Shown here: in pieces, positions 1-64,000 of the stretch | How the letters are laid out: each line of letters begins with the position of its first letter | How positions within the stretch are numbered: the first letter of the stretch is position 1 | Source of the DNA: Ornithinicoccus hortensis | GTDB lineage: Bacteria > Actinomycetota > Actinomycetes > Actinomycetales > Dermatophilaceae | DNA length: 64,000 bases | Direction of reading: 5' to 3' | NCBI RefSeq assembly: GCF_006716185.1 | Contig: NZ_VFOP01000001.1 | Location: 3,286,001 to 3,350,000 of the forward strand | Program-made: the position numbers and the translations under genes | Notes under the pieces: model-generated | Seen by the model: the letters and a program-made list of their open reading frames with translations, nothing else | Databases searched by the model: none | Told to the model about the DNA's origin: nothing

Positions 1-487
1 CCTGGGCGACCGGCGGCTCCTCCCCGGCCTCGAGGGCCGCCTCCCGCTCGGACTTGGACACGGCGTTCTTGTGCCACAGGGCGACCGCCTGCAGGATCAG
101 GCCGGTCGCGATCTGCAGCTTGCCCTTGGGGTCCTCGTTCTTGGCGATCACCTGCTCGACGCTCAGCACCAGGTTGCCGGCGGCGATCCCGGCCTTGACC
201 AGGTTCACCCCGAGGGTGACGTCGTTGCAGGCGTTGAGGCGGGTCAGCATGTCACCCGGCACGGTGTCGGCGATCTTCCACTGGCCGAAGGTGCGCATGA
301 TGTCGACCTGCCCGCCCTTGAGGCAGCGGACGAAGAGCTGCTGGTCGCGCGAGGTGAACTTCACGTCTCCCGCGCTGTCCAGGTCGGGGCTCATCTGCAG
401 GTCCTGGAGTGCGTCCAGGACCCTGCCGCGCAGCGGGTGCTCCTCGGGCGGCGGGGGGAAGTTGGGCAGCGAAGTCGGGTCGGTCAT
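1..487 (-). CDS. YbjN-domain protein (partial, 3' end outside window)
   Basis: The frame opens with an ATG (MTDPTSLPNF) and stays open to the window edge, so only the first ~162 residues are visible. There is no signal peptide or membrane segment. Residues ~35-110 show the pattern of the YbjN / bacterial sensory transduction regulator fold: a FTSRDQQLFVRCL strand, the GQWKIAD strand and the RLNACNDVTLGVNL helix. This fold resembles type III secretion chaperones, but in actinobacteria these proteins are of unknown role. The gene is divergent from glgX with only 35 bp between start codons, so the two promoters must overlap. Family assignment is by remembered pattern; function is not inferred. 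Confidence 0.7.
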   Translation of the reverse strand, partial: MTDPTSLPNFPPPPEEHPLRGRVLDALQDLQMSPDLDSAGDVKFTSRDQQLFVRCLKGGQVDIMRTFGQWKIADTVPGDMLTRLNACNDVTLGVNLVKAGIAAGNLVLSVEQVIAKNEDPKGKLQIATGLILQAVALWHKNAVSKSEREAALEAGEEPPVAQ

Positions 488-509
488 GGGTTCAAACGTA
501 CCTACTCCC

Positions 510-515
510 TAGGCT
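510..515 (+). promoter_or_regulatory. -10-like box of glgX, probably leaderless
   Basis: TAGGCT fits the actinobacterial TANNNT -10 pattern and ends 7 nt before the glgX ATG. No Shine-Dalgarno sequence lies in between. A transcript starting at or next to the A of ATG is therefore inferred. No convincing -35 box was seen. Confidence 0.45.
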
Positions 516-522
516 GATCTCC

Positions 523-2751
523 ATGTCAGCCCCCCGCCGGTCCACCGATGTCCCGCCCCGGTTGGGAGTGACCCTGGACGTCGACGGCGCGTGGGTGGCC
601 GTCTTCGCCCGGCACGCCACCGCCGTCGACCTGTGCCTCTTCGACGCGGAGGGCCGGGAGCACCGGGTCCCGCTGACCCACACCGCCTACGGCATCTGGT
701 GGGACCACGTGCCCGGGATGGGACCGGGGCAGCGCTACGGCTACCGGGCGCACGGGCCGTGGTCCCCGACCGACGGCCACCGGCACAATCCCGCCAAGCT
801 GCTGCTCGACCCGTATGCCGGGGCGCTGGACGGGCAGGTCCGCTGGGGGCCGGAGGTCTACGGCCACACGGTCGACGAGCAGTGGTCGGGCGACGGCGAG
901 GTACCCGACGGACGGGACAGCTCGGCATACGTCCCGCGCTCGGTGGTGGTGGACCACTCCTTCGACTGGGGGCAGGACGTCCGGCCGGAGGTGCCCTGGT
1001 CGCAGACGGTCGTCTACGAGGCGCACGTGCGGGGGCTGACGATGCGCCACCCGGACGTGCCGGAAGAGCTGCGCGGGACCTACGCGGCGCTCGGGCACCC
1101 CGCCATCCTGGACCACCTCACCGGGCTGGGCGTGACGACGCTGGAGCTGCTGCCGGTCCACGCCTTCACCCACGAGCCGCGGCTGGTGCAGCTGGGGCTG
1201 AGCAACTACTGGGGGTACAACACCCTCGGGTTCTTCGCCCCGCACGCCCCGTATGCCGTGAGCCGGGACCCGCAGGGCGTGGTCGAGGAGGTCAAGGGTG
1301 CCGTGCGGGCGCTGCACGCCGCGGGCATCGAGGTGGTGCTCGACGTGGTCTACAACCACACCGCCGAGCAGGGCGCCGACAGCGGGGCGACGCTGAGCTG
1401 GCGCGGGCTGGACAACGCGACCTACTACCGGCTGGACGAACGGGGCCGGGACATCGACGTGACCGGCTGCGGCAACACGGTCGACCTGCGGCGTCCCATG
1501 GTGGCCAAGATGGCGCTGGACTCGTTGCGGCACTGGGTGACCGAGTACCACGTGGACGGCTTCCGGTTCGACCTGGCGCCGGCCCTGGCGCGCGGGCGGG
1601 ACGACGCCTACGACCCGGACCACGCCTTCCACGTGGCGCTGCGCACCGACCCGGTGCTGTCCCGGGTCAAGCTCATCGCCGAGCCGTGGGACATCGGCGT
1701 GCACGGCTGGCGCACCGGGCAGTTCCCGCCACCGTTCGCCGAGTGGAACGACCGGTTCCGGGACACCGTGCGCACCTTCTGGCTGGCCGACTCGGCCCGC
1801 GGGGCGGCCGGTCAGACGCGGCACGGCATCGGGGAGTTGGCCACCCGGATCACCGGCTCGGAGGACATGTTCGCGCTCGAGGACCGGGGGCCGATCGCCT
1901 CGGTGAACTACGTGACCGCCCACGACGGGTTCACGCTCGCCGACACCACGGCATACGAGGAGAAGCACAACGAGGCCAACGGCGAGGACAACCGGGACGG
2001 CCACGGCGACAACCGCAGCTGGAACCACGGCGTCGAGGGGCCCACACAGGACCCGGAGGTGCTGGCGGCGCGGCGCCGGTCGGTGCGCAACCTGCTGGCC
2101 ACCACCCTGTTCAGCGCCGGGGTGCCGATGCTGACCGCCGGCGACGAGATCGGCCGGACCCAGGGCGGGAACAACAACGCCTACTGCCAGGACAACGAGA
2201 CGAGCTGGGTGGACTGGGAGGTGTCCGCGGAGGCGGAGGACCTGCGGGCGACCGTGGCGGCGCTGACCGCGCTACGGCGGGAGCACCGTGCGCTCCGACC
2301 GGTGGACTTCCCGCGGTTCGACCCTGAGCCGGGGCGGGCCCGCGTGCGGTGGTTCGCCCCCGAGGGCCACGTGCTCAGCCCCGCGGAGTGGGCCGACCCC
2401 GCGCGCTGCACGGTGGTGGCGCTGCTGGAGGACTCCAACGGCGAGGACGACGCGGTGCTGCTGGTGCTGCACTCCGGCGCCTCGCAGATCACCGTGCGCC
2501 TGCCCGAGGTCGAGGGGCTGACCGGCGCGCAGGTGCTCTGGGACAGCACGTGGGAGCGCCCGGGCGAGGCCGTGACGGACGACATTGAAGGCGTCGACGA
2601 GGCACCAACCGGTGAAGGGGCCAACACCTTCCTGGTGGCTCCCCGATCGACGCTGTTGCTGCGCCCGCACGGCCTGGGTGCGCCGAGTGGACCCGGTATT
2701 GCCGGTTCTGAGCTGGATTCCGTGCACAACGCGTCCATTCGGGACGATTGA
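523..2751 (+). CDS. glgX: Glycogen debranching enzyme GlgX (GH13, isoamylase type)
   Basis: A 742-residue cytoplasmic enzyme that removes alpha-1,6 branches from phosphorylase-limited glycogen. The N-terminal ~150 residues form a CBM48-like domain, followed by the GH13 barrel. The four GH13 regions are visible: DVVYNHT (~D274), GFRFDLAP with the nucleophile near D350, AEPWD with the acid/base near E387, and TAHDGF with the third acid near D468. Length fits the family (~700-740). The start MSAPRR was chosen over an upstream in-frame ATG that would run through the divergent YbjN gene; it lies 7 nt after TAGGCT. It pairs functionally with the adjacent glgP (phosphorolysis plus debranching). Confidence 0.95.
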   Translation: MSAPRRSTDVPPRLGVTLDVDGAWVAVFARHATAVDLCLFDAEGREHRVPLTHTAYGIWWDHVPGMGPGQRYGYRAHGPWSPTDGHRHNPAKLLLDPYAGALDGQVRWGPEVYGHTVDEQWSGDGEVPDGRDSSAYVPRSVVVDHSFDWGQDVRPEVPWSQTVVYEAHVRGLTMRHPDVPEELRGTYAALGHPAILDHLTGLGVTTLELLPVHAFTHEPRLVQLGLSNYWGYNTLGFFAPHAPYAVSRDPQGVVEEVKGAVRALHAAGIEVVLDVVYNHTAEQGADSGATLSWRGLDNATYYRLDERGRDIDVTGCGNTVDLRRPMVAKMALDSLRHWVTEYHVDGFRFDLAPALARGRDDAYDPDHAFHVALRTDPVLSRVKLIAEPWDIGVHGWRTGQFPPPFAEWNDRFRDTVRTFWLADSARGAAGQTRHGIGELATRITGSEDMFALEDRGPIASVNYVTAHDGFTLADTTAYEEKHNEANGEDNRDGHGDNRSWNHGVEGPTQDPEVLAARRRSVRNLLATTLFSAGVPMLTAGDEIGRTQGGNNNAYCQDNETSWVDWEVSAEAEDLRATVAALTALRREHRALRPVDFPRFDPEPGRARVRWFAPEGHVLSPAEWADPARCTVVALLEDSNGEDDAVLLVLHSGASQITVRLPEVEGLTGAQVLWDSTWERPGEAVTDDIEGVDEAPTGEGANTFLVAPRSTLLLRPHGLGAPSGPGIAGSELDSVHNASIRDD

Positions 2752-2775
2752 GCCGGCTCGCGGGCAGGTGGCGGA

Positions 2776-3735
2776 TCAGCTCCGTCCCGGGAAGTGACGG
2801 CGCCACTCCTCGCTGGGTCGGCCCAGCGGGATCCCCCGCTTGCGGAAGATGCGGCGCAACCGGTCGACCGTTGCCTCGGGTGACGCGTAGATGTCTCTGC
2901 TGACCAGGGTGATGATCCGCCACTCCTCATCCTCGAACTCCTCACGGCGGCCGATATCGGCCTCCCAGGCCTGCTCGCGTTCGATGTGCTGACGACCGTC
3001 GTACTCCACGGCCGTGCGCGTCGCCCGGTCACCCGCGTCGAGCCGACGCAGGAGCCTGCCATGCGCGTCGCTGAACCTGATGTCCGTCTCGAGCTCGGGC
3101 AACCCCGACAGGACCCGGAGCATCCGCGACCGGGTCTCCATCGGCGAGTCGACGCCGGCGCGGACCAGCCCGGCCGCACGCCGGGCCACGCGCACGCCGC
3201 GACCGGTGGCTCCCGCACAGTGCCGCACCAGTTCCACCGGTGTGAACCGCTCCCGCCGCACCAGGCTGTCGCCCAGGATCACTAGGTCCACCAGGTGCAG
3301 GCTCGTCGCAAGGTCGAGGAAGGTATCCAGGGGCGAGGTCACCCGCAGGGTGCGGAACGTCCACGGCGTGCGCGAAGACTCGTGCACGACGAGGTCCCGA
3401 CGCCGCGCCCGGCGCGTCCCTCGACCGACCCCGACATGGAGGGCCGGGGAGTGCGGCACGACGCCGCCCCAGAGCCGGGCCGCGGTCTGGTGGGTCACAA
3501 AGGCACCGTCCCGTGCTGCCAGCAGTGCCGCCTGTGCCTCCACCCGGGCGTCTACCGTGACCGCGGCCGAGACGTAGATCCCCCGCAGGAGCATCCGGAA
3601 CTCGGGCGACTCCAGCGCCCTGCGGCCGATGCCCGCCTCCCTCGCCCGGTGGTGGGTGAAGGGCGCCAGGACGAAACCGGGGCGTCGGCGCGGACCGGCC
3701 GCGGGACCCGGCAGCGACTCAGGTGTGGACACCAC
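2776..3735 (-). CDS. DUF559 / AbiEi-like protein with Vsr-type nuclease fold
   Basis: A 319-residue protein. The N-terminal ~100 residues resemble the winged-helix and adjoining part of AbiEi-type antitoxins (GFVLAPF..AREAGI..LLRGIYVS..THQTAARLWG). The C-terminal ~110 residues carry the DUF559 signature related to very-short-patch-repair endonucleases: SPMETRSRMLRVL, a central acidic strand and AVEYDGRQH. Such AbiEi-DUF559 proteins are common single genes in actinobacteria and their target is unknown. No partner toxin or methyltransferase sits beside it. It is convergent with glgX (24 bp apart) and interrupts an otherwise pure glucan-metabolism block, so it may be a late insertion (inference). 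Nuclease activity is not shown. Confidence 0.75.
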   Translation of the reverse strand: MVSTPESLPGPAAGPRRRPGFVLAPFTHHRAREAGIGRRALESPEFRMLLRGIYVSAAVTVDARVEAQAALLAARDGAFVTHQTAARLWGGVVPHSPALHVGVGRGTRRARRRDLVVHESSRTPWTFRTLRVTSPLDTFLDLATSLHLVDLVILGDSLVRRERFTPVELVRHCAGATGRGVRVARRAAGLVRAGVDSPMETRSRMLRVLSGLPELETDIRFSDAHGRLLRRLDAGDRATRTAVEYDGRQHIEREQAWEADIGRREEFEDEEWRIITLVSRDIYASPEATVDRLRRIFRKRGIPLGRPSEEWRRHFPGRS

Positions 3736-3992
3736 GACAGCCTGCCCCGGTTGGGCCCGCCAGGGTCAGCGTCGTCCACAGGAGAGTGCGTCAACCCGGC
3801 CGGCCAGGACCGGAAAGCGCCGACTGCACGCGTTATTCGCACTTTCGGCGCCAGGAGCGGCAACAACGCGTCCACTCGGCGACGTGCTCACCCGCACCGG
3901 CCGCGCACGCCGGCTGGGCGGCGTGCGGGGCGGGGTGCGGACGTGGGGGCACGGAGGAGCGCCGGGCGTGGCCGGCGCCCTTCCGACTGTGG

Positions 3993-6590
3993 CTACGGGT
4001 TGGCGACCAGACCCAGCTCGGCGACCGAGGACAGGAGCGGGTGGGCCGGGAGGACCCGGACGGTCCAGCCGAGGGAGCCGGTGCGGGAGAGCCGCAGATG
4101 ACCGTCGAACCGGTGCCGGCCGCCCTCGTAGGACTCGGTGAACTCCAGCGCGCTGGTCTCCACGTCGGCGAGCTCGTCGTCCTCGGAGGCGCGACCGAAG
4201 GCCACCTGGACCTGCACGTCGTCAGGGGCCAGGTCGCCCAGGGCGACGTAGGCGCGGACGGTGACGGTCTCACCGAGCTGCGGGGTGTCCCCGACGCCCT
4301 CGGCCTCGACGTGGTCGACCCGCACCTTGGGCCACTCGGCCTGCAGCCGCTGGACGTAGCCGGCCAGGCTGCGGGCCCCGGCGAAGTCCTCGCGCGAGAC
4401 GGCCCACCCGGCGCGGGCGGCCGGCAGGTAGAGGTCCTGGGTGTAGTCCCGGACCATCCGGTCGGCCATCACCTTCGGGCCCAGGGTGGACAGGGTGTGC
4501 GTGATCATCTCCAGCCACCGGGTCGGGACGCCTTGCTCGTCGCGCTCGTAGAAGGTCGGCACGACCGAGTTCTCCAGCAGGTCGTAGAGCGCGGAGGCCT
4601 CCAGGTCGTCGCGCCGCTCCGGGTCCTCGACGCCGTCGGCGGTGGGGATCGCCCACCCGTTCTGGCCGTCGAACCACTCGTCCCACCAGCCGTCCAGGAT
4701 GGACAGGTTCAGCGCGCCGTTCAGCGCCGCCTTCATCCCGGAGGTGCCGCACGCCTCGAACGGGCGCAGCGGGTTGTTCAGCCACACGTCGCACCCCGGG
4801 TAGAGCCGCTGGGCCATCGCGATGTCGTAGTTGGGCAGGAACACGATCCGCCGGCGGAACTCCGGGTCGTCGGTGAACCGCACCATCTCCTGGATGAGCT
4901 TCTTGCCGGTGTCGTCGGCCGGGTGCGCCTTGCCCGCGATGACCAGCTGCACCGGACGGTCGGGGTCGAGCAGGATCTTGGCCAGCCGCTCGGGGTCGCG
5001 CAGCATCAGGGTCAACCGCTTGTATGTCGGCACCCGCCGGGCGAAGCCGATGGTCAGCGCGTCCGGGTCGAGCACGTCGTCCACCCACCCGAGCTCCGCG
5101 GCGGTGGAGCCGCGGTGCCGCAGCGACTTGCGCAACCGGTTCCGGGCGTTGTCCACCAGCTGCTGGCGCAGCTCGCGCTTGGTCGCCCAGATCCGGTCGG
5201 CCGGCACCTGGCCGGCCCGCGGCCACGGGTCCGGACCGAAGGCCGCGTCCCCCAGGAACTCCCGGGCCAGGGACTGGACCTTGCGGTCCACCCAGGTGCC
5301 CGCGTGCACGCCGTTGGTGATCGAGCCGATCGGCACCTCGGCGTCGTCGAAGCCCGGCCACAGGCCGTTGAACATGCCGCGGGAGACCTCGCCGTGCAGC
5401 TGGGAGACGCCATTGGCCCGCTGCCCCAGCCGCAGGCCCATCACGGCCATGTTGAAGACGCCCGGGTCCCCACCGGCATACGACTCGGCACCGAGCGCCA
5501 GCAGCCGGTCGACCGGGACGCCGGGCAACTCGGCCTGGCCGCCGAAGTGCAGCTGGATCTGGTTGACCCCGAACCGGTCGATGCCGGCCGGGACCGGGGT
5601 GTGCGTGGTGAAGACCGTGCTGGCCCGCACCGCCCGCAGCGCCTCGTCGAAGCCCAGTCCGTCGCCGACCAGCTCGCTGATCCGCTCGATCCCCTGGAAG
5701 CCGGCGTGCCCCTCGTTGGTGTGGTAGACCGACGGGACGGCGGCCCCGGAGAGCCGGGACCACAGGCGCAGCGCCCGTACCCCACCGATGCCGAGCAGCA
5801 TCTCCTGCTGCAACCGCTGGTCCCCGCCACCGCCGTAGAGGCGGTCGGTCAGGTCCCGCTTGCTGGGCTCGTTGGTCTCCACGTCGGAGTCGAGCAGGAG
5901 CAGCGGCACGCGGCCGACCTGGGCCCGCCACACGTAGGCGTCCAGGTGTCCGCCGCCCGGCATGACCAGGGAGACCACGGCCGGGGTGCCGTCCTCCTCC
6001 CGGAGCATCGACAGCGGCAGGTCGTCGGGGTCCAGCACCGGGTAGGACTCCTGCTGCCACCCGTCGGCGTTGAGCCGCTGCCGGAAGTAGCCGCTCTTGT
6101 AGAACAGCCCGAGCCCGACGATCGGCACGCCGAGGTCGGAGGCCGACTTCAGGTGGTCACCGGCCAGGATGCCCAGGCCGCCGGAGTACTGCGGCAGCGC
6201 GGCGGTGATACCGAACTCCGGGGAGAAGTAGGCGATCGCCTCGGGGAAGCCCTCGGCCTGGCCCTCCTGCCCCGCCTCGCCCGCGGCCTCCGCGGCCTGG
6301 TGGTACCAGCGCGGCTCGGTCAGGTAGCGCTGCAACTCGGCACCGGCCTCCTGGACCCGGGCGACGAACCCGGCGTCGCCGGCCAACCGCTCCAGGTCCT
6401 CGGGCGCCAGCGCGCTGAGCATGGCCACCGGATCGTGCCGCACCGAGTCCCACAGCTCGGGGTCGATGCCCCGGAACAGGTCCTGCGTGGGCAGGTGCCA
6501 GCACCAGCGCAGGTTCAGGGCCAATTCGGTCAGGGGGGACAGCTCTGTCGGGAGCACGGTGCCGACATGGAGCCTACGGATCGCCTTCAC
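3993..6590 (-). CDS. glgP: Alpha-glucan (glycogen) phosphorylase, GT35 with DUF3417 N-terminus
   Basis: An 865-residue PLP enzyme that releases glucose-1-phosphate from alpha-1,4-glucans. The N-terminus (MKAIRRLHVGTVLPTELSPL..LRWCWHL) is the DUF3417 cap typical of actinobacterial and Thermotoga-type phosphorylases. The C-terminal half has the PLP site GTSGMKAALNG with the lysine near K620, and the phosphate-binding PTYKRLTLML region. Divergent from glgE across a 69-bp spacer, the conserved glgP/glgE arrangement of actinobacteria. The G1P it makes can be routed by Pgm, encoded downstream of glgE. A long open frame on the opposite strand is only a codon-bias shadow. Confidence 0.95.
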   Translation of the reverse strand: MKAIRRLHVGTVLPTELSPLTELALNLRWCWHLPTQDLFRGIDPELWDSVRHDPVAMLSALAPEDLERLAGDAGFVARVQEAGAELQRYLTEPRWYHQAAEAAGEAGQEGQAEGFPEAIAYFSPEFGITAALPQYSGGLGILAGDHLKSASDLGVPIVGLGLFYKSGYFRQRLNADGWQQESYPVLDPDDLPLSMLREEDGTPAVVSLVMPGGGHLDAYVWRAQVGRVPLLLLDSDVETNEPSKRDLTDRLYGGGGDQRLQQEMLLGIGGVRALRLWSRLSGAAVPSVYHTNEGHAGFQGIERISELVGDGLGFDEALRAVRASTVFTTHTPVPAGIDRFGVNQIQLHFGGQAELPGVPVDRLLALGAESYAGGDPGVFNMAVMGLRLGQRANGVSQLHGEVSRGMFNGLWPGFDDAEVPIGSITNGVHAGTWVDRKVQSLAREFLGDAAFGPDPWPRAGQVPADRIWATKRELRQQLVDNARNRLRKSLRHRGSTAAELGWVDDVLDPDALTIGFARRVPTYKRLTLMLRDPERLAKILLDPDRPVQLVIAGKAHPADDTGKKLIQEMVRFTDDPEFRRRIVFLPNYDIAMAQRLYPGCDVWLNNPLRPFEACGTSGMKAALNGALNLSILDGWWDEWFDGQNGWAIPTADGVEDPERRDDLEASALYDLLENSVVPTFYERDEQGVPTRWLEMITHTLSTLGPKVMADRMVRDYTQDLYLPAARAGWAVSREDFAGARSLAGYVQRLQAEWPKVRVDHVEAEGVGDTPQLGETVTVRAYVALGDLAPDDVQVQVAFGRASEDDELADVETSALEFTESYEGGRHRFDGHLRLSRTGSLGWTVRVLPAHPLLSSVAELGLVANP

Positions 6591-6621
6591 GAGCCCGAGG
6601 ATAGGTCAGATCCGCGCAACC

Positions 6622-6652
6622 TTGTGCACTGCCGTCTGGGGACCGGTAGCGT
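6622..6652 (+). promoter_or_regulatory. Candidate glgE promoter (leaderless)
   Basis: TTGTGC and TAGCGT are separated by 19 bp, and TAGCGT ends 7 nt before the glgE GTG. No Shine-Dalgarno precedes that GTG. The 19-bp spacing is long for a sigma-70-type promoter, so the -35 assignment is weak and the -10 is the better part. Confidence 0.4.
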
Positions 6653-6659
6653 CGGCCAC

Positions 6660-8744
6660 GTGACCGAACGCCACGCCACCGAGGCGACCCCCGCCACGCC
6701 CATCGACCGGCACTCCCTGACCCTGGTCGGACAGACCCCGATCGGCCGGATCCCGGTCCAGTCCGTCTCCCCCGCCGTCGACGGCGGCCTGCGACCCACC
6801 AAGTCCGTGGTCAACGAGCTGTTCCCGCTCACCGCGACGGTGTTCCGCGAGGGACACGACGCGGTGAACGCGACGGCGGTGCTCACCGACCCCGACGGGA
6901 CCGAGCACCACGTCCGGATGCACCTGGTGAACCCGGGCCTGAACCACTGGCGCACCGAGGTGTATGCCGACCGCCCGGGGGTGTGGTCCTACCGGGTCGA
7001 GGGGTGGAGCGACCCCTACGGCACCTGGCGGCACGACGCCACGATCAAGGTCGAGGCCGGGGTCGACGTCGAGCTGATGCTCGAGGAGGGCGCCCGGGTG
7101 CTCGAGCGGGCCCGCACCGAGGTGGACCGCTCCCCCGAGCAGGACACCCTGCTGACGGACGCCGTCACCGCGCTGCGCGACACCGACCGGCCCGTCAAGG
7201 CGCGGCTGGCCGCCGGCACCGGGCCCGACGTGGTCGAGCTGTTGCAGGCCGCACCGTTGCGGGACATGGTCAGCCCGTCCGCGGACCACGCCTGGTGGGT
7301 GGAGCGGCCGCTGGCCCTCACCGGCGCCTGGTACGAGATCTTCCCCCGCTCCGAGGGCGCCACCCAGGACCCGACGACCGGGCTCTGGACCAGCGGCACC
7401 TTCACCACCGCCGCCGAGCGGCTGCCCGCGATCGCGGGGATGGGCTTCGACGTGGTCTACCTGACCCCGGTCCACCCGATCGGCCGGATCAACCGCAAGG
7501 GCCGCAACAACACCCTCGACGCCCAGGAGCACGACCCCGGGTCCCCGTATGCGATCGGCGCCGAGGAGGGCGGGCACGACGCGCTGCACCCCGAGCTCGG
7601 CGACTGGGACGACTTCGACGCCTTCGTCGCCCGGGCCGGCGAGCTGGGCCTGGAGGTGGCGCTGGACCTGGCGCTGCAGGCCGCTCCCGACCACCCGTGG
7701 GTCACCGAGCACCCGGAGTTCTTCACTACCCGCGCGGACGGCACCATCGCCTACGCGGAGAACCCCCCGAAGAAGTACCAGGACATCTACCCGCTCAACT
7801 TCGACAACGACCCCGCGGCGATCTACGCCGAGGTGCGACGAGTCGTCCAGGTGTGGATCGACCACGGCGTCAAGGTGTTCCGGGTCGACAACCCGCACAC
7901 CAAGCCGGTCGAGTTCTGGCAGTGGCTGATCGCCGACGTCGCGGTGGACCACCCCGACGTGATCTGGCTGGCCGAGGCGTTCACCAAGCCGGCGATGATG
8001 CACACGCTGGCCAAGGTCGGCTTCCAGCAGTCCTACACCTACTACGCGTGGCGCAACTCGGCATACGAACTGCGCGAGTACGTCACCGAGCTGGCCGGCG
8101 ACGCGGCGACCTACATGCGGCCGTCGTTCTGGCCGACCACGCACGACATCCTCACGCCTTACATGCAGTACGGCGGACCCACCGCGTTCATCCTGCGGGC
8201 CGCGCTCGCCGCGACGCTGGTGCCGACCTACGGCATCTACACCGGCTACGAGCACTGCGAGCACGTGGCCCGGCCCGGCGCCGAGGAGCACGTCGACAAC
8301 GAGAAGTACGAGTTCAAGAACCGTCGGTGGGACCTGGACGGCGAGTGGGAGGGCACCGGCGAGGCCCAGGGCCGGCGCAACCTGGCGCCGTTCCTGACCC
8401 GGTTCAACCAGATCCGGCGCGAGCACCCGGCGCTGCACTGGTTGCGCAACATCCACTTCCACGCCGCGGACGACGAGAACTTCCTGGTCTTCTCCAAACG
8501 CGGCGGCGGGGCCCACGACGGGTCGGACCAGGACGTGATCATCGTGGTGGCCAACCTGGACCCGCACTCGACCCGGGACACCCACGTCCACCTGGACATG
8601 CCGGCGCTCGGGCTGGGCTGGCACGACGGCTTCGTCGCCCAGGACCTGCTCACCGGCGACCAGTGGCAGTGGAGCGCGCACAACTACGTGCGGCTCGGCG
8701 CCGAGGGTCTGCCCGTCCACATCATCCACGCACGGAGGTTCTGA
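6660..8744 (+). CDS. glgE: Alpha-1,4-glucan:maltose-1-phosphate maltosyltransferase GlgE
   Basis: A 694-residue GH13_3 enzyme that transfers maltosyl units from maltose-1-phosphate to growing alpha-glucan. The N-terminal beta-sandwich (~40-180) is followed by the barrel: GFDVVYLTPVHPIG, the FRVDNPHTKP motif with the nucleophile near D410, and LAEAFTKP with the acid/base near E439, matching the S. coelicolor enzyme (D394/E423) with a constant offset. The frame is open for a further ~980 codons upstream, but that stretch lies antisense to glgP; the GTG start (VTERHATE) gives the family's usual length and sits behind a -10-like box. First gene of the glgE-treS-mak/glgB-pgm operon; treS starts directly after its stop, with a GGAGG site inside the glgE end. 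Confidence 0.95.
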   Translation: MTERHATEATPATPIDRHSLTLVGQTPIGRIPVQSVSPAVDGGLRPTKSVVNELFPLTATVFREGHDAVNATAVLTDPDGTEHHVRMHLVNPGLNHWRTEVYADRPGVWSYRVEGWSDPYGTWRHDATIKVEAGVDVELMLEEGARVLERARTEVDRSPEQDTLLTDAVTALRDTDRPVKARLAAGTGPDVVELLQAAPLRDMVSPSADHAWWVERPLALTGAWYEIFPRSEGATQDPTTGLWTSGTFTTAAERLPAIAGMGFDVVYLTPVHPIGRINRKGRNNTLDAQEHDPGSPYAIGAEEGGHDALHPELGDWDDFDAFVARAGELGLEVALDLALQAAPDHPWVTEHPEFFTTRADGTIAYAENPPKKYQDIYPLNFDNDPAAIYAEVRRVVQVWIDHGVKVFRVDNPHTKPVEFWQWLIADVAVDHPDVIWLAEAFTKPAMMHTLAKVGFQQSYTYYAWRNSAYELREYVTELAGDAATYMRPSFWPTTHDILTPYMQYGGPTAFILRAALAATLVPTYGIYTGYEHCEHVARPGAEEHVDNEKYEFKNRRWDLDGEWEGTGEAQGRRNLAPFLTRFNQIRREHPALHWLRNIHFHAADDENFLVFSKRGGGAHDGSDQDVIIVVANLDPHSTRDTHVHLDMPALGLGWHDGFVAQDLLTGDQWQWSAHNYVRLGAEGLPVHIIHARRF

Positions 8745-10466
8745 ATGCAGCTGCGGGGACTCAACCTGCACCAACCCGGCTTGAAGAACGACCCGGACTG
8801 GTTCAAGAAGGCGGTCTTCTACGAGGTGCTGGTGCGCGCCTTCGACGACTCGACCGGCTCGGGGTCGGGCGACTTCGGCGGGCTGATCAACCGGCTCGAC
8901 TACCTGCAGTGGCTCGGCGTGGACTGCCTGTGGCTGCCGCCGTTCTACGCCTCGCCGCTGCGCGACGGCGGCTACGACGTGGCGGACTACACGGCGGTGC
9001 TGGCCGAGTTCGGCACGCTGCCGGACTTCCAGGAGCTGATCTCCCAGGCGCACGCCCGCGGCATCCGGATCATCACCGACCTGGTGATGAACCACACCTC
9101 CGACCAGCACCCGTGGTTCCAGGCCTCCCGGTCCGACCCGGAGGGACCGTTCGGCGACTTCTACGTCTGGTCCGACACCGACGACCGGTATGCCGACGCC
9201 CGGATCATCTTCGTGGACACCGAGGTCTCCAACTGGACCTTCGACCCGGTCCGCCGGCAGTTCTTCTGGCACCGCTTCTTCTCCCACCAGCCGGACCTGA
9301 ACTTCGAGAACGAGGCCGTCCAGGAGGCGATGTTCGACGTCGTCCGGTTCTGGATGGACATGGGCATCGACGGGTTCCGGCTGGACGCGGTCCCCTACCT
9401 GTTCGAGGAGGAGGGCACCAACTGCGAGAACCTCCCCCGCACCCACGAGTTCCTGGCCAAGCTGCGCGCGATGGTCGACGCCGAGTACCCCGGCCGGGTG
9501 CTGCTGGCCGAGGCCAACCAGCTGCCCGCCGAGGTGGTCGACTACTTCGGCACCCCGGAGGCGCCGGAGTGCCACATGTGCTTCCACTTCCCGGTGATGC
9601 CCCGGCTCTACTACGCGCTGCGCGAGGAGAAGGCCGAGCCGATCCGCACCGTGCTGGAGGAGACCCCGGACATCCCGGAGGGCACCCAGTGGGGCACCTT
9701 CCTGCGCAACCACGACGAGCTGACCCTGGAGATGGTCACGCCCGAGGAGCGCAGCGCGATGTACGGCTGGTACGCCCCGGACCCCCGGATGCGGGCCAAC
9801 ATCGGCATCCGGCGGCGGCTCGCGCCGCTGCTGGACAACTCCCGCGAGGAGATCGAGCTGATCAACGCGCTGCTGTTGAGCCTGCCCGGCTCGCCCTGCC
9901 TCTACTACGGGGACGAGATCGGGATGGGCGACAACATCTGGCTGCAGGACCGGGACGCGGTCCGCACCCCGATGCAGTGGACCCCTGACCGCAACGCCGG
10001 CTTCTCCACCGCCGACCCGGGCAAGCTCTACCTGCCGGTCGTCTCCAGCCTCGTCTACCACTTCGGCGGGGTGAACGTCGAGGCCCAGATGGCCACCGGG
10101 TCCTCGCTGCTGTACTGGATGCGCGGCATGCTGCAGGTCCGGTCCCGGCACGCGGTCTTCGGGCTCGGCGAGTTCCACCTGTGCGAGTCCGACAACGAGG
10201 CGATCCTGCCGTTCGTGCGGGTGCTGCCGGCCTCGGTGAACCCCGAGGAGGTGGAGGGGCACCCCGCCGTGCTCTGCGTGCACAACCTGTCCTCCCGCCC
10301 CCAGGCCGCCCGGATCCTGCTGCCGGAGGCGCTGCGCGGGGCCGACGCGGTCGACCTGTTCGGCGGCACGGGCTTCCCTCACGTCGCCAGTGATGGGACC
10401 ATCCAGCTCACCATGGGTTCCCGAGACTTCTTCTGGCTCGGCCTGACCCCTGACCAAGGAGTGTGA
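8745..10466 (+). CDS. treS: Trehalose synthase / maltose alpha-D-glucosyltransferase TreS
   Basis: A 573-residue GH13_16 enzyme interconverting trehalose and maltose; in the GlgE pathway it supplies maltose for the kinase. The conserved start ([15 protein letters not shown]), [27 protein letters not shown] with nucleophile near D214, LLAEANQ with acid/base near E256 and [10 protein letters not shown] with D324 are all present. Stand-alone TreS without a C-terminal maltokinase; the kinase is instead fused to the next enzyme. The ATG follows the glgE stop with no gap, with GGAGG 6 nt upstream, indicating translational coupling. Confidence 0.95.
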
Positions 10467-10471
10467 CCCCG

Positions 10472-13400
10472 ATGGCCACCCTGACCCCGAGCTTCGCCGA
10501 GTTCCTGCCCGCCTGGGTGGCCGGACGCCGCTGGTATGCCGGCAAGGGCCGCTCCCCGCAGCTGCGGCGGATCGGGGGGTTCCGGCTGCAGGACCCGGCG
10601 GGCGAGGTGGGCATCGACACGCACCTGGTGCTGGACGAGTCCGGTCCCGAGCCGGTCGTCTACCAGGTGCCGCTCACCTACCGCAGCACGCCCGTGGACG
10701 ACATGCACACCGCGCTGGTGGCCACCGCCGAGCACTCCGAGCTCGGCACCCGCTACATCTATGACGGCACCGCCGACCCGGTCTACGTCCAGGCCCTGCT
10801 GGACCTGGTGCACTCCGGCGGCACGGCCGAGGCCGACGGGGACGGCGACACCGACGGAGAAGGCAGCCCCGGGCAGGGTGGCGCGACCGGGCAGACCGTC
10901 GGCGAGCCGGGCACGCGGCCCGTCGTGGTCCGCAGCGCCGTGCTGACCGGCGAGCAGTCCAACACCTCGATCATCGTCAGGACCGAGGGCGAGGACGCCC
11001 CGCTGATCATCAAGGTGTTCCGGGTGCTGCACCCCGGCGACAACCCGGACGTCGCGGTGCAGTCCGCCCTCGCCGCGACCGGCAGCACCCTGGTCCCCCC
11101 GCCGGTCGGCTCGGTCACCGGGACCTGGCCGGACCCGACCGGGGAGAGCGTCACCGGCCACCTGGCCTTCGTCCAGGAGTTCCTGCCCGGTGTCGAGGAC
11201 GCCTGGCGCCGGGCGCTGGTCGCGGCCGGGGACGACGAGGACTTCGCCGGCCCGGCGGAGGAGCTGGGGCGGGCGACCGCCCAGGTGCACGCCGCCCTGC
11301 GGGAGGCGTTCGGGGCGACCCCGGTCGACGACGCGGCCCGCTCGCAGGTGCTGGACCGGATGGCCGCCCGCAAGGCCGCCGCCCTGACCGAGGTCCCGGC
11401 GCTCGCCGAGCACTCCGAGGCGATCGACGCGTTGTATGCCGAGGCGGGGCAGGCCCCCTGGCCGGACCTCCAGCGGGTCCACGGGGACTACCACCTGGGC
11501 CAGGTGCTCGACGTCCCCGACCGCGGCTGGGTGCTGGTCGACTTCGAGGGCGAGCCGCTGCGTGCCCTCACCGAACGCACCGCACCCGACCTGGCGCTGC
11601 GCGACGTCGCCGGCATGCTCCGCTCGTTCGGGTACGTCTCGGGCACCCTCGCCCAGGAGCGCCAGCTGGACCGGACCGGCTGGACGGCCGCGTGCCGCGA
11701 GTCCTTCCTGCGGGGATACCGGCAGGAAGCGACCGGGGAGCCGGGCGACCCCGACACCGACAGCGTGTTGCTCGACGCGCTCGAGGTGGACAAGGCGCTC
11801 TACGAAGTGGTCTACGAGGCCCGCAACCGACCGACCTGGGTCGGCATCCCGGTGGACGCCGTGGCCGACCTCCTGGCCCGACGGGCCGACACCTCCCGAG
11901 CAGCGGCAGCCGAGGCGGCCCCCTCCTCCTCGGCTGCCGCGCAGTCCGGCGCTCCCGGCCCTGCCGCGGCGGGCGCGGCGAGCGCCGCCCCGACGGCCGG
12001 TACCGAGGGCGCCGACAGCACCGACAGCACTAACAGCACCGACAACGGGTCCGCCCCCGGGCCTGCCGGGGAGACGGCGGGTGCCGAAGCCGGTGACGCC
12101 CCCGGAGCCGGCGACGCGGACCAGGACAACGGCGGCGATGGCCCGGACAGCGACGGAGTCGGCGACGGCGACGGCGCGGAGCACCGGCCCGCGGTGAAGC
12201 CGCTCTCCGGCGAGGACGTCGAACGCCTGGTCCGCAGCCTGCACAACGACCCGCACTCGGTGCTGGGTGCGCACCCCTACGACGGCGGAGTGACGGTCCG
12301 CGCGCTCCGGCCGTTGGCGGCCTCGGTGACGGTGCTGCTGCCCGGCGACGAGCGGGTGCCGATGGAGCACGAGACGCACGGCATCTGGGTGGCGGTGCTG
12401 GACCAGTCCGAGGTCACCGACTACCGGCTCGAGGTGCAGTGGGGCGACGGCGTCACCCACCTGCAGGACGAGCCCTACCGGTTCCTGCCCACGCTCGGGC
12501 AGATGGACCGGCACCTGTTCTCCGAGGGACGCCACGAGCAGTTGTGGGAGGTCCTCGGCGCCCACATCCAGGTCTACGACGGCCCGCTGGGCCAGGTGTG
12601 GGGCACCTCCTTCGCGGTGTGGGCGCCGCACGCCCGCGGGGTGCACGTGGTCGGCGACTTCAACCAGTGGGACAACTCGGCGCACCCGATGCGGATCCTG
12701 GGCAGCACCGGGGTGTGGGAGCTGTTCATCCCCGGCGTCGGCGAGGGCAACCGCTACAAGTTCGACATCACCGGCCCGGACGGGCACCGGCGGCTCAAGG
12801 CCGACCCGATGGCCCAGGCCGCCGAGGTGCCGCCCTCCTCGGCCTCCATCGTCACGCGCAGCCACCACGAGTGGAGCGAGGGCGATGCCGAGTGGTTGCG
12901 GCGGCGGGCCGAGCGCGACCCGCACAGCGGCCCGATGAGCGTCTACGAGGTGCACCTGGCCTCGTGGCGGCGCGGACTCTCCTACCGCGAGCTGGCCGAC
13001 CAGCTGGTCAGCTACGTGGCCCAGATGGGGTTCACCCACGTGGAGTTCATGCCGGTGATGCAGCACCCCTACGGCCCCTCCTGGGGCTACCACGTGACCG
13101 GCTACTACGCGACCGACTCCCGGCTGGGCTCCCCCGACGACCTCCGCTACCTCATCGACCGGCTGCACCAGGCCGGGATCGGGGTAATCCTGGACTGGGT
13201 CCCCGGCCACTTCGCCACCGACCCGTGGGCGCTGGCCCGGTTCGACGGCACCCCGATCTACGAGCACCCCGACCCGCGCAAGGGCTGGCACCCGGAGTGG
13301 GGTTCCTACATCTTCGACTTCGGCCGGCCCGAGGTGCGCAACTTCCTGGTCGCCAACGCCCTGTTCTGGCTGGAGTCCTTCCACGCCGACGGGCTGCGGG

Positions 13401-14473
13401 TGGACGGGGTCGCCTCGATGCTCTACCTGGACTACTCCCGCGACGAGGGCCAGTGGATCCCCAACCGGTTCGGCGGACGGGAGAACCTCGAGGCGGTGGC
13501 GCTGCTCCAGGAGACCAACGCCACGGCATACAAGCGCACCCCCGGCATCGTCACGATCGCCGAGGAGTCCACCTCCTGGCCGGGCGTGACCCGACCCACC
13601 GACTACGACGGCCTCGGCTTCGGGTTCAAGTGGAACATGGGGTGGATGCACGACTCGCTCGACTACGTGGCGCGCAACCCGATCCACCGGCAGTACCACC
13701 ACCACCAGCTCACCTTCTCGCTGATGTATGCCTTCAGCGAGCGCTTTGTGCTGCCGATCAGCCACGACGAGGTGGTCCACGGCAAGGGCTCGATGCTGCG
13801 CAAGATGGCCGGCGACCGCTGGCAGCAGCTGGCCAACCTGCGGGCCTACCTGGCCTTCATGTGGTCCCACCCCGGCAAGCAGCTGCTGTTCATGGGGCAG
13901 GAGTTCGCCCAGGAGTCGGAGTGGGCCGACGGCCGCAGCCTGGACTGGTGGCTGCTGGACCAACCGGCCCACGTCGGCGTGCAGCACCTGGTGCGCGACC
14001 TGAACCAGGCCTACCGGGACACCCCGGCGCTGTGGGAGCTGGACGACCACCCCTCCGGCTTCCAGTGGCTGGAGGCCGACGACGCACGGGGCAACACCTT
14101 CGCCTACATCCGCTACGGGCACCCCCTCGAGGACGGGGACCGTCCGGTGCTGGTCGCGGTCGCCAACTTCGGCGGTCAACCGCGCTCCCGGGTGCGGGTG
14201 GGCCTGCCCCGCGGCGGCACCTGGCGCGAACTGGTCAACACCGACGCCCACGACTACGGCGGCAGCGGCGTCGGCAACCTGGGCCAGGTCCACGCCCAGG
14301 AGAACGGGCACCAGGGGCAGCCGTTCTCGGTGGAGCTGAACATCCCGCCCCTCGGGGTGCTGTGGTTGGTGCCCGAGGGCCCCGTCGACGGCGAGCCCGA
14401 GAGCGGGCCCGAGGACACCCCAGACAGCGCCCCCGAGACCGACCCCGACACCACCGCCCACCAGGAGGACTAG
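10472..14473 (+). CDS. Fused maltokinase (Mak/Pep2) - 1,4-alpha-glucan branching enzyme (GlgB)
   Basis: One 1333-residue frame joins two pathway enzymes. Residues ~1-465 are maltokinase: N-terminal cap FLPAWVAGRRWYAGKG, ATP-binding LTGEQSNTSIIV, and the catalytic HGDYHLGQ (~D339) with DFEGEP, making maltose-1-phosphate. Residues ~470-573 are a low-complexity Ala/Ser/Gly/Asp linker. Residues ~575-1300 are GlgB: two N-terminal beta-sandwich modules, then GLRVDGVASMLY (~D978), IAEESTSWP (~E1031) and SHDEVVHG (~D1099). The C-terminal ~30 residues are acidic. No stop or frameshift interrupts the join. The ATG was chosen because AAGGAG lies 10 nt upstream; the GTG 9 nt earlier overlaps that site. 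In Streptomyces pep2 and glgB are adjacent separate genes. Confidence 0.9.
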   Translation: MATLTPSFAEFLPAWVAGRRWYAGKGRSPQLRRIGGFRLQDPAGEVGIDTHLVLDESGPEPVVYQVPLTYRSTPVDDMHTALVATAEHSELGTRYIYDGTADPVYVQALLDLVHSGGTAEADGDGDTDGEGSPGQGGATGQTVGEPGTRPVVVRSAVLTGEQSNTSIIVRTEGEDAPLIIKVFRVLHPGDNPDVAVQSALAATGSTLVPPPVGSVTGTWPDPTGESVTGHLAFVQEFLPGVEDAWRRALVAAGDDEDFAGPAEELGRATAQVHAALREAFGATPVDDAARSQVLDRMAARKAAALTEVPALAEHSEAIDALYAEAGQAPWPDLQRVHGDYHLGQVLDVPDRGWVLVDFEGEPLRALTERTAPDLALRDVAGMLRSFGYVSGTLAQERQLDRTGWTAACRESFLRGYRQEATGEPGDPDTDSVLLDALEVDKALYEVVYEARNRPTWVGIPVDAVADLLARRADTSRAAAAEAAPSSSAAAQSGAPGPAAAGAASAAPTAGTEGADSTDSTNSTDNGSAPGPAGETAGAEAGDAPGAGDADQDNGGDGPDSDGVGDGDGAEHRPAVKPLSGEDVERLVRSLHNDPHSVLGAHPYDGGVTVRALRPLAASVTVLLPGDERVPMEHETHGIWVAVLDQSEVTDYRLEVQWGDGVTHLQDEPYRFLPTLGQMDRHLFSEGRHEQLWEVLGAHIQVYDGPLGQVWGTSFAVWAPHARGVHVVGDFNQWDNSAHPMRILGSTGVWELFIPGVGEGNRYKFDITGPDGHRRLKADPMAQAAEVPPSSASIVTRSHHEWSEGDAEWLRRRAERDPHSGPMSVYEVHLASWRRGLSYRELADQLVSYVAQMGFTHVEFMPVMQHPYGPSWGYHVTGYYATDSRLGSPDDLRYLIDRLHQAGIGVILDWVPGHFATDPWALARFDGTPIYEHPDPRKGWHPEWGSYIFDFGRPEVRNFLVANALFWLESFHADGLRVDGVASMLYLDYSRDEGQWIPNRFGGRENLEAVALLQETNATAYKRTPGIVTIAEESTSWPGVTRPTDYDGLGFGFKWNMGWMHDSLDYVARNPIHRQYHHHQLTFSLMYAFSERFVLPISHDEVVHGKGSMLRKMAGDRWQQLANLRAYLAFMWSHPGKQLLFMGQEFAQESEWADGRSLDWWLLDQPAHVGVQHLVRDLNQAYRDTPALWELDDHPSGFQWLEADDARGNTFAYIRYGHPLEDGDRPVLVAVANFGGQPRSRVRVGLPRGGTWRELVNTDAHDYGGSGVGNLGQVHAQENGHQGQPFSVELNIPPLGVLWLVPEGPVDGEPESGPEDTPDSAPETDPDTTAHQED

Positions 14474-14477
14474 CACC

Positions 14478-16139
<1,662 letters not shown>

Positions 16140-16151
16140 CCCCACCCCCCG

Positions 16152-16283
16152 ACCGGACGCGTCACCTGGCGGCCCTACAGCCCCACCGGACGCGTGAGCT
16201 GGCGGCCCTCCGGGGCCACCGGACGCGTCACCTGGCGGCCCTCCGGGGCCACCGGACGCGCGACCTGGCGGTTCGGCCGGCTC
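16152..16283. repeat. Tandem array of four 33-bp units (copy 1)
   Basis: Four head-to-tail units of exactly 33 bp begin at 16152, 16185, 16218 and 16251. Each starts ACCGGACGCG and continues TSASCTGGCGG or CGACCTGGCGG, then a GC-rich tail; the centre ACGCGT is palindromic. There are no unique spacers. The fourth unit runs onto the stop codon of the minus-strand ybbN-like gene. The array fills the convergent gap between pgm and that gene, so it would be transcribed as 3' UTR from both sides. A second array with the same architecture lies at 48772-48903. Confidence 0.9.
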
Positions 16284-17286
16284 AGAACAGCGCGCTCATC
16301 AGCGACGAGCGGGCCTTGGCGACGCGCGGATCCTGCGCGCCGACGACCTCGAAGAGCGAGAGCAGGTGCTCCCGCGCGGCGTTGCGGTCGTCGCCGGCGG
16401 TGACCCGCACCGCGTCGATCAGCCGCAGGAACGCGTCCTCGACGTGTCCCCCGACCAGGTCGAGGTCCGCCGCCGCGATCTGCGCGGACACGTCCTTGGG
16501 GTCGTCGGCCGCGGCCTTGCGGGTCGCCTCGATGTCCAGGTCCTGGGTGCGCCGCAACAGCTGCACCTGGCCCAGGCCCAGGCGGGCCTCCTCGTCGGAG
16601 GGGTTCTGCGCCAGCGCCTGCTCGTATGCCGTGACCGCCGCGTCGAGATCCCCGCGGTCGATCGCGTCGTAGGCCTCCTGGTGCAGCGGGGGCAGCTCGG
16701 CCTCGGCGCCCTCCTCACCGTCCTGGGCGGCGTCCCCGGCGAGGTCGACCCGCCCGGTGACCCCGTTGGCGACGGCGGCCTCGAGGAACTGGTCGAGCAA
16801 CTGGCGCACCTGCTCCTCCGGCTGCGCGCCGAGGAAGAACGGGGCTGGCTGGCCGGACAGCAGACCGATCACGGCCGGCAGCTGACTGAGCTGCCCGAAG
16901 GCCTGCTGCAGCAGCGGAGCCAGGGCCTGGACGACGCCCGGGTTGGCGTTCATCTCCACCGAGATCACCCGGAAGCGCCCCTCGTAGGAGCGGGCCAGGG
17001 AGGCGAGCGTGTCGACATACCGGCCGGACTCGGGCATCTGCTCGGCCCACAGGACCAGCACGGCCGGCACCTTGAGGGTGTCGGTGACGATCTGGTTGAA
17101 GGTCTGGTCGGTCGCGACGACCACGGCGTCGCTGGAGCTGCCGGCGTCCCCGGCTGCAGCGCCCTGCCCGCCCGGAGCGGCGGGACCACCCTGACCGGGC
17201 TGCTGGCCGTCCTGTGCCGGACGGCGGAATGCGGACAGGTCTACCGCGCCACGCAGGGCTGCGGCGTTGAAGGGTTGCTGGGTCAT
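16282..17286 (-). CDS. YbbN/CnoX-like co-chaperone (thioredoxin fold plus TPR)
   Basis: A 334-residue cytoplasmic protein. Residues ~1-55 are a Gly/Gln/Ala-rich lead with the family's NAAALRGAVDLSAF; ~60-165 are a thioredoxin fold (VVVATDQTFNQIV..PAVLVLWAEQMPESGR); ~195-334 are TPR helices (AYDAIDRGDLDAAVTAYEQALAQNP). The CXXC redox motif is absent (WAEQMPES), as in actinobacterial YbbN proteins, so a holdase/chaperone-scaffold role rather than disulfide exchange is expected. Start MTQQPFNAAAL was preferred to an upstream ATG adding 18 Gly-rich residues. Equivalent in position to Rv1324 of M. tuberculosis, near a thiolase gene in both. Confidence 0.85.
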   Translation of the reverse strand: MTQQPFNAAALRGAVDLSAFRRPAQDGQQPGQGGPAAPGGQGAAAGDAGSSSDAVVVATDQTFNQIVTDTLKVPAVLVLWAEQMPESGRYVDTLASLARSYEGRFRVISVEMNANPGVVQALAPLLQQAFGQLSQLPAVIGLLSGQPAPFFLGAQPEEQVRQLLDQFLEAAVANGVTGRVDLAGDAAQDGEEGAEAELPPLHQEAYDAIDRGDLDAAVTAYEQALAQNPSDEEARLGLGQVQLLRRTQDLDIEATRKAAADDPKDVSAQIAAADLDLVGGHVEDAFLRLIDAVRVTAGDDRNAAREHLLSLFEVVGAQDPRVAKARSSLMSALF

Positions 17287-17382
17287 GGCTCCATTGTCTC
17301 CGAACCCGGGTCCGACTCCGAATCCCGGTCCGGCAGCCACCCGCGCCCGATCACCGGCGGCCGCGGGGTGCGCCAGGAGGGC

Positions 17383-18555
17383 TCAGTCGCCCTCGGAGTC
17401 CACGATCTGCTCGCGGGCCGCGATCACCTCGGGCTGCCCGTCGGTCGGGATGTGCAGCGCGACGAAGGCCGAGGTGTGCAAGGTGGCCTCCTCGGTGATC
17501 GAACGGTCGCGGGTGAAGTACCAGAAGCTGTCCGGCGGCGTGAGCTCCATGCCGTCGTAGACGTCGAAGACGGAGGTGCGGTCCAGCACCGCGAAGGTCA
17601 GCGCCGAGCCGTCGGCCAGCTCCAGGGTGTGCACCTGCTGGTCGCCGAGTTCGTGCGTCTGGGTGAAGTCCGCCTGCACCGACACGTCGTTGGCCTGCTG
17701 CTGGGCCTGTTCGCGCACCGCGGGGGCGTAGCCGTTGGTCTTGATGTCCGGGCTCTCCCCCTCGTTCGGGAAGGAGAGGTATGCCGCGAGGTCGTCCAGC
17801 ACTTCCTTCGGGGAGGCGACCAGGCCCTCGTCCTCATCCAGCATGAACTTCCCGGACCCGACGCTGCGGCGCTCGAACTCACCGATCGAGGTGCCGGACA
17901 GCATCTGGCCCTGCCAGACGATCCGGAACTGCTCCCGGTCCTTCTGCCGCGCGATGAGCGACAGGACGGGGTTGCCCTCCTCGGGGATGGACTGCACCAG
18001 CACGAGGCCCGGGCCGCGCTCGCCGGACTTGCTGATCGCCAGCACCTGGAAGTCGATCGGGGACTCCTCCGCGTCCCACTCGGCCGGCTTGCCGGTGACC
18101 GCCTCGAGCAGGCCGGCAGCACGCTGGGCCTCCAGCTCGGCACCCGCGAACGCCTTCTCGCGGAGCTCGGTCGCCTCCTTGCCGTCCAGCTGGGTGGACT
18201 CCATGGCCGTGGTGAGCAGGTCCTTGGCCCAGGTGTCGGCCTCGTCGATGCCGAGGGCTGCGGTCAGGGCCTCGTCGGCACCCGCGTCGTCGGTCTCCCC
18301 GGCGGCGTCCTCGGTCTCCCCGGCGGTGTCGCCGGTCTGGTCGGCCACGTCACCGGTCTCGTCCGCCGTGTCGCCGGTCTGGTCGGCGGCGTCGCCGGTG
18401 GCGTCGGCGCCGTCTCCAGAGGCACCACCGGAGGCGCCGGAGCCGTCCTCGGTGGTGCTGGTCGCGGTGTCGTCAGGCTCGTCGTCGTTGCTGCAGGCGG
18501 AGAGCACCAGCGTCGACGTCAGGGCAGCCGCGATCAGGGAATGCGAAAGCTTCAT
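17383..18555 (-). CDS. Lipoprotein with acidic repeat linker, unknown function
   Basis: A 390-residue secreted lipoprotein: Lys-poor signal peptide with lipobox LVLSAC (cleavage before Cys ~21). Residues ~25-90 are an Asp/Glu/Thr/Gly-rich linker with near-tandem copies of ADQTGDTADETGD, likely a flexible spacer through the cell wall. The rest (~95-390) is a mixed alpha/beta globular domain with no motif I recognise. Codon use matches the neighbours. A 96-bp spacer separates its stop from the ybbN-like gene; its start faces maeA across an AT-richer 192-bp divergent spacer that must hold both promoters. Not assigned to a named family. Confidence 0.8.
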   Translation of the reverse strand: MKLSHSLIAAALTSTLVLSACSNDDEPDDTATSTTEDGSGASGGASGDGADATGDAADQTGDTADETGDVADQTGDTAGETEDAAGETDDAGADEALTAALGIDEADTWAKDLLTTAMESTQLDGKEATELREKAFAGAELEAQRAAGLLEAVTGKPAEWDAEESPIDFQVLAISKSGERGPGLVLVQSIPEEGNPVLSLIARQKDREQFRIVWQGQMLSGTSIGEFERRSVGSGKFMLDEDEGLVASPKEVLDDLAAYLSFPNEGESPDIKTNGYAPAVREQAQQQANDVSVQADFTQTHELGDQQVHTLELADGSALTFAVLDRTSVFDVYDGMELTPPDSFWYFTRDRSITEEATLHTSAFVALHIPTDGQPEVIAAREQIVDSEGD

Positions 18556-18747
18556 AACGAAATGGTAAACACACCCCTTGTGGTATTGCGAAATCTGGGC
18601 GCTCGCTGTTACCGCGCGCCCACCCGCGTGCCACCTTGTCATACCGTCAAGAACCTCGATCTTTTCCGTTTGAATCGCACCACGCGGTCGCACTACTGGC
18701 CCAGACTCGTGAAACACAGAAGTTCTTGCCCGATCCAGGAGGCCAGC

Positions 18748-19935
18748 ATGACCTTGACCACTCCGCCGGTCACCCGCCCGGCCGCGACGACGACCCCGCA
18801 GCGCGAGGAGATCCTCGACTTCCACCTCGGGGGCAAGTTGCGGGTGCACTCCAGCGTGGAACTGACCACCCGGCGTGCCCTCTCCATCGCCTACTCCCCC
18901 GGGGTGGCCGAGGTGAGCGACGCGATCGCCGAGCGCGCCGAACTGGCTGGCACCTACACCTGGGCCGGACGACTGGTGGCCGTGGTCAGCGACGGCACCG
19001 CCGTGCTCGGCCTGGGCAACATCGGCCCGGCCGCGGCGATGCCGGTGATGGAGGGCAAGGCGGCCCTGTTCAAGACCTTCGCGGGGCTGGACTCGATCCC
19101 GCTGGTGCTGCCCCGGATGAGCGTCGAGGACACCGTCGAGACGCTGGTCCGGCTGCGGCACAGCTTCGGTGCGGTGAACCTCGAGGACGTCAGCGCCCCG
19201 CTCTGCTTCGAGCTGGAGGCGGCCCTCGACGAGGCGCTGGACTGTCCGGTCATGCACGACGACCAGCACGGGACCGCGGTGGTGACGCTCGCGGGGCTCC
19301 GGGGCGCCGCCACGGTCACCGGCCGCCGGCTGCAGGACCTCCGGGTCGCGGTCATCGGGGCCGGAGCCTCCGGCACCGCCTGCGCCAAGCTGTTGCGGGC
19401 CGCCGGCATCGAGGACATCACGGTGGTGGACAGCCGCGGCATCGTCGAGGCCGACCGCACCGACCTCAACCCGGCGAAGACCGAGTTGGCCGCGATCACC
19501 AACCCGCGCGGGCTCACCGGCGGGATCGACCAGGCGTTGCGCGGCGCGGACGTGCTGCTCGGCCTGTCCTGCACCACGGTGCCCGAGGAGTTGATCGCCA
19601 CGATGGACCCGGACCCCATCCTGTTCGGGCTGTCCAACCCGAGGCCGGAGGTGTCGCCGGAGATCGCGGCCCGCTACGCCAGCGTCTACGCCACCGGCCG
19701 TAGCGACTACCCCAACCAGGTCAACAACGTGCTGGCCTTCCCCGGCATCTTCAAGGGGGCGCTGGACGCCGGTGCCCCGCGGATCACCGAGGCGATGAAG
19801 ATGGCCGCGGTCGATGCCATCAGCGCCCTCGCGGCCGAGGACCTGACGCCGACCACGATCCTGCCCAGCCCGCTGGATGCCCGGGTCGCCCCCGCCGTGG
19901 CGGCCGCGGTCCAGGCGGCAGCGCTGCCCTCCTGA
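18748..19935 (+). CDS. NAD(P)-dependent malic enzyme (short bacterial type)
   Basis: A 395-residue enzyme decarboxylating malate to pyruvate. Visible signatures: IAYSPGVAEV, the GLGNIGPAAAMPVMEGKAALFKTF region, MHDDQHGTA for metal/substrate binding, the Rossmann AVIGAGASGTACAKLL and LSNPRPEVSPE, then RSDYPNQVNNVLAFPGIFKGALD. The phosphotransacetylase-like C-terminal extension of long malic enzymes is absent. The ATG has AGGAGG 6 nt upstream. It is monocistronic, ending at a strong hairpin facing a convergent gene. Cofactor preference (NAD or NADP) cannot be decided from what I see. Confidence 0.92.
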   Translation: MTLTTPPVTRPAATTTPQREEILDFHLGGKLRVHSSVELTTRRALSIAYSPGVAEVSDAIAERAELAGTYTWAGRLVAVVSDGTAVLGLGNIGPAAAMPVMEGKAALFKTFAGLDSIPLVLPRMSVEDTVETLVRLRHSFGAVNLEDVSAPLCFELEAALDEALDCPVMHDDQHGTAVVTLAGLRGAATVTGRRLQDLRVAVIGAGASGTACAKLLRAAGIEDITVVDSRGIVEADRTDLNPAKTELAAITNPRGLTGGIDQALRGADVLLGLSCTTVPEELIATMDPDPILFGLSNPRPEVSPEIAARYASVYATGRSDYPNQVNNVLAFPGIFKGALDAGAPRITEAMKMAAVDAISALAAEDLTPTTILPSPLDARVAPAVAAAVQAAALPS

Positions 19936-19980
19936 ACGGAGGGTGACGGATCGGCCCGGGTGCTCGGTCGGGCCGGCCGT

Positions 19981-20024
19981 CAGCCGCGGCCGTGGGCGGG
20001 CTCGACCGTCCACGGCCGCGGCTG
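19981..20024. terminator. Bidirectional hairpin between maeA and GNAT gene
   Basis: A perfect 15-bp inverted repeat, arm CAGCCGCGGCCGTGG, around a 14-nt loop, abutting the stop codon of the convergent acetyltransferase gene. No U-tract follows, as is common in actinobacterial terminators. Confidence 0.75.
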
Positions 20025-20549
20025 CTACGCCGTCCGCACCATCCGCTGCTCGGTCATGCCGTCGGACCGCTCGCTCGAGGCACCGTCCGCGACGAACCCG
20101 CGCCTGCGGTAGAAGGCGAGCGCCCGGTCGTTCCCCTCCGCCACCCAGAGGTAGGCCGCACGGTCCCCGAGCCCCTCGTCGACCAGCCGCTGCCCGACCC
20201 CGGTCCCCTGGTGCTCGGGCAGCACGTTGAGCGCCCACAGCTGCCAGTCGACCGGCGGCACCTCGTCACGGGGCTCGCCGGTACTGATGAACCCGACCGG
20301 CACCCCCTCGCACCGCGCCACCAGGATCTGCTCGCCACGCGGCAGGGCCCCGGTGGTGGCGAGCCGGGCAGCTCGCTCGGCCCAGTTCTGCCCGAAGCGC
20401 ACCGGGTCCAACCGGGCCAGCGCTTCCGGGTCCATCAGGCCGTCGTAGGTCTCGCGCCAGATCCGGCAGTGGATCCGGCCCAGGGCCGCCGCGTCCTCGA
20501 CGTGCAGGCCGACGATCTCGTATGCCGGGGAGCCGGTCCCCGGGTCCAC
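20025..20549 (-). CDS. GNAT-family N-acetyltransferase
   Basis: A 174-residue acetyl-CoA-dependent acetyltransferase. The acetyl-CoA motif A is clear: LWALNVLPEHQGTGVGQRLVDEG, followed by AYLWVAEGNDRALAFYRRRGF, the usual strand-helix end of the fold. The substrate is unknown. The GTG start (VDPGTGSPAYEI) lies 5 nt after the stop of the upstream thiamine-binding-like gene, so the two are cotranscribed; the frame is open further upstream but that would overlap the neighbour. The start is the least certain part. Confidence 0.85.
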   Translation of the reverse strand: MDPGTGSPAYEIVGLHVEDAAALGRIHCRIWRETYDGLMDPEALARLDPVRFGQNWAERAARLATTGALPRGEQILVARCEGVPVGFISTGEPRDEVPPVDWQLWALNVLPEHQGTGVGQRLVDEGLGDRAAYLWVAEGNDRALAFYRRRGFVADGASSERSDGMTEQRMVRTA

Positions 20550-20554
20550 CGCAC

Positions 20555-20869
20555 TCAGTCGGTGGTCCCGTCGCGCAGGTGCGCCTCGACCCGGTCCACC
20601 TTGGCCTGCAACTGCCCGGTGTAGCCGGGACGCAGGTCGGCCTTGAGGACCAGGCCCACACGGGGCGAGTGCGCGGCGACGGCGTCGCAGGCGGCCTTGA
20701 CCACGGCCATGCACTCGTCCCACTCCCCCTCGATGGTGGTGAACATCGAGGTGGTCTCGTTCGGCAGACCGGACTCGCGCACGATCCGGACCGCGTCGGC
20801 GACGGCCTCGCTCACCGAGCCGTCCTCGTCGGCGGCACCGGAGGGGGCGATGGAGAAGGCGAACAGCAC
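20555..20869 (-). CDS. MTH1187/YkoF-like thiamine-binding family protein
   Basis: A 104-residue cytoplasmic protein beginning with GTG. The pattern AFSIAPSG..SVSEAVADAVRIVRESGLPNETTSMFTTIEGEWDECMAVVKAACDAV matches the small MTH1187/DUF77 ferredoxin-like family, some members of which bind thiamine or its precursors. It starts 3 nt after the thiolase stop and is followed 5 nt later by the GNAT gene, giving a three-gene unit. Its role beside a thiolase is not known. Confidence 0.82.
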   Translation of the reverse strand: MLFAFSIAPSGAADEDGSVSEAVADAVRIVRESGLPNETTSMFTTIEGEWDECMAVVKAACDAVAAHSPRVGLVLKADLRPGYTGQLQAKVDRVEAHLRDGTTD

Positions 20870-20872
20870 GGC

Positions 20873-22126
20873 TCAGCCCTCGTCAGCCCGCGCGGGGACC
20901 CGCACGATCAGCGCGTCGCCCTGGCCACCGCCGCCGCACAGCGCCGCAGCACCGACACCGCCACCACGGCGCTTCAGCTCCAGGGCGAGGTGCAGGGCGA
21001 GCCGGGCACCCGACATGCCGATCGGGTGGCCAAGCGCGATGGCGCCGCCGTTGACGTTGACCCGCTCCGGGTCGATCCCCAGTTCCCGGGTGGAGGCGAC
21101 ACCGACGGCGGCGAACGCCTCGTTGATCTCGACCAGGTCCAGGTCAGTGGGCTCGATGCCCTCCTTCTTGCAGGCCAGCGCGATGGCGCGGGCCGGCTGG
21201 CTCTGCAGGGTCGAGTCGGGGCCGGCCACGACGCCCTGGGCACCGATCTCGGCGATCCAGTCCAGGCCGAGCTCCTGGGCCTTCGTCTTGCTCATCACCA
21301 CGACCGCGGCCGCGCCGTCGGAGATCTGGGAGGAGGAGCCGGCCGTGACGGTGCCGTCGGGGCGGAACGCCGGGCGCAGCGCGGCGAGCGTCTCGACGGT
21401 CGTCTCCGGACGGATGCCCTCGTCGGACTTGAACTCGATCGGGTCGCCCTTGCGCTGCGGGATCGAGACGGTGATGACCTCGTCGTCGAAGGTGCCCTCC
21501 TTCCACGCCTTGGCGGCCAACTGGTGGCTGCGCGCGGAGAACGCGTCCTGGTCCTCGCGCGAGACCTCCCGGTCGCCCTCGTTGGCGGCCTCGGTGAGGT
21601 TGCCCATCCCCTGCTCGGTGAAGACGTCCCACAACCCGTCGGAGGCCATGTGGTCCTGGAGCGTCACGTCGCCGTACTTGAACCCGGCGCGGCTCTTGGG
21701 CAGCAGGTGCGGGGCGTTGGTCATCGACTCCTGGCCGCCGGCGACCACGATGTCGAACTCGCCGGCGCGGATCAGCTGGTCGGCCAGGGCGATCGCGTTG
21801 AGCCCGGACAGGCACACCTTGTTGATGGTCAGCGCGGGCACGTCCATCGGGATCCCGCCCTTGACGGCGGCCTGCCGCGCCGGGATCTGGCCGACGCCGG
21901 CGGTGAGGACCTGGCCCATGATCACGTACTCGACCTGGTCGCCGGCGACGCCGGCCTTCTCCAGGGCGCCCTTGATCGCCAGGCCGCCGAGGTCGGACCC
22001 GCTGAAGTCCTTGAGCGCGCCCGACATCCGACCCATCGGGGTGCGGGCGCCGGCGACGATCACCGAGGTGGGACGCCCGGCAGCAGCCTGTCCGGCGGTG
22101 TCCGGGGCGGTAACGGTCTCGGTCAT
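20873..22126 (-). CDS. Acetyl-CoA C-acetyltransferase (thiolase)
   Basis: A 417-residue thiolase. The nucleophilic cysteine sits in [11 protein letters not shown] (~C102), the [16 protein letters not shown] block carries the catalytic His, and CGGGGQGDA holds the second Cys; NEAFAAV is also present. It condenses or cleaves acetoacetyl-CoA-type substrates. Position beside methylmalonyl-CoA epimerase and a YbbN-like gene equals fadA4 (Rv1323) of M. tuberculosis. First gene of a unit with the thiamine-binding-like and GNAT genes; divergent from the epimerase with a 135-bp spacer. Confidence 0.93.
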
Positions 22127-22249
22127 GGTGTCCTCCAGCGACGACGACGGCGTGATGGCGGGCCTGCGCGGCCCGGCCCTGCCACTCTAGACGGCGCCGC
22201 TGACGCTCCCCGCCCCGCCCGCCTTCCGGCCCCTGACGGCGCCAGTAGG

Positions 22250-22255
22250 TACCCT
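22250..22255 (+). promoter_or_regulatory. -10-like box of methylmalonyl-CoA epimerase gene
   Basis: TACCCT (TANNNT pattern) ends 6 nt before the ATG; no Shine-Dalgarno is present, so a leaderless mRNA is inferred. Confidence 0.4.
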
Positions 22256-22261
22256 CGGGGT

Positions 22262-22711
22262 ATGTCGTCCCTGCCCTCCTCCGTGACCCCGCTGCTGCTC
22301 TCGATCGACCACGTCGGGATCGCGGTGCCGGACCTGGACGCCGCCATCGCCTTCCACCGGGACGTGCTGGGGCTGACCGTGGTGCACGAGGAGGTCAACG
22401 AGGAGCAGGGGGTGCGCGAGGCGATGGTGGCCGTCGGCGGCGACCCGACCGGCGCCCAGATCCAGCTGATCGCCCCCACCGGCCCGGACTCGACCATCGC
22501 CAAGTTCATCGACCGCTCCGGCCCCGGCCTGCAGCAGCTCGCCTACCGGGTCGCGGACGTGGAGCAGGTGGGCGCGGCCCTGCGGGCGGCCGGGCTGCGC
22601 CTGCTGTATGACGAGCCGCGCCGGGGCACCGCCGGTAGCCGGATCAACTTCGTGCACCCCAAGGACACCGGGGGCGTCCTCATCGAGTTGGTGCAACCCG
22701 GTGGGGAGTGA
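22262..22711 (+). CDS. mce: Methylmalonyl-CoA epimerase
   Basis: A 149-residue glyoxalase-fold metalloenzyme that interconverts the (2R) and (2S) forms of methylmalonyl-CoA in the propionate pathway. Two beta-alpha-beta modules are visible with metal ligands in IDHVGIAVPDL (His), IQLIAPTG (Gln), LAYRV and FVHPKDTGGVLIELVQP (His region, Glu). Length fits the family. It overlaps by 11 nt the GTG chosen for the next gene. Same neighbourhood as Rv1322A next to fadA4. Confidence 0.93.
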   Translation: MSSLPSSVTPLLLSIDHVGIAVPDLDAAIAFHRDVLGLTVVHEEVNEEQGVREAMVAVGGDPTGAQIQLIAPTGPDSTIAKFIDRSGPGLQQLAYRVADVEQVGAALRAAGLRLLYDEPRRGTAGSRINFVHPKDTGGVLIELVQPGGE

Positions 22712-24083
22712 GCGCCGCCGCCCGCTCGCGCTGCTGAAGCTGCCCGCGCGGATCCGCACCGCCGTCACGGCCGACCCCGGGCCGGGCGCCGACGGCAACG
22801 CGGTCAACGGGTCCGGGTCCACCGGTCCGGACGGGCCCGGGAACACCCGTGGGCCCAACATCGTCCGCCGCTGGCGGACCTACCGCGAGCGCCAGCTGGA
22901 CCTGCTGGCCGAGAGCAACCGGCTGCGTCGGGAGCAGGTCGAGGCCGCCCACCAACCCGCCCCGTCCGCCCCGACGTCACCGCCCACCCGCCAGACCGAC
23001 CAGCAGCCACCGGCCGCGACGGAGGACCGGACCGGTTCGGTCGGGATCAACATCCGGTCGCCGTTCTACTTCGGCTTCGTCGCCGCGCTGGGCGTCTTCA
23101 CCGCCTACCTGCTGGCGACCAACCTGGCCCGGCTCAGCTCGGTGATCACCTTCATCCTGGTCGCCTTCTTCCTGACCGTGGCCCTCAACCCGCTGGTGGA
23201 GGCGCTGACCCGGCGTGGTCTGCCCCGCCCCGGCGGGGTCTTCGTGGTCTTCCTCGGTCTCCTGGGCGGGGTGGCCCTGCTCGGCCTGCTGGTGGTGCCG
23301 CCGATCGTCAGCGAGACCGGGATCTTCTTCGAGCGGGCCCCGCGCTACATCGAGGACCTCGAGCACACCCCCTGGTTCAACGACCTGGACGACCGGTTCG
23401 ACCTGACCTCCCGGTTCGGCGACGAACTTGAACGCCGGCTCTCCGACAGCGCCTTCGTCAGCACCGTCTTCGGCGGCGTGCTCGGCGCGGCCGGCTGGGT
23501 GGCGATCAGCCTGGTCGGCATCTTCACCACGCTGATCCTGACCCTGTACTTCCTGGCCGCGCTGCCCGCCGTCAAGGACGCGGCCTACCGGATGGTCCCC
23601 GCCAGCCGCCGCCCCCGGGTGATCTACCTGGCGGAGGAGATCATGCGCCGGGTGGGTGGCTATGCGTTGGGTCAGATCCTGGTCGCCACCGTCAACGGCC
23701 TCTGCTCCTGGATCATGATGGAGTTCCTCGACATCCCGTATGCCGTGGTGCTGGCCGCCCTGGTGGGCATCCTCGGTCTGATCCCGCTGATCGGGGCCAC
23801 CCTCGGTGCCGCGATCGTGGCCGCGGTGGCGCTCTTCCAGGACCCCACGCTGGCGCTGATCGTGATCGCCTACTACGTGATCTACCAGCAGATCGAGAAC
23901 TACGTGATCGTGCCGCGGATCATGCACCGCACCGTGTCGGTGCCCGGCGCCGTCACCGTGGTCGCGGTGCTCGCCGGCGGCACCCTGCTCGGTGTCCTCG
24001 GCGCGCTCATCGCCATCCCGGTCGCGGCCGGCCTGCTGCTCCTCTACGAAGAGCTGCTGGTCCCCCGCCAGGCCAAGCTCTGA
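22701..24083 (+). CDS. AI-2E family (PerM/YdiK-like) membrane protein
   Basis: A ~460-residue inner-membrane protein. Residues 1-~115 are a hydrophilic, Pro/Arg/Gln-rich cytoplasmic head; thereafter seven or eight hydrophobic segments are visible, including FYFGFVAALGVFTAYLLA, VITFILVAFFLTVALNP and the conserved GILGLIPLIGATLGAAIVA and YYVIYQQIENYVIVPRIM blocks of PF01594. Substrates of this family are mostly unproven (autoinducer-2 export or ion/proton antiport proposed). Several starts are possible; GTG overlapping the mce stop is used because upstream in-frame ATGs lie inside mce. Followed by a hairpin. Confidence 0.85.
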   Translation: MGSERRRPLALLKLPARIRTAVTADPGPGADGNAVNGSGSTGPDGPGNTRGPNIVRRWRTYRERQLDLLAESNRLRREQVEAAHQPAPSAPTSPPTRQTDQQPPAATEDRTGSVGINIRSPFYFGFVAALGVFTAYLLATNLARLSSVITFILVAFFLTVALNPLVEALTRRGLPRPGGVFVVFLGLLGGVALLGLLVVPPIVSETGIFFERAPRYIEDLEHTPWFNDLDDRFDLTSRFGDELERRLSDSAFVSTVFGGVLGAAGWVAISLVGIFTTLILTLYFLAALPAVKDAAYRMVPASRRPRVIYLAEEIMRRVGGYALGQILVATVNGLCSWIMMEFLDIPYAVVLAALVGILGLIPLIGATLGAAIVAAVALFQDPTLALIVIAYYVIYQQIENYVIVPRIMHRTVSVPGAVTVVAVLAGGTLLGVLGALIAIPVAAGLLLLYEELLVPRQAKL

Positions 24084-24150
24084 CCCGTTCCCGGGTGGGG
24101 CTGACGTCCACCCCACCCAGCCTGCGTCAGGACGTGTGACGACCTCCGAG

Positions 24151-24189
24151 GACGGGTGACTGCCCCACCCCATGGGGCACTCACCCGTC
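24151..24189. terminator. Hairpin terminator after AI-2E-type gene
   Basis: Two 17-nt arms, GACGGGTGACTGCCCCA and its near-perfect inverse with one mismatch, enclose a 5-nt loop. No U-tract follows. It lies 68 bp past the stop of the membrane-protein gene. Confidence 0.65.
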
Positions 24190-24379
24190 CCCCAGGGGTG
24201 AGTCTTCTCCCGCTGCGCCTGCACGGTCCCACCCCAAGATTCCGGCACGGCGATCTGGGATTCACTGACGGAATCCGGACCAAGACTTGGCAAAAGTGTG
24301 CTGGCACAGGCATTGACACGTCGCCGCGAGGGACGCCAGACTCTCGAGTGCGCTCAGATGACCAAATCAGTTGCACATA

Positions 24380-24389
24380 TGAGCGCTCA
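24380..24389. promoter_or_regulatory. LacI-family-type operator palindrome
   Basis: TGAGCGCTCA is a perfect 10-bp palindrome with the GAGCGCTC core common to LacI-family sugar-regulator operators in actinobacteria. It sits ~20 bp before the ATG, next to the Shine-Dalgarno. A second imperfect copy, GAGTGCGCTCA, lies at 24347-24357. No LacI gene is in the window, so the regulator would act from elsewhere. Confidence 0.5.
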
Positions 24390-24410
24390 CGAGGCGAGGA
24401 GGGCTCGGAG

Positions 24411-25769
24411 ATGCAACGGCAGCACAGCAACCGGAGGGGCGCGGTGGTGGCCGCCGCGGTGCTCGTCGGGGTCGGCGCGTGCGGGTCCGGCGACGGGGGT
24501 GGGGACGCGGGTGGGCCCGCCGGCGACGGCACCCTGACGATCGCGACGGTCTCCAACGCCGATGCCGAGCGGATGCAGGAGCTCTCCGAGCACTTCGCCG
24601 CCGGGCACCCCGACGTGGACCTGGAGTGGGTCACCTTCGAGGAGAACGAGCTGCGCCAGCGGGTGACCACCGACATCGCCACGGACGCCGGGCAGTTCGA
24701 CGTCGTCATGCTCGGCACCTACGAGGTGCCGATCTGGGCCGAGCGCGAGTGGCTGGTGCCGCTGGACTCCTTGCCAGATGAGTACGCCGTCGACGACCTG
24801 CTCCCCTCGATCCGGGAGGCCCTCTCCTACGAGGGCACTCCGCACGCCCTCCCCTTCTACGGCGAGTCCGCTTTCACGATGTATCGCACCGACCTGTTCG
24901 ACCAGGCGGGCCTGGAGATGCCCGAGGCACCCACCTGGGAGTTCCTCAAGGAGGCGGCCGCGACGCTCGGCGAGCAGGGGGACGCCGCGGGAATCTGCCT
25001 GCGCGGCAAGCCCGGCTGGGGCGAGAACGTCGCCTTCCTCACCGCCATGGCCAACTCCCACGGCGGCAGCTGGTTCGACATGGACTGGACACCACAGTTC
25101 GACACCGAGCCGTGGCAGACCACGATCGCCGACTACGTGGCGCTGGGCGAGTACGCCCCGCCCGGTGCCGAGGAGAACGGGTACGCGGAGAACCTCGAGT
25201 TGTTCGCCGCCGGCGAGTGCGCCATCTGGGTGGACTCCACCGCAGCCGCCTCCTACATCAGCGATCCGGACCAGTCCGAAGTCGCCGACAGCGTGGGTTT
25301 CGCGCTGGCACCGGATGCCGGCCAGGGCAAGCGGTCCAACTGGCTGTGGGCCTGGGCGCTGGCCGTCCCGGAGAGCTCGGCGCAGCATGAGGACGCCCTG
25401 GCGTTCGTCGCCTGGGCCACATCGTCGGAGTACACCGAACTGGTCGCCCAGGAGTATGGCTGGCTCCAGGCACCTCCCGGCACCCGGACCTCCCTCTACG
25501 AGAACCCCGACTACCAGCAGGCCGCTCCGTTCGCGGGGCTGGCGCTGGAGTCGATCGAGACGGCCGACCCGGCCAACCCAACGGACAACGAGGTGCCCTA
25601 CACCGGCATCCAGTACGTCGGGATCCCGGAGTTCCAGAGCATCGGGACGGCCGTCGGTGGTCGCTTCTCGCTCGCGCTGGCCGGGGACATCACCGTCGAC
25701 GAGGCCCTGACCGAGTCCCAGTGGGTGACCGACCAGGTCATCGAACGCACCCGATTCATCGAGGAATGA
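24411..25769 (+). CDS. Extracellular solute-binding lipoprotein, sugar ABC type (family 1)
   Basis: A 452-residue secreted lipoprotein: signal peptide RRGAVVAAAVLVGVGAC with lipobox Cys ~22, Gly-rich tether, then a type 1 SBP fold (GTLTIATVSNADAERMQELSEHFAAGHPDVDLEWVTF, GQFDVVMLGTYEVPIWAEREWLVPL, GYAENLELFAAGECAIWVDSTA, GWLQAPPGTRTSLY) resembling sorbitol/mannitol-type binding proteins. The ATG has AGGAGG 7-8 nt upstream and a LacI-type operator in its leader. Notably no ABC permease or ATPase follows; the next gene, 32 bp downstream, is an NCS1-type symporter. Ligand unknown; a sugar or polyol is the family expectation. Confidence 0.88.
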   Translation: MQRQHSNRRGAVVAAAVLVGVGACGSGDGGGDAGGPAGDGTLTIATVSNADAERMQELSEHFAAGHPDVDLEWVTFEENELRQRVTTDIATDAGQFDVVMLGTYEVPIWAEREWLVPLDSLPDEYAVDDLLPSIREALSYEGTPHALPFYGESAFTMYRTDLFDQAGLEMPEAPTWEFLKEAAATLGEQGDAAGICLRGKPGWGENVAFLTAMANSHGGSWFDMDWTPQFDTEPWQTTIADYVALGEYAPPGAEENGYAENLELFAAGECAIWVDSTAAASYISDPDQSEVADSVGFALAPDAGQGKRSNWLWAWALAVPESSAQHEDALAFVAWATSSEYTELVAQEYGWLQAPPGTRTSLYENPDYQQAAPFAGLALESIETADPANPTDNEVPYTGIQYVGIPEFQSIGTAVGGRFSLALAGDITVDEALTESQWVTDQVIERTRFIEE

Positions 25770-25801
25770 CCCCGTATGCGACTGTCCGTCAGGAGTGAAT
25801 G

Positions 25802-27583
25802 ATGGCCAACCCCACGAGTGAGGACCTGCGGGCCACGCTGGCCGCGATGGACCCGGAGCAGCTCCCGGTCCCCAAGCACCGGCTCAAGACGAGCGGACAC
25901 TTCGCCGGTTTGTACGCCGCCGAGCACGTCGCCGCCACCGAGTTCGTCTTCGGGGCGACCTTCGTGGCCCTGGGCGCCGGGATCTGGGACATCCTGGTCG
26001 GGTTGCTGATCGGCAACACCTTGGCCATCCTCAGCTTCTGGCTGATCACCACGCCGATCGCGATGCAGGCCAGGCTGAGCCTCTACACCTATCTGCACAA
26101 GATCGCCGGAGACTCCTTCTCCCGCGTCTACAACGGTGCGAACGCCGTCATCTTCGCGGTCATCGCGGCAGCCATGATCACGGTGTCCGCGACCGCGGTG
26201 CGGCGCATCTTCAACATCCCGGCCCAGGTCGACCCCTACCCCAACCACATCGGGTTCGTGATCATCGCCGTGCTGTTCAGCCTCGTCGCGGTCCTGGTGG
26301 CGGTGTTCGGGTTCAACGCACTCGCCGAGTTCGCCGGCATCTGCGGCCCCTGGCTGATGGTGATGTTCACGGTCGGCGGGATGGTGCTGCTCCCGGCGCT
26401 GACCGAGTCGATCACGGGGTACACCACCCTCAACGGATTCTCCGACTTCGTCGACGTGGCCTCCGCCTCGGTCTTCACCGGGATCAACGCCGAGGGCCAG
26501 CCCGGGATCGGCATGCTCGAGGTGGCCGGCTTCGCGTGGGCGGCCAACACCTTCGCCCACTTCGGGCTGATCGACATGGCGCTGCTGCGCTACGCCAAGA
26601 ACCAGTCGGCCGGCCTGGCGACCAGCACCGGCATGATGTTCGGCCACTACGTCGCCTGGATCTCCGCCGGCCTGATGGGTGCGGCGACCGCGGTGATCCT
26701 GCAGACCAGCATCGTCTCTCTCGACCCCGGTGACGTCGCCTGGTACGCCCTCGGCATCGCCGGTTTCGTCACGGTGATCGTGGCCGGCTGGACGACGGCC
26801 AACTCCAACCTCTACCGGGCAGGCCTGGCCGCCCAGGCGGTCTTCCCCCAGTTCTCCCGGGTGAAGGTCACCCTCGTCACCGGCATCGGCGTGGCGGTCG
26901 CCAGCTGCTTCCCGTTCATCTACATCAACCTGTTGCCGTTGCTCACCTACGCCGGGGTGATCCTGGTGCCGGTCGGCGGGATCGTGCTGGCCGAACACCA
27001 CCTGTTCCCCCGACTCGGGCTGACCCGCTTCTGGTACCGGTACAAGGGTGACAAGCACAACGTGCCCGCGTTGCTCAGCTGGGCGATCTCCCTGCTCGCG
27101 GCCGTCGGCATGATCCTGCTCGACTTCATGCCCTACTTCTACATCTTCCTGCCCACCTGGCTGATCTCGATCATGGCCTACACCTGGCTGGCCAAGCGGT
27201 TCGGCGCCGGGGAGTCCTACCCCGAGGGTGAGGCCCGGGAGCAGGAGTTCCAGGCCCAGGTCGCGGAGTACCACGAGAGCCTCGCCGAGGAAGAGGGTGT
27301 CGAGTCGATCAAGGACACGACCCTCCTCGGCCGGGGCATCAAGGTGGTCTACATCGCCGCGCTGGTCGTCTGCCTCGTGCAGGCGTGGCGGACCCTGTTC
27401 GACAGCCCGGACCTGTACACCTACCTGGTCAACCGGGAGACCTTCTACACGGTGGCCCTCTGCAGCACGATCGTCTACTTCGTCTTCGCCTACTGGGGCC
27501 TGCAGCGCACCAAGCGGCTGACCGCCCGCCTCAAGGAGGAGCGGCCCGGGCCGCCGAAGGACACCACGGCGCCCCGCCTCTGA
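25802..27583 (+). CDS. NCS1-type (purine-cytosine permease-like) membrane transporter
   Basis: A 593-residue integral membrane protein with about 12 hydrophobic segments. The start HRLKTSGHFAGLYAAEHVAATEFVFGATFVALG, the HKIAGDSFSRVYNGANAV loop and AGFAWAANTFAHFGLIDMALLRYAKNQ region recall cation-coupled nucleobase symporters of the NCS1/APC fold. Residues ~475-520 are a charged cytoplasmic loop before two further hydrophobic segments, longer than in typical family members. Two ATGs are adjacent; the second is used because AGGAG is then 6 nt away. Cotranscribed with the solute-binding lipoprotein. Substrate not inferred. Confidence 0.75.
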   Translation: MANPTSEDLRATLAAMDPEQLPVPKHRLKTSGHFAGLYAAEHVAATEFVFGATFVALGAGIWDILVGLLIGNTLAILSFWLITTPIAMQARLSLYTYLHKIAGDSFSRVYNGANAVIFAVIAAAMITVSATAVRRIFNIPAQVDPYPNHIGFVIIAVLFSLVAVLVAVFGFNALAEFAGICGPWLMVMFTVGGMVLLPALTESITGYTTLNGFSDFVDVASASVFTGINAEGQPGIGMLEVAGFAWAANTFAHFGLIDMALLRYAKNQSAGLATSTGMMFGHYVAWISAGLMGAATAVILQTSIVSLDPGDVAWYALGIAGFVTVIVAGWTTANSNLYRAGLAAQAVFPQFSRVKVTLVTGIGVAVASCFPFIYINLLPLLTYAGVILVPVGGIVLAEHHLFPRLGLTRFWYRYKGDKHNVPALLSWAISLLAAVGMILLDFMPYFYIFLPTWLISIMAYTWLAKRFGAGESYPEGEAREQEFQAQVAEYHESLAEEEGVESIKDTTLLGRGIKVVYIAALVVCLVQAWRTLFDSPDLYTYLVNRETFYTVALCSTIVYFVFAYWGLQRTKRLTARLKEERPGPPKDTTAPRL

Positions 27584-27599
27584 GCGGGGGCAGGGCGCC

Positions 27600-27917
27600 T
27601 CAGGCCCAGGAACCGCCCGGCGGCCGGGTGCCCCGGGCGTTCCAGCAGGCGGTGTGCCAGTGCCGGCGGTTCTCCAGGCCCTGCATGCCCTCGCTGGGCC
27701 AGACCACGGTGTGCCCGAGCGCGGCGGAGAGCTCCTGCTGGCACCCCGGGCAGCGGAAGCTCCGCCCGGTGTCGTTGCCGCGCACCTGTCGCACCGTCCA
27801 CGCCTGGCCGGCGAACTCCACCTGCGTCGTGGCGGGCAGCTGCAGCGGCCGCGGGCCGGACGGCCGGCCGGACCGTCGCGCACCCCGCCTGCCGCGGGGT
27901 CGGTTGGAGCGGGGCAT
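27600..27917 (-). CDS. Small conserved Cys/His-rich actinobacterial protein
   Basis: A 105-residue protein with a basic Arg/Pro-rich head ([15 protein letters not shown]) and a compact region with RCPGCQQEL and RRHWHTACW. The CxxC plus HWHxxCW pattern suggests one structural zinc. Similar ~100-residue proteins occur widely in actinobacteria, sometimes labelled ATP/GTP-binding without evidence. Its ATG overlaps the stop of the upstream 3-hydroxyacyl-CoA dehydrogenase (TGATG), so it is translationally coupled to it. Function unknown. Confidence 0.8.
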   Translation of the reverse strand: MPRSNRPRGRRGARRSGRPSGPRPLQLPATTQVEFAGQAWTVRQVRGNDTGRSFRCPGCQQELSAALGHTVVWPSEGMQGLENRRHWHTACWNARGTRPPGGSWA

Positions 27918-29584
27918 CAGTCGTCGGAGGCTCCCTGGGTGAACGGCCGGTCCAGCAGCACGTGCTCGACGAGCAGCGGGGAGGGCATCAGGTGCTGGGC
28001 GAAGCCGCCGGTGCCGGAGAACAACTCCTCGGTGACCGCCAGCACCTCGTCGGCGCCGATGTGGTCGATCATCGCGAACGGCCCCATCGGGTAGCCGAGG
28101 CCGAACTGGATGGCGGTGTCGATGTCCTCGACGGTGGCGTAGCCCTCGTCCAGCATCCGGACCGCGTCGTTCAGGTAGGTCATCAGTAGGGCGTCGACCA
28201 CCAGTCCGGTCCGGTCCCGGCTGACCACCGGCTCCGCGTCGAGCCCACGGATGAACCCGCGCAGCGCGGCGACCGTCGCGGCGGACGTCGTGTGGGTGGT
28301 GCCGACCTCGATGACCTGGCCGTTGCCGGTCGGTGCGTGGACCCGCAGGACCACCGTGTCCTCGGCCCGGCCGCTGATCGCGGCGAGCGCCACCGCGGAG
28401 TAGGTGTTGACCGTGGCGAGGACCGCGCCGGACCTGGCCGCCTCCCCCAGTGCGGCGAACAGCTCGTCGACGTCCCGTCCCGCGGCCCCGTCCTCGGCGG
28501 CGCTGTCCTCCTCCTGGGCCTCGATCACCAGGTCCGCCGCGGCGACGCCCGACAGGTCGCCGGAGGCGTCGGTCAGGTGCGTGACGGCATACCCGGCTCC
28601 CTCCACCCGGGCCACCAGCTCTCCGGCCACGGTCCCGTCACCGACGACGGCCACCGTCCGGATCCCCGCGCTCTCGGCGTCCTCCCCCGGCGTCAGCTCG
28701 TCGGCGACCACGTCCCGCCCGCCGGGCCCCTCGTAGCTGTAGAAGCCGCGGCCGCTCTTGCGGCCCAGCCGGCCGGAGACGACCATCCGCTCCAGCATCG
28801 AGCTCGGGGCGTGCAGCGGGCTGCGGCTGTGGCCGTAGATCACGTCGCCGATGTGGTGGCAGACGTCCAGGCCGACCAGGTCCATCAGGGTCAGCGGCCC
28901 CATCGGCAGCCCGGCACCGACGCGCATCGCGGTGTCCAGGTCCTCCCGGCTCACGTGCCCGTGCTCCACCATCGTCAGCGCCGAGTTGAGGTAACCGAAC
29001 AGCAGGTAGTTGGCCACGAACCCGGCCCGGTCCCCGACCACGACCGGCCGCTTGCCCAGACCGGTGACCAGGTCGCGGACCGCGTCGGTGACCGCCTGGT
29101 CGGTACGCAGCGTGTGGATCACCTCAACCAGCTGCATGACCGGGGCGGGGTTGAAGAAGTGCACCCCGATGACCCGCTCGGGGTGCTTGGTGGGCGCGGC
29201 GATCGCGGTGATCGACAGGCTGGAGGTGTTGCTGGCCAGCACCGCGTCCTCGGCCACGATCCCGTCGAGCCTGCCGAACACCTCGTGCTTGAGCTCCAGC
29301 ACCTCCGGCACCGCCTCGACGACCAGGTCGGCCGGCGCGAGGTCACCCATCTCGGTGGTGACGGTGATCCGGTCCAGGATCTCCTGGCGACCGGCCTCGT
29401 CCAGCTTCCCCCGGGAGACCGCACGGTCCATCGACCGGGTGAGGATGCCGCGCCCCCGGTCGGCGAACTCCTCGGTGCTCTCCACCCCGATCACGGTCAG
29501 GCCCCCACGGGCGAAAACCTCCACGATGCCGGCACCCATGGTGCCCAGCCCGATCACTCCGACGGTCCGGATCTGCTTAGCCAT
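27917..29584 (-). CDS. Two-module 3-hydroxyacyl-CoA dehydrogenase
   Basis: A 555-residue enzyme of the fatty-acid/hydroxybutyryl-CoA oxidation family. Module 1 (~1-290): Rossmann [17 protein letters not shown], catalytic [16 protein letters not shown], then helices ending [14 protein letters not shown]. Module 2 (~305-555) repeats the architecture in weakened form: [15 protein letters not shown] lacks the classic GxGxxG and [16 protein letters not shown] replaces HFFNPAP, while the C-terminal helical part ([16 protein letters not shown]) is well kept. Module 2 may be non-catalytic. The second ATG (MAKQIRTVG) is used because AGAGG lies 9 nt upstream. Divergent from nucS. Confidence 0.9.
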
Positions 29585-29623
29585 GGGCCGCATCCTCTCA
29601 CCGTCCCCTCCGGCGACGCGGGT

Positions 29624-29629
29624 TAGGGT
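29624..29629 (+). promoter_or_regulatory. -10-like box of nucS
   Basis: TAGGGT ends 7 nt before the nucS GTG with no Shine-Dalgarno between, implying a leaderless mRNA. Confidence 0.45.
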
Positions 29630-29636
29630 GACCGGC

Positions 29637-30341
29637 GTGCGAGTGGTGATTGCCGAGTGCAGCGTCGACTACGAGGGTGCCCTGGTGGCGCACCTGCCCC
29701 TGGCGACCCGGCTGTTGATGGTCAAGGCCGACGGCTCGGTGCTGGTGCACTCCGACGGCGGCTCCTACAAGCCGCTGAACTGGATGGCGCCGCCCTGCTC
29801 GATGACCGAGCTCGACCCGGACGAGGCCGAGCGCGAGGAGGGGGTGCAGGCGGTCTGGCTGGTGCGGCACGGCAAGCGGGAGGACACCCTCCGGATCCGG
29901 CTGTATGCCGTGCACAGCGACACCGCGCACGAACTCGGGGTGGACCCGGGGCTGGTCAAGGACGGGGTGGAGGCCCAGCTGCAGGCGCTGCTGGCCGAGC
30001 ACATCACCACGCTGGGCGAGGGGTACACGTTGCTGCGGCGGGAGTACCCCACGGCGATCGGCCCGGTCGACATCCTGTGCAAGGACGCCGACAGCGGGAC
30101 GGTCGCGGTGGAGATCAAGCGCCGCGGCGACATCGACGGCGTGGAGCAGCTGACCCGCTACCTGGAGCTGCTCAACCGGGACCCTGCCCTCACCGTGCGC
30201 GGCCCGGTCCAGGGGGTGTTCGCCGCCCAGCTGATCCGCCCGCAGGCCAGGACCCTGGCGGTTGACCGCGGGATCCGGTGCGTCACCCTGGACTACGAGG
30301 CGCTCCGAGGGATGGACGACGCGGAGTCGCGGCTCTTCTGA
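29637..30341 (+). CDS. nucS: Mismatch-specific endonuclease NucS (EndoMS)
   Basis: A 234-residue nuclease central to the MutS/MutL-independent mismatch repair of actinobacteria. The N-terminal DNA-binding/dimer domain opens [21 protein letters not shown] and contains [20 protein letters not shown]; the C-terminal restriction-like nuclease domain has GPVDILCKD and [24 protein letters not shown], giving the D...ExK active site. Length and start match the M. tuberculosis enzyme (Rv1321). GTG start chosen because it directly opens the conserved N-terminus. Convergent with the YbaK gene, 4 bp apart. Confidence 0.93.
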
Positions 30342-30345
30342 CCGG

Positions 30346-30819
30346 CTACTCGACCTCGACCGGCGTCGCCCCGGTCATCGCCAGCAACTCGGCATACGTG
30401 GTCGCGAACAGCGCAGCGGGGTGCCCGGCCGCGGCCCAGACCACCTCGTGCCGGGCCAGCCACGGGTCGAGGTAGGTCGGCACCGGCGCCGGGTGCGCCA
30501 TGGGCGACACCCCGCCGATCACTTGGCCGGTGTGCTCGCGGACGAACTCCGGGGTGGCCCGCCGCAACGAGGACACCCCGATCCGCCGGGCCACCAGCTC
30601 GGTGTTCACCCGGTGCGCTCCGGAGGTCAGCACCAGCACGGGTGCGCCGTCGGCGTCGAACAGCAGGCTGTTGGCGATCGCCCCGACCTCGCAGCCCAGT
30701 GCCTGCGCGGCCAGCGCCGCGGTGTGCACCGACTCGGGCAGCACCCGCACCTCGCCCTGCCCGCCGCGGCGGGTGAGCTCCTCGCGGAACCGGGTGACGG
30801 ACTGGTGCTCGGTCGACAT
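30346..30819 (-). CDS. YbaK/EbsC-type aminoacyl-tRNA deacylase
   Basis: A 157-residue single-domain protein of the YbaK/ProRS-INS superfamily, which hydrolyses mischarged tRNAs. Family marks: FREELTRRG..VRVLPESVHTAALAAQALGCEVGAIANSLLFD, then VLVLTSGAHRVNTELVARRIG and GQVIGGVSPMAHPAPVPTYLD. The lysine typical of the strict YbaK group is Asn here (IANSLLF), so the specificity is probably that of the EbsC-like subgroup and is not known. The internal ATG (MSTEHQSVTRF) is preferred to one 12 codons upstream because it starts at the conserved region. Confidence 0.85.
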   Translation of the reverse strand: MSTEHQSVTRFREELTRRGGQGEVRVLPESVHTAALAAQALGCEVGAIANSLLFDADGAPVLVLTSGAHRVNTELVARRIGVSSLRRATPEFVREHTGQVIGGVSPMAHPAPVPTYLDPWLARHEVVWAAAGHPAALFATTYAELLAMTGATPVEVE

Positions 30820-30881
30820 GTCGGCACCGTAACCGACCTCTTCGTGGCCCGCCACGCACCCTCCCCCGGCCGCCGGCCTGA

Positions 30882-30887
30882 CAGAAT
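30882..30887 (+). promoter_or_regulatory. Extended -10-like box TGACAGAAT of ggt-like gene
   Basis: CAGAAT preceded by TGA ends 6 nt before the ATG. The same TG[AG]CAG[AG]AT shape occurs before the pduO-type gene, the pentapeptide gene and rpmE. Confidence 0.4.
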
Positions 30888-30893
30888 CACCGT

Positions 30894-32420
30894 ATGACCC
30901 GTCAGGCCGCCATCGCCGCCCCCAACCCGATCGCCACCCAGGCCGGCCAGGTGGCCCTGGCCGCGGGCGGCAACGCGATCGACGCGGCGATCGCGGCGAT
31001 GGTGACCGCCACGGTCACCGAACCGGGCGTGGTCTCCCCGCTGGGCGGCTGCTACATCAACATCTGGCCGGCCGACGGCGACCCGGTCGTCATCGACGGC
31101 AACGTGGAGATGCCCGGTCGCGGGGCCGACCCCGAACGCTTCGGCGCCGGGCTGATCGAGTGCGTGACGACCTACGGCGGTGGCCTCACGACGTATGCCG
31201 GCCCCGGGTCGGTCGCGACGCCGGGGATGGTGGCGGCGATGGGGCTGGCCCACGAGCGGTACGGGCGGGCGCCCTGGGCCGAGCTGTTCGCCGTGGCCGA
31301 GCACAGCGCCCGCGCCGGCTTCCCGCTGAGCCAGACGGCGGCAACCTACTTCCCGCTGGTGGCCCACACCATCTTCAACTGGGACCCCACGACCCGGGCG
31401 GTCTACACCGACGACGGGACGTCCTGGCCGGCCGGTCACCTGATCGTGGACGGGTCCCTGGCCGACACCCTGGCCGAGCTGGCCGCGGAGGGTGCCGGGG
31501 CGCTCTACACCGGGGACCTGGGGCTCCGGATCGCGGCCGACATCGGCGAGCGGGGCGGGTTGCTCACCCGGGAGGACCTCACCGCCTACCAGCCGGACCT
31601 GCGGCCCGCGCTGCCCACCCGGTTGGGCCGGTGGCGCCTGGCCTGCAACCCGCCTCCCTCGATCGGGGGGCCGGTGCTCACCGCGATGCTCCGGGTGCTG
31701 GGTGAGGTCGACGGCCCGGTCACCCCGGTCCGCGCGGCCCGGGCGATGCGGCAGGTGCTGGACCTGCGGATGCAGCGGCTGGACACCGCCGAGGACCTCC
31801 GGGCCGCCGGTGAGGAGCTGTTGTCCACGATCGCCACGCTGGGCGACACGGGGCTGCCCACCTCCCCGGACACCGCGCACGTCTCGGTGGTGGACACCGA
31901 CGGCTTCGCCTGCGCCCTCACCGCCTCGGCCGGCTACGGCTCGGGGATGACGGTGGCCGGCACGGGGCTGATGGCCAACAACGCCCTCGGCGAGCCCGAG
32001 CTGAACCGCCGCGGGCTGCACGCGCTGGCCCCGGGCACCCGGATGGCCTCCAACATGGCGCCGACCACCGCCCGCCACGCGGACGGGTCGGTGCTGGCCA
32101 TCGGCACCCCCGGCGCCGACCGGATCACCACGGCGCTGCTGCAGGTGCTGCTGCACTTCTGCGTGCACGACGAGGAGCTGCAGCACGCGATCAACGCGCC
32201 ACGGCTGCACGTGCGCCTGCTGGAGGACGGGGGCGCCCAGATCGACCTGGAGCGCGACGAGCACCTGTCGGCCGCCCTGGCGGACCAGGACCTGCCGCTG
32301 CGGGAGTACGAGCCGCAGGACATGTACTTCGGCGGCGTCGGGGCCGCCCTGCTGTCCGCCGACGGGACCCTGTCCGCGGGGGCGGACCCGCGGCGCGCCT
32401 CGGCCACCGCCGTGGGGTGA
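30894..32420 (+). CDS. Gamma-glutamyltransferase family protein (Ntn hydrolase)
   Basis: A 508-residue member of the self-cleaving gamma-glutamyltransferase superfamily. Large-subunit marks: PNPIATQAGQVALAAGGNAIDAAIAAMVT and GPGSVATPGMVAAM. The expected autoprocessing site is SPDTAHVSVVD, whose Thr would become the N-terminal nucleophile; GYGSGMTVAGTGLMANNALGE follows. No signal peptide is present, unlike secreted glutathione-degrading enzymes, so a cytoplasmic enzyme is likely. The actual substrate is uncertain. Start overlaps nothing and lies 6 nt after a -10-like box. Confidence 0.85.
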   Translation: MTRQAAIAAPNPIATQAGQVALAAGGNAIDAAIAAMVTATVTEPGVVSPLGGCYINIWPADGDPVVIDGNVEMPGRGADPERFGAGLIECVTTYGGGLTTYAGPGSVATPGMVAAMGLAHERYGRAPWAELFAVAEHSARAGFPLSQTAATYFPLVAHTIFNWDPTTRAVYTDDGTSWPAGHLIVDGSLADTLAELAAEGAGALYTGDLGLRIAADIGERGGLLTREDLTAYQPDLRPALPTRLGRWRLACNPPPSIGGPVLTAMLRVLGEVDGPVTPVRAARAMRQVLDLRMQRLDTAEDLRAAGEELLSTIATLGDTGLPTSPDTAHVSVVDTDGFACALTASAGYGSGMTVAGTGLMANNALGEPELNRRGLHALAPGTRMASNMAPTTARHADGSVLAIGTPGADRITTALLQVLLHFCVHDEELQHAINAPRLHVRLLEDGGAQIDLERDEHLSAALADQDLPLREYEPQDMYFGGVGAALLSADGTLSAGADPRRASATAVG

Positions 32421-32463
32421 GCCGTGAGGTGAGGGACTGGCGAGGGGAAAGCCGGGGCCCGGC

Positions 32464-32871
32464 TCAGCGCATGACGCTGGGCGGGATGGGCGGCGGCACG
32501 ATGGCCGTCGGCCGCTGGTAGCCCGACAGCGCGCTGGCGGTGTCGAGCCGGGTCAGCACCAGGTGCAACTTGGTGAGGCGGAACAGCCGCTCGAGCCGCT
32601 CGGACGCCTCGGCGATGACCAGACGGCGGCCGCTGCGGCGGGCCCGCTGGTGCAGACCCACGAGGACGCCCAGACCCGTCGCGTCCGAGATCTCGGTGTC
32701 CGCCAGGTGGAGCACGAGGTCGCCCTCGCCGGCGGCGAGCAAGCGTTGCAGCGCGGCCCGCACCTCGGGGACGGTGCGCACGCCGAGGACCCCCCGCACC
32801 GTCGCCTCCCGGCCGGGAGAATCAATGAAGACCTCGGCCGGTCCCCGCCAGACGCCTGCAGCACTCGTCAT
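32464..32871 (-). CDS. STAS-domain protein (anti-sigma factor antagonist-like)
   Basis: A 135-residue protein consisting of one STAS domain plus a short Pro-rich tail. The core VLGVRTVPEVRAALQRLLAAGEGDLVLHLADTEISDATGLGVLVGLHQRARRSGRRLVIAEAS fits SpoIIAA/RsbV-type proteins. At the phosphorylation loop the usual DSSGLG is DATGLG, placing Thr where the switch Ser normally sits; phospho-regulation by an RsbW-type kinase remains possible. No anti-sigma factor gene is adjacent. Divergent from the pduO-type gene across 166 bp. Confidence 0.85.
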   Translation of the reverse strand: MTSAAGVWRGPAEVFIDSPGREATVRGVLGVRTVPEVRAALQRLLAAGEGDLVLHLADTEISDATGLGVLVGLHQRARRSGRRLVIAEASERLERLFRLTKLHLVLTRLDTASALSGYQRPTAIVPPPIPPSVMR

Positions 32872-33025
32872 GGTGTTGCCCCTTTCGCCCTGCGCCTACC
32901 CCGCATGTCTACTGTGAATAACGCCGCCGGGTGGGGAAGGGTTGCTCACGCCACGATAACAGTTCGATAACGATGGCGCCGGGATCTCCGGGTGGACCCG
33001 CCGGGCCGGCCGGAACGGGCTCTGA

Positions 33026-33031
33026 CAGGAT
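33026..33031 (+). promoter_or_regulatory. Extended -10-like box TGACAGGAT of pduO-type gene
   Basis: CAGGAT preceded by TGA ends 6 nt before the ATG; no Shine-Dalgarno. Leaderless start inferred. Confidence 0.4.
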
Positions 33032-33037
33032 CGCGGC

Positions 33038-33655
33038 ATGGTGATCCTGAACCGCATCTATACCCGGACCGGCGACGACGGCACGACCGCGCTGGGCGAC
33101 TTCAGCCGCACCGGCAAGAACGACCCCCGGCTGACCGCATACGCCGACACCGACGAGGCCAACTCCTGCATCGGGGTGGCGGTGGCCACGGGTGACCTGC
33201 GGGCGGACATGGTGCGCACCCTGACCAGGATCCAGAACGACCTCTTCGACGTCGGCGCGGACCTGTGCAACCCGCTGCGGGCCAGCTACGAGCACCCGCC
33301 GCTGCGGGTGCTCCCGGCCTGGGTGGACGAGCTGGAGGCCGACTGCGACACCTACAACGAGGAACTCACCAAGCTGCGCTCCTTCATCCTGCCCGGCGGC
33401 TCCCCCGGCGCTGCCCACCTGCACGTGGCCCGCACGGTGGTCCGCCGGGCCGAGCGCTCGGCGTGGGCCGCGATCGAGGCGTATGGCGTGGAGCCGGCGG
33501 CGGCCGAGGCCGAGCGGGGCGTGGGCGGGGTGAACCCGTTGACCGCGAAGTACCTGAACCGGCTCTCGGACCTGCTGTTCATCCTGGGCCGGGTGGCCAA
33601 CCTGGACCGCGGCGGCGACGTGCTGTGGCAACCCGGGGGCGGCCGCGACCAGTAA
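33038..33655 (+). CDS. Cob(I)alamin adenosyltransferase, PduO type
   Basis: A 205-residue helical enzyme that adenosylates cob(I)alamin to make coenzyme B12. The ATP-binding start RIYTRTGDDGTTALGDFSRTGKNDPR, RSFILPGGSPGAAHLHVARTVVRRAERS and YLNRLSDLLFILGRVAN are the standard PduO blocks. It provides the cofactor for methylmalonyl-CoA mutase, consistent with the epimerase gene in the same region. Same place as Rv1314c beside the ATP synthase operon of M. tuberculosis. Convergent with the DUF2550 gene. Confidence 0.93.
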   Translation: MVILNRIYTRTGDDGTTALGDFSRTGKNDPRLTAYADTDEANSCIGVAVATGDLRADMVRTLTRIQNDLFDVGADLCNPLRASYEHPPLRVLPAWVDELEADCDTYNEELTKLRSFILPGGSPGAAHLHVARTVVRRAERSAWAAIEAYGVEPAAAEAERGVGGVNPLTAKYLNRLSDLLFILGRVANLDRGGDVLWQPGGGRDQ

Positions 33656-33687
33656 CGGTCGACCGTCCATGCAGCCGGTGTCGCGGA

Positions 33688-34125
33688 TCAGGCGACGTTG
33701 ACGTTCCAGCCCGGCGGAACCGACTCCAGCCAGGACCGCAGCGCGGTGTAGTGCTCCTCGCCCAGGGCGAGGTCGAAGGTCTGGGTGCCGTAGGTGCAGG
33801 ACACCTGGATGCCGGGGATCCCGCTGGCCGACGGTGGCCACTGCTCGGCCGTGGCGGGCCGGGCGATCCCGAGGTCCAGGTGGGCCCGCTGCCAGCTGTG
33901 CAGGACGCGCGATGAGTGACCGCCCGGACCGAGGTGGTCCAGGCGGTCGTGGTCGTAGCGCAGGTATCCCTTGGTCCAGTCCTGGGCCGCGTCGCGGTAC
34001 CAACACAGCACGGACTGGTGGCTGCCCGGGGAGAGCAGCCGGGAGAAGGCGAACAGGCCGATCCCGAGCAGCAGGCAGGCAGCGACGACACCCATCGCCA
34101 CGAGGAGGATCGCGCCGCCGTTCAC
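33688..34125 (-). CDS. DUF2550 membrane-anchored protein
   Basis: A 145-residue protein with one N-terminal hydrophobic helix (ILLVAMGVVAACLLLGIGLFAFSRL) and an extracytoplasmic or cytoplasmic beta-rich domain containing VLCWYRDAAQDWTKGYLRYD and GHSSRVLHSW. DUF2550 proteins follow atpC in many actinobacteria (Rv1312 in M. tuberculosis). GTG start one base after the atpC stop, so it is the last gene of the atp operon. Function unknown. Confidence 0.88.
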   Translation of the reverse strand: MNGGAILLVAMGVVAACLLLGIGLFAFSRLLSPGSHQSVLCWYRDAAQDWTKGYLRYDHDRLDHLGPGGHSSRVLHSWQRAHLDLGIARPATAEQWPPSASGIPGIQVSCTYGTQTFDLALGEEHYTALRSWLESVPPGWNVNVA

Positions 34126-34126
34126 G

Positions 34127-34405
34127 TCAGTCCGTGGAACTCGCGCTCAGGGTCCCCTCCACCTGCTCGGTGACGATGGTGACCCGGTCGTGGTCGACCG
34201 ACAGGAAGCCGGACTCGACGTGCACCGTCTCCCGGCCGTTGGAGGTGTCGATCCCTACTTCGCCGGGCACCAGGACACCCAGCACCGGGGCGTGTCCGGG
34301 CAGGATCCCGAGCACCCCGTCGGGGGTCCGGGCCTGGACGGACCGGGCCTCGCCGGACCAGACCTTGCGGTCCGCGGCGACGAGCTCAACCTGCAACGCA
34401 CTCAC
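34127..34405 (-). CDS. atpC: ATP synthase F1 epsilon subunit (short form)
   Basis: A 92-residue epsilon subunit comprising only the N-terminal beta-sandwich (ALQVELVAADRKVWSGEARSVQARTPDGVLGILPGHAPVLGVL..ESGFLSVDHDRVTIVTE). The C-terminal two-helix domain that latches the rotor in many bacteria is missing, ending in a short Ser/Thr tail; the stop is not a frameshift product as far as I can see. GTG start (VSALQVEL) with GAAGGG upstream; an upstream in-frame ATG would add 49 Arg/Pro-rich residues without homology. Confidence 0.92.
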   Translation of the reverse strand: MSALQVELVAADRKVWSGEARSVQARTPDGVLGILPGHAPVLGVLVPGEVGIDTSNGRETVHVESGFLSVDHDRVTIVTEQVEGTLSASSTD

Positions 34406-34499
34406 GCGTTCTGTCCCTTCGTCGGTTCGTTCTCGAGTGTAGCCGGGTGCCGTGGTGCCGGACGCCGCGCGGGGCGTCCGGCACCGGGTACACCTGGGA

Positions 34500-36876
<2,377 letters not shown>

Positions 36877-36930
36877 ATCTCGCCTCTTTCTTCAGCCGTC
36901 GGTGGGTGGTGGGGCAGTGCTTCCGGTATG

Positions 36931-36960
36931 CCGGGTGGTCGCCTTCGCGGGACCACCCGG
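36931..36960. terminator. Intra-operon hairpin between atpA and atpG
   Basis: Perfect 10-bp inverted repeat CCGGGTGGTC / GACCACCCGG around a 10-nt loop, next to a GTATGCCG octamer. It lies inside the atp operon, so it may be an mRNA processing or stability element rather than a full terminator. Confidence 0.5.
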
Positions 36961-36972
36961 CCGCCGTGGGCG

Positions 36973-38625
<1,653 letters not shown>

Positions 38626-38675
38626 TGTCTTCTCCTCTGCGGCCGGTCACCTCGGTGGTGGTGGGCCAAGTCCGT

Positions 38676-38695
38676 GTTCCTGAAGGTTCCTGAAG
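38676..38695. repeat. 10-bp tandem duplication upstream of atpA
   Basis: GTTCCTGAAG occurs twice in direct succession in the 90-bp spacer between atpH and atpA. No function inferred; it may be replication slippage. Confidence 0.6.
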
Positions 38696-38715
38696 TGTGC
38701 TGTGGGGCGGTGGGT

Positions 38716-39527
38716 TCAGCTGGTCAGCCGGCGTCGGGCTTCTTCCAGCCGGCTCACCACGGTCCCGTCGATGACCTCGTCACCGATCTCGACCCGGATG
38801 CCGCCGACGACGTCGGGGTCGACGATCGCGTTGACGTGCACCGCGCGGCCGTACTGCTCGGCCAGGCTGCGCACCAGGCGCTCCTGCTGGGCCTCGGCCA
38901 ACGGCACGGCCGTGGTGACGGTGGCCGTCACCTGCTCCTGCCGCTTGGACGCGATCTGCAGGTAGTCCTCGATGGCGTGGTCGAAGCGACGACCCCGGGG
39001 GGCCGACACCGCGTGGGCGGCGAGCCGCACCGTCTCCGGTGCGGACTTGCCGGCCAGGAGGGACTCCACGACCTGGGCGCGGGCCGCCGCGCTGGAGCGC
39101 TTGTCGGTGAGCGCCGCACGCAGCTCGTCGTTGCCGTCGACGATCCGGTTGAACCGGAACAGCTCGTCCTCGACGCGTCCCAACCGGCCGAAGCCCTCGG
39201 CGTGCGCCAGGAAGCACTCGACGGCGAGCGACTCGAGCGCGGTGCTCAGGTCCTCCTCGGCGGCCCAGCGCTGGGAGACCGCGGCCTCCAGCACCTTCTG
39301 GGCGGGCTCCCCGACCTTGCCGCCGAACAGTCCGGCGGCGACGGCGGCCTTGTCCTGGCCCTCCCGGCTGGGGTCGGCCAGCGCGCGGCGCAGCGTGACG
39401 TTGCCGCCGACGACACCCGAGACGGCGAGCAGCTGCTCGCCCACCTGGGCCCGGTCACCGGCCTGCGCCAGCGCCTGGGTGAGCACCTTGCGGGAGGCGC
39501 TGAGTGCGCCCCGGGAGGGACCCTGCA

Positions 39528-39528
<1 letters not shown>
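38716..39528 (-). CDS. atpH: ATP synthase F1 delta subunit
   Basis: A 270-residue stator subunit, longer than the ~180-residue E. coli form, as in many high-GC Gram-positives. Helical N-terminal half and the C-terminal EQVTATVTTAVPLAEAQQERLVRSLAEQYGRAVHVNAIVDPDVVGGIRVEIGDEVIDGTVVSRLEEARRRL are characteristic. Its ATG overlaps the atpF stop (TGATG). Confidence 0.95.
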
Positions 39529-40389
<861 letters not shown>

Positions 40390-40492
40390 TGGTGTCCTCT
40401 TTCTTGTGTCCGTCCGGCCAGGTGACCGGACTCGTATGTGGTGGAGCAGTCGTTATGTAGTTGTGGCAACCGTCGAGGGATCGACGGGTGGA

Positions 40493-41287
40493 TCAGTGTG
40501 CCTCGGCGACGCCGTCCCCGATGTAGGAGGCGGCGAGGAGGGTGAAGACGTAGGCCTGGACCGTCTGGATGAGCAACTCGAAGAAGGTCATCAGGAAGGC
40601 CATGAAGAAGGAGCCGGCGCCGGCCAGGGCCATCAGCACGCCCTGCTGCACGAGGAACCAGCCGCCGGCGACGAACAGGGTCAGGATCATGTGGCCGGCG
40701 AACATGTTGCCGAAGAGTCGCAGGGCCAGCGTGAGCGGCCGGGTGACGAAGAAGGAGAAGATCTCCAGCAGCAGCACGACCGGGGCGATCACCATCGGCA
40801 CGCCGCTGGGCACCATGTGCTTGAAGTAGCCGACGAAGCCCTGCTCCTTGAAGCCGGTCACGTGGTAGACCACGTAGACCACCAGGGTCAGCGCGATCGG
40901 GACGCCGATCACGCCCGTGGGGGGCATCATCACGAAGGGGGTGATCCCCATCAGGTTGTTGAGCAGCACGAAGATGAAGATCGAGAACAGCAGCGGCACG
41001 AAGCGGTGGTAGTGCTTGCTGCCGATCAGCTCGCGGGCGATGTCGTTGCGCACGAAGCCGTAGACGGTCTCGGTGAGGAACTGGCCGGTGCCCGGGACGA
41101 GCTTGAGGTTGCGGGTGCCGCGGGTCAGCCAGAGGGCCAGGATCCCGGTCACCAGCACCAGGACGAACATCGGGCGCGTGATCGCCCACTCGCCGGAGCC
41201 GATCAGTGGCTGCCAGAAGTCGGCCGGGGACGGGCCGTGGAACTCGCTACCGGCAGCGACGACGGCTCCCATGGTCACGGGGCTCAC
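40493..41287 (-). CDS. atpB: ATP synthase F0 a subunit
   Basis: A 264-residue channel subunit with five or six hydrophobic segments. The essential Arg is in LALRLFGNMFAGHM and the FELLIQTVQAYVFTLLAASYI segment closes the protein. GTG start (VSPVTMGAVV) has GAGGAG 5 nt upstream; the frame is open further upstream through non-conserved sequence. Confidence 0.96.
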   Translation of the reverse strand: MSPVTMGAVVAAGSEFHGPSPADFWQPLIGSGEWAITRPMFVLVLVTGILALWLTRGTRNLKLVPGTGQFLTETVYGFVRNDIARELIGSKHYHRFVPLLFSIFIFVLLNNLMGITPFVMMPPTGVIGVPIALTLVVYVVYHVTGFKEQGFVGYFKHMVPSGVPMVIAPVVLLLEIFSFFVTRPLTLALRLFGNMFAGHMILTLFVAGGWFLVQQGVLMALAGAGSFFMAFLMTFFELLIQTVQAYVFTLLAASYIGDGVAEAH

Positions 41288-41396
41288 GCAAACTCCTCTG
41301 TCTGATAGGCAGGGCCAGTGGGTGTCTGGGCCGATGAGGGGGGAACTGACGTTCCACGGGCAACGGGCGCCACGGCGACCTGGGAACACACGGACG

Positions 41397-41633
41397 TCAT
41401 TGCTTACCGTACCTCATCCAGATGATGTAAATGGACAGGATCATGCCGACCGCGATGCCGACGGCGGGCAGCCAGGGCTGACCCCACCACCGGCCGAGCA
41501 ACCAGGCGATACCGCCGAACATGATCGGTCCGGCGAGCAGGGTGGACAGCAGGCTGACGCCCAGCTGGTGGTCGGCCGCCGAGCCCGGCTTCTCCGACCG
41601 GTCGTCCGGGTGGTTCGCCCCGTGGACCCGCAT
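41397..41633 (-). CDS. AtpZ/AtpI-like small membrane protein
   Basis: A 78-residue protein with two hydrophobic helices (LGVSLLSTLLAGPIMFGGIAWLLG and WLPAVGIAVGMILSIYIIWM). It matches the AtpZ-type protein (PF09527) placed between atpI and atpB. Proposed to help assemble the c-ring or handle Mg2+; unproven here. ATG overlaps the upstream stop (TGATG). Confidence 0.85.
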   Translation of the reverse strand: MRVHGANHPDDRSEKPGSAADHQLGVSLLSTLLAGPIMFGGIAWLLGRWWGQPWLPAVGIAVGMILSIYIIWMRYGKQ

Positions 41634-42067
41634 CAGCGATCCCCCTCCGGGCCGGGCGGGGCCGGCGTGATCACCGGGTGCCGCGCGGCCAGGTAGCCGC
41701 TGACCATCGCGGCCTGGGTGAGCAGCACCGAGGCCAGAGCGGAGAGCGCCAACGGGGTCTCCTGCACCCAGCCCAGGGACTGCAGCACGATGGCCGCGGA
41801 CAGCAGCAGGACGATGACGACGAAGAAGATCATCAGGCCGCCGGGCAGGACCAGCGCGCCGGGCTGGGTGAGCAGCCACTGGACACCCCTGGCGCCGCCG
41901 AGCATGGCGGCTCCGGCCAACCCCGCACCCAGTGCCGCCGTGGCGGCCGAGGCCCCGCGGGGCTCCCCCACCACCGCCGCGACGGCCGCGCAGAGCGGCA
42001 CCCCCGCGCCGGCGACCAGGGCAGCGCGACGCACCATCAGCGACGGGGCGGGCCGGGAACTGGTCAC
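41633..42067 (-). CDS. atpI: ATP synthase protein I-like membrane protein
   Basis: A 144-residue protein with four predicted membrane helices (ALVAGAGVPLCAAVAAVV, LGAGLAGAAMLGGA, GGLMIFFVVIVLLLSAAIVL, LSALASVLLTQAAMVSGYLA), typical of the poorly conserved AtpI. GTG start. First gene of the atp operon, ~37 nt after a CRP-type palindrome. Confidence 0.85.
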   Translation of the reverse strand: MTSSRPAPSLMVRRAALVAGAGVPLCAAVAAVVGEPRGASAATAALGAGLAGAAMLGGARGVQWLLTQPGALVLPGGLMIFFVVIVLLLSAAIVLQSLGWVQETPLALSALASVLLTQAAMVSGYLAARHPVITPAPPGPEGDR

Positions 42068-42103
42068 AGGCAGGTCTCTCGTTGACGAGTGCGGGTTCGG
42101 GGT

Positions 42104-42123
42104 CTTGTGAAAACTATCACAAG
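42104..42123 (-). promoter_or_regulatory. Perfect CRP/GlxR-type site over the likely atp operon -10
   Basis: On the operon strand the sequence is CTTGTGATAGTTTTCACAAG: a perfect 7-bp palindrome containing the exact TGTGA-N6-TCACA consensus of CRP-family regulators. The N6 is TAGTTT, itself a TANNNT -10 hexamer, so a bound regulator would cover the promoter core. It lies 37 nt upstream of the atpI start. Confidence 0.7.
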
Positions 42124-42149
42124 CGCGGGGTTCGGGTCGAACGTGCAGG

Positions 42150-43238
42150 TCAGAGCGTTCTCCTCGAGCTTCCGGGGTGCCAGGTGAGGACGGCGGCGAG
42201 GACCAGTACGACGCCGATCACCGCCCATGTCGCGAGCGGTGGGAAGAAGGCGAAGGACACCGCCCCGACCGCGATCAGCGCCGCCCACAGGTAGAGCAGC
42301 GCCACCGCCCGCCGGTGGCTGTGCCCGATCTTGAGCATCTGGTGGTGCAGGTGGTGCGCGTCCGGTTTCCACGGCACCTGCCCGCGCCGGGTGCGCCGCA
42401 CCACCGCCAACCCCATGTCCAGGATGGGCAGCGCCATGATGGCCACCGGCAGGGCCACCGCCGCCAGCGCCGAGGTCGTGGCGGCACTGGAGCTGGGGTC
42501 GACGCTGCCGGTCATCGAGATGGTCGCCGCCGCGAGCAGCAGGCCCAGGAGCAGCGCGCCGGCATCGCCCATGAACAGCCGGGCCGGGTGGAAGTTGTGC
42601 GGCAGGAAGCCCAGGCAGCAGCCCATCAGGGCGGCGGTGATGAAGGTGGCCGTGGTGAACACGTTGGGCGGGTTGAAGTCCCGGCTCACCAGGTAGGCCC
42701 AGGCGAAGAAGGCGCCGGCGGAGATGAAGACCACCCCGGCCGCGAGCCCGTCCAGCCCGTCCACGAAGTTCACCGCGTTGGTGGAGACCACGACGATGAT
42801 GATGGTGATGGTGACCAGCACCGGGCCCGGTAGGACGGTGACGCCGGCGACCGGCAGCGACCACAGCTGCACCCCGAAGTAGGCCATCGCGCCGGCGGCG
42901 ATCACCTGGCCGGCGAGCTTGGTCAGCCAGTCCAGCTCGCGCACGTCGTCGATCGCCCCGAGCAGCGAGATCACGGCCGCGCCGATGAGCACGCCGTAGA
43001 TCTCCTGGCTGGTGGCGAACAGGTCGCCGAGGAAGGGCAGCCGGCTGCCGACCAGGACCGCCGCGGCGAAGCCGACGAACATGGCCACTCCCCCGAGGCG
43101 GGGGATCGGCACCGAGTGGACGTCCCGGGCCCGCACCGGCGTGACCGCACCGACGGCGAGGGCAAGGCGGCGGACCAGGTTCGTGGCGGCATACGTGGTG
43201 ATGGCGGCCACGAGCAACACCATCAGGTATTCACGCAC
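42150..43238 (-). CDS. Undecaprenyl-phosphate GlcNAc-1-phosphate transferase-like (WecA/TagO/Rfe)
   Basis: A 362-residue polytopic membrane enzyme of the PNPT family (about ten hydrophobic segments) that starts lipid-linked cell-envelope polymer synthesis. Motifs: DVHSVPIPRLGG, the Asp pair AIDDVRELDWLTKL, NFVDGLDGLAAG, FMGDAGALLLG and the cytoplasmic HHLHHQMLKIGHSHRR loop of the WecA (not MraY) branch. Same position as rfe (Rv1302) before the atp operon in M. tuberculosis. The exact sugar cannot be read from sequence. Confidence 0.9.
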   Translation of the reverse strand: MREYLMVLLVAAITTYAATNLVRRLALAVGAVTPVRARDVHSVPIPRLGGVAMFVGFAAAVLVGSRLPFLGDLFATSQEIYGVLIGAAVISLLGAIDDVRELDWLTKLAGQVIAAGAMAYFGVQLWSLPVAGVTVLPGPVLVTITIIIVVVSTNAVNFVDGLDGLAAGVVFISAGAFFAWAYLVSRDFNPPNVFTTATFITAALMGCCLGFLPHNFHPARLFMGDAGALLLGLLLAAATISMTGSVDPSSSAATTSALAAVALPVAIMALPILDMGLAVVRRTRRGQVPWKPDAHHLHHQMLKIGHSHRRAVALLYLWAALIAVGAVSFAFFPPLATWAVIGVVLVLAAVLTWHPGSSRRTL

Positions 43239-43287
43239 CGGCTACCCGTCCCGCCACGTCCTGCTCACCGACCCGTCGGGCACCCGC

Positions 43288-44580
43288 TCAGGGCGCCGGG
43301 TAGGCCGGGAAGGCCGTGAGCAGCTCGCCGATCGAGTCGCGGATCTCCCGGGCGACCGGGTGCTCCGGGGTGCCGTCGGTCTCGGTGACCGCGCGGGCGA
43401 TCAGGTCCCCGATCTGCTCCATCTGCTCGGTGCCCATCCCCTGGGTGGTGACCGACGGGCTGCCGACCCGGATGCCGGAGGCCACGTTGGGCTTCTCCGG
43501 GTCGAACGGGATCGCGTTCTTGTTGAGCACGATCCCCGCGGCGTCGCACCGCTTCTCGGCGTCGATCCCGGTGACTCCCACGCCCTGCAGGTCGTGCAGC
43601 GAGAGGTGGGTGTCGGTGCCGCCGGTGATCGGGCGGATGCCGTGGGTACCGAGGCGGTCGGCGAGCGCGGCCGCGTTGGCGATGACCCGGGCGGCGTAGT
43701 CGCGGTACTCCTGCGTGGCGCACTCGGCGAAGTTGACCGCCTTGGCGGCCACGGCGTGCATCAGCGGGCCGCCCTGCATCATCGGGAAGACCGCGCGGTC
43801 GATCTTGCTGGCGTGCTCGGCCTTGCAGACGATCGCCCCGCCGCGCGGGCCGCGCAGCACCTTGTGCGTGGTGAAGCTGACCACGTCGGCGTGCGGCACC
43901 GGGGACGGGATGGCCTGGCCGGCCACGAGGCCGATGAAGTGGGCCGCGTCGACCCAGAAGATCGCGCCGACCTCGTCGGCGATGGCGCGGAACCGCTCGA
44001 AGTCGATGAGCCGCGGGATGGCCGAGCCGCCGGCCAGGATGATCTTCGGCCGGTGCTCCTTGGCCAGCGCCTCGACCTGGTCGTAGTCGATGTCCTCGGT
44101 GTCCTTGTTCACCCCGTAGTGCACGGCGTTGAACCACTTGCCGGAGAAGGAGACCTTGAAGCCGTGCGTCAGGTGGCCACCGTGGTCCAGGCTCATCGCC
44201 AGGATCGTGTCACCGGGCTTGGTGAACGCCCCGTACACGGCCTGGTTGGCGCTGGCCCCCGAGTGCGGCTGGACGTTGGCGTGGTCGGCGCCGAACAGCT
44301 CCTTGGCCCGCTCGATGGCCAGGTTCTCGGCCTTGTCCACCTCGGCGCAGCCGCCGTAGTAGCGGGCGCCGGGGTACCCCTCGGCGTACTTGTTGGACAG
44401 CGTCGATCCGAGGGCGGTGAGCACGGCCGGGCTGGTCTGGTTCTCGCTGGCGATCAACTGGATGCCGGTGCGCTGCCGGTCCAGCTCGCTGACCAGGATC
44501 TCGCCGATGGCCGGGTCCTGCTCCAGCAGCGCGGCGAAGCTGGGGCCGTAGTAGGTGTCCGCGGTGACCGGCGTGCTCAT
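43288..44580 (-). CDS. glyA: Serine hydroxymethyltransferase
   Basis: A 430-residue PLP enzyme interconverting serine and glycine with tetrahydrofolate. Marks: QLIASENQTSPAVL, NKYAEGYPGARYYGGCAEVDKAE, HSGASANQAVYGA and the PLP lysine in VSFTTHKVLRGPRGG, then VRVGSPSVTTQGM. Full length. Located between the sua5 and wecA-like genes on the same strand, with short spacers, so a common transcript is plausible. Confidence 0.97.
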   Translation of the reverse strand: MSTPVTADTYYGPSFAALLEQDPAIGEILVSELDRQRTGIQLIASENQTSPAVLTALGSTLSNKYAEGYPGARYYGGCAEVDKAENLAIERAKELFGADHANVQPHSGASANQAVYGAFTKPGDTILAMSLDHGGHLTHGFKVSFSGKWFNAVHYGVNKDTEDIDYDQVEALAKEHRPKIILAGGSAIPRLIDFERFRAIADEVGAIFWVDAAHFIGLVAGQAIPSPVPHADVVSFTTHKVLRGPRGGAIVCKAEHASKIDRAVFPMMQGGPLMHAVAAKAVNFAECATQEYRDYAARVIANAAALADRLGTHGIRPITGGTDTHLSLHDLQGVGVTGIDAEKRCDAAGIVLNKNAIPFDPEKPNVASGIRVGSPSVTTQGMGTEQMEQIGDLIARAVTETDGTPEHPVAREIRDSIGELLTAFPAYPAP

Positions 44581-44664
44581 GGCTACTCCTGCAGTGCTGG
44601 GGTGTGGGGGTTGTCGGGCGCCCGACCGGGTGTCCGGGCGGACGGCGTGGTGCTGACGACCACT

Positions 44665-45540
44665 CTAGGGGGCCGGAGACCCTCCGGGTCCAGGGCTCGG
44701 GGGCCCGGCCAGGGTGCGCAGCGCCGTGGCGGGGGTCGGGACGCCACTGGGCCGCACGCTGCCGACGAGCCGGGGCCCCTGATCCGCGGCAGTGTCCGCG
44801 ACCGGTGCGGGCTCCCCGTCGACCGCGTCCTGCTCCCCGGCCGGCGCCGCGTGGGCGCCACCGCCGGCCGCCGCCTCCGGGGAATCGTGCAGCGTCGTCG
44901 GGCCGAGCACCTCGCGCAACCGGTCGCCGCTGATCGCGCCGTGGCGCAGGACCACCGGCTCCTCGCCGGTGCAGTCCACGATGGTGGACGCCTCGCCGCC
45001 GGTGCGCGGGCCGCCGTCGAGGTATGCCGTGACCGACCCGCCGAGCTGGTCGAGCGCCTCCCGGGCCGTCGTGGCGGCCGGGTTGCCGCTGACGTTGGCA
45101 CTGGTCACCGCCATGGGGCCGACCTCACGGAGCAGGGCCAGGGCGACCTCGTCGTCGGGCATCCGCACCGCCACGGTGCCGTTGGTATCACCGAGGTCCC
45201 AGACCAGGGACGGTTGGGCCCGGAGCACCACGGTCAAGGCGCCGGGCCAGAACTGGCGCATCAGGATCTGGGCGTACATCGGGATGGCCGTGGCCAGGCC
45301 GTCGACGGTGCGGGCGCTGGGCACGAGCACCGGCGGCGGCATCTCCCGGCCCCGGTGCTTGGCGGCCAGCACCATCGCCACCGCGACCACGTCGAAGGCG
45401 TCCGCACCCACCCCGTAGACGGTGTCGGTGGGCAGCACCACGATCCGTCCGGCCCGCACCACCTCGACCGCGCGCGCCAGGGCCTCGTCCCTCCCCGCGG
45501 GGTCGGTGCAGTCGAGGATCGCCTCGGCCGGCTCGCCCAT
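44665..45540 (-). CDS. L-threonylcarbamoyladenylate synthase (Sua5/YciO/YrdC)
   Basis: A 291-residue enzyme for the t6A modification of tRNAs reading ANN codons. The YrdC core is clear: VLPTDTVYGVGADAF, KHRGREMPPPVLV, FWPGALTVVLRA, AVRMPDDEVALALLREVGPMAVTSANVSGNPA and STIVDCTGEEPVVLRHGAI. After ~residue 215 comes a ~75-residue Ala/Gly/Pro-rich tail that is not the ordered Sua5 C-terminal domain. Position next to prmC/prfA is conserved (Rv1301). Confidence 0.92.
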   Translation of the reverse strand: MGEPAEAILDCTDPAGRDEALARAVEVVRAGRIVVLPTDTVYGVGADAFDVVAVAMVLAAKHRGREMPPPVLVPSARTVDGLATAIPMYAQILMRQFWPGALTVVLRAQPSLVWDLGDTNGTVAVRMPDDEVALALLREVGPMAVTSANVSGNPAATTAREALDQLGGSVTAYLDGGPRTGGEASTIVDCTGEEPVVLRHGAISGDRLREVLGPTTLHDSPEAAAGGGAHAAPAGEQDAVDGEPAPVADTAADQGPRLVGSVRPSGVPTPATALRTLAGPPSPGPGGSPAP

Positions 45541-45628
45541 CCACTCCTCCTGATCGCCTCATGCGGTCGCCCTGCCCCGTGCGCGCTGCGCCCGGCGGAC
45601 CGGGAGACAGTCTGTCACCTGCCCCTGG

Positions 45629-45634
45629 CAGGAT
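45629..45634 (+). promoter_or_regulatory. Extended -10-like box TGGCAGGAT of pentapeptide gene
   Basis: CAGGAT preceded by TGG ends 7 nt before the GTG start; no Shine-Dalgarno is seen. Confidence 0.4.
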
Positions 45635-45641
45635 CGGCACC

Positions 45642-46328
45642 GTGCCGCAGCTGACCGACCGGACCCTGACCGCCACCGACCTGGACGCGCTGCACGGGGT
45701 GGCCCCGGACGACCCCGTCGAGCTGGTCCGGTGCGACCTGTCCGGGGTCCGGGCGCGGGACCTCGACCTGGACGGGGCGGTGCTCACCGACTGCGTGCTG
45801 GACGGTGCCGACCTGGCCGGCTCCCGGCTCGGCGGCGCGGTGCTGCGCGGGGGCTCGGCCCGCGGCACCCTGCTGCACCGGTGCGACCTGGTCGACGCCC
45901 GCTTCGAGCAGGTGGACCTGTCGGAGGCGGTGCTCGACCAGTGCGTGCTCACCGACGCCGAGTTCCACGGCTGCCGGATGGCCGGCCTCCGGGCCGGGGC
46001 CACCCGCGGGATGGGCTGCCTGCTGCTGGGGTGCAACGCCTACGGCGCCGAGCTGCCCGGCATCGTGCTGAGCCGGCGCACCCACACCGGGACCCGGCTC
46101 ACCGAGGCCAACCTGGCCGGGGCCGACCTGCGGGAGGCGGTGCTGGAGGGGTGCGTGCTGTTGCTGGCCGACCTCACCGGCGCCGAGCTGACCGGGGCCG
46201 ACCTGCGCGGCGCGGACCTCGGCCCGTGCACCAGGGACCGGATGGATGCGCTGCGCGGCGCGGTGCTCAGCCCGGAGCAGGCGATCGCGGCGCTGCAGGA
46301 CCTCACGGGGGTCGTCGTCGCCGGCTGA
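45642..46328 (+). CDS. Pentapeptide-repeat protein
   Basis: A 228-residue protein built largely of A(D/N)LXX-type pentapeptides: LVRCDLSGVRARDLDLDGAV, DGADLAGSRLGGAVLRGG, and a very regular C-terminal run ANLAGADLREAVLEG and GAELTGADLRGADLG. This predicts a right-handed quadrilateral beta-helix of about eight coils. Some relatives mimic DNA and protect gyrase; nothing here proves that role. The last ~25 residues leave the repeat (SPEQAIAALQDLTGVVVAG). It is the only plus-strand gene between the atp operon and tetR, convergent with prmC 7 bp away. Confidence 0.88.
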   Translation: MPQLTDRTLTATDLDALHGVAPDDPVELVRCDLSGVRARDLDLDGAVLTDCVLDGADLAGSRLGGAVLRGGSARGTLLHRCDLVDARFEQVDLSEAVLDQCVLTDAEFHGCRMAGLRAGATRGMGCLLLGCNAYGAELPGIVLSRRTHTGTRLTEANLAGADLREAVLEGCVLLLADLTGAELTGADLRGADLGPCTRDRMDALRGAVLSPEQAIAALQDLTGVVVAG

Positions 46329-46335
46329 CCCGACG

Positions 46336-47253
46336 TCAGGGGCGCGCCCGGACCGCCCGCACCACGCGGGGACGTCCGGTCAGGTCCGGATGGTCCTCCA
46401 CCGCGGCCCAGTGCCCCGTCGACCGCAGCCGCTGCACGATGTCATCCCCCTGGACGTCGGCGTGCTCCATCAGCAGCACCCCGCCCCCGACCAGCAGCTC
46501 GGCCGCGCGCGCCGCCACCTCCAGCGGGACCTGCAGCCCGTCCTCGCCCAGTCCGTAGAGCGCCGCCGCCGGGTCGTGGTCGCGCACCTCGGGGTCGACC
46601 GGCACCGAGCCCGGCGGGATGTAGGGCGGGTTGCTCAGCACCAGGTCGACGGCGCCCACCAGGTCGGGGAAGGCCTGCTGGGCGGGGCCCAGCCGCAGGT
46701 CGACCGGCAGCCCGGTGGCAGTGACGTTGGCCTGCGCCCAGGCGTGGGCGTCCTCCTCCAGTTCGACCGCGTGCACCTTCGCTGCGGGGTGCTCGGCGGC
46801 CACGGCCAACGCGATCGCGCCGCTACCGGTGCACAGGTCGACGACCACCGGTCGGGCCCGGTCGTAGGTCGCAGGCTCGGCGAGCTCGGCGAGCGCCAGG
46901 TCCACCAGCACCTCGGTCTCCGGCCGGGGCACGAAGACCCCGGGGCCGACCCGCAGGGTGAGGGTGCGGAAGTGCGCCTCCCCGGTCAGGTGCTGCAAGG
47001 GCACCCGCGCGGCGCGCTGGGCCACCAGCTGCTCGTAGGCCGCCCGCTCGCGGTCCCCGACCCCGCGCCCGAGCAGGGCCGCCCGGCGCACCTCGGCCGT
47101 CGGCATACCGAGGGCGTGGGCGAGCAGTGCCTCGGCGTCCGCCCGCGGGCTCGGCACCCCCGTCCCGGCCAGCGTCTGGGTCGCGGACCGGAGCAGGTCG
47201 CCCAGTCCCGTGCCGGCCCCGTCCCCGATCGGCGTGCCGGACCGGTCCCCCAT
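46336..47253 (-). CDS. prmC: Peptide chain release factor N5-glutamine methyltransferase
   Basis: A 305-residue SAM-dependent enzyme that methylates the Gln of the GGQ motif of release factors. N-terminal helical PrmC domain, then VVVDLCTGSGAIALAVA (SAM-binding) and the catalytic NPPY in LVLSNPPYIPPGSV. The ATG overlaps the prfA stop (TGATG), coupling modifier to its substrate. The first ~15 residues (GDRSGTPIGDGAG) are not conserved, so a later start is possible. Confidence 0.95.
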   Translation of the reverse strand: MGDRSGTPIGDGAGTGLGDLLRSATQTLAGTGVPSPRADAEALLAHALGMPTAEVRRAALLGRGVGDRERAAYEQLVAQRAARVPLQHLTGEAHFRTLTLRVGPGVFVPRPETEVLVDLALAELAEPATYDRARPVVVDLCTGSGAIALAVAAEHPAAKVHAVELEEDAHAWAQANVTATGLPVDLRLGPAQQAFPDLVGAVDLVLSNPPYIPPGSVPVDPEVRDHDPAAALYGLGEDGLQVPLEVAARAAELLVGGGVLLMEHADVQGDDIVQRLRSTGHWAAVEDHPDLTGRPRVVRAVRARP

Positions 47254-48329
47254 CAGTCGGCCAGCGCGGCCAGGCGGGCCGCCTCGTCGGCGTCGACCGC
47301 CGACTGCACGACGGCGTCCAGGTCCCCGTCGAGCACGTGGTCCAGGTTGTAGGACTTGTAGCCGGTGCGGTGGTCCGCGATCCGGTTCTCCGGGAAGTTG
47401 TAGGTGCGGATCCGCTCGCTGCGGTCGACCGTGCGCACCTGGCTGCGGCGCTGGGCCGAGGCCTCGGCCTCGGCCTCCTCGACGGCGATCTGGTGCAACC
47501 GGGCACGGAGCACCCGCAGCGCCGACTCCTTGTTCTGCAGCTGGGACTTCTCGTTCTGGCAGGAGACGACCAGGCCGGTCGGCAGGTGCGTGATCCGGAC
47601 CGCCGAGTCCGTGGTGTTCACCGACTGGCCGCCCGGGCCGGAGGAACGGAAGACGTCGACCTTGAGGTCGTGCGGGTCCAGCTCCACCTCCTCCGGGTCG
47701 TCCAGGTCCGGCATCACCAGGACGCCGGCGGCGGAGGTGTGGATGCGCCCCTGGCTCTCGGTGACCGGCACCCGCTGCACCCGGTGCACCCCGCCCTCGT
47801 ACTTCAGCCGTGCCCACGGGGCCTGCCCCGGACCCACCGCCGACGGCGCCGACACGCTCACCCGGGCGTCCTTGTAACCACCGAGGTCGGACTCGGTGGC
47901 GTCCAGCAGCTCGGTCCGCCAGCCGCGGCGCTCGGCGTAGCGCAGGTACATCCGGACCAGGTCCGCGGCGAACAGCGCGGACTCCGCACCACCCTCCCCC
48001 GCCTTGACCTCGAGGATGACGTCGCGGTCGTCGTCGGGGTCCCGGGGCAGCAGGAGCCGCCGCAACCGCTCGGCCGCGGTGGCCTCCTGCTCCTGCAGGG
48101 CGGGCAGCTCCTCGGCGAACGCCTCGTCCTCGTCGGCCAGCTCCGCCGCGGTCTGCGCGTCGTCGCGGGCGGCCTCCCACTCCCGGTGCGCGGCCACGGT
48201 CGGTGCCAGCGCGGCATACCGCTTGTTGAGGCGCCGCAACGCGGTCGGGTCCCCGTGCACCGAGGGGTCGGCGAGCGCGCGCTCGATCTCCTCGTACTCG
48301 GCCAGCAGCGCGGCTGCGGACTCGAACAT
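47253..48329 (-). CDS. prfA: Peptide chain release factor 1
   Basis: A 358-residue RF1. The GGQ peptidyl-transferase motif is in [18 protein letters not shown], and the codon-recognition PxT tripeptide is in [14 protein letters not shown], identifying RF1 rather than RF2. [14 protein letters not shown] is intact. Start [16 protein letters not shown] chosen as the conserved N-terminus. Confidence 0.97.
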
Positions 48330-48375
48330 GGCGGACCTCCCGGTCGGTGACGGTAACGGTGCTGCGGCAACGACA

Positions 48376-48412
48376 ACGCCGGCCCTGCGACGTGCTGTCG
48401 CAGGACCGGCGT
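48376..48412 (-). terminator. rpmE terminator hairpin
   Basis: Two 16-nt arms (ACGCCGGCCCTGCGAC and its inverse with one wobble/mismatch) around loop GTGCT, placed between the rpmE stop and the prfA start. Confidence 0.7.
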
Positions 48413-48420
48413 GCGGGTCG

Positions 48421-48636
48421 TTACTTGGCGGCCTTCTTGCCGTAGCGCTCCTGGAAGCGGGCCACGCGGCCACCGGTGTCCAGGATCTTCTGCTTGCCGG
48501 TGTAGAAGGGGTGGCAGTTGGAGCACACGTCGGCGTGGATGCTGCCGGAGGTGGCCGTGCTGCGGGTGGTGAAGGTGTTGCCACAGCCGCAGGTCACCTG
48601 GGTCTCGACGTACTCCGGGTGGATGTTCTTCTTCAT
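48421..48636 (-). CDS. rpmE: 50S ribosomal protein L31 (zinc-binding form)
   Basis: A 71-residue L31 with the four zinc cysteines as CxC in VTCGCGNTF and CxxC in [14 protein letters not shown]. The Cys-containing form (not the Zn-independent paralogue). The order rho - rpmE - prfA - prmC is conserved in actinobacteria, although here ald, an ABC exporter and other genes separate rpmE from rho. Confidence 0.97.
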
Positions 48637-48715
48637 GCGTGGGTCTCCTCGGGATGGTGGTTCCCCCGGGTCGGCGACGCTGGTGCGGTGCCGTGAACCG
48701 GTGGGCCAAGGGGTT

Positions 48716-48724
48716 ATTCTGCCA
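48716..48724 (-). promoter_or_regulatory. Extended -10 box of rpmE
   Basis: On the minus strand TGGCAGAAT matches the TG[AG]CAG[AG]AT shape seen before three other genes in the window. It lies ~80 nt upstream of the rpmE ATG, which has its own GAGGAG site, so this is a leadered transcript. Confidence 0.45.
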
Positions 48725-48771
48725 GATCGGCCAGCATGCTCCTAAACACGCCGCCAGCCCCCTCTATTCCG

Positions 48772-48903
48772 ACCAGACGCGTGACCTGGCGGTCCCCGAC
48801 CCCCACCGAACGCGCGAGCTGGCGGCTCCCCACCCCCACCGAACGCGTGACCTGCCGGCCCCCGACCCCCACCGAACGCGCGACCGGTCGCCGCAGGAGG
48901 TCA
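48772..48903. repeat. Tandem array of four 33-bp units (copy 2)
   Basis: Units of exactly 33 bp begin at 48772, 48805, 48838 and 48871, each ACC(A/G)(A/G)ACGCG then TGACCTGGCGG, CGAGCTGGCGG, TGACCTGCCGG and CGACCGGTCGC, with C-rich tails. As in copy 1 the second unit has GAGCTGG where units 1 and 3 have ACCTG, and the fourth has GCGCGACC and runs onto the stop codon of a minus-strand gene (ald). No spacers. The array separates ald from the rpmE promoter. Confidence 0.9.
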
Positions 48904-50019
48904 GTCGCCGAGCACCTCGTCCAGCCCGACCGCCGCGATCCCGGTCGCCTCGCCGACCGGCCCGTTGGCGAGCTGGCCGGCGTGGGTGTTGAGGCCGGCG
49001 GCGAGGGACCGGTCCTCCCGGCATGCCCGGACCCACCCCTTCTCCGCCAACGCCACGGCATACGGCAGGGTGGCGTTAGTCAGCGCGTAGGTCGAGGTGT
49101 GCGGCACCGCCCCGGGCATGTTGGCCACGCAGTAGAAGGTCGAGTTGTGCACCCCGAAGGTGGGGTCGGTGTGCGTCGTCGGGTGCGTGTCCTCGAAGCA
49201 GCCGCCCTGGTCCACCGAGATGTCGACCAGCACCGACCCGGGCCTCATCTGGGCGACCAGGTCGTTGCTCACCAACCGGGGAGTCCGCGCGCCCGGCAAC
49301 AGCACCGCCCCGATGACGAGGTCGGCCTGCCGCACCTGTTCCTCGATCGCCAGCCGTGACGAGGCCAGGCCGTGGACCCGGTTGTCGTAGCGCCAGAAGG
49401 ACATCCGCAGCTTGTCGAGGTCGGTGTCGAGCATCGTCACGTCGGCCCCCATCCCGAGGGCGATGTTCGCGGCGTTCTGCCCGGAGACCCCCGCGCCGAT
49501 GACCACGACCTTGGCGTTGGCCACCCCGCCCACGCCGCCCAGCAGCACACCGCGGCCGCCGCGGGCCTTGAGCAGCTCGTGCGCCCCGACCTGCGGAGCC
49601 AGGCAGCCCGCGACCTCGGACATCGGGTACAGGAGCGGCAGCGCCCCGGACGGCAGCTGGACGGTCTCGTAGGCGATCCCGGTCACCCTGCGGTCCAGCA
49701 GCTCCCGGGTGAGGGGCTCATTGGCGGCCAGGTGCAGGTAGGTGAACAGCACCAGCCCCTCGCGCAGCAGCGGGTACTCCTCGGCGACCGGCTCCTTGAC
49801 CTTGAGGACCATGTCGGCACCGGACCAGACCGACTCCGCGTCCGGCACCAGCCGGGCCCCGGCCGCGGCGTAGTCCTCGTCGGGGACCGCCGACCCCTCA
49901 CCGGCCCCGGCCTGGACGAGCACCTCGTGCCCCCGGTCCACCAACTCGTGCACGCCGGTGGGAGTGATCGCCACGCGGTACTCGTGATCCTTGACCTCTT
50001 CGGGTATGCCGATCCGCAT
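48901..50019 (-). CDS. ald: Alanine dehydrogenase
   Basis: A 372-residue NAD-dependent enzyme converting L-alanine and pyruvate/ammonia. [20 protein letters not shown] opens the protein, [17 protein letters not shown] and [17 protein letters not shown] follow, the Rossmann motif is [28 protein letters not shown], and [22 protein letters not shown] closes the active site. AGGAG lies ~5 nt upstream, directly preceded by a palindrome that may be an operator. Confidence 0.96.
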
Positions 50020-50033
50020 CGCCTACTCCTGTC

Positions 50034-50053
50034 CTGTCACCTACCGGTGACAG
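50034..50053. promoter_or_regulatory. Palindrome in ald leader, candidate operator or hairpin
   Basis: CTGTCACC-TACC-GGTGACAG: perfect 8-bp arms with a 4-nt loop, immediately upstream of the ald Shine-Dalgarno. It could bind a dimeric regulator or fold in the mRNA. Actinobacterial ald genes are commonly controlled by a Lrp/AsnC-type AldR, not seen in this window. Confidence 0.5.
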
Positions 50054-50117
50054 TACTCTCCGCGTGCGGCGCCGCCCGTGGGGCCGCCGGGGTCAGCGGC
50101 GCCCCCCGCAGGCGGGC

Positions 50118-50396
50118 TCAAGTGCGGGGGTTCTCCCCGCTGGACCGGTCGATGGCGTCCCGGTATCGACGCTCGGCCACGTCCGGCCCACGGCGCTCGA
50201 CGACGGGGCCGTGGTGGTCGCGGTAGTCGAGACCACCCCGGATCACGATGGGCGCACCGTCCTCCTCGGGGGTGGTGCCCCCGCGCCGCAGCAGCCGTTC
50301 CCCGGCCGACCACAGCAGGCTCAGCAGACCGAGCGCCACCACCGCGACGGTGATCGCCAGCAGCACCTGCAGCCAGGTGTCCATCTCGTTGTCCAT
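50118..50396 (-). CDS. Small membrane protein, unknown function
   Basis: A 92-residue protein with one N-terminal helix (WLQVLLAITVAVVALGLLSLLWSAGERLL) and a charged ~55-residue tail (RRGGTTPEEDGAPIVIRGGLDYRDHHGPVV). Probably anchored with the tail in the cytoplasm by the positive-inside rule. The ATG has GGGAGGG upstream; a longer in-frame start would add an Arg/Pro-rich stretch. No recognised family. Stands alone between ald and an ABC exporter on the same strand. Confidence 0.65.
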   Translation of the reverse strand: MDNEMDTWLQVLLAITVAVVALGLLSLLWSAGERLLRRGGTTPEEDGAPIVIRGGLDYRDHHGPVVERRGPDVAERRYRDAIDRSSGENPRT

Positions 50397-50516
50397 CGGT
50401 GTCCGTCCCTCCCGGCAACCCGGCGGGCCCCCGTCGACCCCGCCCGGCCACCGTACCGCGGGAGCGGGTCGTATGCCGTGACGCAGCAGCAAGGCAACGG
50501 CTCCTCCGTCCCCGGG

Positions 50517-52328
50517 TCAGCCGGGCACGGGGTCACCCGTGGCGGAGGGCACCGCGCCGGGGGTGCCCTCGCCGGAGATCCGCAGCGCCGCCACCAGCTC
50601 GCGGTACAACTCGTCGGTCGCGAGCAGCTGCGCGTGCGTCCCTCGTGCCCGCACCCGACCGGCCTCCATCAGCAGGATCTGGTCGGCATCGATGACGGTG
50701 GAGAGCCGGTGCGCGATGGTGACCACGGCGCCGGTGCGGGCGACCCGGTGGATGACTTCCTGGATCGCGGCCTCGGTCAGCCCGTCCAGCTGGGCGGTGG
50801 CCTCGTCCAGGAGGAGCACCTCGGGGTCGCGCACGACGGCGCGGGCCAGGGCTATCCGCTGGCGCTCACCACCGGAGAGGGTGGTGTCGCTGACCGGGCT
50901 GTCCAGACCGTCCGGCAGGCGCTGCACCGTGCCGGTCAGCCGGACCGCGTCCAACGCCGCCCAGATCTCCTCGTCGGTGGCATCCGGGTGCCGGAAGGTG
51001 AGGTTGTCGCGGACCGTCCCGGCGATCAGCGGCGTCTCCTGTTCCACGTAGCCGATCCGGCTGCGGACCGTGTCGATGCTCAGCTCCTCGAAGGGTGCCC
51101 CGTCGAGCAGGATCGTCCCTTCCTGCGGGGCGACGAAGCGCAGCACCATCGAGAACGTCGAGGTCTTGCCCGCGCCGGATGGCCCCACGATCGCCGTGTG
51201 ACCGTGCCGGGGCACGACCAGGTCCAGGCCCCGGACAGCGGGCCGGTCGGCGCCGGCATACTGCAGCGTCACCCCCCGCAACTCCAGGACATGTGGCCCC
51301 GCACCGGTGTCCGCGAGGGTGCGGCCCGTCGTGACGTCCTCGACGGCGATGTCCTCGGTCTCCCGGATCCGGGCCGCGGCCGCCACTCCCGACTGCAACT
51401 GGGTGAAGGTCTGGGTGAGCGTGGTGATCGGGTCGATGATGTTGAACGCGTAGAGCAGGAACGCCACGAGCGTGGAGACGGCCAAGCCTCCCTCGTTGAC
51501 CCGCCAGGCCCCGATCCCCAGGATCGCGATGATCGCCAGCTGGATGCCGCCGCCGGAGATGGTCCAGGCGACGGCCGTGACCCACACTGCTCGTATGCTG
51601 TGTCGCGCCGAGTCCTCGGCCCGCCCGGTGACGCGGGCGATCTGCCGGTCCTCCGCCCGGCTCGCCTTGACCGTGCGCAGGGCGCGCAGGCTCCCCTCCA
51701 GGACGGTGCCCAGCTCCCCGACCGATTCCTGGGCCTTGCGTTGCGCCTCCCCGATCTTCGGCATCAGCACCGCCATCAGGACGGCGATGACCACGATCGC
51801 GACCAGCGTGCTGAGCAGTAGCGGAAGGTCCAGCACAGCCATCAGGACGATGGTGCCCACGAGGGAGACCATCCCGTTGATCAGCTGCACGATGCTGGAC
51901 GACGCTGCCTCACGCAGGAGCACCGTGTCCGAGGTGACCCTGGTGACCATCTCCCCCGGCGACCGCCGTTGGACATCCCCCACCGTGCCCCGGACGAAGC
52001 GGCCCACCAGGCCGGTCCGGGCGTCCAGCACGATGTGCTCGGCCAACCGGCCGAGCAGGATCCACTGGGCCATCCCCGCGATGGACCCGATGACCAGGAG
52101 CACCAGCAGGAGCACCACCGGGCCGGCCAGCGAGACGTCGGCACCGACCGAGTCGAGCACCCACTTGGTGGCCAACGGTGTGGCGAGCGCCGTGGCCGTC
52201 GTCCCCAGGCCGAGCAGCACGCCGACGGCCACCGTCAACCGGTGCGGGCGCACGTACTGCAGCAGCAGCCGGATGTTCTCCCACCGGAGCGGGACCGGGG
52301 GTGGCGGATCAGCGGTGGGTTCATTCAC
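50517..52328 (-). CDS. ABC exporter (fused membrane and ATPase domains)
   Basis: A 603-residue half-transporter. Residues ~30-320 are a type IV exporter membrane domain with six helices (RLTVAVGVLLGLGTTATALATPLATKWVL onward); ~345-590 are the nucleotide-binding domain with Walker A GPSGAGKT, signature LSGGERQR, Walker B VLLLDEATAQLD and H-loop IAHRLST. Likely a homodimeric exporter for drugs or lipids; substrate unknown. Divergent from a TetR gene with a 74-bp regulatory spacer, a standard drug-efflux arrangement. Confidence 0.93.
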   Translation of the reverse strand: MNEPTADPPPPVPLRWENIRLLLQYVRPHRLTVAVGVLLGLGTTATALATPLATKWVLDSVGADVSLAGPVVLLLVLLVIGSIAGMAQWILLGRLAEHIVLDARTGLVGRFVRGTVGDVQRRSPGEMVTRVTSDTVLLREAASSSIVQLINGMVSLVGTIVLMAVLDLPLLLSTLVAIVVIAVLMAVLMPKIGEAQRKAQESVGELGTVLEGSLRALRTVKASRAEDRQIARVTGRAEDSARHSIRAVWVTAVAWTISGGGIQLAIIAILGIGAWRVNEGGLAVSTLVAFLLYAFNIIDPITTLTQTFTQLQSGVAAAARIRETEDIAVEDVTTGRTLADTGAGPHVLELRGVTLQYAGADRPAVRGLDLVVPRHGHTAIVGPSGAGKTSTFSMVLRFVAPQEGTILLDGAPFEELSIDTVRSRIGYVEQETPLIAGTVRDNLTFRHPDATDEEIWAALDAVRLTGTVQRLPDGLDSPVSDTTLSGGERQRIALARAVVRDPEVLLLDEATAQLDGLTEAAIQEVIHRVARTGAVVTIAHRLSTVIDADQILLMEAGRVRARGTHAQLLATDELYRELVAALRISGEGTPGAVPSATGDPVPG

Positions 52329-52344
52329 TCCCTAAGTGGAGCAC

Positions 52345-52375
52345 TTGTGTCTCATGAGAGTCAATTGTGTTTCAT
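52345..52375. promoter_or_regulatory. Direct repeats TTGTGTYTCAT, candidate TetR operator
   Basis: TTGTGTCTCAT and TTGTGTTTCAT start 20 bp apart (two helical turns) between the divergent ABC exporter and tetR. The palindrome CTCATGAG overlaps the first copy. The second copy overlaps the likely tetR -35 (TTGTGT). Suits dual control by the TetR protein. Confidence 0.55.
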
Positions 52376-52390
52376 AACGAACCTACGTTG

Positions 52391-52396
52391 TATTGT
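52391..52396 (+). promoter_or_regulatory. -10-like box of tetR, leaderless
   Basis: TATTGT ends 6 nt before the ATG; TTGTGT lies upstream as a possible -35. No Shine-Dalgarno precedes the ATG. Confidence 0.45.
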
Positions 52397-52402
52397 GCCG
52401 CC

Positions 52403-52978
52403 ATGACGTCGGCACCAGACACGAAGGAGACCGGGACCCGCGCCCGCACCCGGCTGGCCATCCTCGAGGCGGCGGCGGGAATCCTGCCCACGCGACCCAC
52501 AGCCTCGCTGACGGAGATCGCCACGGCCGCCGATGTCGGCCGGTCGACGCTGCACCGCTACTTCCCCGACCGCGCCGACCTGCTGGCGGCTCTGGCCCAC
52601 CACATGCTCGAACGGTTGGAGGCCGACTTCCAGCGGGCCGAGCCGGACATCGGGGACCCGGTGGATGCGCTCCGCCGGGTGGCCGAGGCGATCATCGACC
52701 GCGGACCGGCGATGACCTATCTCTACAACGAGCCCACGCTCGCCCAGCACGAGGAGCTGTGGGGTGAGGTCGACCCGGCGGCGGATCCGGTCAGCCGGAT
52801 CCTGGACCGCGCCTCGGACCGCCTGCGCGGCGACCTGTCCCGGGAGTGGATCGTGAAGTGCTTCTGGTCCCTGGTCTACGTCGGGTGGGAGTCGATGCGC
52901 GACGGGAGCATGCCGCGGGCGGTCGTCCTGGACTCGATCATCACCACGATGACCTCGGGGATCCTGAGGCACGACTGA
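52403..52978 (+). CDS. TetR-family transcriptional regulator
   Basis: A 191-residue repressor. The HTH region ARTRLAILEAAAGILPTRPTASLTEIATAADVGRSTLHRYFPDRADLLAAL is typical; the C-terminal ligand domain (~75-191) is not assignable to a ligand. Expected to control the divergent ABC exporter and itself. ATG (MTSAPDT) preferred to one 12 codons upstream that would lie inside the operator. Ends before a long hairpin shared with rho. Confidence 0.92.
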   Translation: MTSAPDTKETGTRARTRLAILEAAAGILPTRPTASLTEIATAADVGRSTLHRYFPDRADLLAALAHHMLERLEADFQRAEPDIGDPVDALRRVAEAIIDRGPAMTYLYNEPTLAQHEELWGEVDPAADPVSRILDRASDRLRGDLSREWIVKCFWSLVYVGWESMRDGSMPRAVVLDSIITTMTSGILRHD

Positions 52979-53040
52979 CGGGGTCGACCAACGCCCTGTG
53001 CGCGATGGGCTGTGCCGGACGGCCCCCTGTCTCCCGGTCC

Positions 53041-53098
53041 CCTGTATGCCGTGTGGCCCGGTCCCCCACCTGGGGAACCGGGCCGCACGGCATACAGG
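53041..53098. terminator. Bidirectional terminator of rho and tetR built on inverted GTATGCCG
   Basis: Arms of 26 and 27 nt with one mismatch and one bulge enclose a 5-nt loop. Each outer arm begins CCTGTATGCCGTG, so the stem is formed by two inverted copies of the window's over-represented octamer. It lies between the convergent tetR and rho stops. Confidence 0.85.
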
Positions 53099-53116
53099 AT
53101 CGTCAGCGCTGGACGA

Positions 53117-55087
53117 TCAGTCCTCGTCGTCCAACTTGATCGAGGAGGTCTGCTGCACCTGGACCAGGAACTCGTAGTTGGTCTTGGTCTTGCGCAGCCG
53201 GTCCAGCAGCAGCTCGATGCCCTGCTGGGCGTCGAGCGCGGAGAGCACGCGACGCAGCTTCCACATGATCTTCAGCTCGTCCGGCGGCATCAGGATCTCC
53301 TCGCGGCGGGTGCCGGAGGGGTTGACGTCGACGGCCGGGAAGATCCGGCGGTCGGCGAGCTGGCGGGACAGCCGCAGCTCCATGTTGCCGGTGCCCTTGA
53401 ACTCCTCGAAGATGACCTCGTCCATCTTGGACCCGGTCTCCACGAGCGCGGTCGCCAGGATCGTGAGGGACCCGCCGTGCTCGATGTTGCGCGCGGCACC
53501 GAAGAAGCGCTTCGGCGGGTACAGCGCGCTGGAGTCCACACCACCGGACAGGATCCGGCCGCTGGCCGGGGCGGCCAGGTTGTAGGCACGGCCCAGGCGG
53601 GTGATGGAGTCCAGCAGCACGACGACGTCGCCGCCCATCTCGACCAGACGCTTGGCCCGCTCGATCGCCAGCTCGGCGACCGTGGTGTGGTCGTCGGCCG
53701 GCCGGTCGAAGGTCGAGGCGATGACCTCACCCTTGACCGTGCGCTGCATGTCGGTGACCTCTTCCGGACGCTCGTCCACCAGGACGATCATCAGGTGCAC
53801 CTCGGGGTTATTGGTGGTGATCGCGTTCGCGATCGACTGCAGCACCAGGGTCTTTCCCGCCTTCGGCGGAGAGACGATCAGGCCGCGCTGGCCCTTACCG
53901 ATCGGGGCAACCAGGTCGATGATCCGGGTCGTCAGGTTCTTCTGCTCGGTCTCCAGGCGGAGCCGGTCCTGGGGGTACAGGGGGGTGAGCTTGGTGAACT
54001 CCGGACGGGCCTTAGCCTGCTCCGGGGTCTGCCCGTTGACCGTGTCGAGGCGGACGAGGGCGTTGAACTTCTGGCGGTTGTTGCCGCCGGAGTGCTGCTG
54101 CTCGCCCTGCTGGTTGGCCTTGATCGCACCGGTGACCGCGTCGCCCTTGCGCAGGCCGTTCTTCCGGACCATGCCCATCGGGACGTAGACGTCGCTCGGT
54201 CCGGGCAGGTAGCCGGTGGTGCGGATGAAGGCGTAGTTGTCCAGCACGTCCAGGACACCGGCCACGCCGACGAGGACGTCGTCCTCGCTGTAGCTCTCCT
54301 GCTCGTCCTGGTACTGGTCGCCGCCCCCGCGCTGGTTGTTGCGCCCGCGCTTGCGGTCCCGGCCGCGCTGACGGTTCCGGCGACGACCGCCGCCGCGGTT
54401 GTCGTCGTCGTAGTCGTTGCCACCCTGGTTGCGGTCGTTGCCGGACTGGTTGCGGTCGTTGCCGCCCTGCCGGTCCTGCTGACCCTGGTTGCGGTCGTTG
54501 CCGCCCTGCCGGTCCTGCTGACCCTGGTTGCGGTCATTGCCGGACTGCCGGTCGTTCTGCCGGTCGTTGCCGCCCTGCCGGTCCTGCTGACCCTGGTTCC
54601 GGTCGTTACCCGACTGGCGGTCGTTGCCGGACTTCTTCTCGGCCGCGCCGTCCCCCTGGTCGTTCTGCTGGCGGTCCTGCTGCCGGCCGGAGCGGCGCTC
54701 GCCGCCCTGGTCGCGCGAGTCGCCACCGGCGCCGTCGCCACGTCCGGCCGCGGCCGGCTCGGCGTCGGTCGACGGCTTCCCCGCGGGGGCGGAGGCCCGC
54801 CGCTCGGCGCGTCGCGAGGTCTTCTCCCCCTGCGCCGGGGCGCTGTCCTGCTCGGTGCGGTCCCCAGCGGGGGCCGGGGCGGAGCCCCCGGCGGAGCGAG
54901 CCGACCGGGTGGCGCCGTTGGTGCCCCCGCCCTGGCGCTCCTTGATGGCCTGCACAAGGTCCGCCTTGCGCATCTTCGGGCTCACAGCGATGCCCATCGA
55001 TCCGGCCAGGCCCTGCAACTCGGCCAACCGCATCGCGCTCAGCGAGCCCGACTTGGTGGGTGCAGCGGTCTTGGTGGTGTCTGTCAC
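53117..55087 (-). CDS. rho: Transcription termination factor Rho with N/Q-rich insertion
   Basis: A 656-residue hexameric RNA helicase. N-terminal SAP-like helices (MRLAELQGLAGSMGIAVSPKMRKADLVQAIKE), then an Ala/Glu-rich stretch and, at ~135-250, a disordered insertion of near-tandem GNDRNQGQQDRQG-like units followed by RGGGRRRNRQRGRDRKRGR. The RNA-binding fold (GVLDVLDNYAFIRTTGYLPGPSDVYVP) and ATPase core (Walker A PKAGKT, VDERPEEVTDM, GGVDSSALYPPKRFFGAARN Q/R-loops) are intact. GTG start with GAAGG upstream. High-GC Rho proteins commonly have Arg-rich insertions; the regular Asn/Gln repeat is less usual. Confidence 0.96.
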   Translation of the reverse strand: MTDTTKTAAPTKSGSLSAMRLAELQGLAGSMGIAVSPKMRKADLVQAIKERQGGGTNGATRSARSAGGSAPAPAGDRTEQDSAPAQGEKTSRRAERRASAPAGKPSTDAEPAAAGRGDGAGGDSRDQGGERRSGRQQDRQQNDQGDGAAEKKSGNDRQSGNDRNQGQQDRQGGNDRQNDRQSGNDRNQGQQDRQGGNDRNQGQQDRQGGNDRNQSGNDRNQGGNDYDDDNRGGGRRRNRQRGRDRKRGRNNQRGGGDQYQDEQESYSEDDVLVGVAGVLDVLDNYAFIRTTGYLPGPSDVYVPMGMVRKNGLRKGDAVTGAIKANQQGEQQHSGGNNRQKFNALVRLDTVNGQTPEQAKARPEFTKLTPLYPQDRLRLETEQKNLTTRIIDLVAPIGKGQRGLIVSPPKAGKTLVLQSIANAITTNNPEVHLMIVLVDERPEEVTDMQRTVKGEVIASTFDRPADDHTTVAELAIERAKRLVEMGGDVVVLLDSITRLGRAYNLAAPASGRILSGGVDSSALYPPKRFFGAARNIEHGGSLTILATALVETGSKMDEVIFEEFKGTGNMELRLSRQLADRRIFPAVDVNPSGTRREEILMPPDELKIMWKLRRVLSALDAQQGIELLLDRLRKTKTNYEFLVQVQQTSSIKLDDED

Positions 55088-55383
55088 GAAGGATTCCTTC
55101 CCCCTCGTAGGGGCCCGCCGGATATCGGTCGGGCCCGGGGTAACAGGTAAAGGACGGACGGAGTCCGTCCCGGCGAATCACCAGCACGAACAGAGTGGTT
55201 ACCCAACCCCAAAGAGCGTGGGTCCACACCACGGATTGCTCGCGGTGGATGATCACTACACGCTGTCGGGAACCACGAAAAACGGGTTCAGCCGAACTGT
55301 CGCGCGAGTGCGGTTCCTACCGTACCACCTTGCGCCCCATGCCCTCGCCTCGACGCCCGTGGGGCCGTGGCTAAGGTGACCCC
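55088..55383 (-). promoter_or_regulatory. Divergent spacer with long rho leader and two hairpins
   Basis: A 296-bp spacer without a gene. Near rho it holds GGGCCCG...CGGGCCC (55111-55136) and a perfect 8-bp hairpin GGACGGAC-GGA-GTCCGTCC (55152-55170). Further up, on the rho strand, is CCCGTTTTTCGTGG and a TACGGT -10-like box in GGTACGGTAGGAACC. If transcription starts there, the leader is over 200 nt, compatible with attenuation or autoregulation. A short open frame crosses the leader but enters rho in another frame. Confidence 0.5.
55372..55377 (+). promoter_or_regulatory. -10-like box of 3-hydroxybutyrate dehydrogenase gene
   Basis: TAAGGT ends 6 nt before the ATG; no Shine-Dalgarno, so a leaderless start is inferred. 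Confidence 0.4.
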
Positions 55384-56187
55384 ATGAGCAGCCACAGTCA
55401 GTCCCCCGCCCACGACGGCACCGCCTCCGGCCACCTCAGCGGTCGTCATGCCCTGGTGACCGGCGGTGGTGGTGGCCTGGGCACCGCCATCGCCCTCCGG
55501 CTGGCCAAGGACGGTGCGGCCATCACCCTCGCCGACATCGACGCGGACAAGATGGAGCCGGTCGCCGCGCAGGTCCGCGAGCTGGGCGTCCCCTGCGAGA
55601 CCTGGCAGCTGGACCTGTCCGACGTCGCCGCCCAGTCCGAGCTCACGCTCGAGTTCGACATCCTGGTGAACAACGCCGGGATCCAGCACGTGGCCCCCAT
55701 CCACGAGTTCCCGGTGGACCGGTGGGAGCTGATCCAGCGCCTCATGGTCACCTCGCCGTTCCTGCTCATCCGGGCGTGCCTGCCGCATATGTATGCCGGG
55801 GGTTACGGCCGGATCGTCAACATCTCCTCGGCCCACGGGTTGCGGGCCAGCGAGTTCAAGTCCGCCTACGTCGCGGCTAAGCACGGCCTGGAGGGACTGT
55901 CCAAGGTCACCGCGCTGGAGGGCGCCAACAAGGGCGTCACCAGCATGTGCATCAACCCCGGCTACGTCTGGACCCCGCTGGTGGCCGCCCAGGTCAAGGA
56001 CCAGGCCGTGGCCCACAACATGAGCGAGGACGAGGTGGCCGAGAAGGTCATGCTGGCGGCGCAGCCCCTCAAGGAGTTCGCCACCCCCGAGGCGATCGCC
56101 GAGGCCGTCGCCTACTGCACGAACCCCTACAGCAGCTCGGTTACCGGGACGAACATCGTCGTGGACGGGGCCTGGACCGCGCGCTGA
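55384..56187 (+). CDS. 3-hydroxybutyrate dehydrogenase-like SDR
   Basis: A 267-residue short-chain dehydrogenase. Cofactor motif TGGGGGLGTAIALRL, NNAG in ILVNNAGIQHVAPI, catalytic NISSAHG and YVAAKHG. The combination GIQHVAPI and SAHGLRASEFKSAYVAAKHGLEGLSK and the Trp/Lys pattern point to D-3-hydroxybutyrate dehydrogenase, converting 3-hydroxybutyrate and acetoacetate. The place between rho and hom is normally held by thrC-thrB in actinobacteria. Ends before repeat element copy A. Confidence 0.85.
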   Translation: MSSHSQSPAHDGTASGHLSGRHALVTGGGGGLGTAIALRLAKDGAAITLADIDADKMEPVAAQVRELGVPCETWQLDLSDVAAQSELTLEFDILVNNAGIQHVAPIHEFPVDRWELIQRLMVTSPFLLIRACLPHMYAGGYGRIVNISSAHGLRASEFKSAYVAAKHGLEGLSKVTALEGANKGVTSMCINPGYVWTPLVAAQVKDQAVAHNMSEDEVAEKVMLAAQPLKEFATPEAIAEAVAYCTNPYSSSVTGTNIVVDGAWTAR

Positions 56188-56210
56188 CCCGGCGGACGGC
56201 CTCCCAGGGG

Positions 56211-56305
56211 CTGCAGGATTATCGGGTTACCCCGAAACCTGGCGCTATCGACCGGGAAGCTTCTCCTACGAAGCGCAGGATTATCGGGTGACCCGATAAT
56301 CCTGC
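56211..56305 (+). repeat. Dispersed palindromic element, copy A
   Basis: A ~95-bp intergenic element ending in a perfect 31-bp palindrome (56275-56305; arms GCAGGATTATCGGGT around one G) and beginning with a second, partial GCAGGATTATCGGGT. The middle, CCTGGCGCTATCGACCGGGA then AGCTTCTCCTACGAAG, recurs inverted in copy B with few changes. It sits between convergent genes and could also end transcription from both sides. Confidence 0.85.
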
Positions 56306-56320
56306 GCCCGGAGGAACGCC

Positions 56321-57805
56321 TCAGAGGGCGACGTTGATCTGCTTGATCTGGGTGAAGCCCTCGAGCATCCCCTCGAGGGAGACCTCACGGCCGATGCCGC
56401 TGGTCTTCATGCCGCCGTACGACTGGCCCGCGAGCTGGCCGCCACCCTGGTTGACCTGGACCCAGCCGGAGTCGATCCGGTGGGCGGCCCGCAGCGCGGC
56501 GCTGATGTCCTTGCTGAAGACGAACGCCGCCAGCCCGTAGTGGGTGTCGTTGGCCATCTTGATGACCTCGTCCTCGTCCTTCCACCGGATGACCGACAGG
56601 ATCGGGCCGAAGATCTCCTCCTGGGCGATCCGCCAGTCGTTGGAGACCTGGGTCAGGATCATCGGCGCGTGGTAGAAGCCGGGCTCCCCGACGGTGAGCT
56701 GCTCGCGACCGTCGAAGGCGACCGCAACGTTCTCCTGCGCGAGGCCGTCGTCGATGTAGCCCTGCACCCGGTCGTACTGCTTGGCGTTGATGATGCAGCC
56801 GATGTCGGACTCCTCCTCACGGGGGTTGCCGACCTTGAGCTTGGCGGTCTTGGCCACCAGCTTCTCCAGGAACTCGTCGTGGATCTCGTCGTGCAGGAAG
56901 AGCCGCGAGCCGCTCGTGCAGCTCTGGCCCTGCCGGGCGAACCTGGTCGCGGCCAGCACCTGGTCGACGACCTCGTCGGTGCAGGAGTCGGGGTAGACGA
57001 TGGAGGGCGACTTGCCGCCCAGCTCCAGGGAGGCGTGCGCCAGGCGGGCACCGGCCTTGGAGGCGACCCCGTGGCCGACGAGGCTGGACCCGGTGAAGGA
57101 GACCTTGTCGACGTCCTGGTGCACGACCAGGGCCTCACCGATCTCGGCGCCGAGGCCGGTGACCACGTTGAGCACGCCCGCCGGCAGCAGCGGGCCGATG
57201 ATCTCGGCCAGCTTCAGGATCGTCAGCGGGGCGTCCTCGGCGGCCTTGAGCACGATCGTGTTGCCGGCGGCCAGGGCCGCGGGCACCTTGAACGCGGCGA
57301 TCAGCAGCGGGGAGTTCCACGGCAGGATCCCGGCGACCACGCCCAGCGGCTGCCGCCGGGTGTACTGCAACTGGTTGTCCGGGGTGGGCAGCACGGTGCC
57401 CTTGACCTCACCGGCGATCCCGGCCATGTAGCGGAACAGGGACACCAGGGAGCCTGCCTCGGGGCGGGCCTGGGTGCGGATCGCGTTGCCGGTGTCCAGC
57501 GCGGTCAGGTGCGCCAGCTCCTCGACGGCCTCCTCGAGGGCGTCGGTGCACTTGTGCAGGGCCCGGGAGCGCTCCGCGAAGGTCAGGTTGGCCCAGGCCG
57601 GGAACGCCGCGCGCGCGGCGGCGACGGCCTTGTCGGCGTCGGCCTCACGGGCCCTGGGGGTCGTCGCGATGACCTTGTTGCGGTCGATCGGGGTGATCAC
57701 CTCGATCGTCTCGCCGGCCTCGGCGGGGACCCACTCGCCCCCGATGTACATCAGTTCCTCGGAGATCTCGATGTCCTCGAGAGCGACTCCGGCGACGTCC
57801 TTCAT
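56321..57805 (-). CDS. NAD(P)-dependent aldehyde dehydrogenase
   Basis: A 494-residue ALDH-superfamily enzyme. Oxyanion/cofactor motifs: GILPWNSPLLIAAFKVPAAL, FTGSSLVGHGVASKAG, catalytic Glu in LELGGKSPSIVYPDS and nucleophile Cys in RQGQSCTSGSRLF; EEIFGPILSVIRW near the end. The ~15-residue N-terminal extension precedes the usual start. Substrate unknown; adjacency to the 3-hydroxybutyrate dehydrogenase on the opposite strand does not establish a pathway. Confidence 0.9.
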   Translation of the reverse strand: MKDVAGVALEDIEISEELMYIGGEWVPAEAGETIEVITPIDRNKVIATTPRAREADADKAVAAARAAFPAWANLTFAERSRALHKCTDALEEAVEELAHLTALDTGNAIRTQARPEAGSLVSLFRYMAGIAGEVKGTVLPTPDNQLQYTRRQPLGVVAGILPWNSPLLIAAFKVPAALAAGNTIVLKAAEDAPLTILKLAEIIGPLLPAGVLNVVTGLGAEIGEALVVHQDVDKVSFTGSSLVGHGVASKAGARLAHASLELGGKSPSIVYPDSCTDEVVDQVLAATRFARQGQSCTSGSRLFLHDEIHDEFLEKLVAKTAKLKVGNPREEESDIGCIINAKQYDRVQGYIDDGLAQENVAVAFDGREQLTVGEPGFYHAPMILTQVSNDWRIAQEEIFGPILSVIRWKDEDEVIKMANDTHYGLAAFVFSKDISAALRAAHRIDSGWVQVNQGGGQLAGQSYGGMKTSGIGREVSLEGMLEGFTQIKQINVAL

Positions 57806-57885
57806 TCACTTGCTCCTCTGCAGGGGATCCAGTGCTCCTCACGATACCCGCGGGCACATTCGCCCCGACCCCGGCCCTGCAGGGA

Positions 57886-58887
57886 TCAGGAGCGTCCCGC
57901 GACGACCCGGCGCGCGGCCGCCACCACGTCGCCGAGCACCGCCGACGCCGTGGGCTCGCCCCCGGCCCCCGCACCGGCGAACCGCAGCGCCCCGGCCGAG
58001 GCGGTCTCGATCACGATCGTGTTGCCGCCCTCGCGGGTCAGCGCCAGCGGGTCGTCGCCGGCCAGACTGACCGGCCGCACGGCGACCTCGACCTTGGGTG
58101 ACTCCGGGGTCCCCGAGCGCCACGCCGTGGCGACCAGCTTGATCACCTGGCCGGTCCCCCGCGCGGTGTCGAAGTGGTGGTCGGTCAACTGGCTGATCCC
58201 CTCGCGCTGCACGTCCTCCATCCGGACCGGGACCCCCCAGGCGGCCCGGGCCAGGATCACGATCTTGGCGGCGGCGTCGATGCCCTCCAGGTCCTCGGTG
58301 GGGTCGGCCTCGAGGAACCCCAGCTCGCCCGCCCGGTCCTTGGCGTCCTCGAACGACATGCCCTGCCGGGCCACCATGTCGAGGATGAAGTTGGTCGAGC
58401 CGTTGAGGATGCCGGCGATCCAGGTGATGTCGTCACCGGCCAGGGACTCCCGGACGACACGGACCACCGGCACGGCGGCGGCGACGGCGGCCTCGTAGTC
58501 CAGCCCGACCCGGCGCTCGGCGGCCAGCGCCTCCAGCTCGGCTCCCCGCTGGGCGATGAGCTGCTTGTTGGCGGTGACCACCTGCGCACCACCCTCCAGC
58601 GCCCTGGTCAGCAGGCCGTGCGCCGGCTCGATGCCCCCCATCAGCTCGACCACCACGTCGGCGCCGTCGATCAGGTCCTCGGGCCGGTCGGTGAGCAACG
58701 CCTCGGGCACCCCGGGCAGGTCGCGCGGGCGGGACAGGTCACGGACCGCGATGCCGCTGAGCTCCAGCGGCGCACCCACCCGGGAGGCGAGCAACGGGCC
58801 CCGCGCATACAGCTGCCGGGCCACCGCTGCCCCCACGGTGCCGGCGCCGAGCAGCGCCACCCGGATCGGGGACTGGGCTTGGGTCAT
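57886..58887 (-). CDS. hom: Homoserine dehydrogenase lacking the ACT domain
   Basis: A 333-residue enzyme reducing aspartate semialdehyde to homoserine. Cofactor domain: RVALLGAGTVGAAVARQL; catalytic domain: TANKQLIAQRG, GILNGSTNFILDMV, GFLEADPTEDLEGIDAAAKIVILA. The protein stops at the end of the catalytic fold (GGEPTASAVLGDVVAAARRVV), whereas actinobacterial enzymes are usually ~430 residues with a C-terminal ACT domain for threonine feedback. There is no sign of a frameshift downstream. In M. tuberculosis lysA lies between argS and hom (thrA), and thrC-thrB follow; all three are missing here. Confidence 0.92.
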   Translation of the reverse strand: MTQAQSPIRVALLGAGTVGAAVARQLYARGPLLASRVGAPLELSGIAVRDLSRPRDLPGVPEALLTDRPEDLIDGADVVVELMGGIEPAHGLLTRALEGGAQVVTANKQLIAQRGAELEALAAERRVGLDYEAAVAAAVPVVRVVRESLAGDDITWIAGILNGSTNFILDMVARQGMSFEDAKDRAGELGFLEADPTEDLEGIDAAAKIVILARAAWGVPVRMEDVQREGISQLTDHHFDTARGTGQVIKLVATAWRSGTPESPKVEVAVRPVSLAGDDPLALTREGGNTIVIETASAGALRFAGAGAGGEPTASAVLGDVVAAARRVVAGRS

Positions 58888-59000
58888 GGGTCACTCCTGC
58901 GTCGGGTTCGTCGGTTGGGTCGGTCGGTTCGGGTCGGTCTCGTATGGGGTCGGTCTCGTCCAGCGAGGGTATGCCGGATGGTCGGGTCGGCGGGTCCCGG

Positions 59001-60647
59001 TCACATCCGCTCGGGCGCGGTCACGCCCAGCAGGCCGAGTCCGTTGGCCAGCACCTGCCGGGTGGCGTCGTTGAGCCAGAGCCGGGTGCGGTGCAGGTCG
59101 GTGATCTCCTCGTCGACGTCGACCGGGCGGACCCGGCACTCGACATACCAGGTGTGGAAGTGCCCGGCCAGCTCCTCCAGGTACCGGGCGACCCGGTGCG
59201 GCTCGCGGAGCCGGGCCGCCTGCGCCACGACCCGGGGGAAGTCGCCGAGGGCGGCCAGCAGCGCCGCCTCGGTGGGGTGGGCCAGCAGCGCCGGGTCGAA
59301 GCCCCCGTCGCGGTCCACCCCGTCCTCGGCGGCGAGCTTGGCCACGTTGCAGGTGCGGGCGTGGGCGTACTGCACGTAGAAGACCGGGTTGTCGTTGGAC
59401 CGCTTGCGCAGCTCCTCCCCGTCCAGGTCCAGCGGGGAGTCCGCCGGGTAGCGGGCCAGCGAGTAGCGCACCGGGTCCGAGCCGATCCACTCCAGCAGGT
59501 CGGTGAGGAAGACCGCGTTGCCGCGGCGCTTGCCCATCCGCTCGCCCGAGATGTTGATCAGCTGGCCGATGAGGACCTCGATGTTGGTCGCGGGGTCGTC
59601 GCCGGCGCACGCCGCGATCGCCTTCAACCGGCCCACGTAGCCGTGGTGGTCGGCGCCGAGCATGTAGACCTTCTGCGGGAAGCCGCGGTCCTTCTTGCTC
59701 AGGTAGTAGGCGGCGTCCGAGGCGAAGTAGGTGGGCTCGCCGTTGGCCCGGATCAGGACCCGGTCGCGGTCGTCACCGAAGTCGGTGGTGCGCAGCCAGA
59801 CGGCGCCCTCGGCGTCGAAGACGTGGCCCTGCTCACGCAGCCGCGCCACCGCCCGCTCGACCTCCCCGGAGTCGTGCAGCGACTTCTCCGAGAACCACAC
59901 GTCGAACTCGACCCGGAACTCCTCCAGGGTGTCCTTGATCTGCTGGAGCTGCAGCTCGTAGCCCCGGGCCCGCGCCAGCGCGGTGGCCTCGGCGTCCGGC
60001 AGGTCCAGCAGGTCGGGACGCTCGGTCAGGAGCCGGGTCGCCAGGTCCTCGATCCACTCCCCCGCGTAGCCGCCCTCGGGCACCTCGGCGCCGCGCGCGC
60101 GGGCCACGATCGAGGCACCGAACTTGTCCATCTGGGAGCCGGCGTCGTTGATGTAGTGCTCGGCGGTGACCCGTGCCCCGCTGGCCTGGAGGAGCCGGCG
60201 TAGGGCGTCGCCCAGGGCCGCCCACCGGGTGTGCCCGATGTGCAGCGGCCCGGTCGGGTTGGCCGAGACGAACTCTAGGTTGATCACCTGGCCGTCGAGC
60301 GCGTCGTTGGTGCCGTATGCCGTGCCCGCCGCCACGATGGTCCGCGCCAGTTCGCCGGCGCTCCCCGCGTCGAGCCGGATGTTGAGGAAGCCGGGGCCCG
60401 CGACGTCGACGCCCGCGACCCCGTCCACCGCGTCCAGGCGGCCGGCGAGGTGGGTGGCCAGCTCTCGCGGCGGCATCCCGGCGGCCTTGGCCAGCTGCAG
60501 CGCGACGTTGGTCGTCCAGTCCCCGTGCTCCTGGCTCCGGGGTCGCTCCACGCGCACCTCGCGGGGCACCTCGACGGCGAGGTCGCCGGCGGCGACGGCC
60601 TGCTCGAGGGCGGCGGTGATGGCAGCAGCGAGTTGCTCAGGGGTCAC
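59001..60647 (-). CDS. argS: Arginyl-tRNA synthetase
   Basis: A 548-residue class I synthetase. Add-1 domain at ~1-100, HIGH motif in SANPTGPLHIGHTRWAALGDALRR, KMSKS-equivalent in SGERMGKRRGN, and the anticodon-binding helices at the end (RVARYLEELAGHFHTWYVECRV). GTG start (VTPEQLAAAITAALE) preferred to an upstream in-frame ATG that would run antisense through the tRNA gene. A tRNA-Arg gene lies ~100 bp away on the opposite strand. Confidence 0.95.
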   Translation of the reverse strand: MTPEQLAAAITAALEQAVAAGDLAVEVPREVRVERPRSQEHGDWTTNVALQLAKAAGMPPRELATHLAGRLDAVDGVAGVDVAGPGFLNIRLDAGSAGELARTIVAAGTAYGTNDALDGQVINLEFVSANPTGPLHIGHTRWAALGDALRRLLQASGARVTAEHYINDAGSQMDKFGASIVARARGAEVPEGGYAGEWIEDLATRLLTERPDLLDLPDAEATALARARGYELQLQQIKDTLEEFRVEFDVWFSEKSLHDSGEVERAVARLREQGHVFDAEGAVWLRTTDFGDDRDRVLIRANGEPTYFASDAAYYLSKKDRGFPQKVYMLGADHHGYVGRLKAIAACAGDDPATNIEVLIGQLINISGERMGKRRGNAVFLTDLLEWIGSDPVRYSLARYPADSPLDLDGEELRKRSNDNPVFYVQYAHARTCNVAKLAAEDGVDRDGGFDPALLAHPTEAALLAALGDFPRVVAQAARLREPHRVARYLEELAGHFHTWYVECRVRPVDVDEEITDLHRTRLWLNDATRQVLANGLGLLGVTAPERM

Positions 60648-60748
60648 CGGGCCGATTCTAGTGCCGCGTGCGGCCCGCTCCGGCCCACCCCGGGGCGTCG
60701 GCCCGTGCACGGAGCACCCCGTTCCGGCTGGTACTCTTTTGCGCTGTT

Positions 60749-60820
60749 GCCCCCGTAGCTCAGGGGATAGAGCACCGCCCTCCGGAGGCGGGAGCGCAGG
60801 TTCGAATCCTGCCGGGGGCG
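60749..60820 (+). tRNA. tRNA-Arg, anticodon CCG
   Basis: The cloverleaf is complete: acceptor GCCCCCG/CGGGGGC with G73, D-arm GCTC..GAGC, anticodon stem CCGCC/GGCGG with loop CTCCGGA (anticodon CCG, reading CGG), T-arm GCAGG-TTCGAAT-CCTGC. CCA is not encoded. A TACTCT -10-like box precedes it by about 12 nt. Confidence 0.95.
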
Positions 60821-60873
60821 CAACGCGAGGCCGTCGGCCCCTCACCGGGGCCGGCGGCCTCCGCCATCCCCCT

Positions 60874-60950
60874 GCAGGATTATCGGGTCACCCGATAATC
60901 CTGCCCTTCGTAGCAGAACCTTCCCGGTCGATAGCGCCAGGTTCCGGGGT
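60874..60950 (-). repeat. Dispersed palindromic element, copy B (inverted)
   Basis: The minus strand of this ~77-bp stretch matches copy A at 56211-56305: the perfect 31-bp palindrome (60874-60904, same arms, centre C), then CTTCGTAGCAGAACCTTCCC and GGTCGATAGCGCCAGGTTCC. It lies between tRNA-Arg and the second aldehyde dehydrogenase. The extra half-palindrome of copy A is absent. Confidence 0.85.
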
Positions 60951-60968
60951 GAAGCCAGGACCCGGCCG

Positions 60969-61013
60969 CGCCAGACCGCGACCGACGTGCTCCTCGCCCG
61001 CCAGACCGCGACC
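60969..61013. repeat. Direct repeat CGCCAGACCGCGACC, 30-bp period
   Basis: The 15-mer occurs twice, starting exactly 30 bp apart, followed by a partial third start (CGCCGGAGACC). On the minus strand it reads GGTCGCGGTCTGGCG, reminiscent of the CGnGnCCTGGCGG core of the 33-bp arrays, so it may be a diverged relative. Confidence 0.55.
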
Positions 61014-61113
61014 AACCCACCCTCGACGCCCGCCGGAGACCCGGGGGCAGCACCGCCCGACCCGGGTGGTTGCATGGTGCCCACCCAGACCTGACGCACC
61101 CGAGCGGAGCCCC

Positions 61114-62538
61114 ATGGAGACCACGCAGTCCTGGATCAACGGTGAGTCCGTGCCCAGCGCCGACACCTACGACAACGTCGACCCGGCCACCGGCCGGACC
61201 ATCGGGTTGGTCGCGCGGGCGGGCGCCGACGAGGTCGACCGGGCGGTCGCGGCGGCCGCGGCGGCGCAGCCGGCCTGGGCGGACACCTCCCCCGAGGAGC
61301 GCTCCGAGCTGCTCGAGCGCTGGGCAGCGACCGTGGAGCGGGAGGCCGAGCAGCTGGCACGCTGGGAGTGCGAGGACACCGGCAAGCCGCTCAGCCAGGC
61401 ACGCGCCGACGCCCGGACCGCGGCCCGCTACCTGCGCTACTACGCCCACGTGGTCGAGGCGTTCTACGGGATCACCATCCCCAAGGGCGCCGACCTGCAC
61501 GCCTACACGCGGCGCGAGCCGTTCGGCGTGGTCGGGTCGGTCGTCGCCTGGAACTACCCGCTGCAGCTCGCCTCCCGCACCCTGGCCGCGGCCGCGGTGA
61601 CCGGCAACGGCATCGTGCTCAAGCCCGCCGACGAGACCCCGCGCACGACCGTCGCCCTCGCCCGGTATGCCGTGGAGGCGGGTCTGCCCGCCGGTCTCGT
61701 CAACGTGGTGACCGGGATCGGGGCCGAGGCCGGGGCGGCGCTGACCGCGCACGAGGGCGTCTCCCAGCTGAGCTTCGTGGGGTCGACCACGATCGGCTCG
61801 CAGATCGCCCACGCCGCCGCCGAGCGGGTGGTCCCGACGGTGCTGGAACTGGGCGGCAAGTCGGCCCAGGTGGTCTTCGCCGACGCCGACCTCGAGGCCG
61901 CCGCGGAGGCGGTGGCCCGCGGCGTGCTGCAGAACGCCGGCCAGACCTGCTCGGCCGGCTCCCGGCTGCTGGTGCACGCCGACGTCCACGACGAGTTGGT
62001 CAGCAAGGTGGTCCAGCGGCTGGAGGGCACCACGATCGGTCCCGGTCTGGACGACCCCGACCTGGGCCCGCTGGTCTCGGCCAAGCAGTGGGAGCGGGTC
62101 TCCAGCTTCTTCACCGACCTGGGCCAGGGCGAGGTCCTCACCGGCGGCGGACGCCCCGCGGACGAGGCGCTCGCCGAGGGCGCCTACTTCGCCCCCACCG
62201 TCGTCGACGGTGTCGACCCGCACAGCCGGATCGCGCAGGAGGAGGTCTTCGGACCGGTCCTGGCGGCGATGACCTTCACCGACGAGGACGAGGCGGTCGC
62301 GCTGGCCAACTCCACCGAATACGGCCTGCTCGCCGCGCTGTGGACCCGCGACCTGAGCCGCGCGCACCGGTTGGCCGGCCGGGTGCGCGCCGGTCAGGTC
62401 TTCGTCAACAACTACGGCGCGGGCGGCGGCGTGGACCTGCCGTTCGGCGGGTTCGGCAAGTCGGGCTACGGCCGGGAGAAGGGCCTGGAGGCCCTCGAGT
62501 CCTTCACCCAGACCAAGACCGTCGTGATCAAGTTGTGA
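61114..62538 (+). CDS. NAD(P)-dependent aldehyde dehydrogenase (aminobutyraldehyde/betaine-aldehyde-like)
   Basis: A 474-residue ALDH-superfamily enzyme. SWINGESVPSADTYDNVDPATG start, VVAWNYPLQLASRTLAAA, FVGSTTIGSQIAHAA, LELGGKSAQVVFADADLE (catalytic Glu), NAGQTCSAGSRLLVH (nucleophile Cys), EEVFGPVLAAMTF and FGGFGKSGYGREKGLEAL. The family includes gamma-aminobutyraldehyde and betaine aldehyde dehydrogenases; the exact substrate is unknown. Only moderately similar by eye to the other ALDH in the window, so not a recent duplicate. Confidence 0.9.
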   Translation: METTQSWINGESVPSADTYDNVDPATGRTIGLVARAGADEVDRAVAAAAAAQPAWADTSPEERSELLERWAATVEREAEQLARWECEDTGKPLSQARADARTAARYLRYYAHVVEAFYGITIPKGADLHAYTRREPFGVVGSVVAWNYPLQLASRTLAAAAVTGNGIVLKPADETPRTTVALARYAVEAGLPAGLVNVVTGIGAEAGAALTAHEGVSQLSFVGSTTIGSQIAHAAAERVVPTVLELGGKSAQVVFADADLEAAAEAVARGVLQNAGQTCSAGSRLLVHADVHDELVSKVVQRLEGTTIGPGLDDPDLGPLVSAKQWERVSSFFTDLGQGEVLTGGGRPADEALAEGAYFAPTVVDGVDPHSRIAQEEVFGPVLAAMTFTDEDEAVALANSTEYGLLAALWTRDLSRAHRLAGRVRAGQVFVNNYGAGGGVDLPFGGFGKSGYGREKGLEALESFTQTKTVVIKL

Positions 62539-62598
62539 GTCCGGCCGGATCGACATACCTGCTGCGCCGCACCGGACGAGAATGTTCTACTGGCTGAC

Positions 62599-63624
62599 AT
62601 GACCGACGCGACCGCGCCCCCGGCGCCGCCACCGTCCGCGCCACCCGGCACCGCGATCGAGGTCGAGGGGCTGTCCAAGAAGTTCGGGGACTTCGCCGCC
62701 GTCGACGACCTCTCCTTCCGCGTCCAGCCCGGACGGATCACCGGGTTCCTCGGCCCGAACGGCGCCGGCAAGACCACGACCCTGCGGATGTTGCTGGGCC
62801 TGATCCGGCCCTCCGCCGGACGCGGGTTGATCGGGGGGCAGCGGTATGCCGACCTGCCGGCCCCGCTCTCGACCGTCGGCGCAGCGCTCGAGGCCACCAA
62901 CTTCCACCCCGGGCGGACGGGTCGCAACCACCTGCGGGTGCTGGCGGCCACGCACCGCATCCCCGACGCCAGGGTCGACGAACTCCTGGAGCTGGTGGGG
63001 ATCCCCGCGGCCGCGCGCAAGCGGGCCGGGGGTTACTCGATGGGTATGCGGCAGCGGCTCGGTCTCGCGGCCGCCCTCCTCGGCGACCCGGACGTGCTGA
63101 TCCTGGACGAGCCGGCCAACGGCCTGGACCCCGAGGGGATCCGCTGGCTGCGGGGGCTGCTGCGGCACCTGGCCGGCGGCGGCAAGACCATCCTCGTCTC
63201 CTCGCACCTGCTCAGCGAGGTGGAGCAGACGGTCGACGACGTCGTGATCATCGCGAACGGCCAGCTGGTCCGGCAGGGCTCCATGGACGACCTGCACGGG
63301 GACCCCAACACGCTGCTGCGCACGTCCGACGCCGACCGGCTGCTGCGGATGCTGCGCGAGGGCGGGTTCACCGCCGACCACAGCCCCGAGCACGGTCCCG
63401 GGGCGCTGCGCGTGGTCGGGGACGACATGGTGCGGATCGGCGACCTCGCGCTCGCCGGGGGTGCCCCGGTCCACGAGATGCGCACGCTGCGCACCGACCT
63501 GGAGCGCCTCTACTTCGAACTCACCGAGTCCCCGCAGCACCAGAACCGCAACCGGGCCGGGGCCGGCCCGGGTCCCGAAGGGGTAGGACCGATGAACACC
63601 GTCGACGGGGAGGACCAGCGATGA
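62599..63624 (+). CDS. ABC transporter ATP-binding protein
   Basis: A 341-residue ATPase. Pro-rich N-terminal tail, then IEVEGLSKKFGDFAAVDDLSFRV, Walker A GPNGAGKTTT, signature YSMGMRQRL (MG in place of SG, as in the CcmA/NatA-like class), Walker B VLILDEPANGLDP and H-loop SSHLLSE. The ~90-residue C-terminal extension is of the type found in multidrug/bacitracin-type ATPases. Overlaps the permease gene by ATGA. Confidence 0.9.
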   Translation: MTDATAPPAPPPSAPPGTAIEVEGLSKKFGDFAAVDDLSFRVQPGRITGFLGPNGAGKTTTLRMLLGLIRPSAGRGLIGGQRYADLPAPLSTVGAALEATNFHPGRTGRNHLRVLAATHRIPDARVDELLELVGIPAAARKRAGGYSMGMRQRLGLAAALLGDPDVLILDEPANGLDPEGIRWLRGLLRHLAGGGKTILVSSHLLSEVEQTVDDVVIIANGQLVRQGSMDDLHGDPNTLLRTSDADRLLRMLREGGFTADHSPEHGPGALRVVGDDMVRIGDLALAGGAPVHEMRTLRTDLERLYFELTESPQHQNRNRAGAGPGPEGVGPMNTVDGEDQR

Positions 63625-64000
63625 TCGCCCTCGTCCGTTCCGAGTTGCTGAAGTACCGCTCCACCCGGCTGTTCTGGGGGATGCTGATCGGGATGTTCCT
63701 CACCGGCGCCGCGTTCGCCGCGATCGGTGCGGCGTTCACCATCTACGGCGAGATGCCGATGGGTGGCCAGACGGTCGAGATGCGGTCCCTGGTGCCCGAC
63801 GAGACGCTGGTCCGGCAGACATATACCGGCGGCATCCAGTTGGGTTACCTGCTGGCCCTGGTCATCGGGGTGCTCTCGATCGGCCAGGAGTTCCGGCACA
63901 AGACCGCCACCGGGACCTTCCTGGCCGCGCCCCGCCGCAGCCGGGTGATCGCTGCCAAGGTGATCTCGCTGATCGTGATCGGTGCCGTCAACGGCGTGGT
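63621..64000 (+). CDS. ABC transporter permease (partial, runs off window)
   Basis: Starts at an ATG overlapping the ATPase stop. The visible 126 residues show MIALVRSELLKYRSTRLFWG, a membrane helix (MLIGMFLTGAAFAAIGAAFTIY), an outside loop, a second helix (LGYLLALVIGVLSIGQEF) and the conserved cytoplasmic RHKTATGTFLAAPRRSRVIAAKV. This is the ABC-2 type permease pattern; with the preceding ATPase it forms an exporter. Confidence 0.88.
   Translation, partial: MIALVRSELLKYRSTRLFWGMLIGMFLTGAAFAAIGAAFTIYGEMPMGGQTVEMRSLVPDETLVRQTYTGGIQLGYLLALVIGVLSIGQEFRHKTATGTFLAAPRRSRVIAAKVISLIVIGAVNGV

Follow-up and report, generated by a model that had tools for sequence, protein, structure and literature searches.

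Self-recognising DNA uptake by means of a short sequence has been described for the Neisseriaceae and the Pasteurellaceae (PMC7811141). Genomes of N. meningitidis and N. gonorrhoeae carry about 1,900 copies each of the DUS of the Neisseriaceae, which occurs in within-family dialects that agree with phylogeny and forms inverted pairs tied to terminators (PMC3630211); it is reported as highly conserved among genomes closer to one another than those compared here, as absent from recently acquired genes, and as including many new sites whose divergence exceeds what point mutation would produce (PMC2397512). The USS of the Pasteurellaceae is biased to gene ends. Reading frames of both Pasteurellaceae and Neisseriae show one orientation more often than the other (PMC2346458).

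Here we describe the octamer GTATGCCG of a Gram-positive soil actinobacterium related to Ornithinimicrobium. The octamer is probably a DNA-uptake-sequence-like self tag that a Tad/Com machine would serve. It shares with DUS the copy number, the dialects, the inverted pairs and a scarcity in those pieces of mobile DNA that were examined, and with USS the density; it is a different word in a different lineage from USS. It differs from DUS in several respects: the word is unrelated, with an 8 bp core plus W-G in place of 10-12 bp; it occurs in a Gram-positive actinobacterium that has com and tad genes but gave no PilT match above the cut-off; sites are modestly conserved, whereas those of Neisseria are reported as highly conserved; and its role in uptake is putative.

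Abundance and arrangement of the octamer

The window, i.e. the whole 64 kb stretch of DNA that was analysed, contains 37 exact copies of GTATGCCG on both strands (Table 1), as compared with a mean of 0.98 and a largest value of 3 in 100 dinucleotide-preserving shuffles. Our recount returned the same figures as the first-pass annotation, namely 39 copies of the heptamer GTATGCC/GGCATAC, 37 of which carry the final G; its orientation counts of 24 versus 15 resolve into 23 versus 14 octamers plus two other heptamers. The whole genome (3,935,242 bases, 3.94 Mb) contains 1,865 copies, 939 forward and 926 reverse, and the letters of GTATGCCG read backwards, our control, occur 126 + 123 times; this control is itself partly built from the motif, as 18 of its 30 copies in a 464 kb sample lie inside GCCGTATGCCG. 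In that sample (the window and twenty evenly spaced 20 kb stretches), a second-order Markov model predicts 9.0 copies of GTATGCCG against 213 observed, and 0.47 copies of the extended word GTATGCCGTG against 67 observed; the extended consensus is GTATGCCG-W-G. The octamer is thus over-represented on both strands, as had been claimed, and like an uptake sequence it reaches hundreds to thousands of copies above a composition- and codon-matched background in genes and spacers alike, with a density in kin DNA of about one per 2 kb.

Table 1. Copies of GTATGCCG in the 64 kb window
Feature	Position	Strand	Basis
GTATGCCG copy	813..820	+	exact match
GTATGCCG copy	923..930	-	exact match
GTATGCCG copy	1251..1258	+	exact match
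GTATGCCG copy	1949..1956	-	exact match
GTATGCCG copy	5474..5481	-	exact match
GTATGCCG copy	6962..6969	+	exact match
GTATGCCG copy	8059..8066	-	exact match
GTATGCCG copy	9188..9195	+	exact match
GTATGCCG copy	10534..10541	+	exact match
GTATGCCG copy	11434..11441	+	exact match
GTATGCCG copy	13524..13531	-	exact match
GTATGCCG copy	15091..15098	-	exact match
GTATGCCG copy	15794..15801	+	exact match
GTATGCCG copy	16624..16631	+	exact match
GTATGCCG copy	17779..17786	+	exact match
GTATGCCG copy	20520..20527	+	exact match
GTATGCCG copy	23738..23745	+	exact match
GTATGCCG copy	28585..28592	-	exact match
GTATGCCG copy, called intergenic	29903..29910	+	exact match, gene calls
GTATGCCG copy	30390..30397	-	exact match
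GTATGCCG copy	31193..31200	+	exact match
GTATGCCG copy, called intergenic	36926..36933	+	exact match, gene calls
GTATGCCG copy	43187..43194	-	exact match
GTATGCCG copy	45022..45029	+	exact match
GTATGCCG copy	47101..47108	-	exact match
GTATGCCG copy	48212..48219	-	exact match
GTATGCCG copy	49056..49063	-	exact match
GTATGCCG copy	50004..50011	+	exact match
GTATGCCG copy, called intergenic	50471..50478	+	exact match, gene calls
GTATGCCG copy	51254..51261	-	exact match
Inverted GTATGCCG pair, predicted long hairpin	53044..53095	53044-53051 +, 53088-53095 -	exact match, fold
GTATGCCG copy	55791..55798	+	exact match
GTATGCCG copy, called intergenic	58969..58976	+	exact match, gene calls
GTATGCCG copy	60315..60322	+	exact match
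GTATGCCG copy	61665..61672	+	exact match
GTATGCCG copy	62844..62851	+	exact match

Genes in the 464 kb sample were called with our own simple codon-usage caller, not a published one (381 genes, 86.8% coding). Coding sequence holds 175 copies, as compared with a mean of 16.6 and a maximum of 30 in 100 synonymous-codon shuffles that kept codon use per gene; intergenic DNA holds 37 copies in 61.5 kb against 2.1 expected, and one copy spans a gene boundary. Twenty-one control words went through five such shuffles: GCCGTATG, the word reversed, showed a 5.5-fold excess, and 20 random letter orders gave 0.21 to 2.0. As in the reading frames of Pasteurellaceae and Neisseriae (PMC2346458), one orientation is commoner in genes, the sense orientation accounting for 117 of the 175 coding copies. 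The first-pass annotation had staked its case on an excess that survives a codon model and extends beyond genes; in this sample it does both, and is driven neither by codon use nor by composition.

Close motif pairs number 42 overall against about 25 predicted from site density, only a moderate excess. In a count of close pairs (at most 60 bp) that dropped two doubled regions, loci L257 and L141, the arrangement is uneven: convergent "+-" pairs number 21 and "-+" pairs 8 (p 0.024), and perfect stems of at least 11 bp occur in 10 of the 21 "+-" pairs and in none of the 8 "-+" pairs. The pair at 53044..53095 sits between convergent genes, a TetR-like gene (52367-52978, +) and rho (53117-55087, -); its fold of -58.4 kcal/mol on the + strand (z -9.8) and -59.4 on the - strand (z -8.9) suggests one long terminator-like hairpin. 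Inverted pairs as terminator-like hairpins, a feature of uptake sequences, are thus found here as predicted folds.

Dialects, mobile DNA and site turnover

Comparison with related genomes, which the first-pass annotation had recommended, revealed enrichment of GTATGCCG in 22 of 41 sampled genera of one family (71 family genomes), with up to 4,724 copies in one relative (G037), and one-base dialects in six further genera, rich in GTACGCCG, GGATGCCG or GTATGCGG. GTACGCCG has 3,903, 2,216 and 1,359 copies in G070, G053 and G054 (reversed controls, 310, 143 and 167); GGATGCCG has 3,949 and 3,816 in G056 and G046 (289 and 392); and GTATGCGG has 1,204 in G050 (107). The first two words were counted in 40 genomes and GTATGCGG in 37. 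In a TadA-1 tree, a single-protein tree that is only partly resolved, G070, G053 and G054 share a clade that also takes in a motif-free genome and some of the GTATGCCG genera, and G056 and G046 are sisters within a GTATGCCG group; on this tree the single-base dialects of related genera follow phylogeny, as those of uptake sequences do. The word CGAAGGGG of G067 and G068 falls outside the one-base variants of GTATGCCG, and GGATGCCG is only mildly raised in G031. Microbacteriaceae-type genomes contain 249 copies of GGATGCCG against 53 expected (28 named loci; the count series used 52 of 80 named loci, 28 + 24).

Uptake sequences are scarce in recently acquired DNA, and the same is seen in one island stretch of the genome itself, with no copy of GTATGCCG in 20 kb, and in four inserts within comEC or tadA-1 of relatives, with 4 copies against 32.7 expected.

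Congeners are only ~80% identical, and 24 of 111 window sites are identical in them, no better than any 8-mer (23.5-25.1%); in the reverse direction, 24 of 65 congener sites are identical in the window. Gapped comparisons were dropped, which left 111 for conservation and, after a flank filter, 108 for turnover. Differing sites were at least three bases off in half of these 108 comparisons, versus 24% for random 8-mers, a turnover that resembles the divergent new sites of DUS. Where the window carries the motif, the single differences in the congener are C at position 1 (10), G at position 4 (7) and others (5); where the congener carries it, those in the window are G at position 2 (6), G at position 4 (5) and C at position 4 (2).

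Genome-maintenance signals and other rivals

The octamer could also be a Chi-like site of recombination, at which a helicase-nuclease (AdnAB or RecBCD) protecting and repairing the cell's own DNA would act as the reader. Chi sites are octamers scattered along the chromosome and Chi words vary between species; GTATGCCG is a dense octamer too, scarce in the mobile DNA examined, and its own genome has RecC. However, among 37 genomes 18 of the 24 motif-rich ones gave no RecC match and 8 of the 12 motif-free ones gave one, an association in the inverse sense (p 0.029 with G049 left out, kinship not corrected for). Moreover, the best two-arc split places 57.3% of the 213 sampled sites on one replicative strand (origin not located) versus a null mean of 56.9%: within the power of 213 sites, neither the leading-strand skew of Chi nor the strong skew of KOPS towards dif is seen, and the octamer, like an uptake sequence, lies in both orientations without replication-strand bias. 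We know of no hairpin-forming inverted pairs as a Chi trait. Such pairs are a published trait of DUS (PMC3630211). As the missing strand bias and the RecC gaps argue against KOPS and RecBCD-Chi, we reject the latter and consider a Chi-like site in general unlikely.

A HIP1-like word, upheld by a bias of DNA modification or mismatch repair (orphan methyltransferase, Vsr-like conversion), is decidedly unlikely. HIP1 of cyanobacteria, the palindromic octamer GCGATCGC, is over-represented genome-wide in one lineage, and GTATGCCG is similarly family-restricted, genome-wide and on both strands; in addition, the C-to-T precursor GTACGCCG is scarce in two GTATGCCG-rich congeners, G006 with 58 copies (reversed control, 134) and G010 with 33 (reversed control, 160). 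Yet GTATGCCG differs from its reverse complement and is therefore not a palindrome, and unlike HIP1 it comes with one-base dialects and with pairs that form hairpins; orthologous sites that differ at a single base do so in several ways; GTACGCCG numbers only 166 to 535 in motif-free relatives, whereas motif copies reach thousands; and the neighbour GGATGCCG is not depleted in the genome itself or in the two motif-rich congeners counted. With too few precursors and several kinds of site difference, C-to-T change at GTACGCCG is rejected as the sole origin.

The presence of GTATGCCG in 20 of the 21 sampled stretches would suit a binding site of a nucleoid-associated or segregation protein (KOPS/parS/matS-like), but the near-random gaps between sites (CV 0.91) and the missing KOPS-like skew would not, and such a site, which we regard as very improbable, leaves the one-base dialects, the convergent hairpins and the scarcity in inserted elements unexplained. 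Lastly, most genic copies specify Tyr-Ala when in the sense orientation and Ala-Tyr when in the antisense one, but a by-product of codon-pair or amino-acid preference is hardly conceivable given the 10-fold excess after synonymous shuffling and is refuted for the intergenic copies by their 17-fold excess.

Transformation machinery and the proposed uptake tag

The first-pass annotation had proposed a DNA uptake or genome-maintenance signal. The uptake half gains from the dialects, the hairpin pairs, the scarcity in the mobile DNA examined and the com/tad genes; the maintenance half loses from the lack of a detected strand bias and of a palindrome and from the RecC gaps. We therefore return to the uptake tag and to the machine that would serve it.

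The genome encodes components of a transformation machine, namely comEA-comEC and two tad clusters. In the transformable Micrococcus luteus, which has two tad clusters of similar order as well as comEA-comEC, tad deletions leave little or no transformation (PMC4322843); the second tad cluster here differs in having other ORFs between tadC and the Flp-like gene. The term "uptake sequence" is absent from the portions of the M. luteus literature covered by a search by term. Type IVa PilT, part of the pilus in the DUS-ComP system of the Neisseriaceae, gave no match over the cut-off in the genome itself (G000). ComEC and PilT were searched in 63 of the 71 family genomes, eight less complete ones being left out, and PilT exceeded the cut-off in one of the 63, with fragments in one more.

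ComEC and full-length TadA-1 are kept in relatives without a clear motif (G032, G038, G039, G040 and G066; also G031), so that having the machine is no predictor of the tag. The motif-rich genomes include two with no ComEC match (G023 and G064, both in at least 570 contigs), one with a partial match only (G014) and two with an interrupted comEC (G002 and G017). For the motif-poor congener G022, in which loss of comEC was considered as the reason, the comEC match is located at a contig end and shows a change of frame close to it. Of 38 genomes, four gave no intact TadA-1, and none of these has GTATGCCG or a one-base dialect: it is missing from 4 of 12 motif-free genomes versus 0 of 25 others (p 0.0075, kinship not corrected for; G058 left out, the weak G049 among the others, G036 a fragmented assembly). 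Gene presence or absence singled out no receptor, the tad-1 set being complete in several motif-free genomes too, nor did profiles, which, owing to sequence divergence, failed to recover the tad-2 minor pilins and ComEA whole.

We propose that tagged extracellular double-stranded DNA would be bound by a sequence-specific cell-surface receptor, for which ComEA and the pseudopilins encoded in the two Tad/Flp clusters are candidates. The tad machine would then pull the DNA in, and a single strand would cross ComEC and be recombined. Kin DNA would thereby be preferred over foreign DNA because it carries the tag about every 2 kb. Preferential uptake and recombination of tagged fragments would spread and keep the tag, through molecular drive and/or selection; recently arrived elements would stay untagged; and a drift of receptor specificity would shift the tag by one base and create a new dialect.

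No actinobacterial uptake sequence is described in the open-access literature searched, in line with the first-pass annotation, which knew of none. We see an even chance that GTATGCCG, GTACGCCG, GGATGCCG and GTATGCGG in one family, with GGATGCCG also in Microbacteriaceae-type genomes, represent an unrecognised system of uptake-sequence dialects across Gram-positive actinobacteria, with a Tad/Flp or ComEA receptor and no type IVa pilin. If so, monoderm bacteria would have arrived independently, and by means of another machine, at self-DNA recognition in transformation, and the tagging of own DNA, here with Tad in place of type IVa machinery, would be a repeated solution. The four dialects, the losses and the elements inserted in comEC and tadA offer natural comparisons that could help to find the receptor and to tell drive from selection in the spread of the tag. 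Many soil actinobacterial genera would then likely be transformable, which would be useful for the genetics of strains that are hard to engineer.

Abundance of the octamer in genes and between them

The window contains 37 copies of the octamer GTATGCCG, where about one is expected. In the genome (a single contig of 3,935,242 bases, of which the window covers 3,286,001-3,350,000) there are 1,865, divided 939 to 926 between the strands, which bears out the over-representation in both orientations described in the first-pass annotation. In a 464 kb sample (the window plus twenty evenly spaced 20 kb stretches), W and then G are favoured at the two positions that follow; the extended form GTATGCCGTG is found 67 times, where 0.47 would be expected. 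A variant with one letter changed, GTATGTCG, is found 37 times against 4.3, an 8.6-fold excess from which we judge that T may be tolerated at position 6.

The excess persists over a codon-aware background and outside genes. The 381 called genes of the sample hold 175 copies, compared with 16.6 (maximum 30) in 100 shuffles of synonymous codons within genes, and 61.5 kb of intergenic DNA holds 37 copies against 2.1 expected (0.60 per kb, compared with 0.43 within genes). Among 21 control words, the reversed word was up 5.5-fold, with 18 of its 30 copies in the sample lying within GCCGTATGCCG, and 20 random letter orders ranged from 0.21 to 2.0. Most coding copies encode Tyr-Ala if sense and Ala-Tyr if antisense, and sense copies outnumber antisense copies by 117 to 58.

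Site pairs at most 60 bp apart, counted in 22 genome sets with the dialect of each, comprise 21 convergent and 8 divergent pairs, with 9 and 1 in the two tandem arrangements; perfect stems of at least 11 bp occur in 10 of the 21 convergent pairs and in none of the divergent ones. Orientation and stems carry more weight than closeness as such: close pairs, doubled regions included, number only 42 against about 25 predicted in sum from site density. The window's inverted pair (see table) has a predicted fold of -58.4 kcal/mol (z -9.8), and stands outside the ten perfect stems owing to a wobble at the eleventh base pair.

A second dispersed repeat, approximately CTGCAGGATTATCGGGTnACCCGATAATCCTG, is palindromic and REP-like; the word CAGGATTATC has 16 copies in the 464 kb sample, every one of them in DNA called intergenic, and none in the 80 kb inspected per genome in five congeners. 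Another palindrome, ATGATCAT, occurs 14 times against 0.4 expected in 21.7 kb of Phytoactinopolyspora limicola (locus L218).

Distribution, dialects and site turnover

We counted GTATGCCG in 117 genomes of the order, covering the genus, 41 genera of the organism's own family (f1) and 19 other families. Within the genus, 30 of 31 genomes are rich in the motif (394 to 1,901 copies); the sole exception, G022 (50 copies), has all genes of the first tad cluster (tad-1), and its comEC match is cut off where the contig ends, the frame changing close to that point. In f1, 22 of the 41 genera are rich, three are weak (g17, g20 and g21) and 16 are not rich, and the maximum among the 46 genomes of the other families is 167 copies, in a genome with 184 of the reversed control. 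Likewise, in a class-wide draw of 295 genomes, high counts of GTATGCCGTG are confined to f1 (573 copies in the organism's own genome, 565 in G062, 170 in G371, 111 in G339 and 110 in G065; 1 to 4 in three other f1 genomes), the highest count outside f1 being 22, with a control of 19. The scanned collection, from which own-genome records were possibly left out, has Ornithinimicrobium pekingense as the closest named relative by ArgS, at 79% identity; Nostocoides, Knoellia and Phycicoccus come next (73-75%). Named loci around argS contain 9 copies of GTATGCCG in O. pekingense, 15 and 17 in two Knoellia and 12 in one MAG, and zero in Nostocoides sp. Soil756, two Phycicoccus, Mobilicoccus and Janibacter.

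Ranking of 8-mers in 53-67 kb from each of 19 GTATGCCG-poor genomes revealed one-base dialects: in six genera the top-enriched words equal, or overlap, a single-base variant of GTATGCCG, as whole-genome counts bear out. GTACGCCG reaches 3,903 in G070, 2,216 in G053, 1,359 in G054 and a weaker 752 in G049 (33 to 590 in 36 others); GGATGCCG reaches 3,949 in G056, 3,816 in G046 and a milder 1,336 in G031 (260 to 1,027 in 37 others); and GTATGCGG reaches 1,204 in G050 (next highest 459, in G048). Reversed-word controls for the six main dialect genomes are 107 to 392. G067 and G068, from two genera, share CGAAGGGG instead; the word in G036 is doubtful; and the samples of G022, G031, G032, G038, G039, G040, G043, G044 and G066 gave no clear enriched word. 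CGAAGGGG occurs 60 times against 7.7 expected in L052-L054 (G067), 33 against 5.1 in L104-L106 (G068) and 12 against 1.2 in L161 (Janibacter corallicola). In G032, contig 17 (129291-130273) carries GTATGCGG in 17 repeats with a period of 60-61 bases, resembling a CRISPR or tandem array.

In a tree built from the TadA-1 proteins of 25 genomes, 8 of whose 22 inner branches are weak, one clade unites the three GTACGCCG genera and G049; three GTATGCCG genera and one motif-free genome also belong to it. The two GGATGCCG genera come out as sisters nested in a GTATGCCG group. GGATGCCG, identical to an f1 dialect, is also enriched in 28 argS loci that we take, from record titles, to be of Microbacteriaceae type (249 against 53 expected; control GCCGTAGG, 22 against 22), and ranks first among the 8-mers of seven (L184, L192, L194, L197, L198, L202 and L209). 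A further 24 named loci from outside f1 give 77 against 58; coming from loci of a single chromosomal neighbourhood, this is a lead only.

Aligned to five congeners at about 80% identity, window sites are identical in 24 of 111 comparisons (any 8-mer, 23.5-25.1%), and in the reverse view 24 of 65 congener sites are identical in the window, somewhat above the 8-mer background. Sites that are not identical differ unusually strongly: at least three positions are changed in half of 108 site comparisons, against 24% of random 8-mers, and flanks are slightly more divergent (77% vs. 80%). This multi-base divergence is supportive only, because the same sites enter several comparisons and more differences are to be expected for any rare word. 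According to PMC2397512, Neisseria uptake sequences are highly conserved, and many new ones, in permissive core regions, are too divergent for point mutation; the sites here are similarly divergent where non-identical, but high conservation is not seen at about 80% identity.

Transformation genes, insertions and a putative self tag

Features of the window and of the genome
Feature	Position	Remarks
Inverted motif pair	53044/53088 (window)	between a TetR-like gene and rho, convergent genes
REP-like repeat	56214, 56276/56295, 60875/60894 (window)
comEA and comEC	1,587,857-1,591,335 (genome)	SLBB + helix-hairpin-helix; Competence + metallo-beta-lactamase
tad cluster 1	1,917,151-1,921,755 (genome)	two small proteins without Pfam match
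tad cluster 2	3,668,912-3,675,194 (genome)	Flp-like DUF4244 protein; other ORFs separate tadC from the Flp-like gene

Of the com and type IV pilus genes to which the first-pass annotation pointed, comEA, comEC and two tad clusters are present (TadE- and TadG-like matches in the second being slightly below cut-offs), but PilT exceeds the cut-off in only one of 63 genomes, G055; G035 has fragments of it. Of these 63 genomes, 61 have a ComEC match; the two without, G023 and G064, are motif-rich assemblies of 570 or more contigs. In Micrococcus luteus, according to PMC4322843, comEA/comEC homologues are present and tad deletions end transformation (that of tadB nearly so). Full-length TadA-1 orthologs occur in 29 of 38 genomes and split or partial ones in five; an intact TadA-1 was not found in G036, G043, G044 and G067, four genomes that lack both the word and its one-base dialects. 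Several other motif-free genomes retain TadA-1, and the machine is thus not sufficient.

comEC is split by a prophage-like insert of about 40 kb in congeners G002 (L273) and G017 (L274), where the 20 kb read of each carries phage genes: among eight proteins examined, both inserts have a tape measure, that of G002 also head proteins and that of G017 an endolysin. Other inserts split tadA-1 in three genera (G065, L275; G037, L276; G058, C23). The comEC inserts and those of G065 and G037 hold 4 copies of the motif against 32.7 predicted from genome density, three of the four densities coming from rounded genome sizes. tadC-1 is apparently cut in two more genera, G056 (L242) and G050 (L244), and together with the split tadA-1 this makes competence genes look like recurrent insertion targets, in line with the intragenomic-conflict idea of PMC4774983. 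A 20 kb stretch at 1.80 Mb of the organism's own genome has zero copies of GTATGCCG; it encodes an integrase of phage type and, as judged by eye, transposase-like genes, and the G+C content of most of its genes is 62-70%.

The chief rival reading is a candidate Chi-like site read by AdnAB. Replicative-strand bias, raised in the first-pass annotation, was not detected: the best two-arc split of the chromosome, fitted without an origin position, places 57.3% of the sampled sites on the same replicative strand (null mean 56.9%). Among 37 f1 genomes, RecC occurs in 6 of 24 motif-rich and 8 of 12 motif-free ones (p = 0.029, no kinship correction; the weak, RecC-positive G049 left out).

We consider it fairly probable that GTATGCCG is an uptake-type self tag. 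In scale, balance between the strands, one-base dialects, hairpins from convergent pairs, sense bias, rarity in the mobile DNA examined and presence of transformation genes, it matches the profile of published uptake sequences (DUS/USS; PMC3630211, PMC2397512 and PMC2346458). High site conservation also belongs to this profile, and was not evident in the comparisons at about 80% identity. We know of no other repeat class with all the matching traits together. The annotation knew of no described actinobacterial uptake sequence, and none was found in the mainly open-access literature searched, M. luteus papers and a review included. The gene set suggests Tad/Com, not a PilT-driven type IVa pilus, as the candidate uptake route, and the putative tag would therefore be a variant that falls outside the Neisseria DUS-ComP system.
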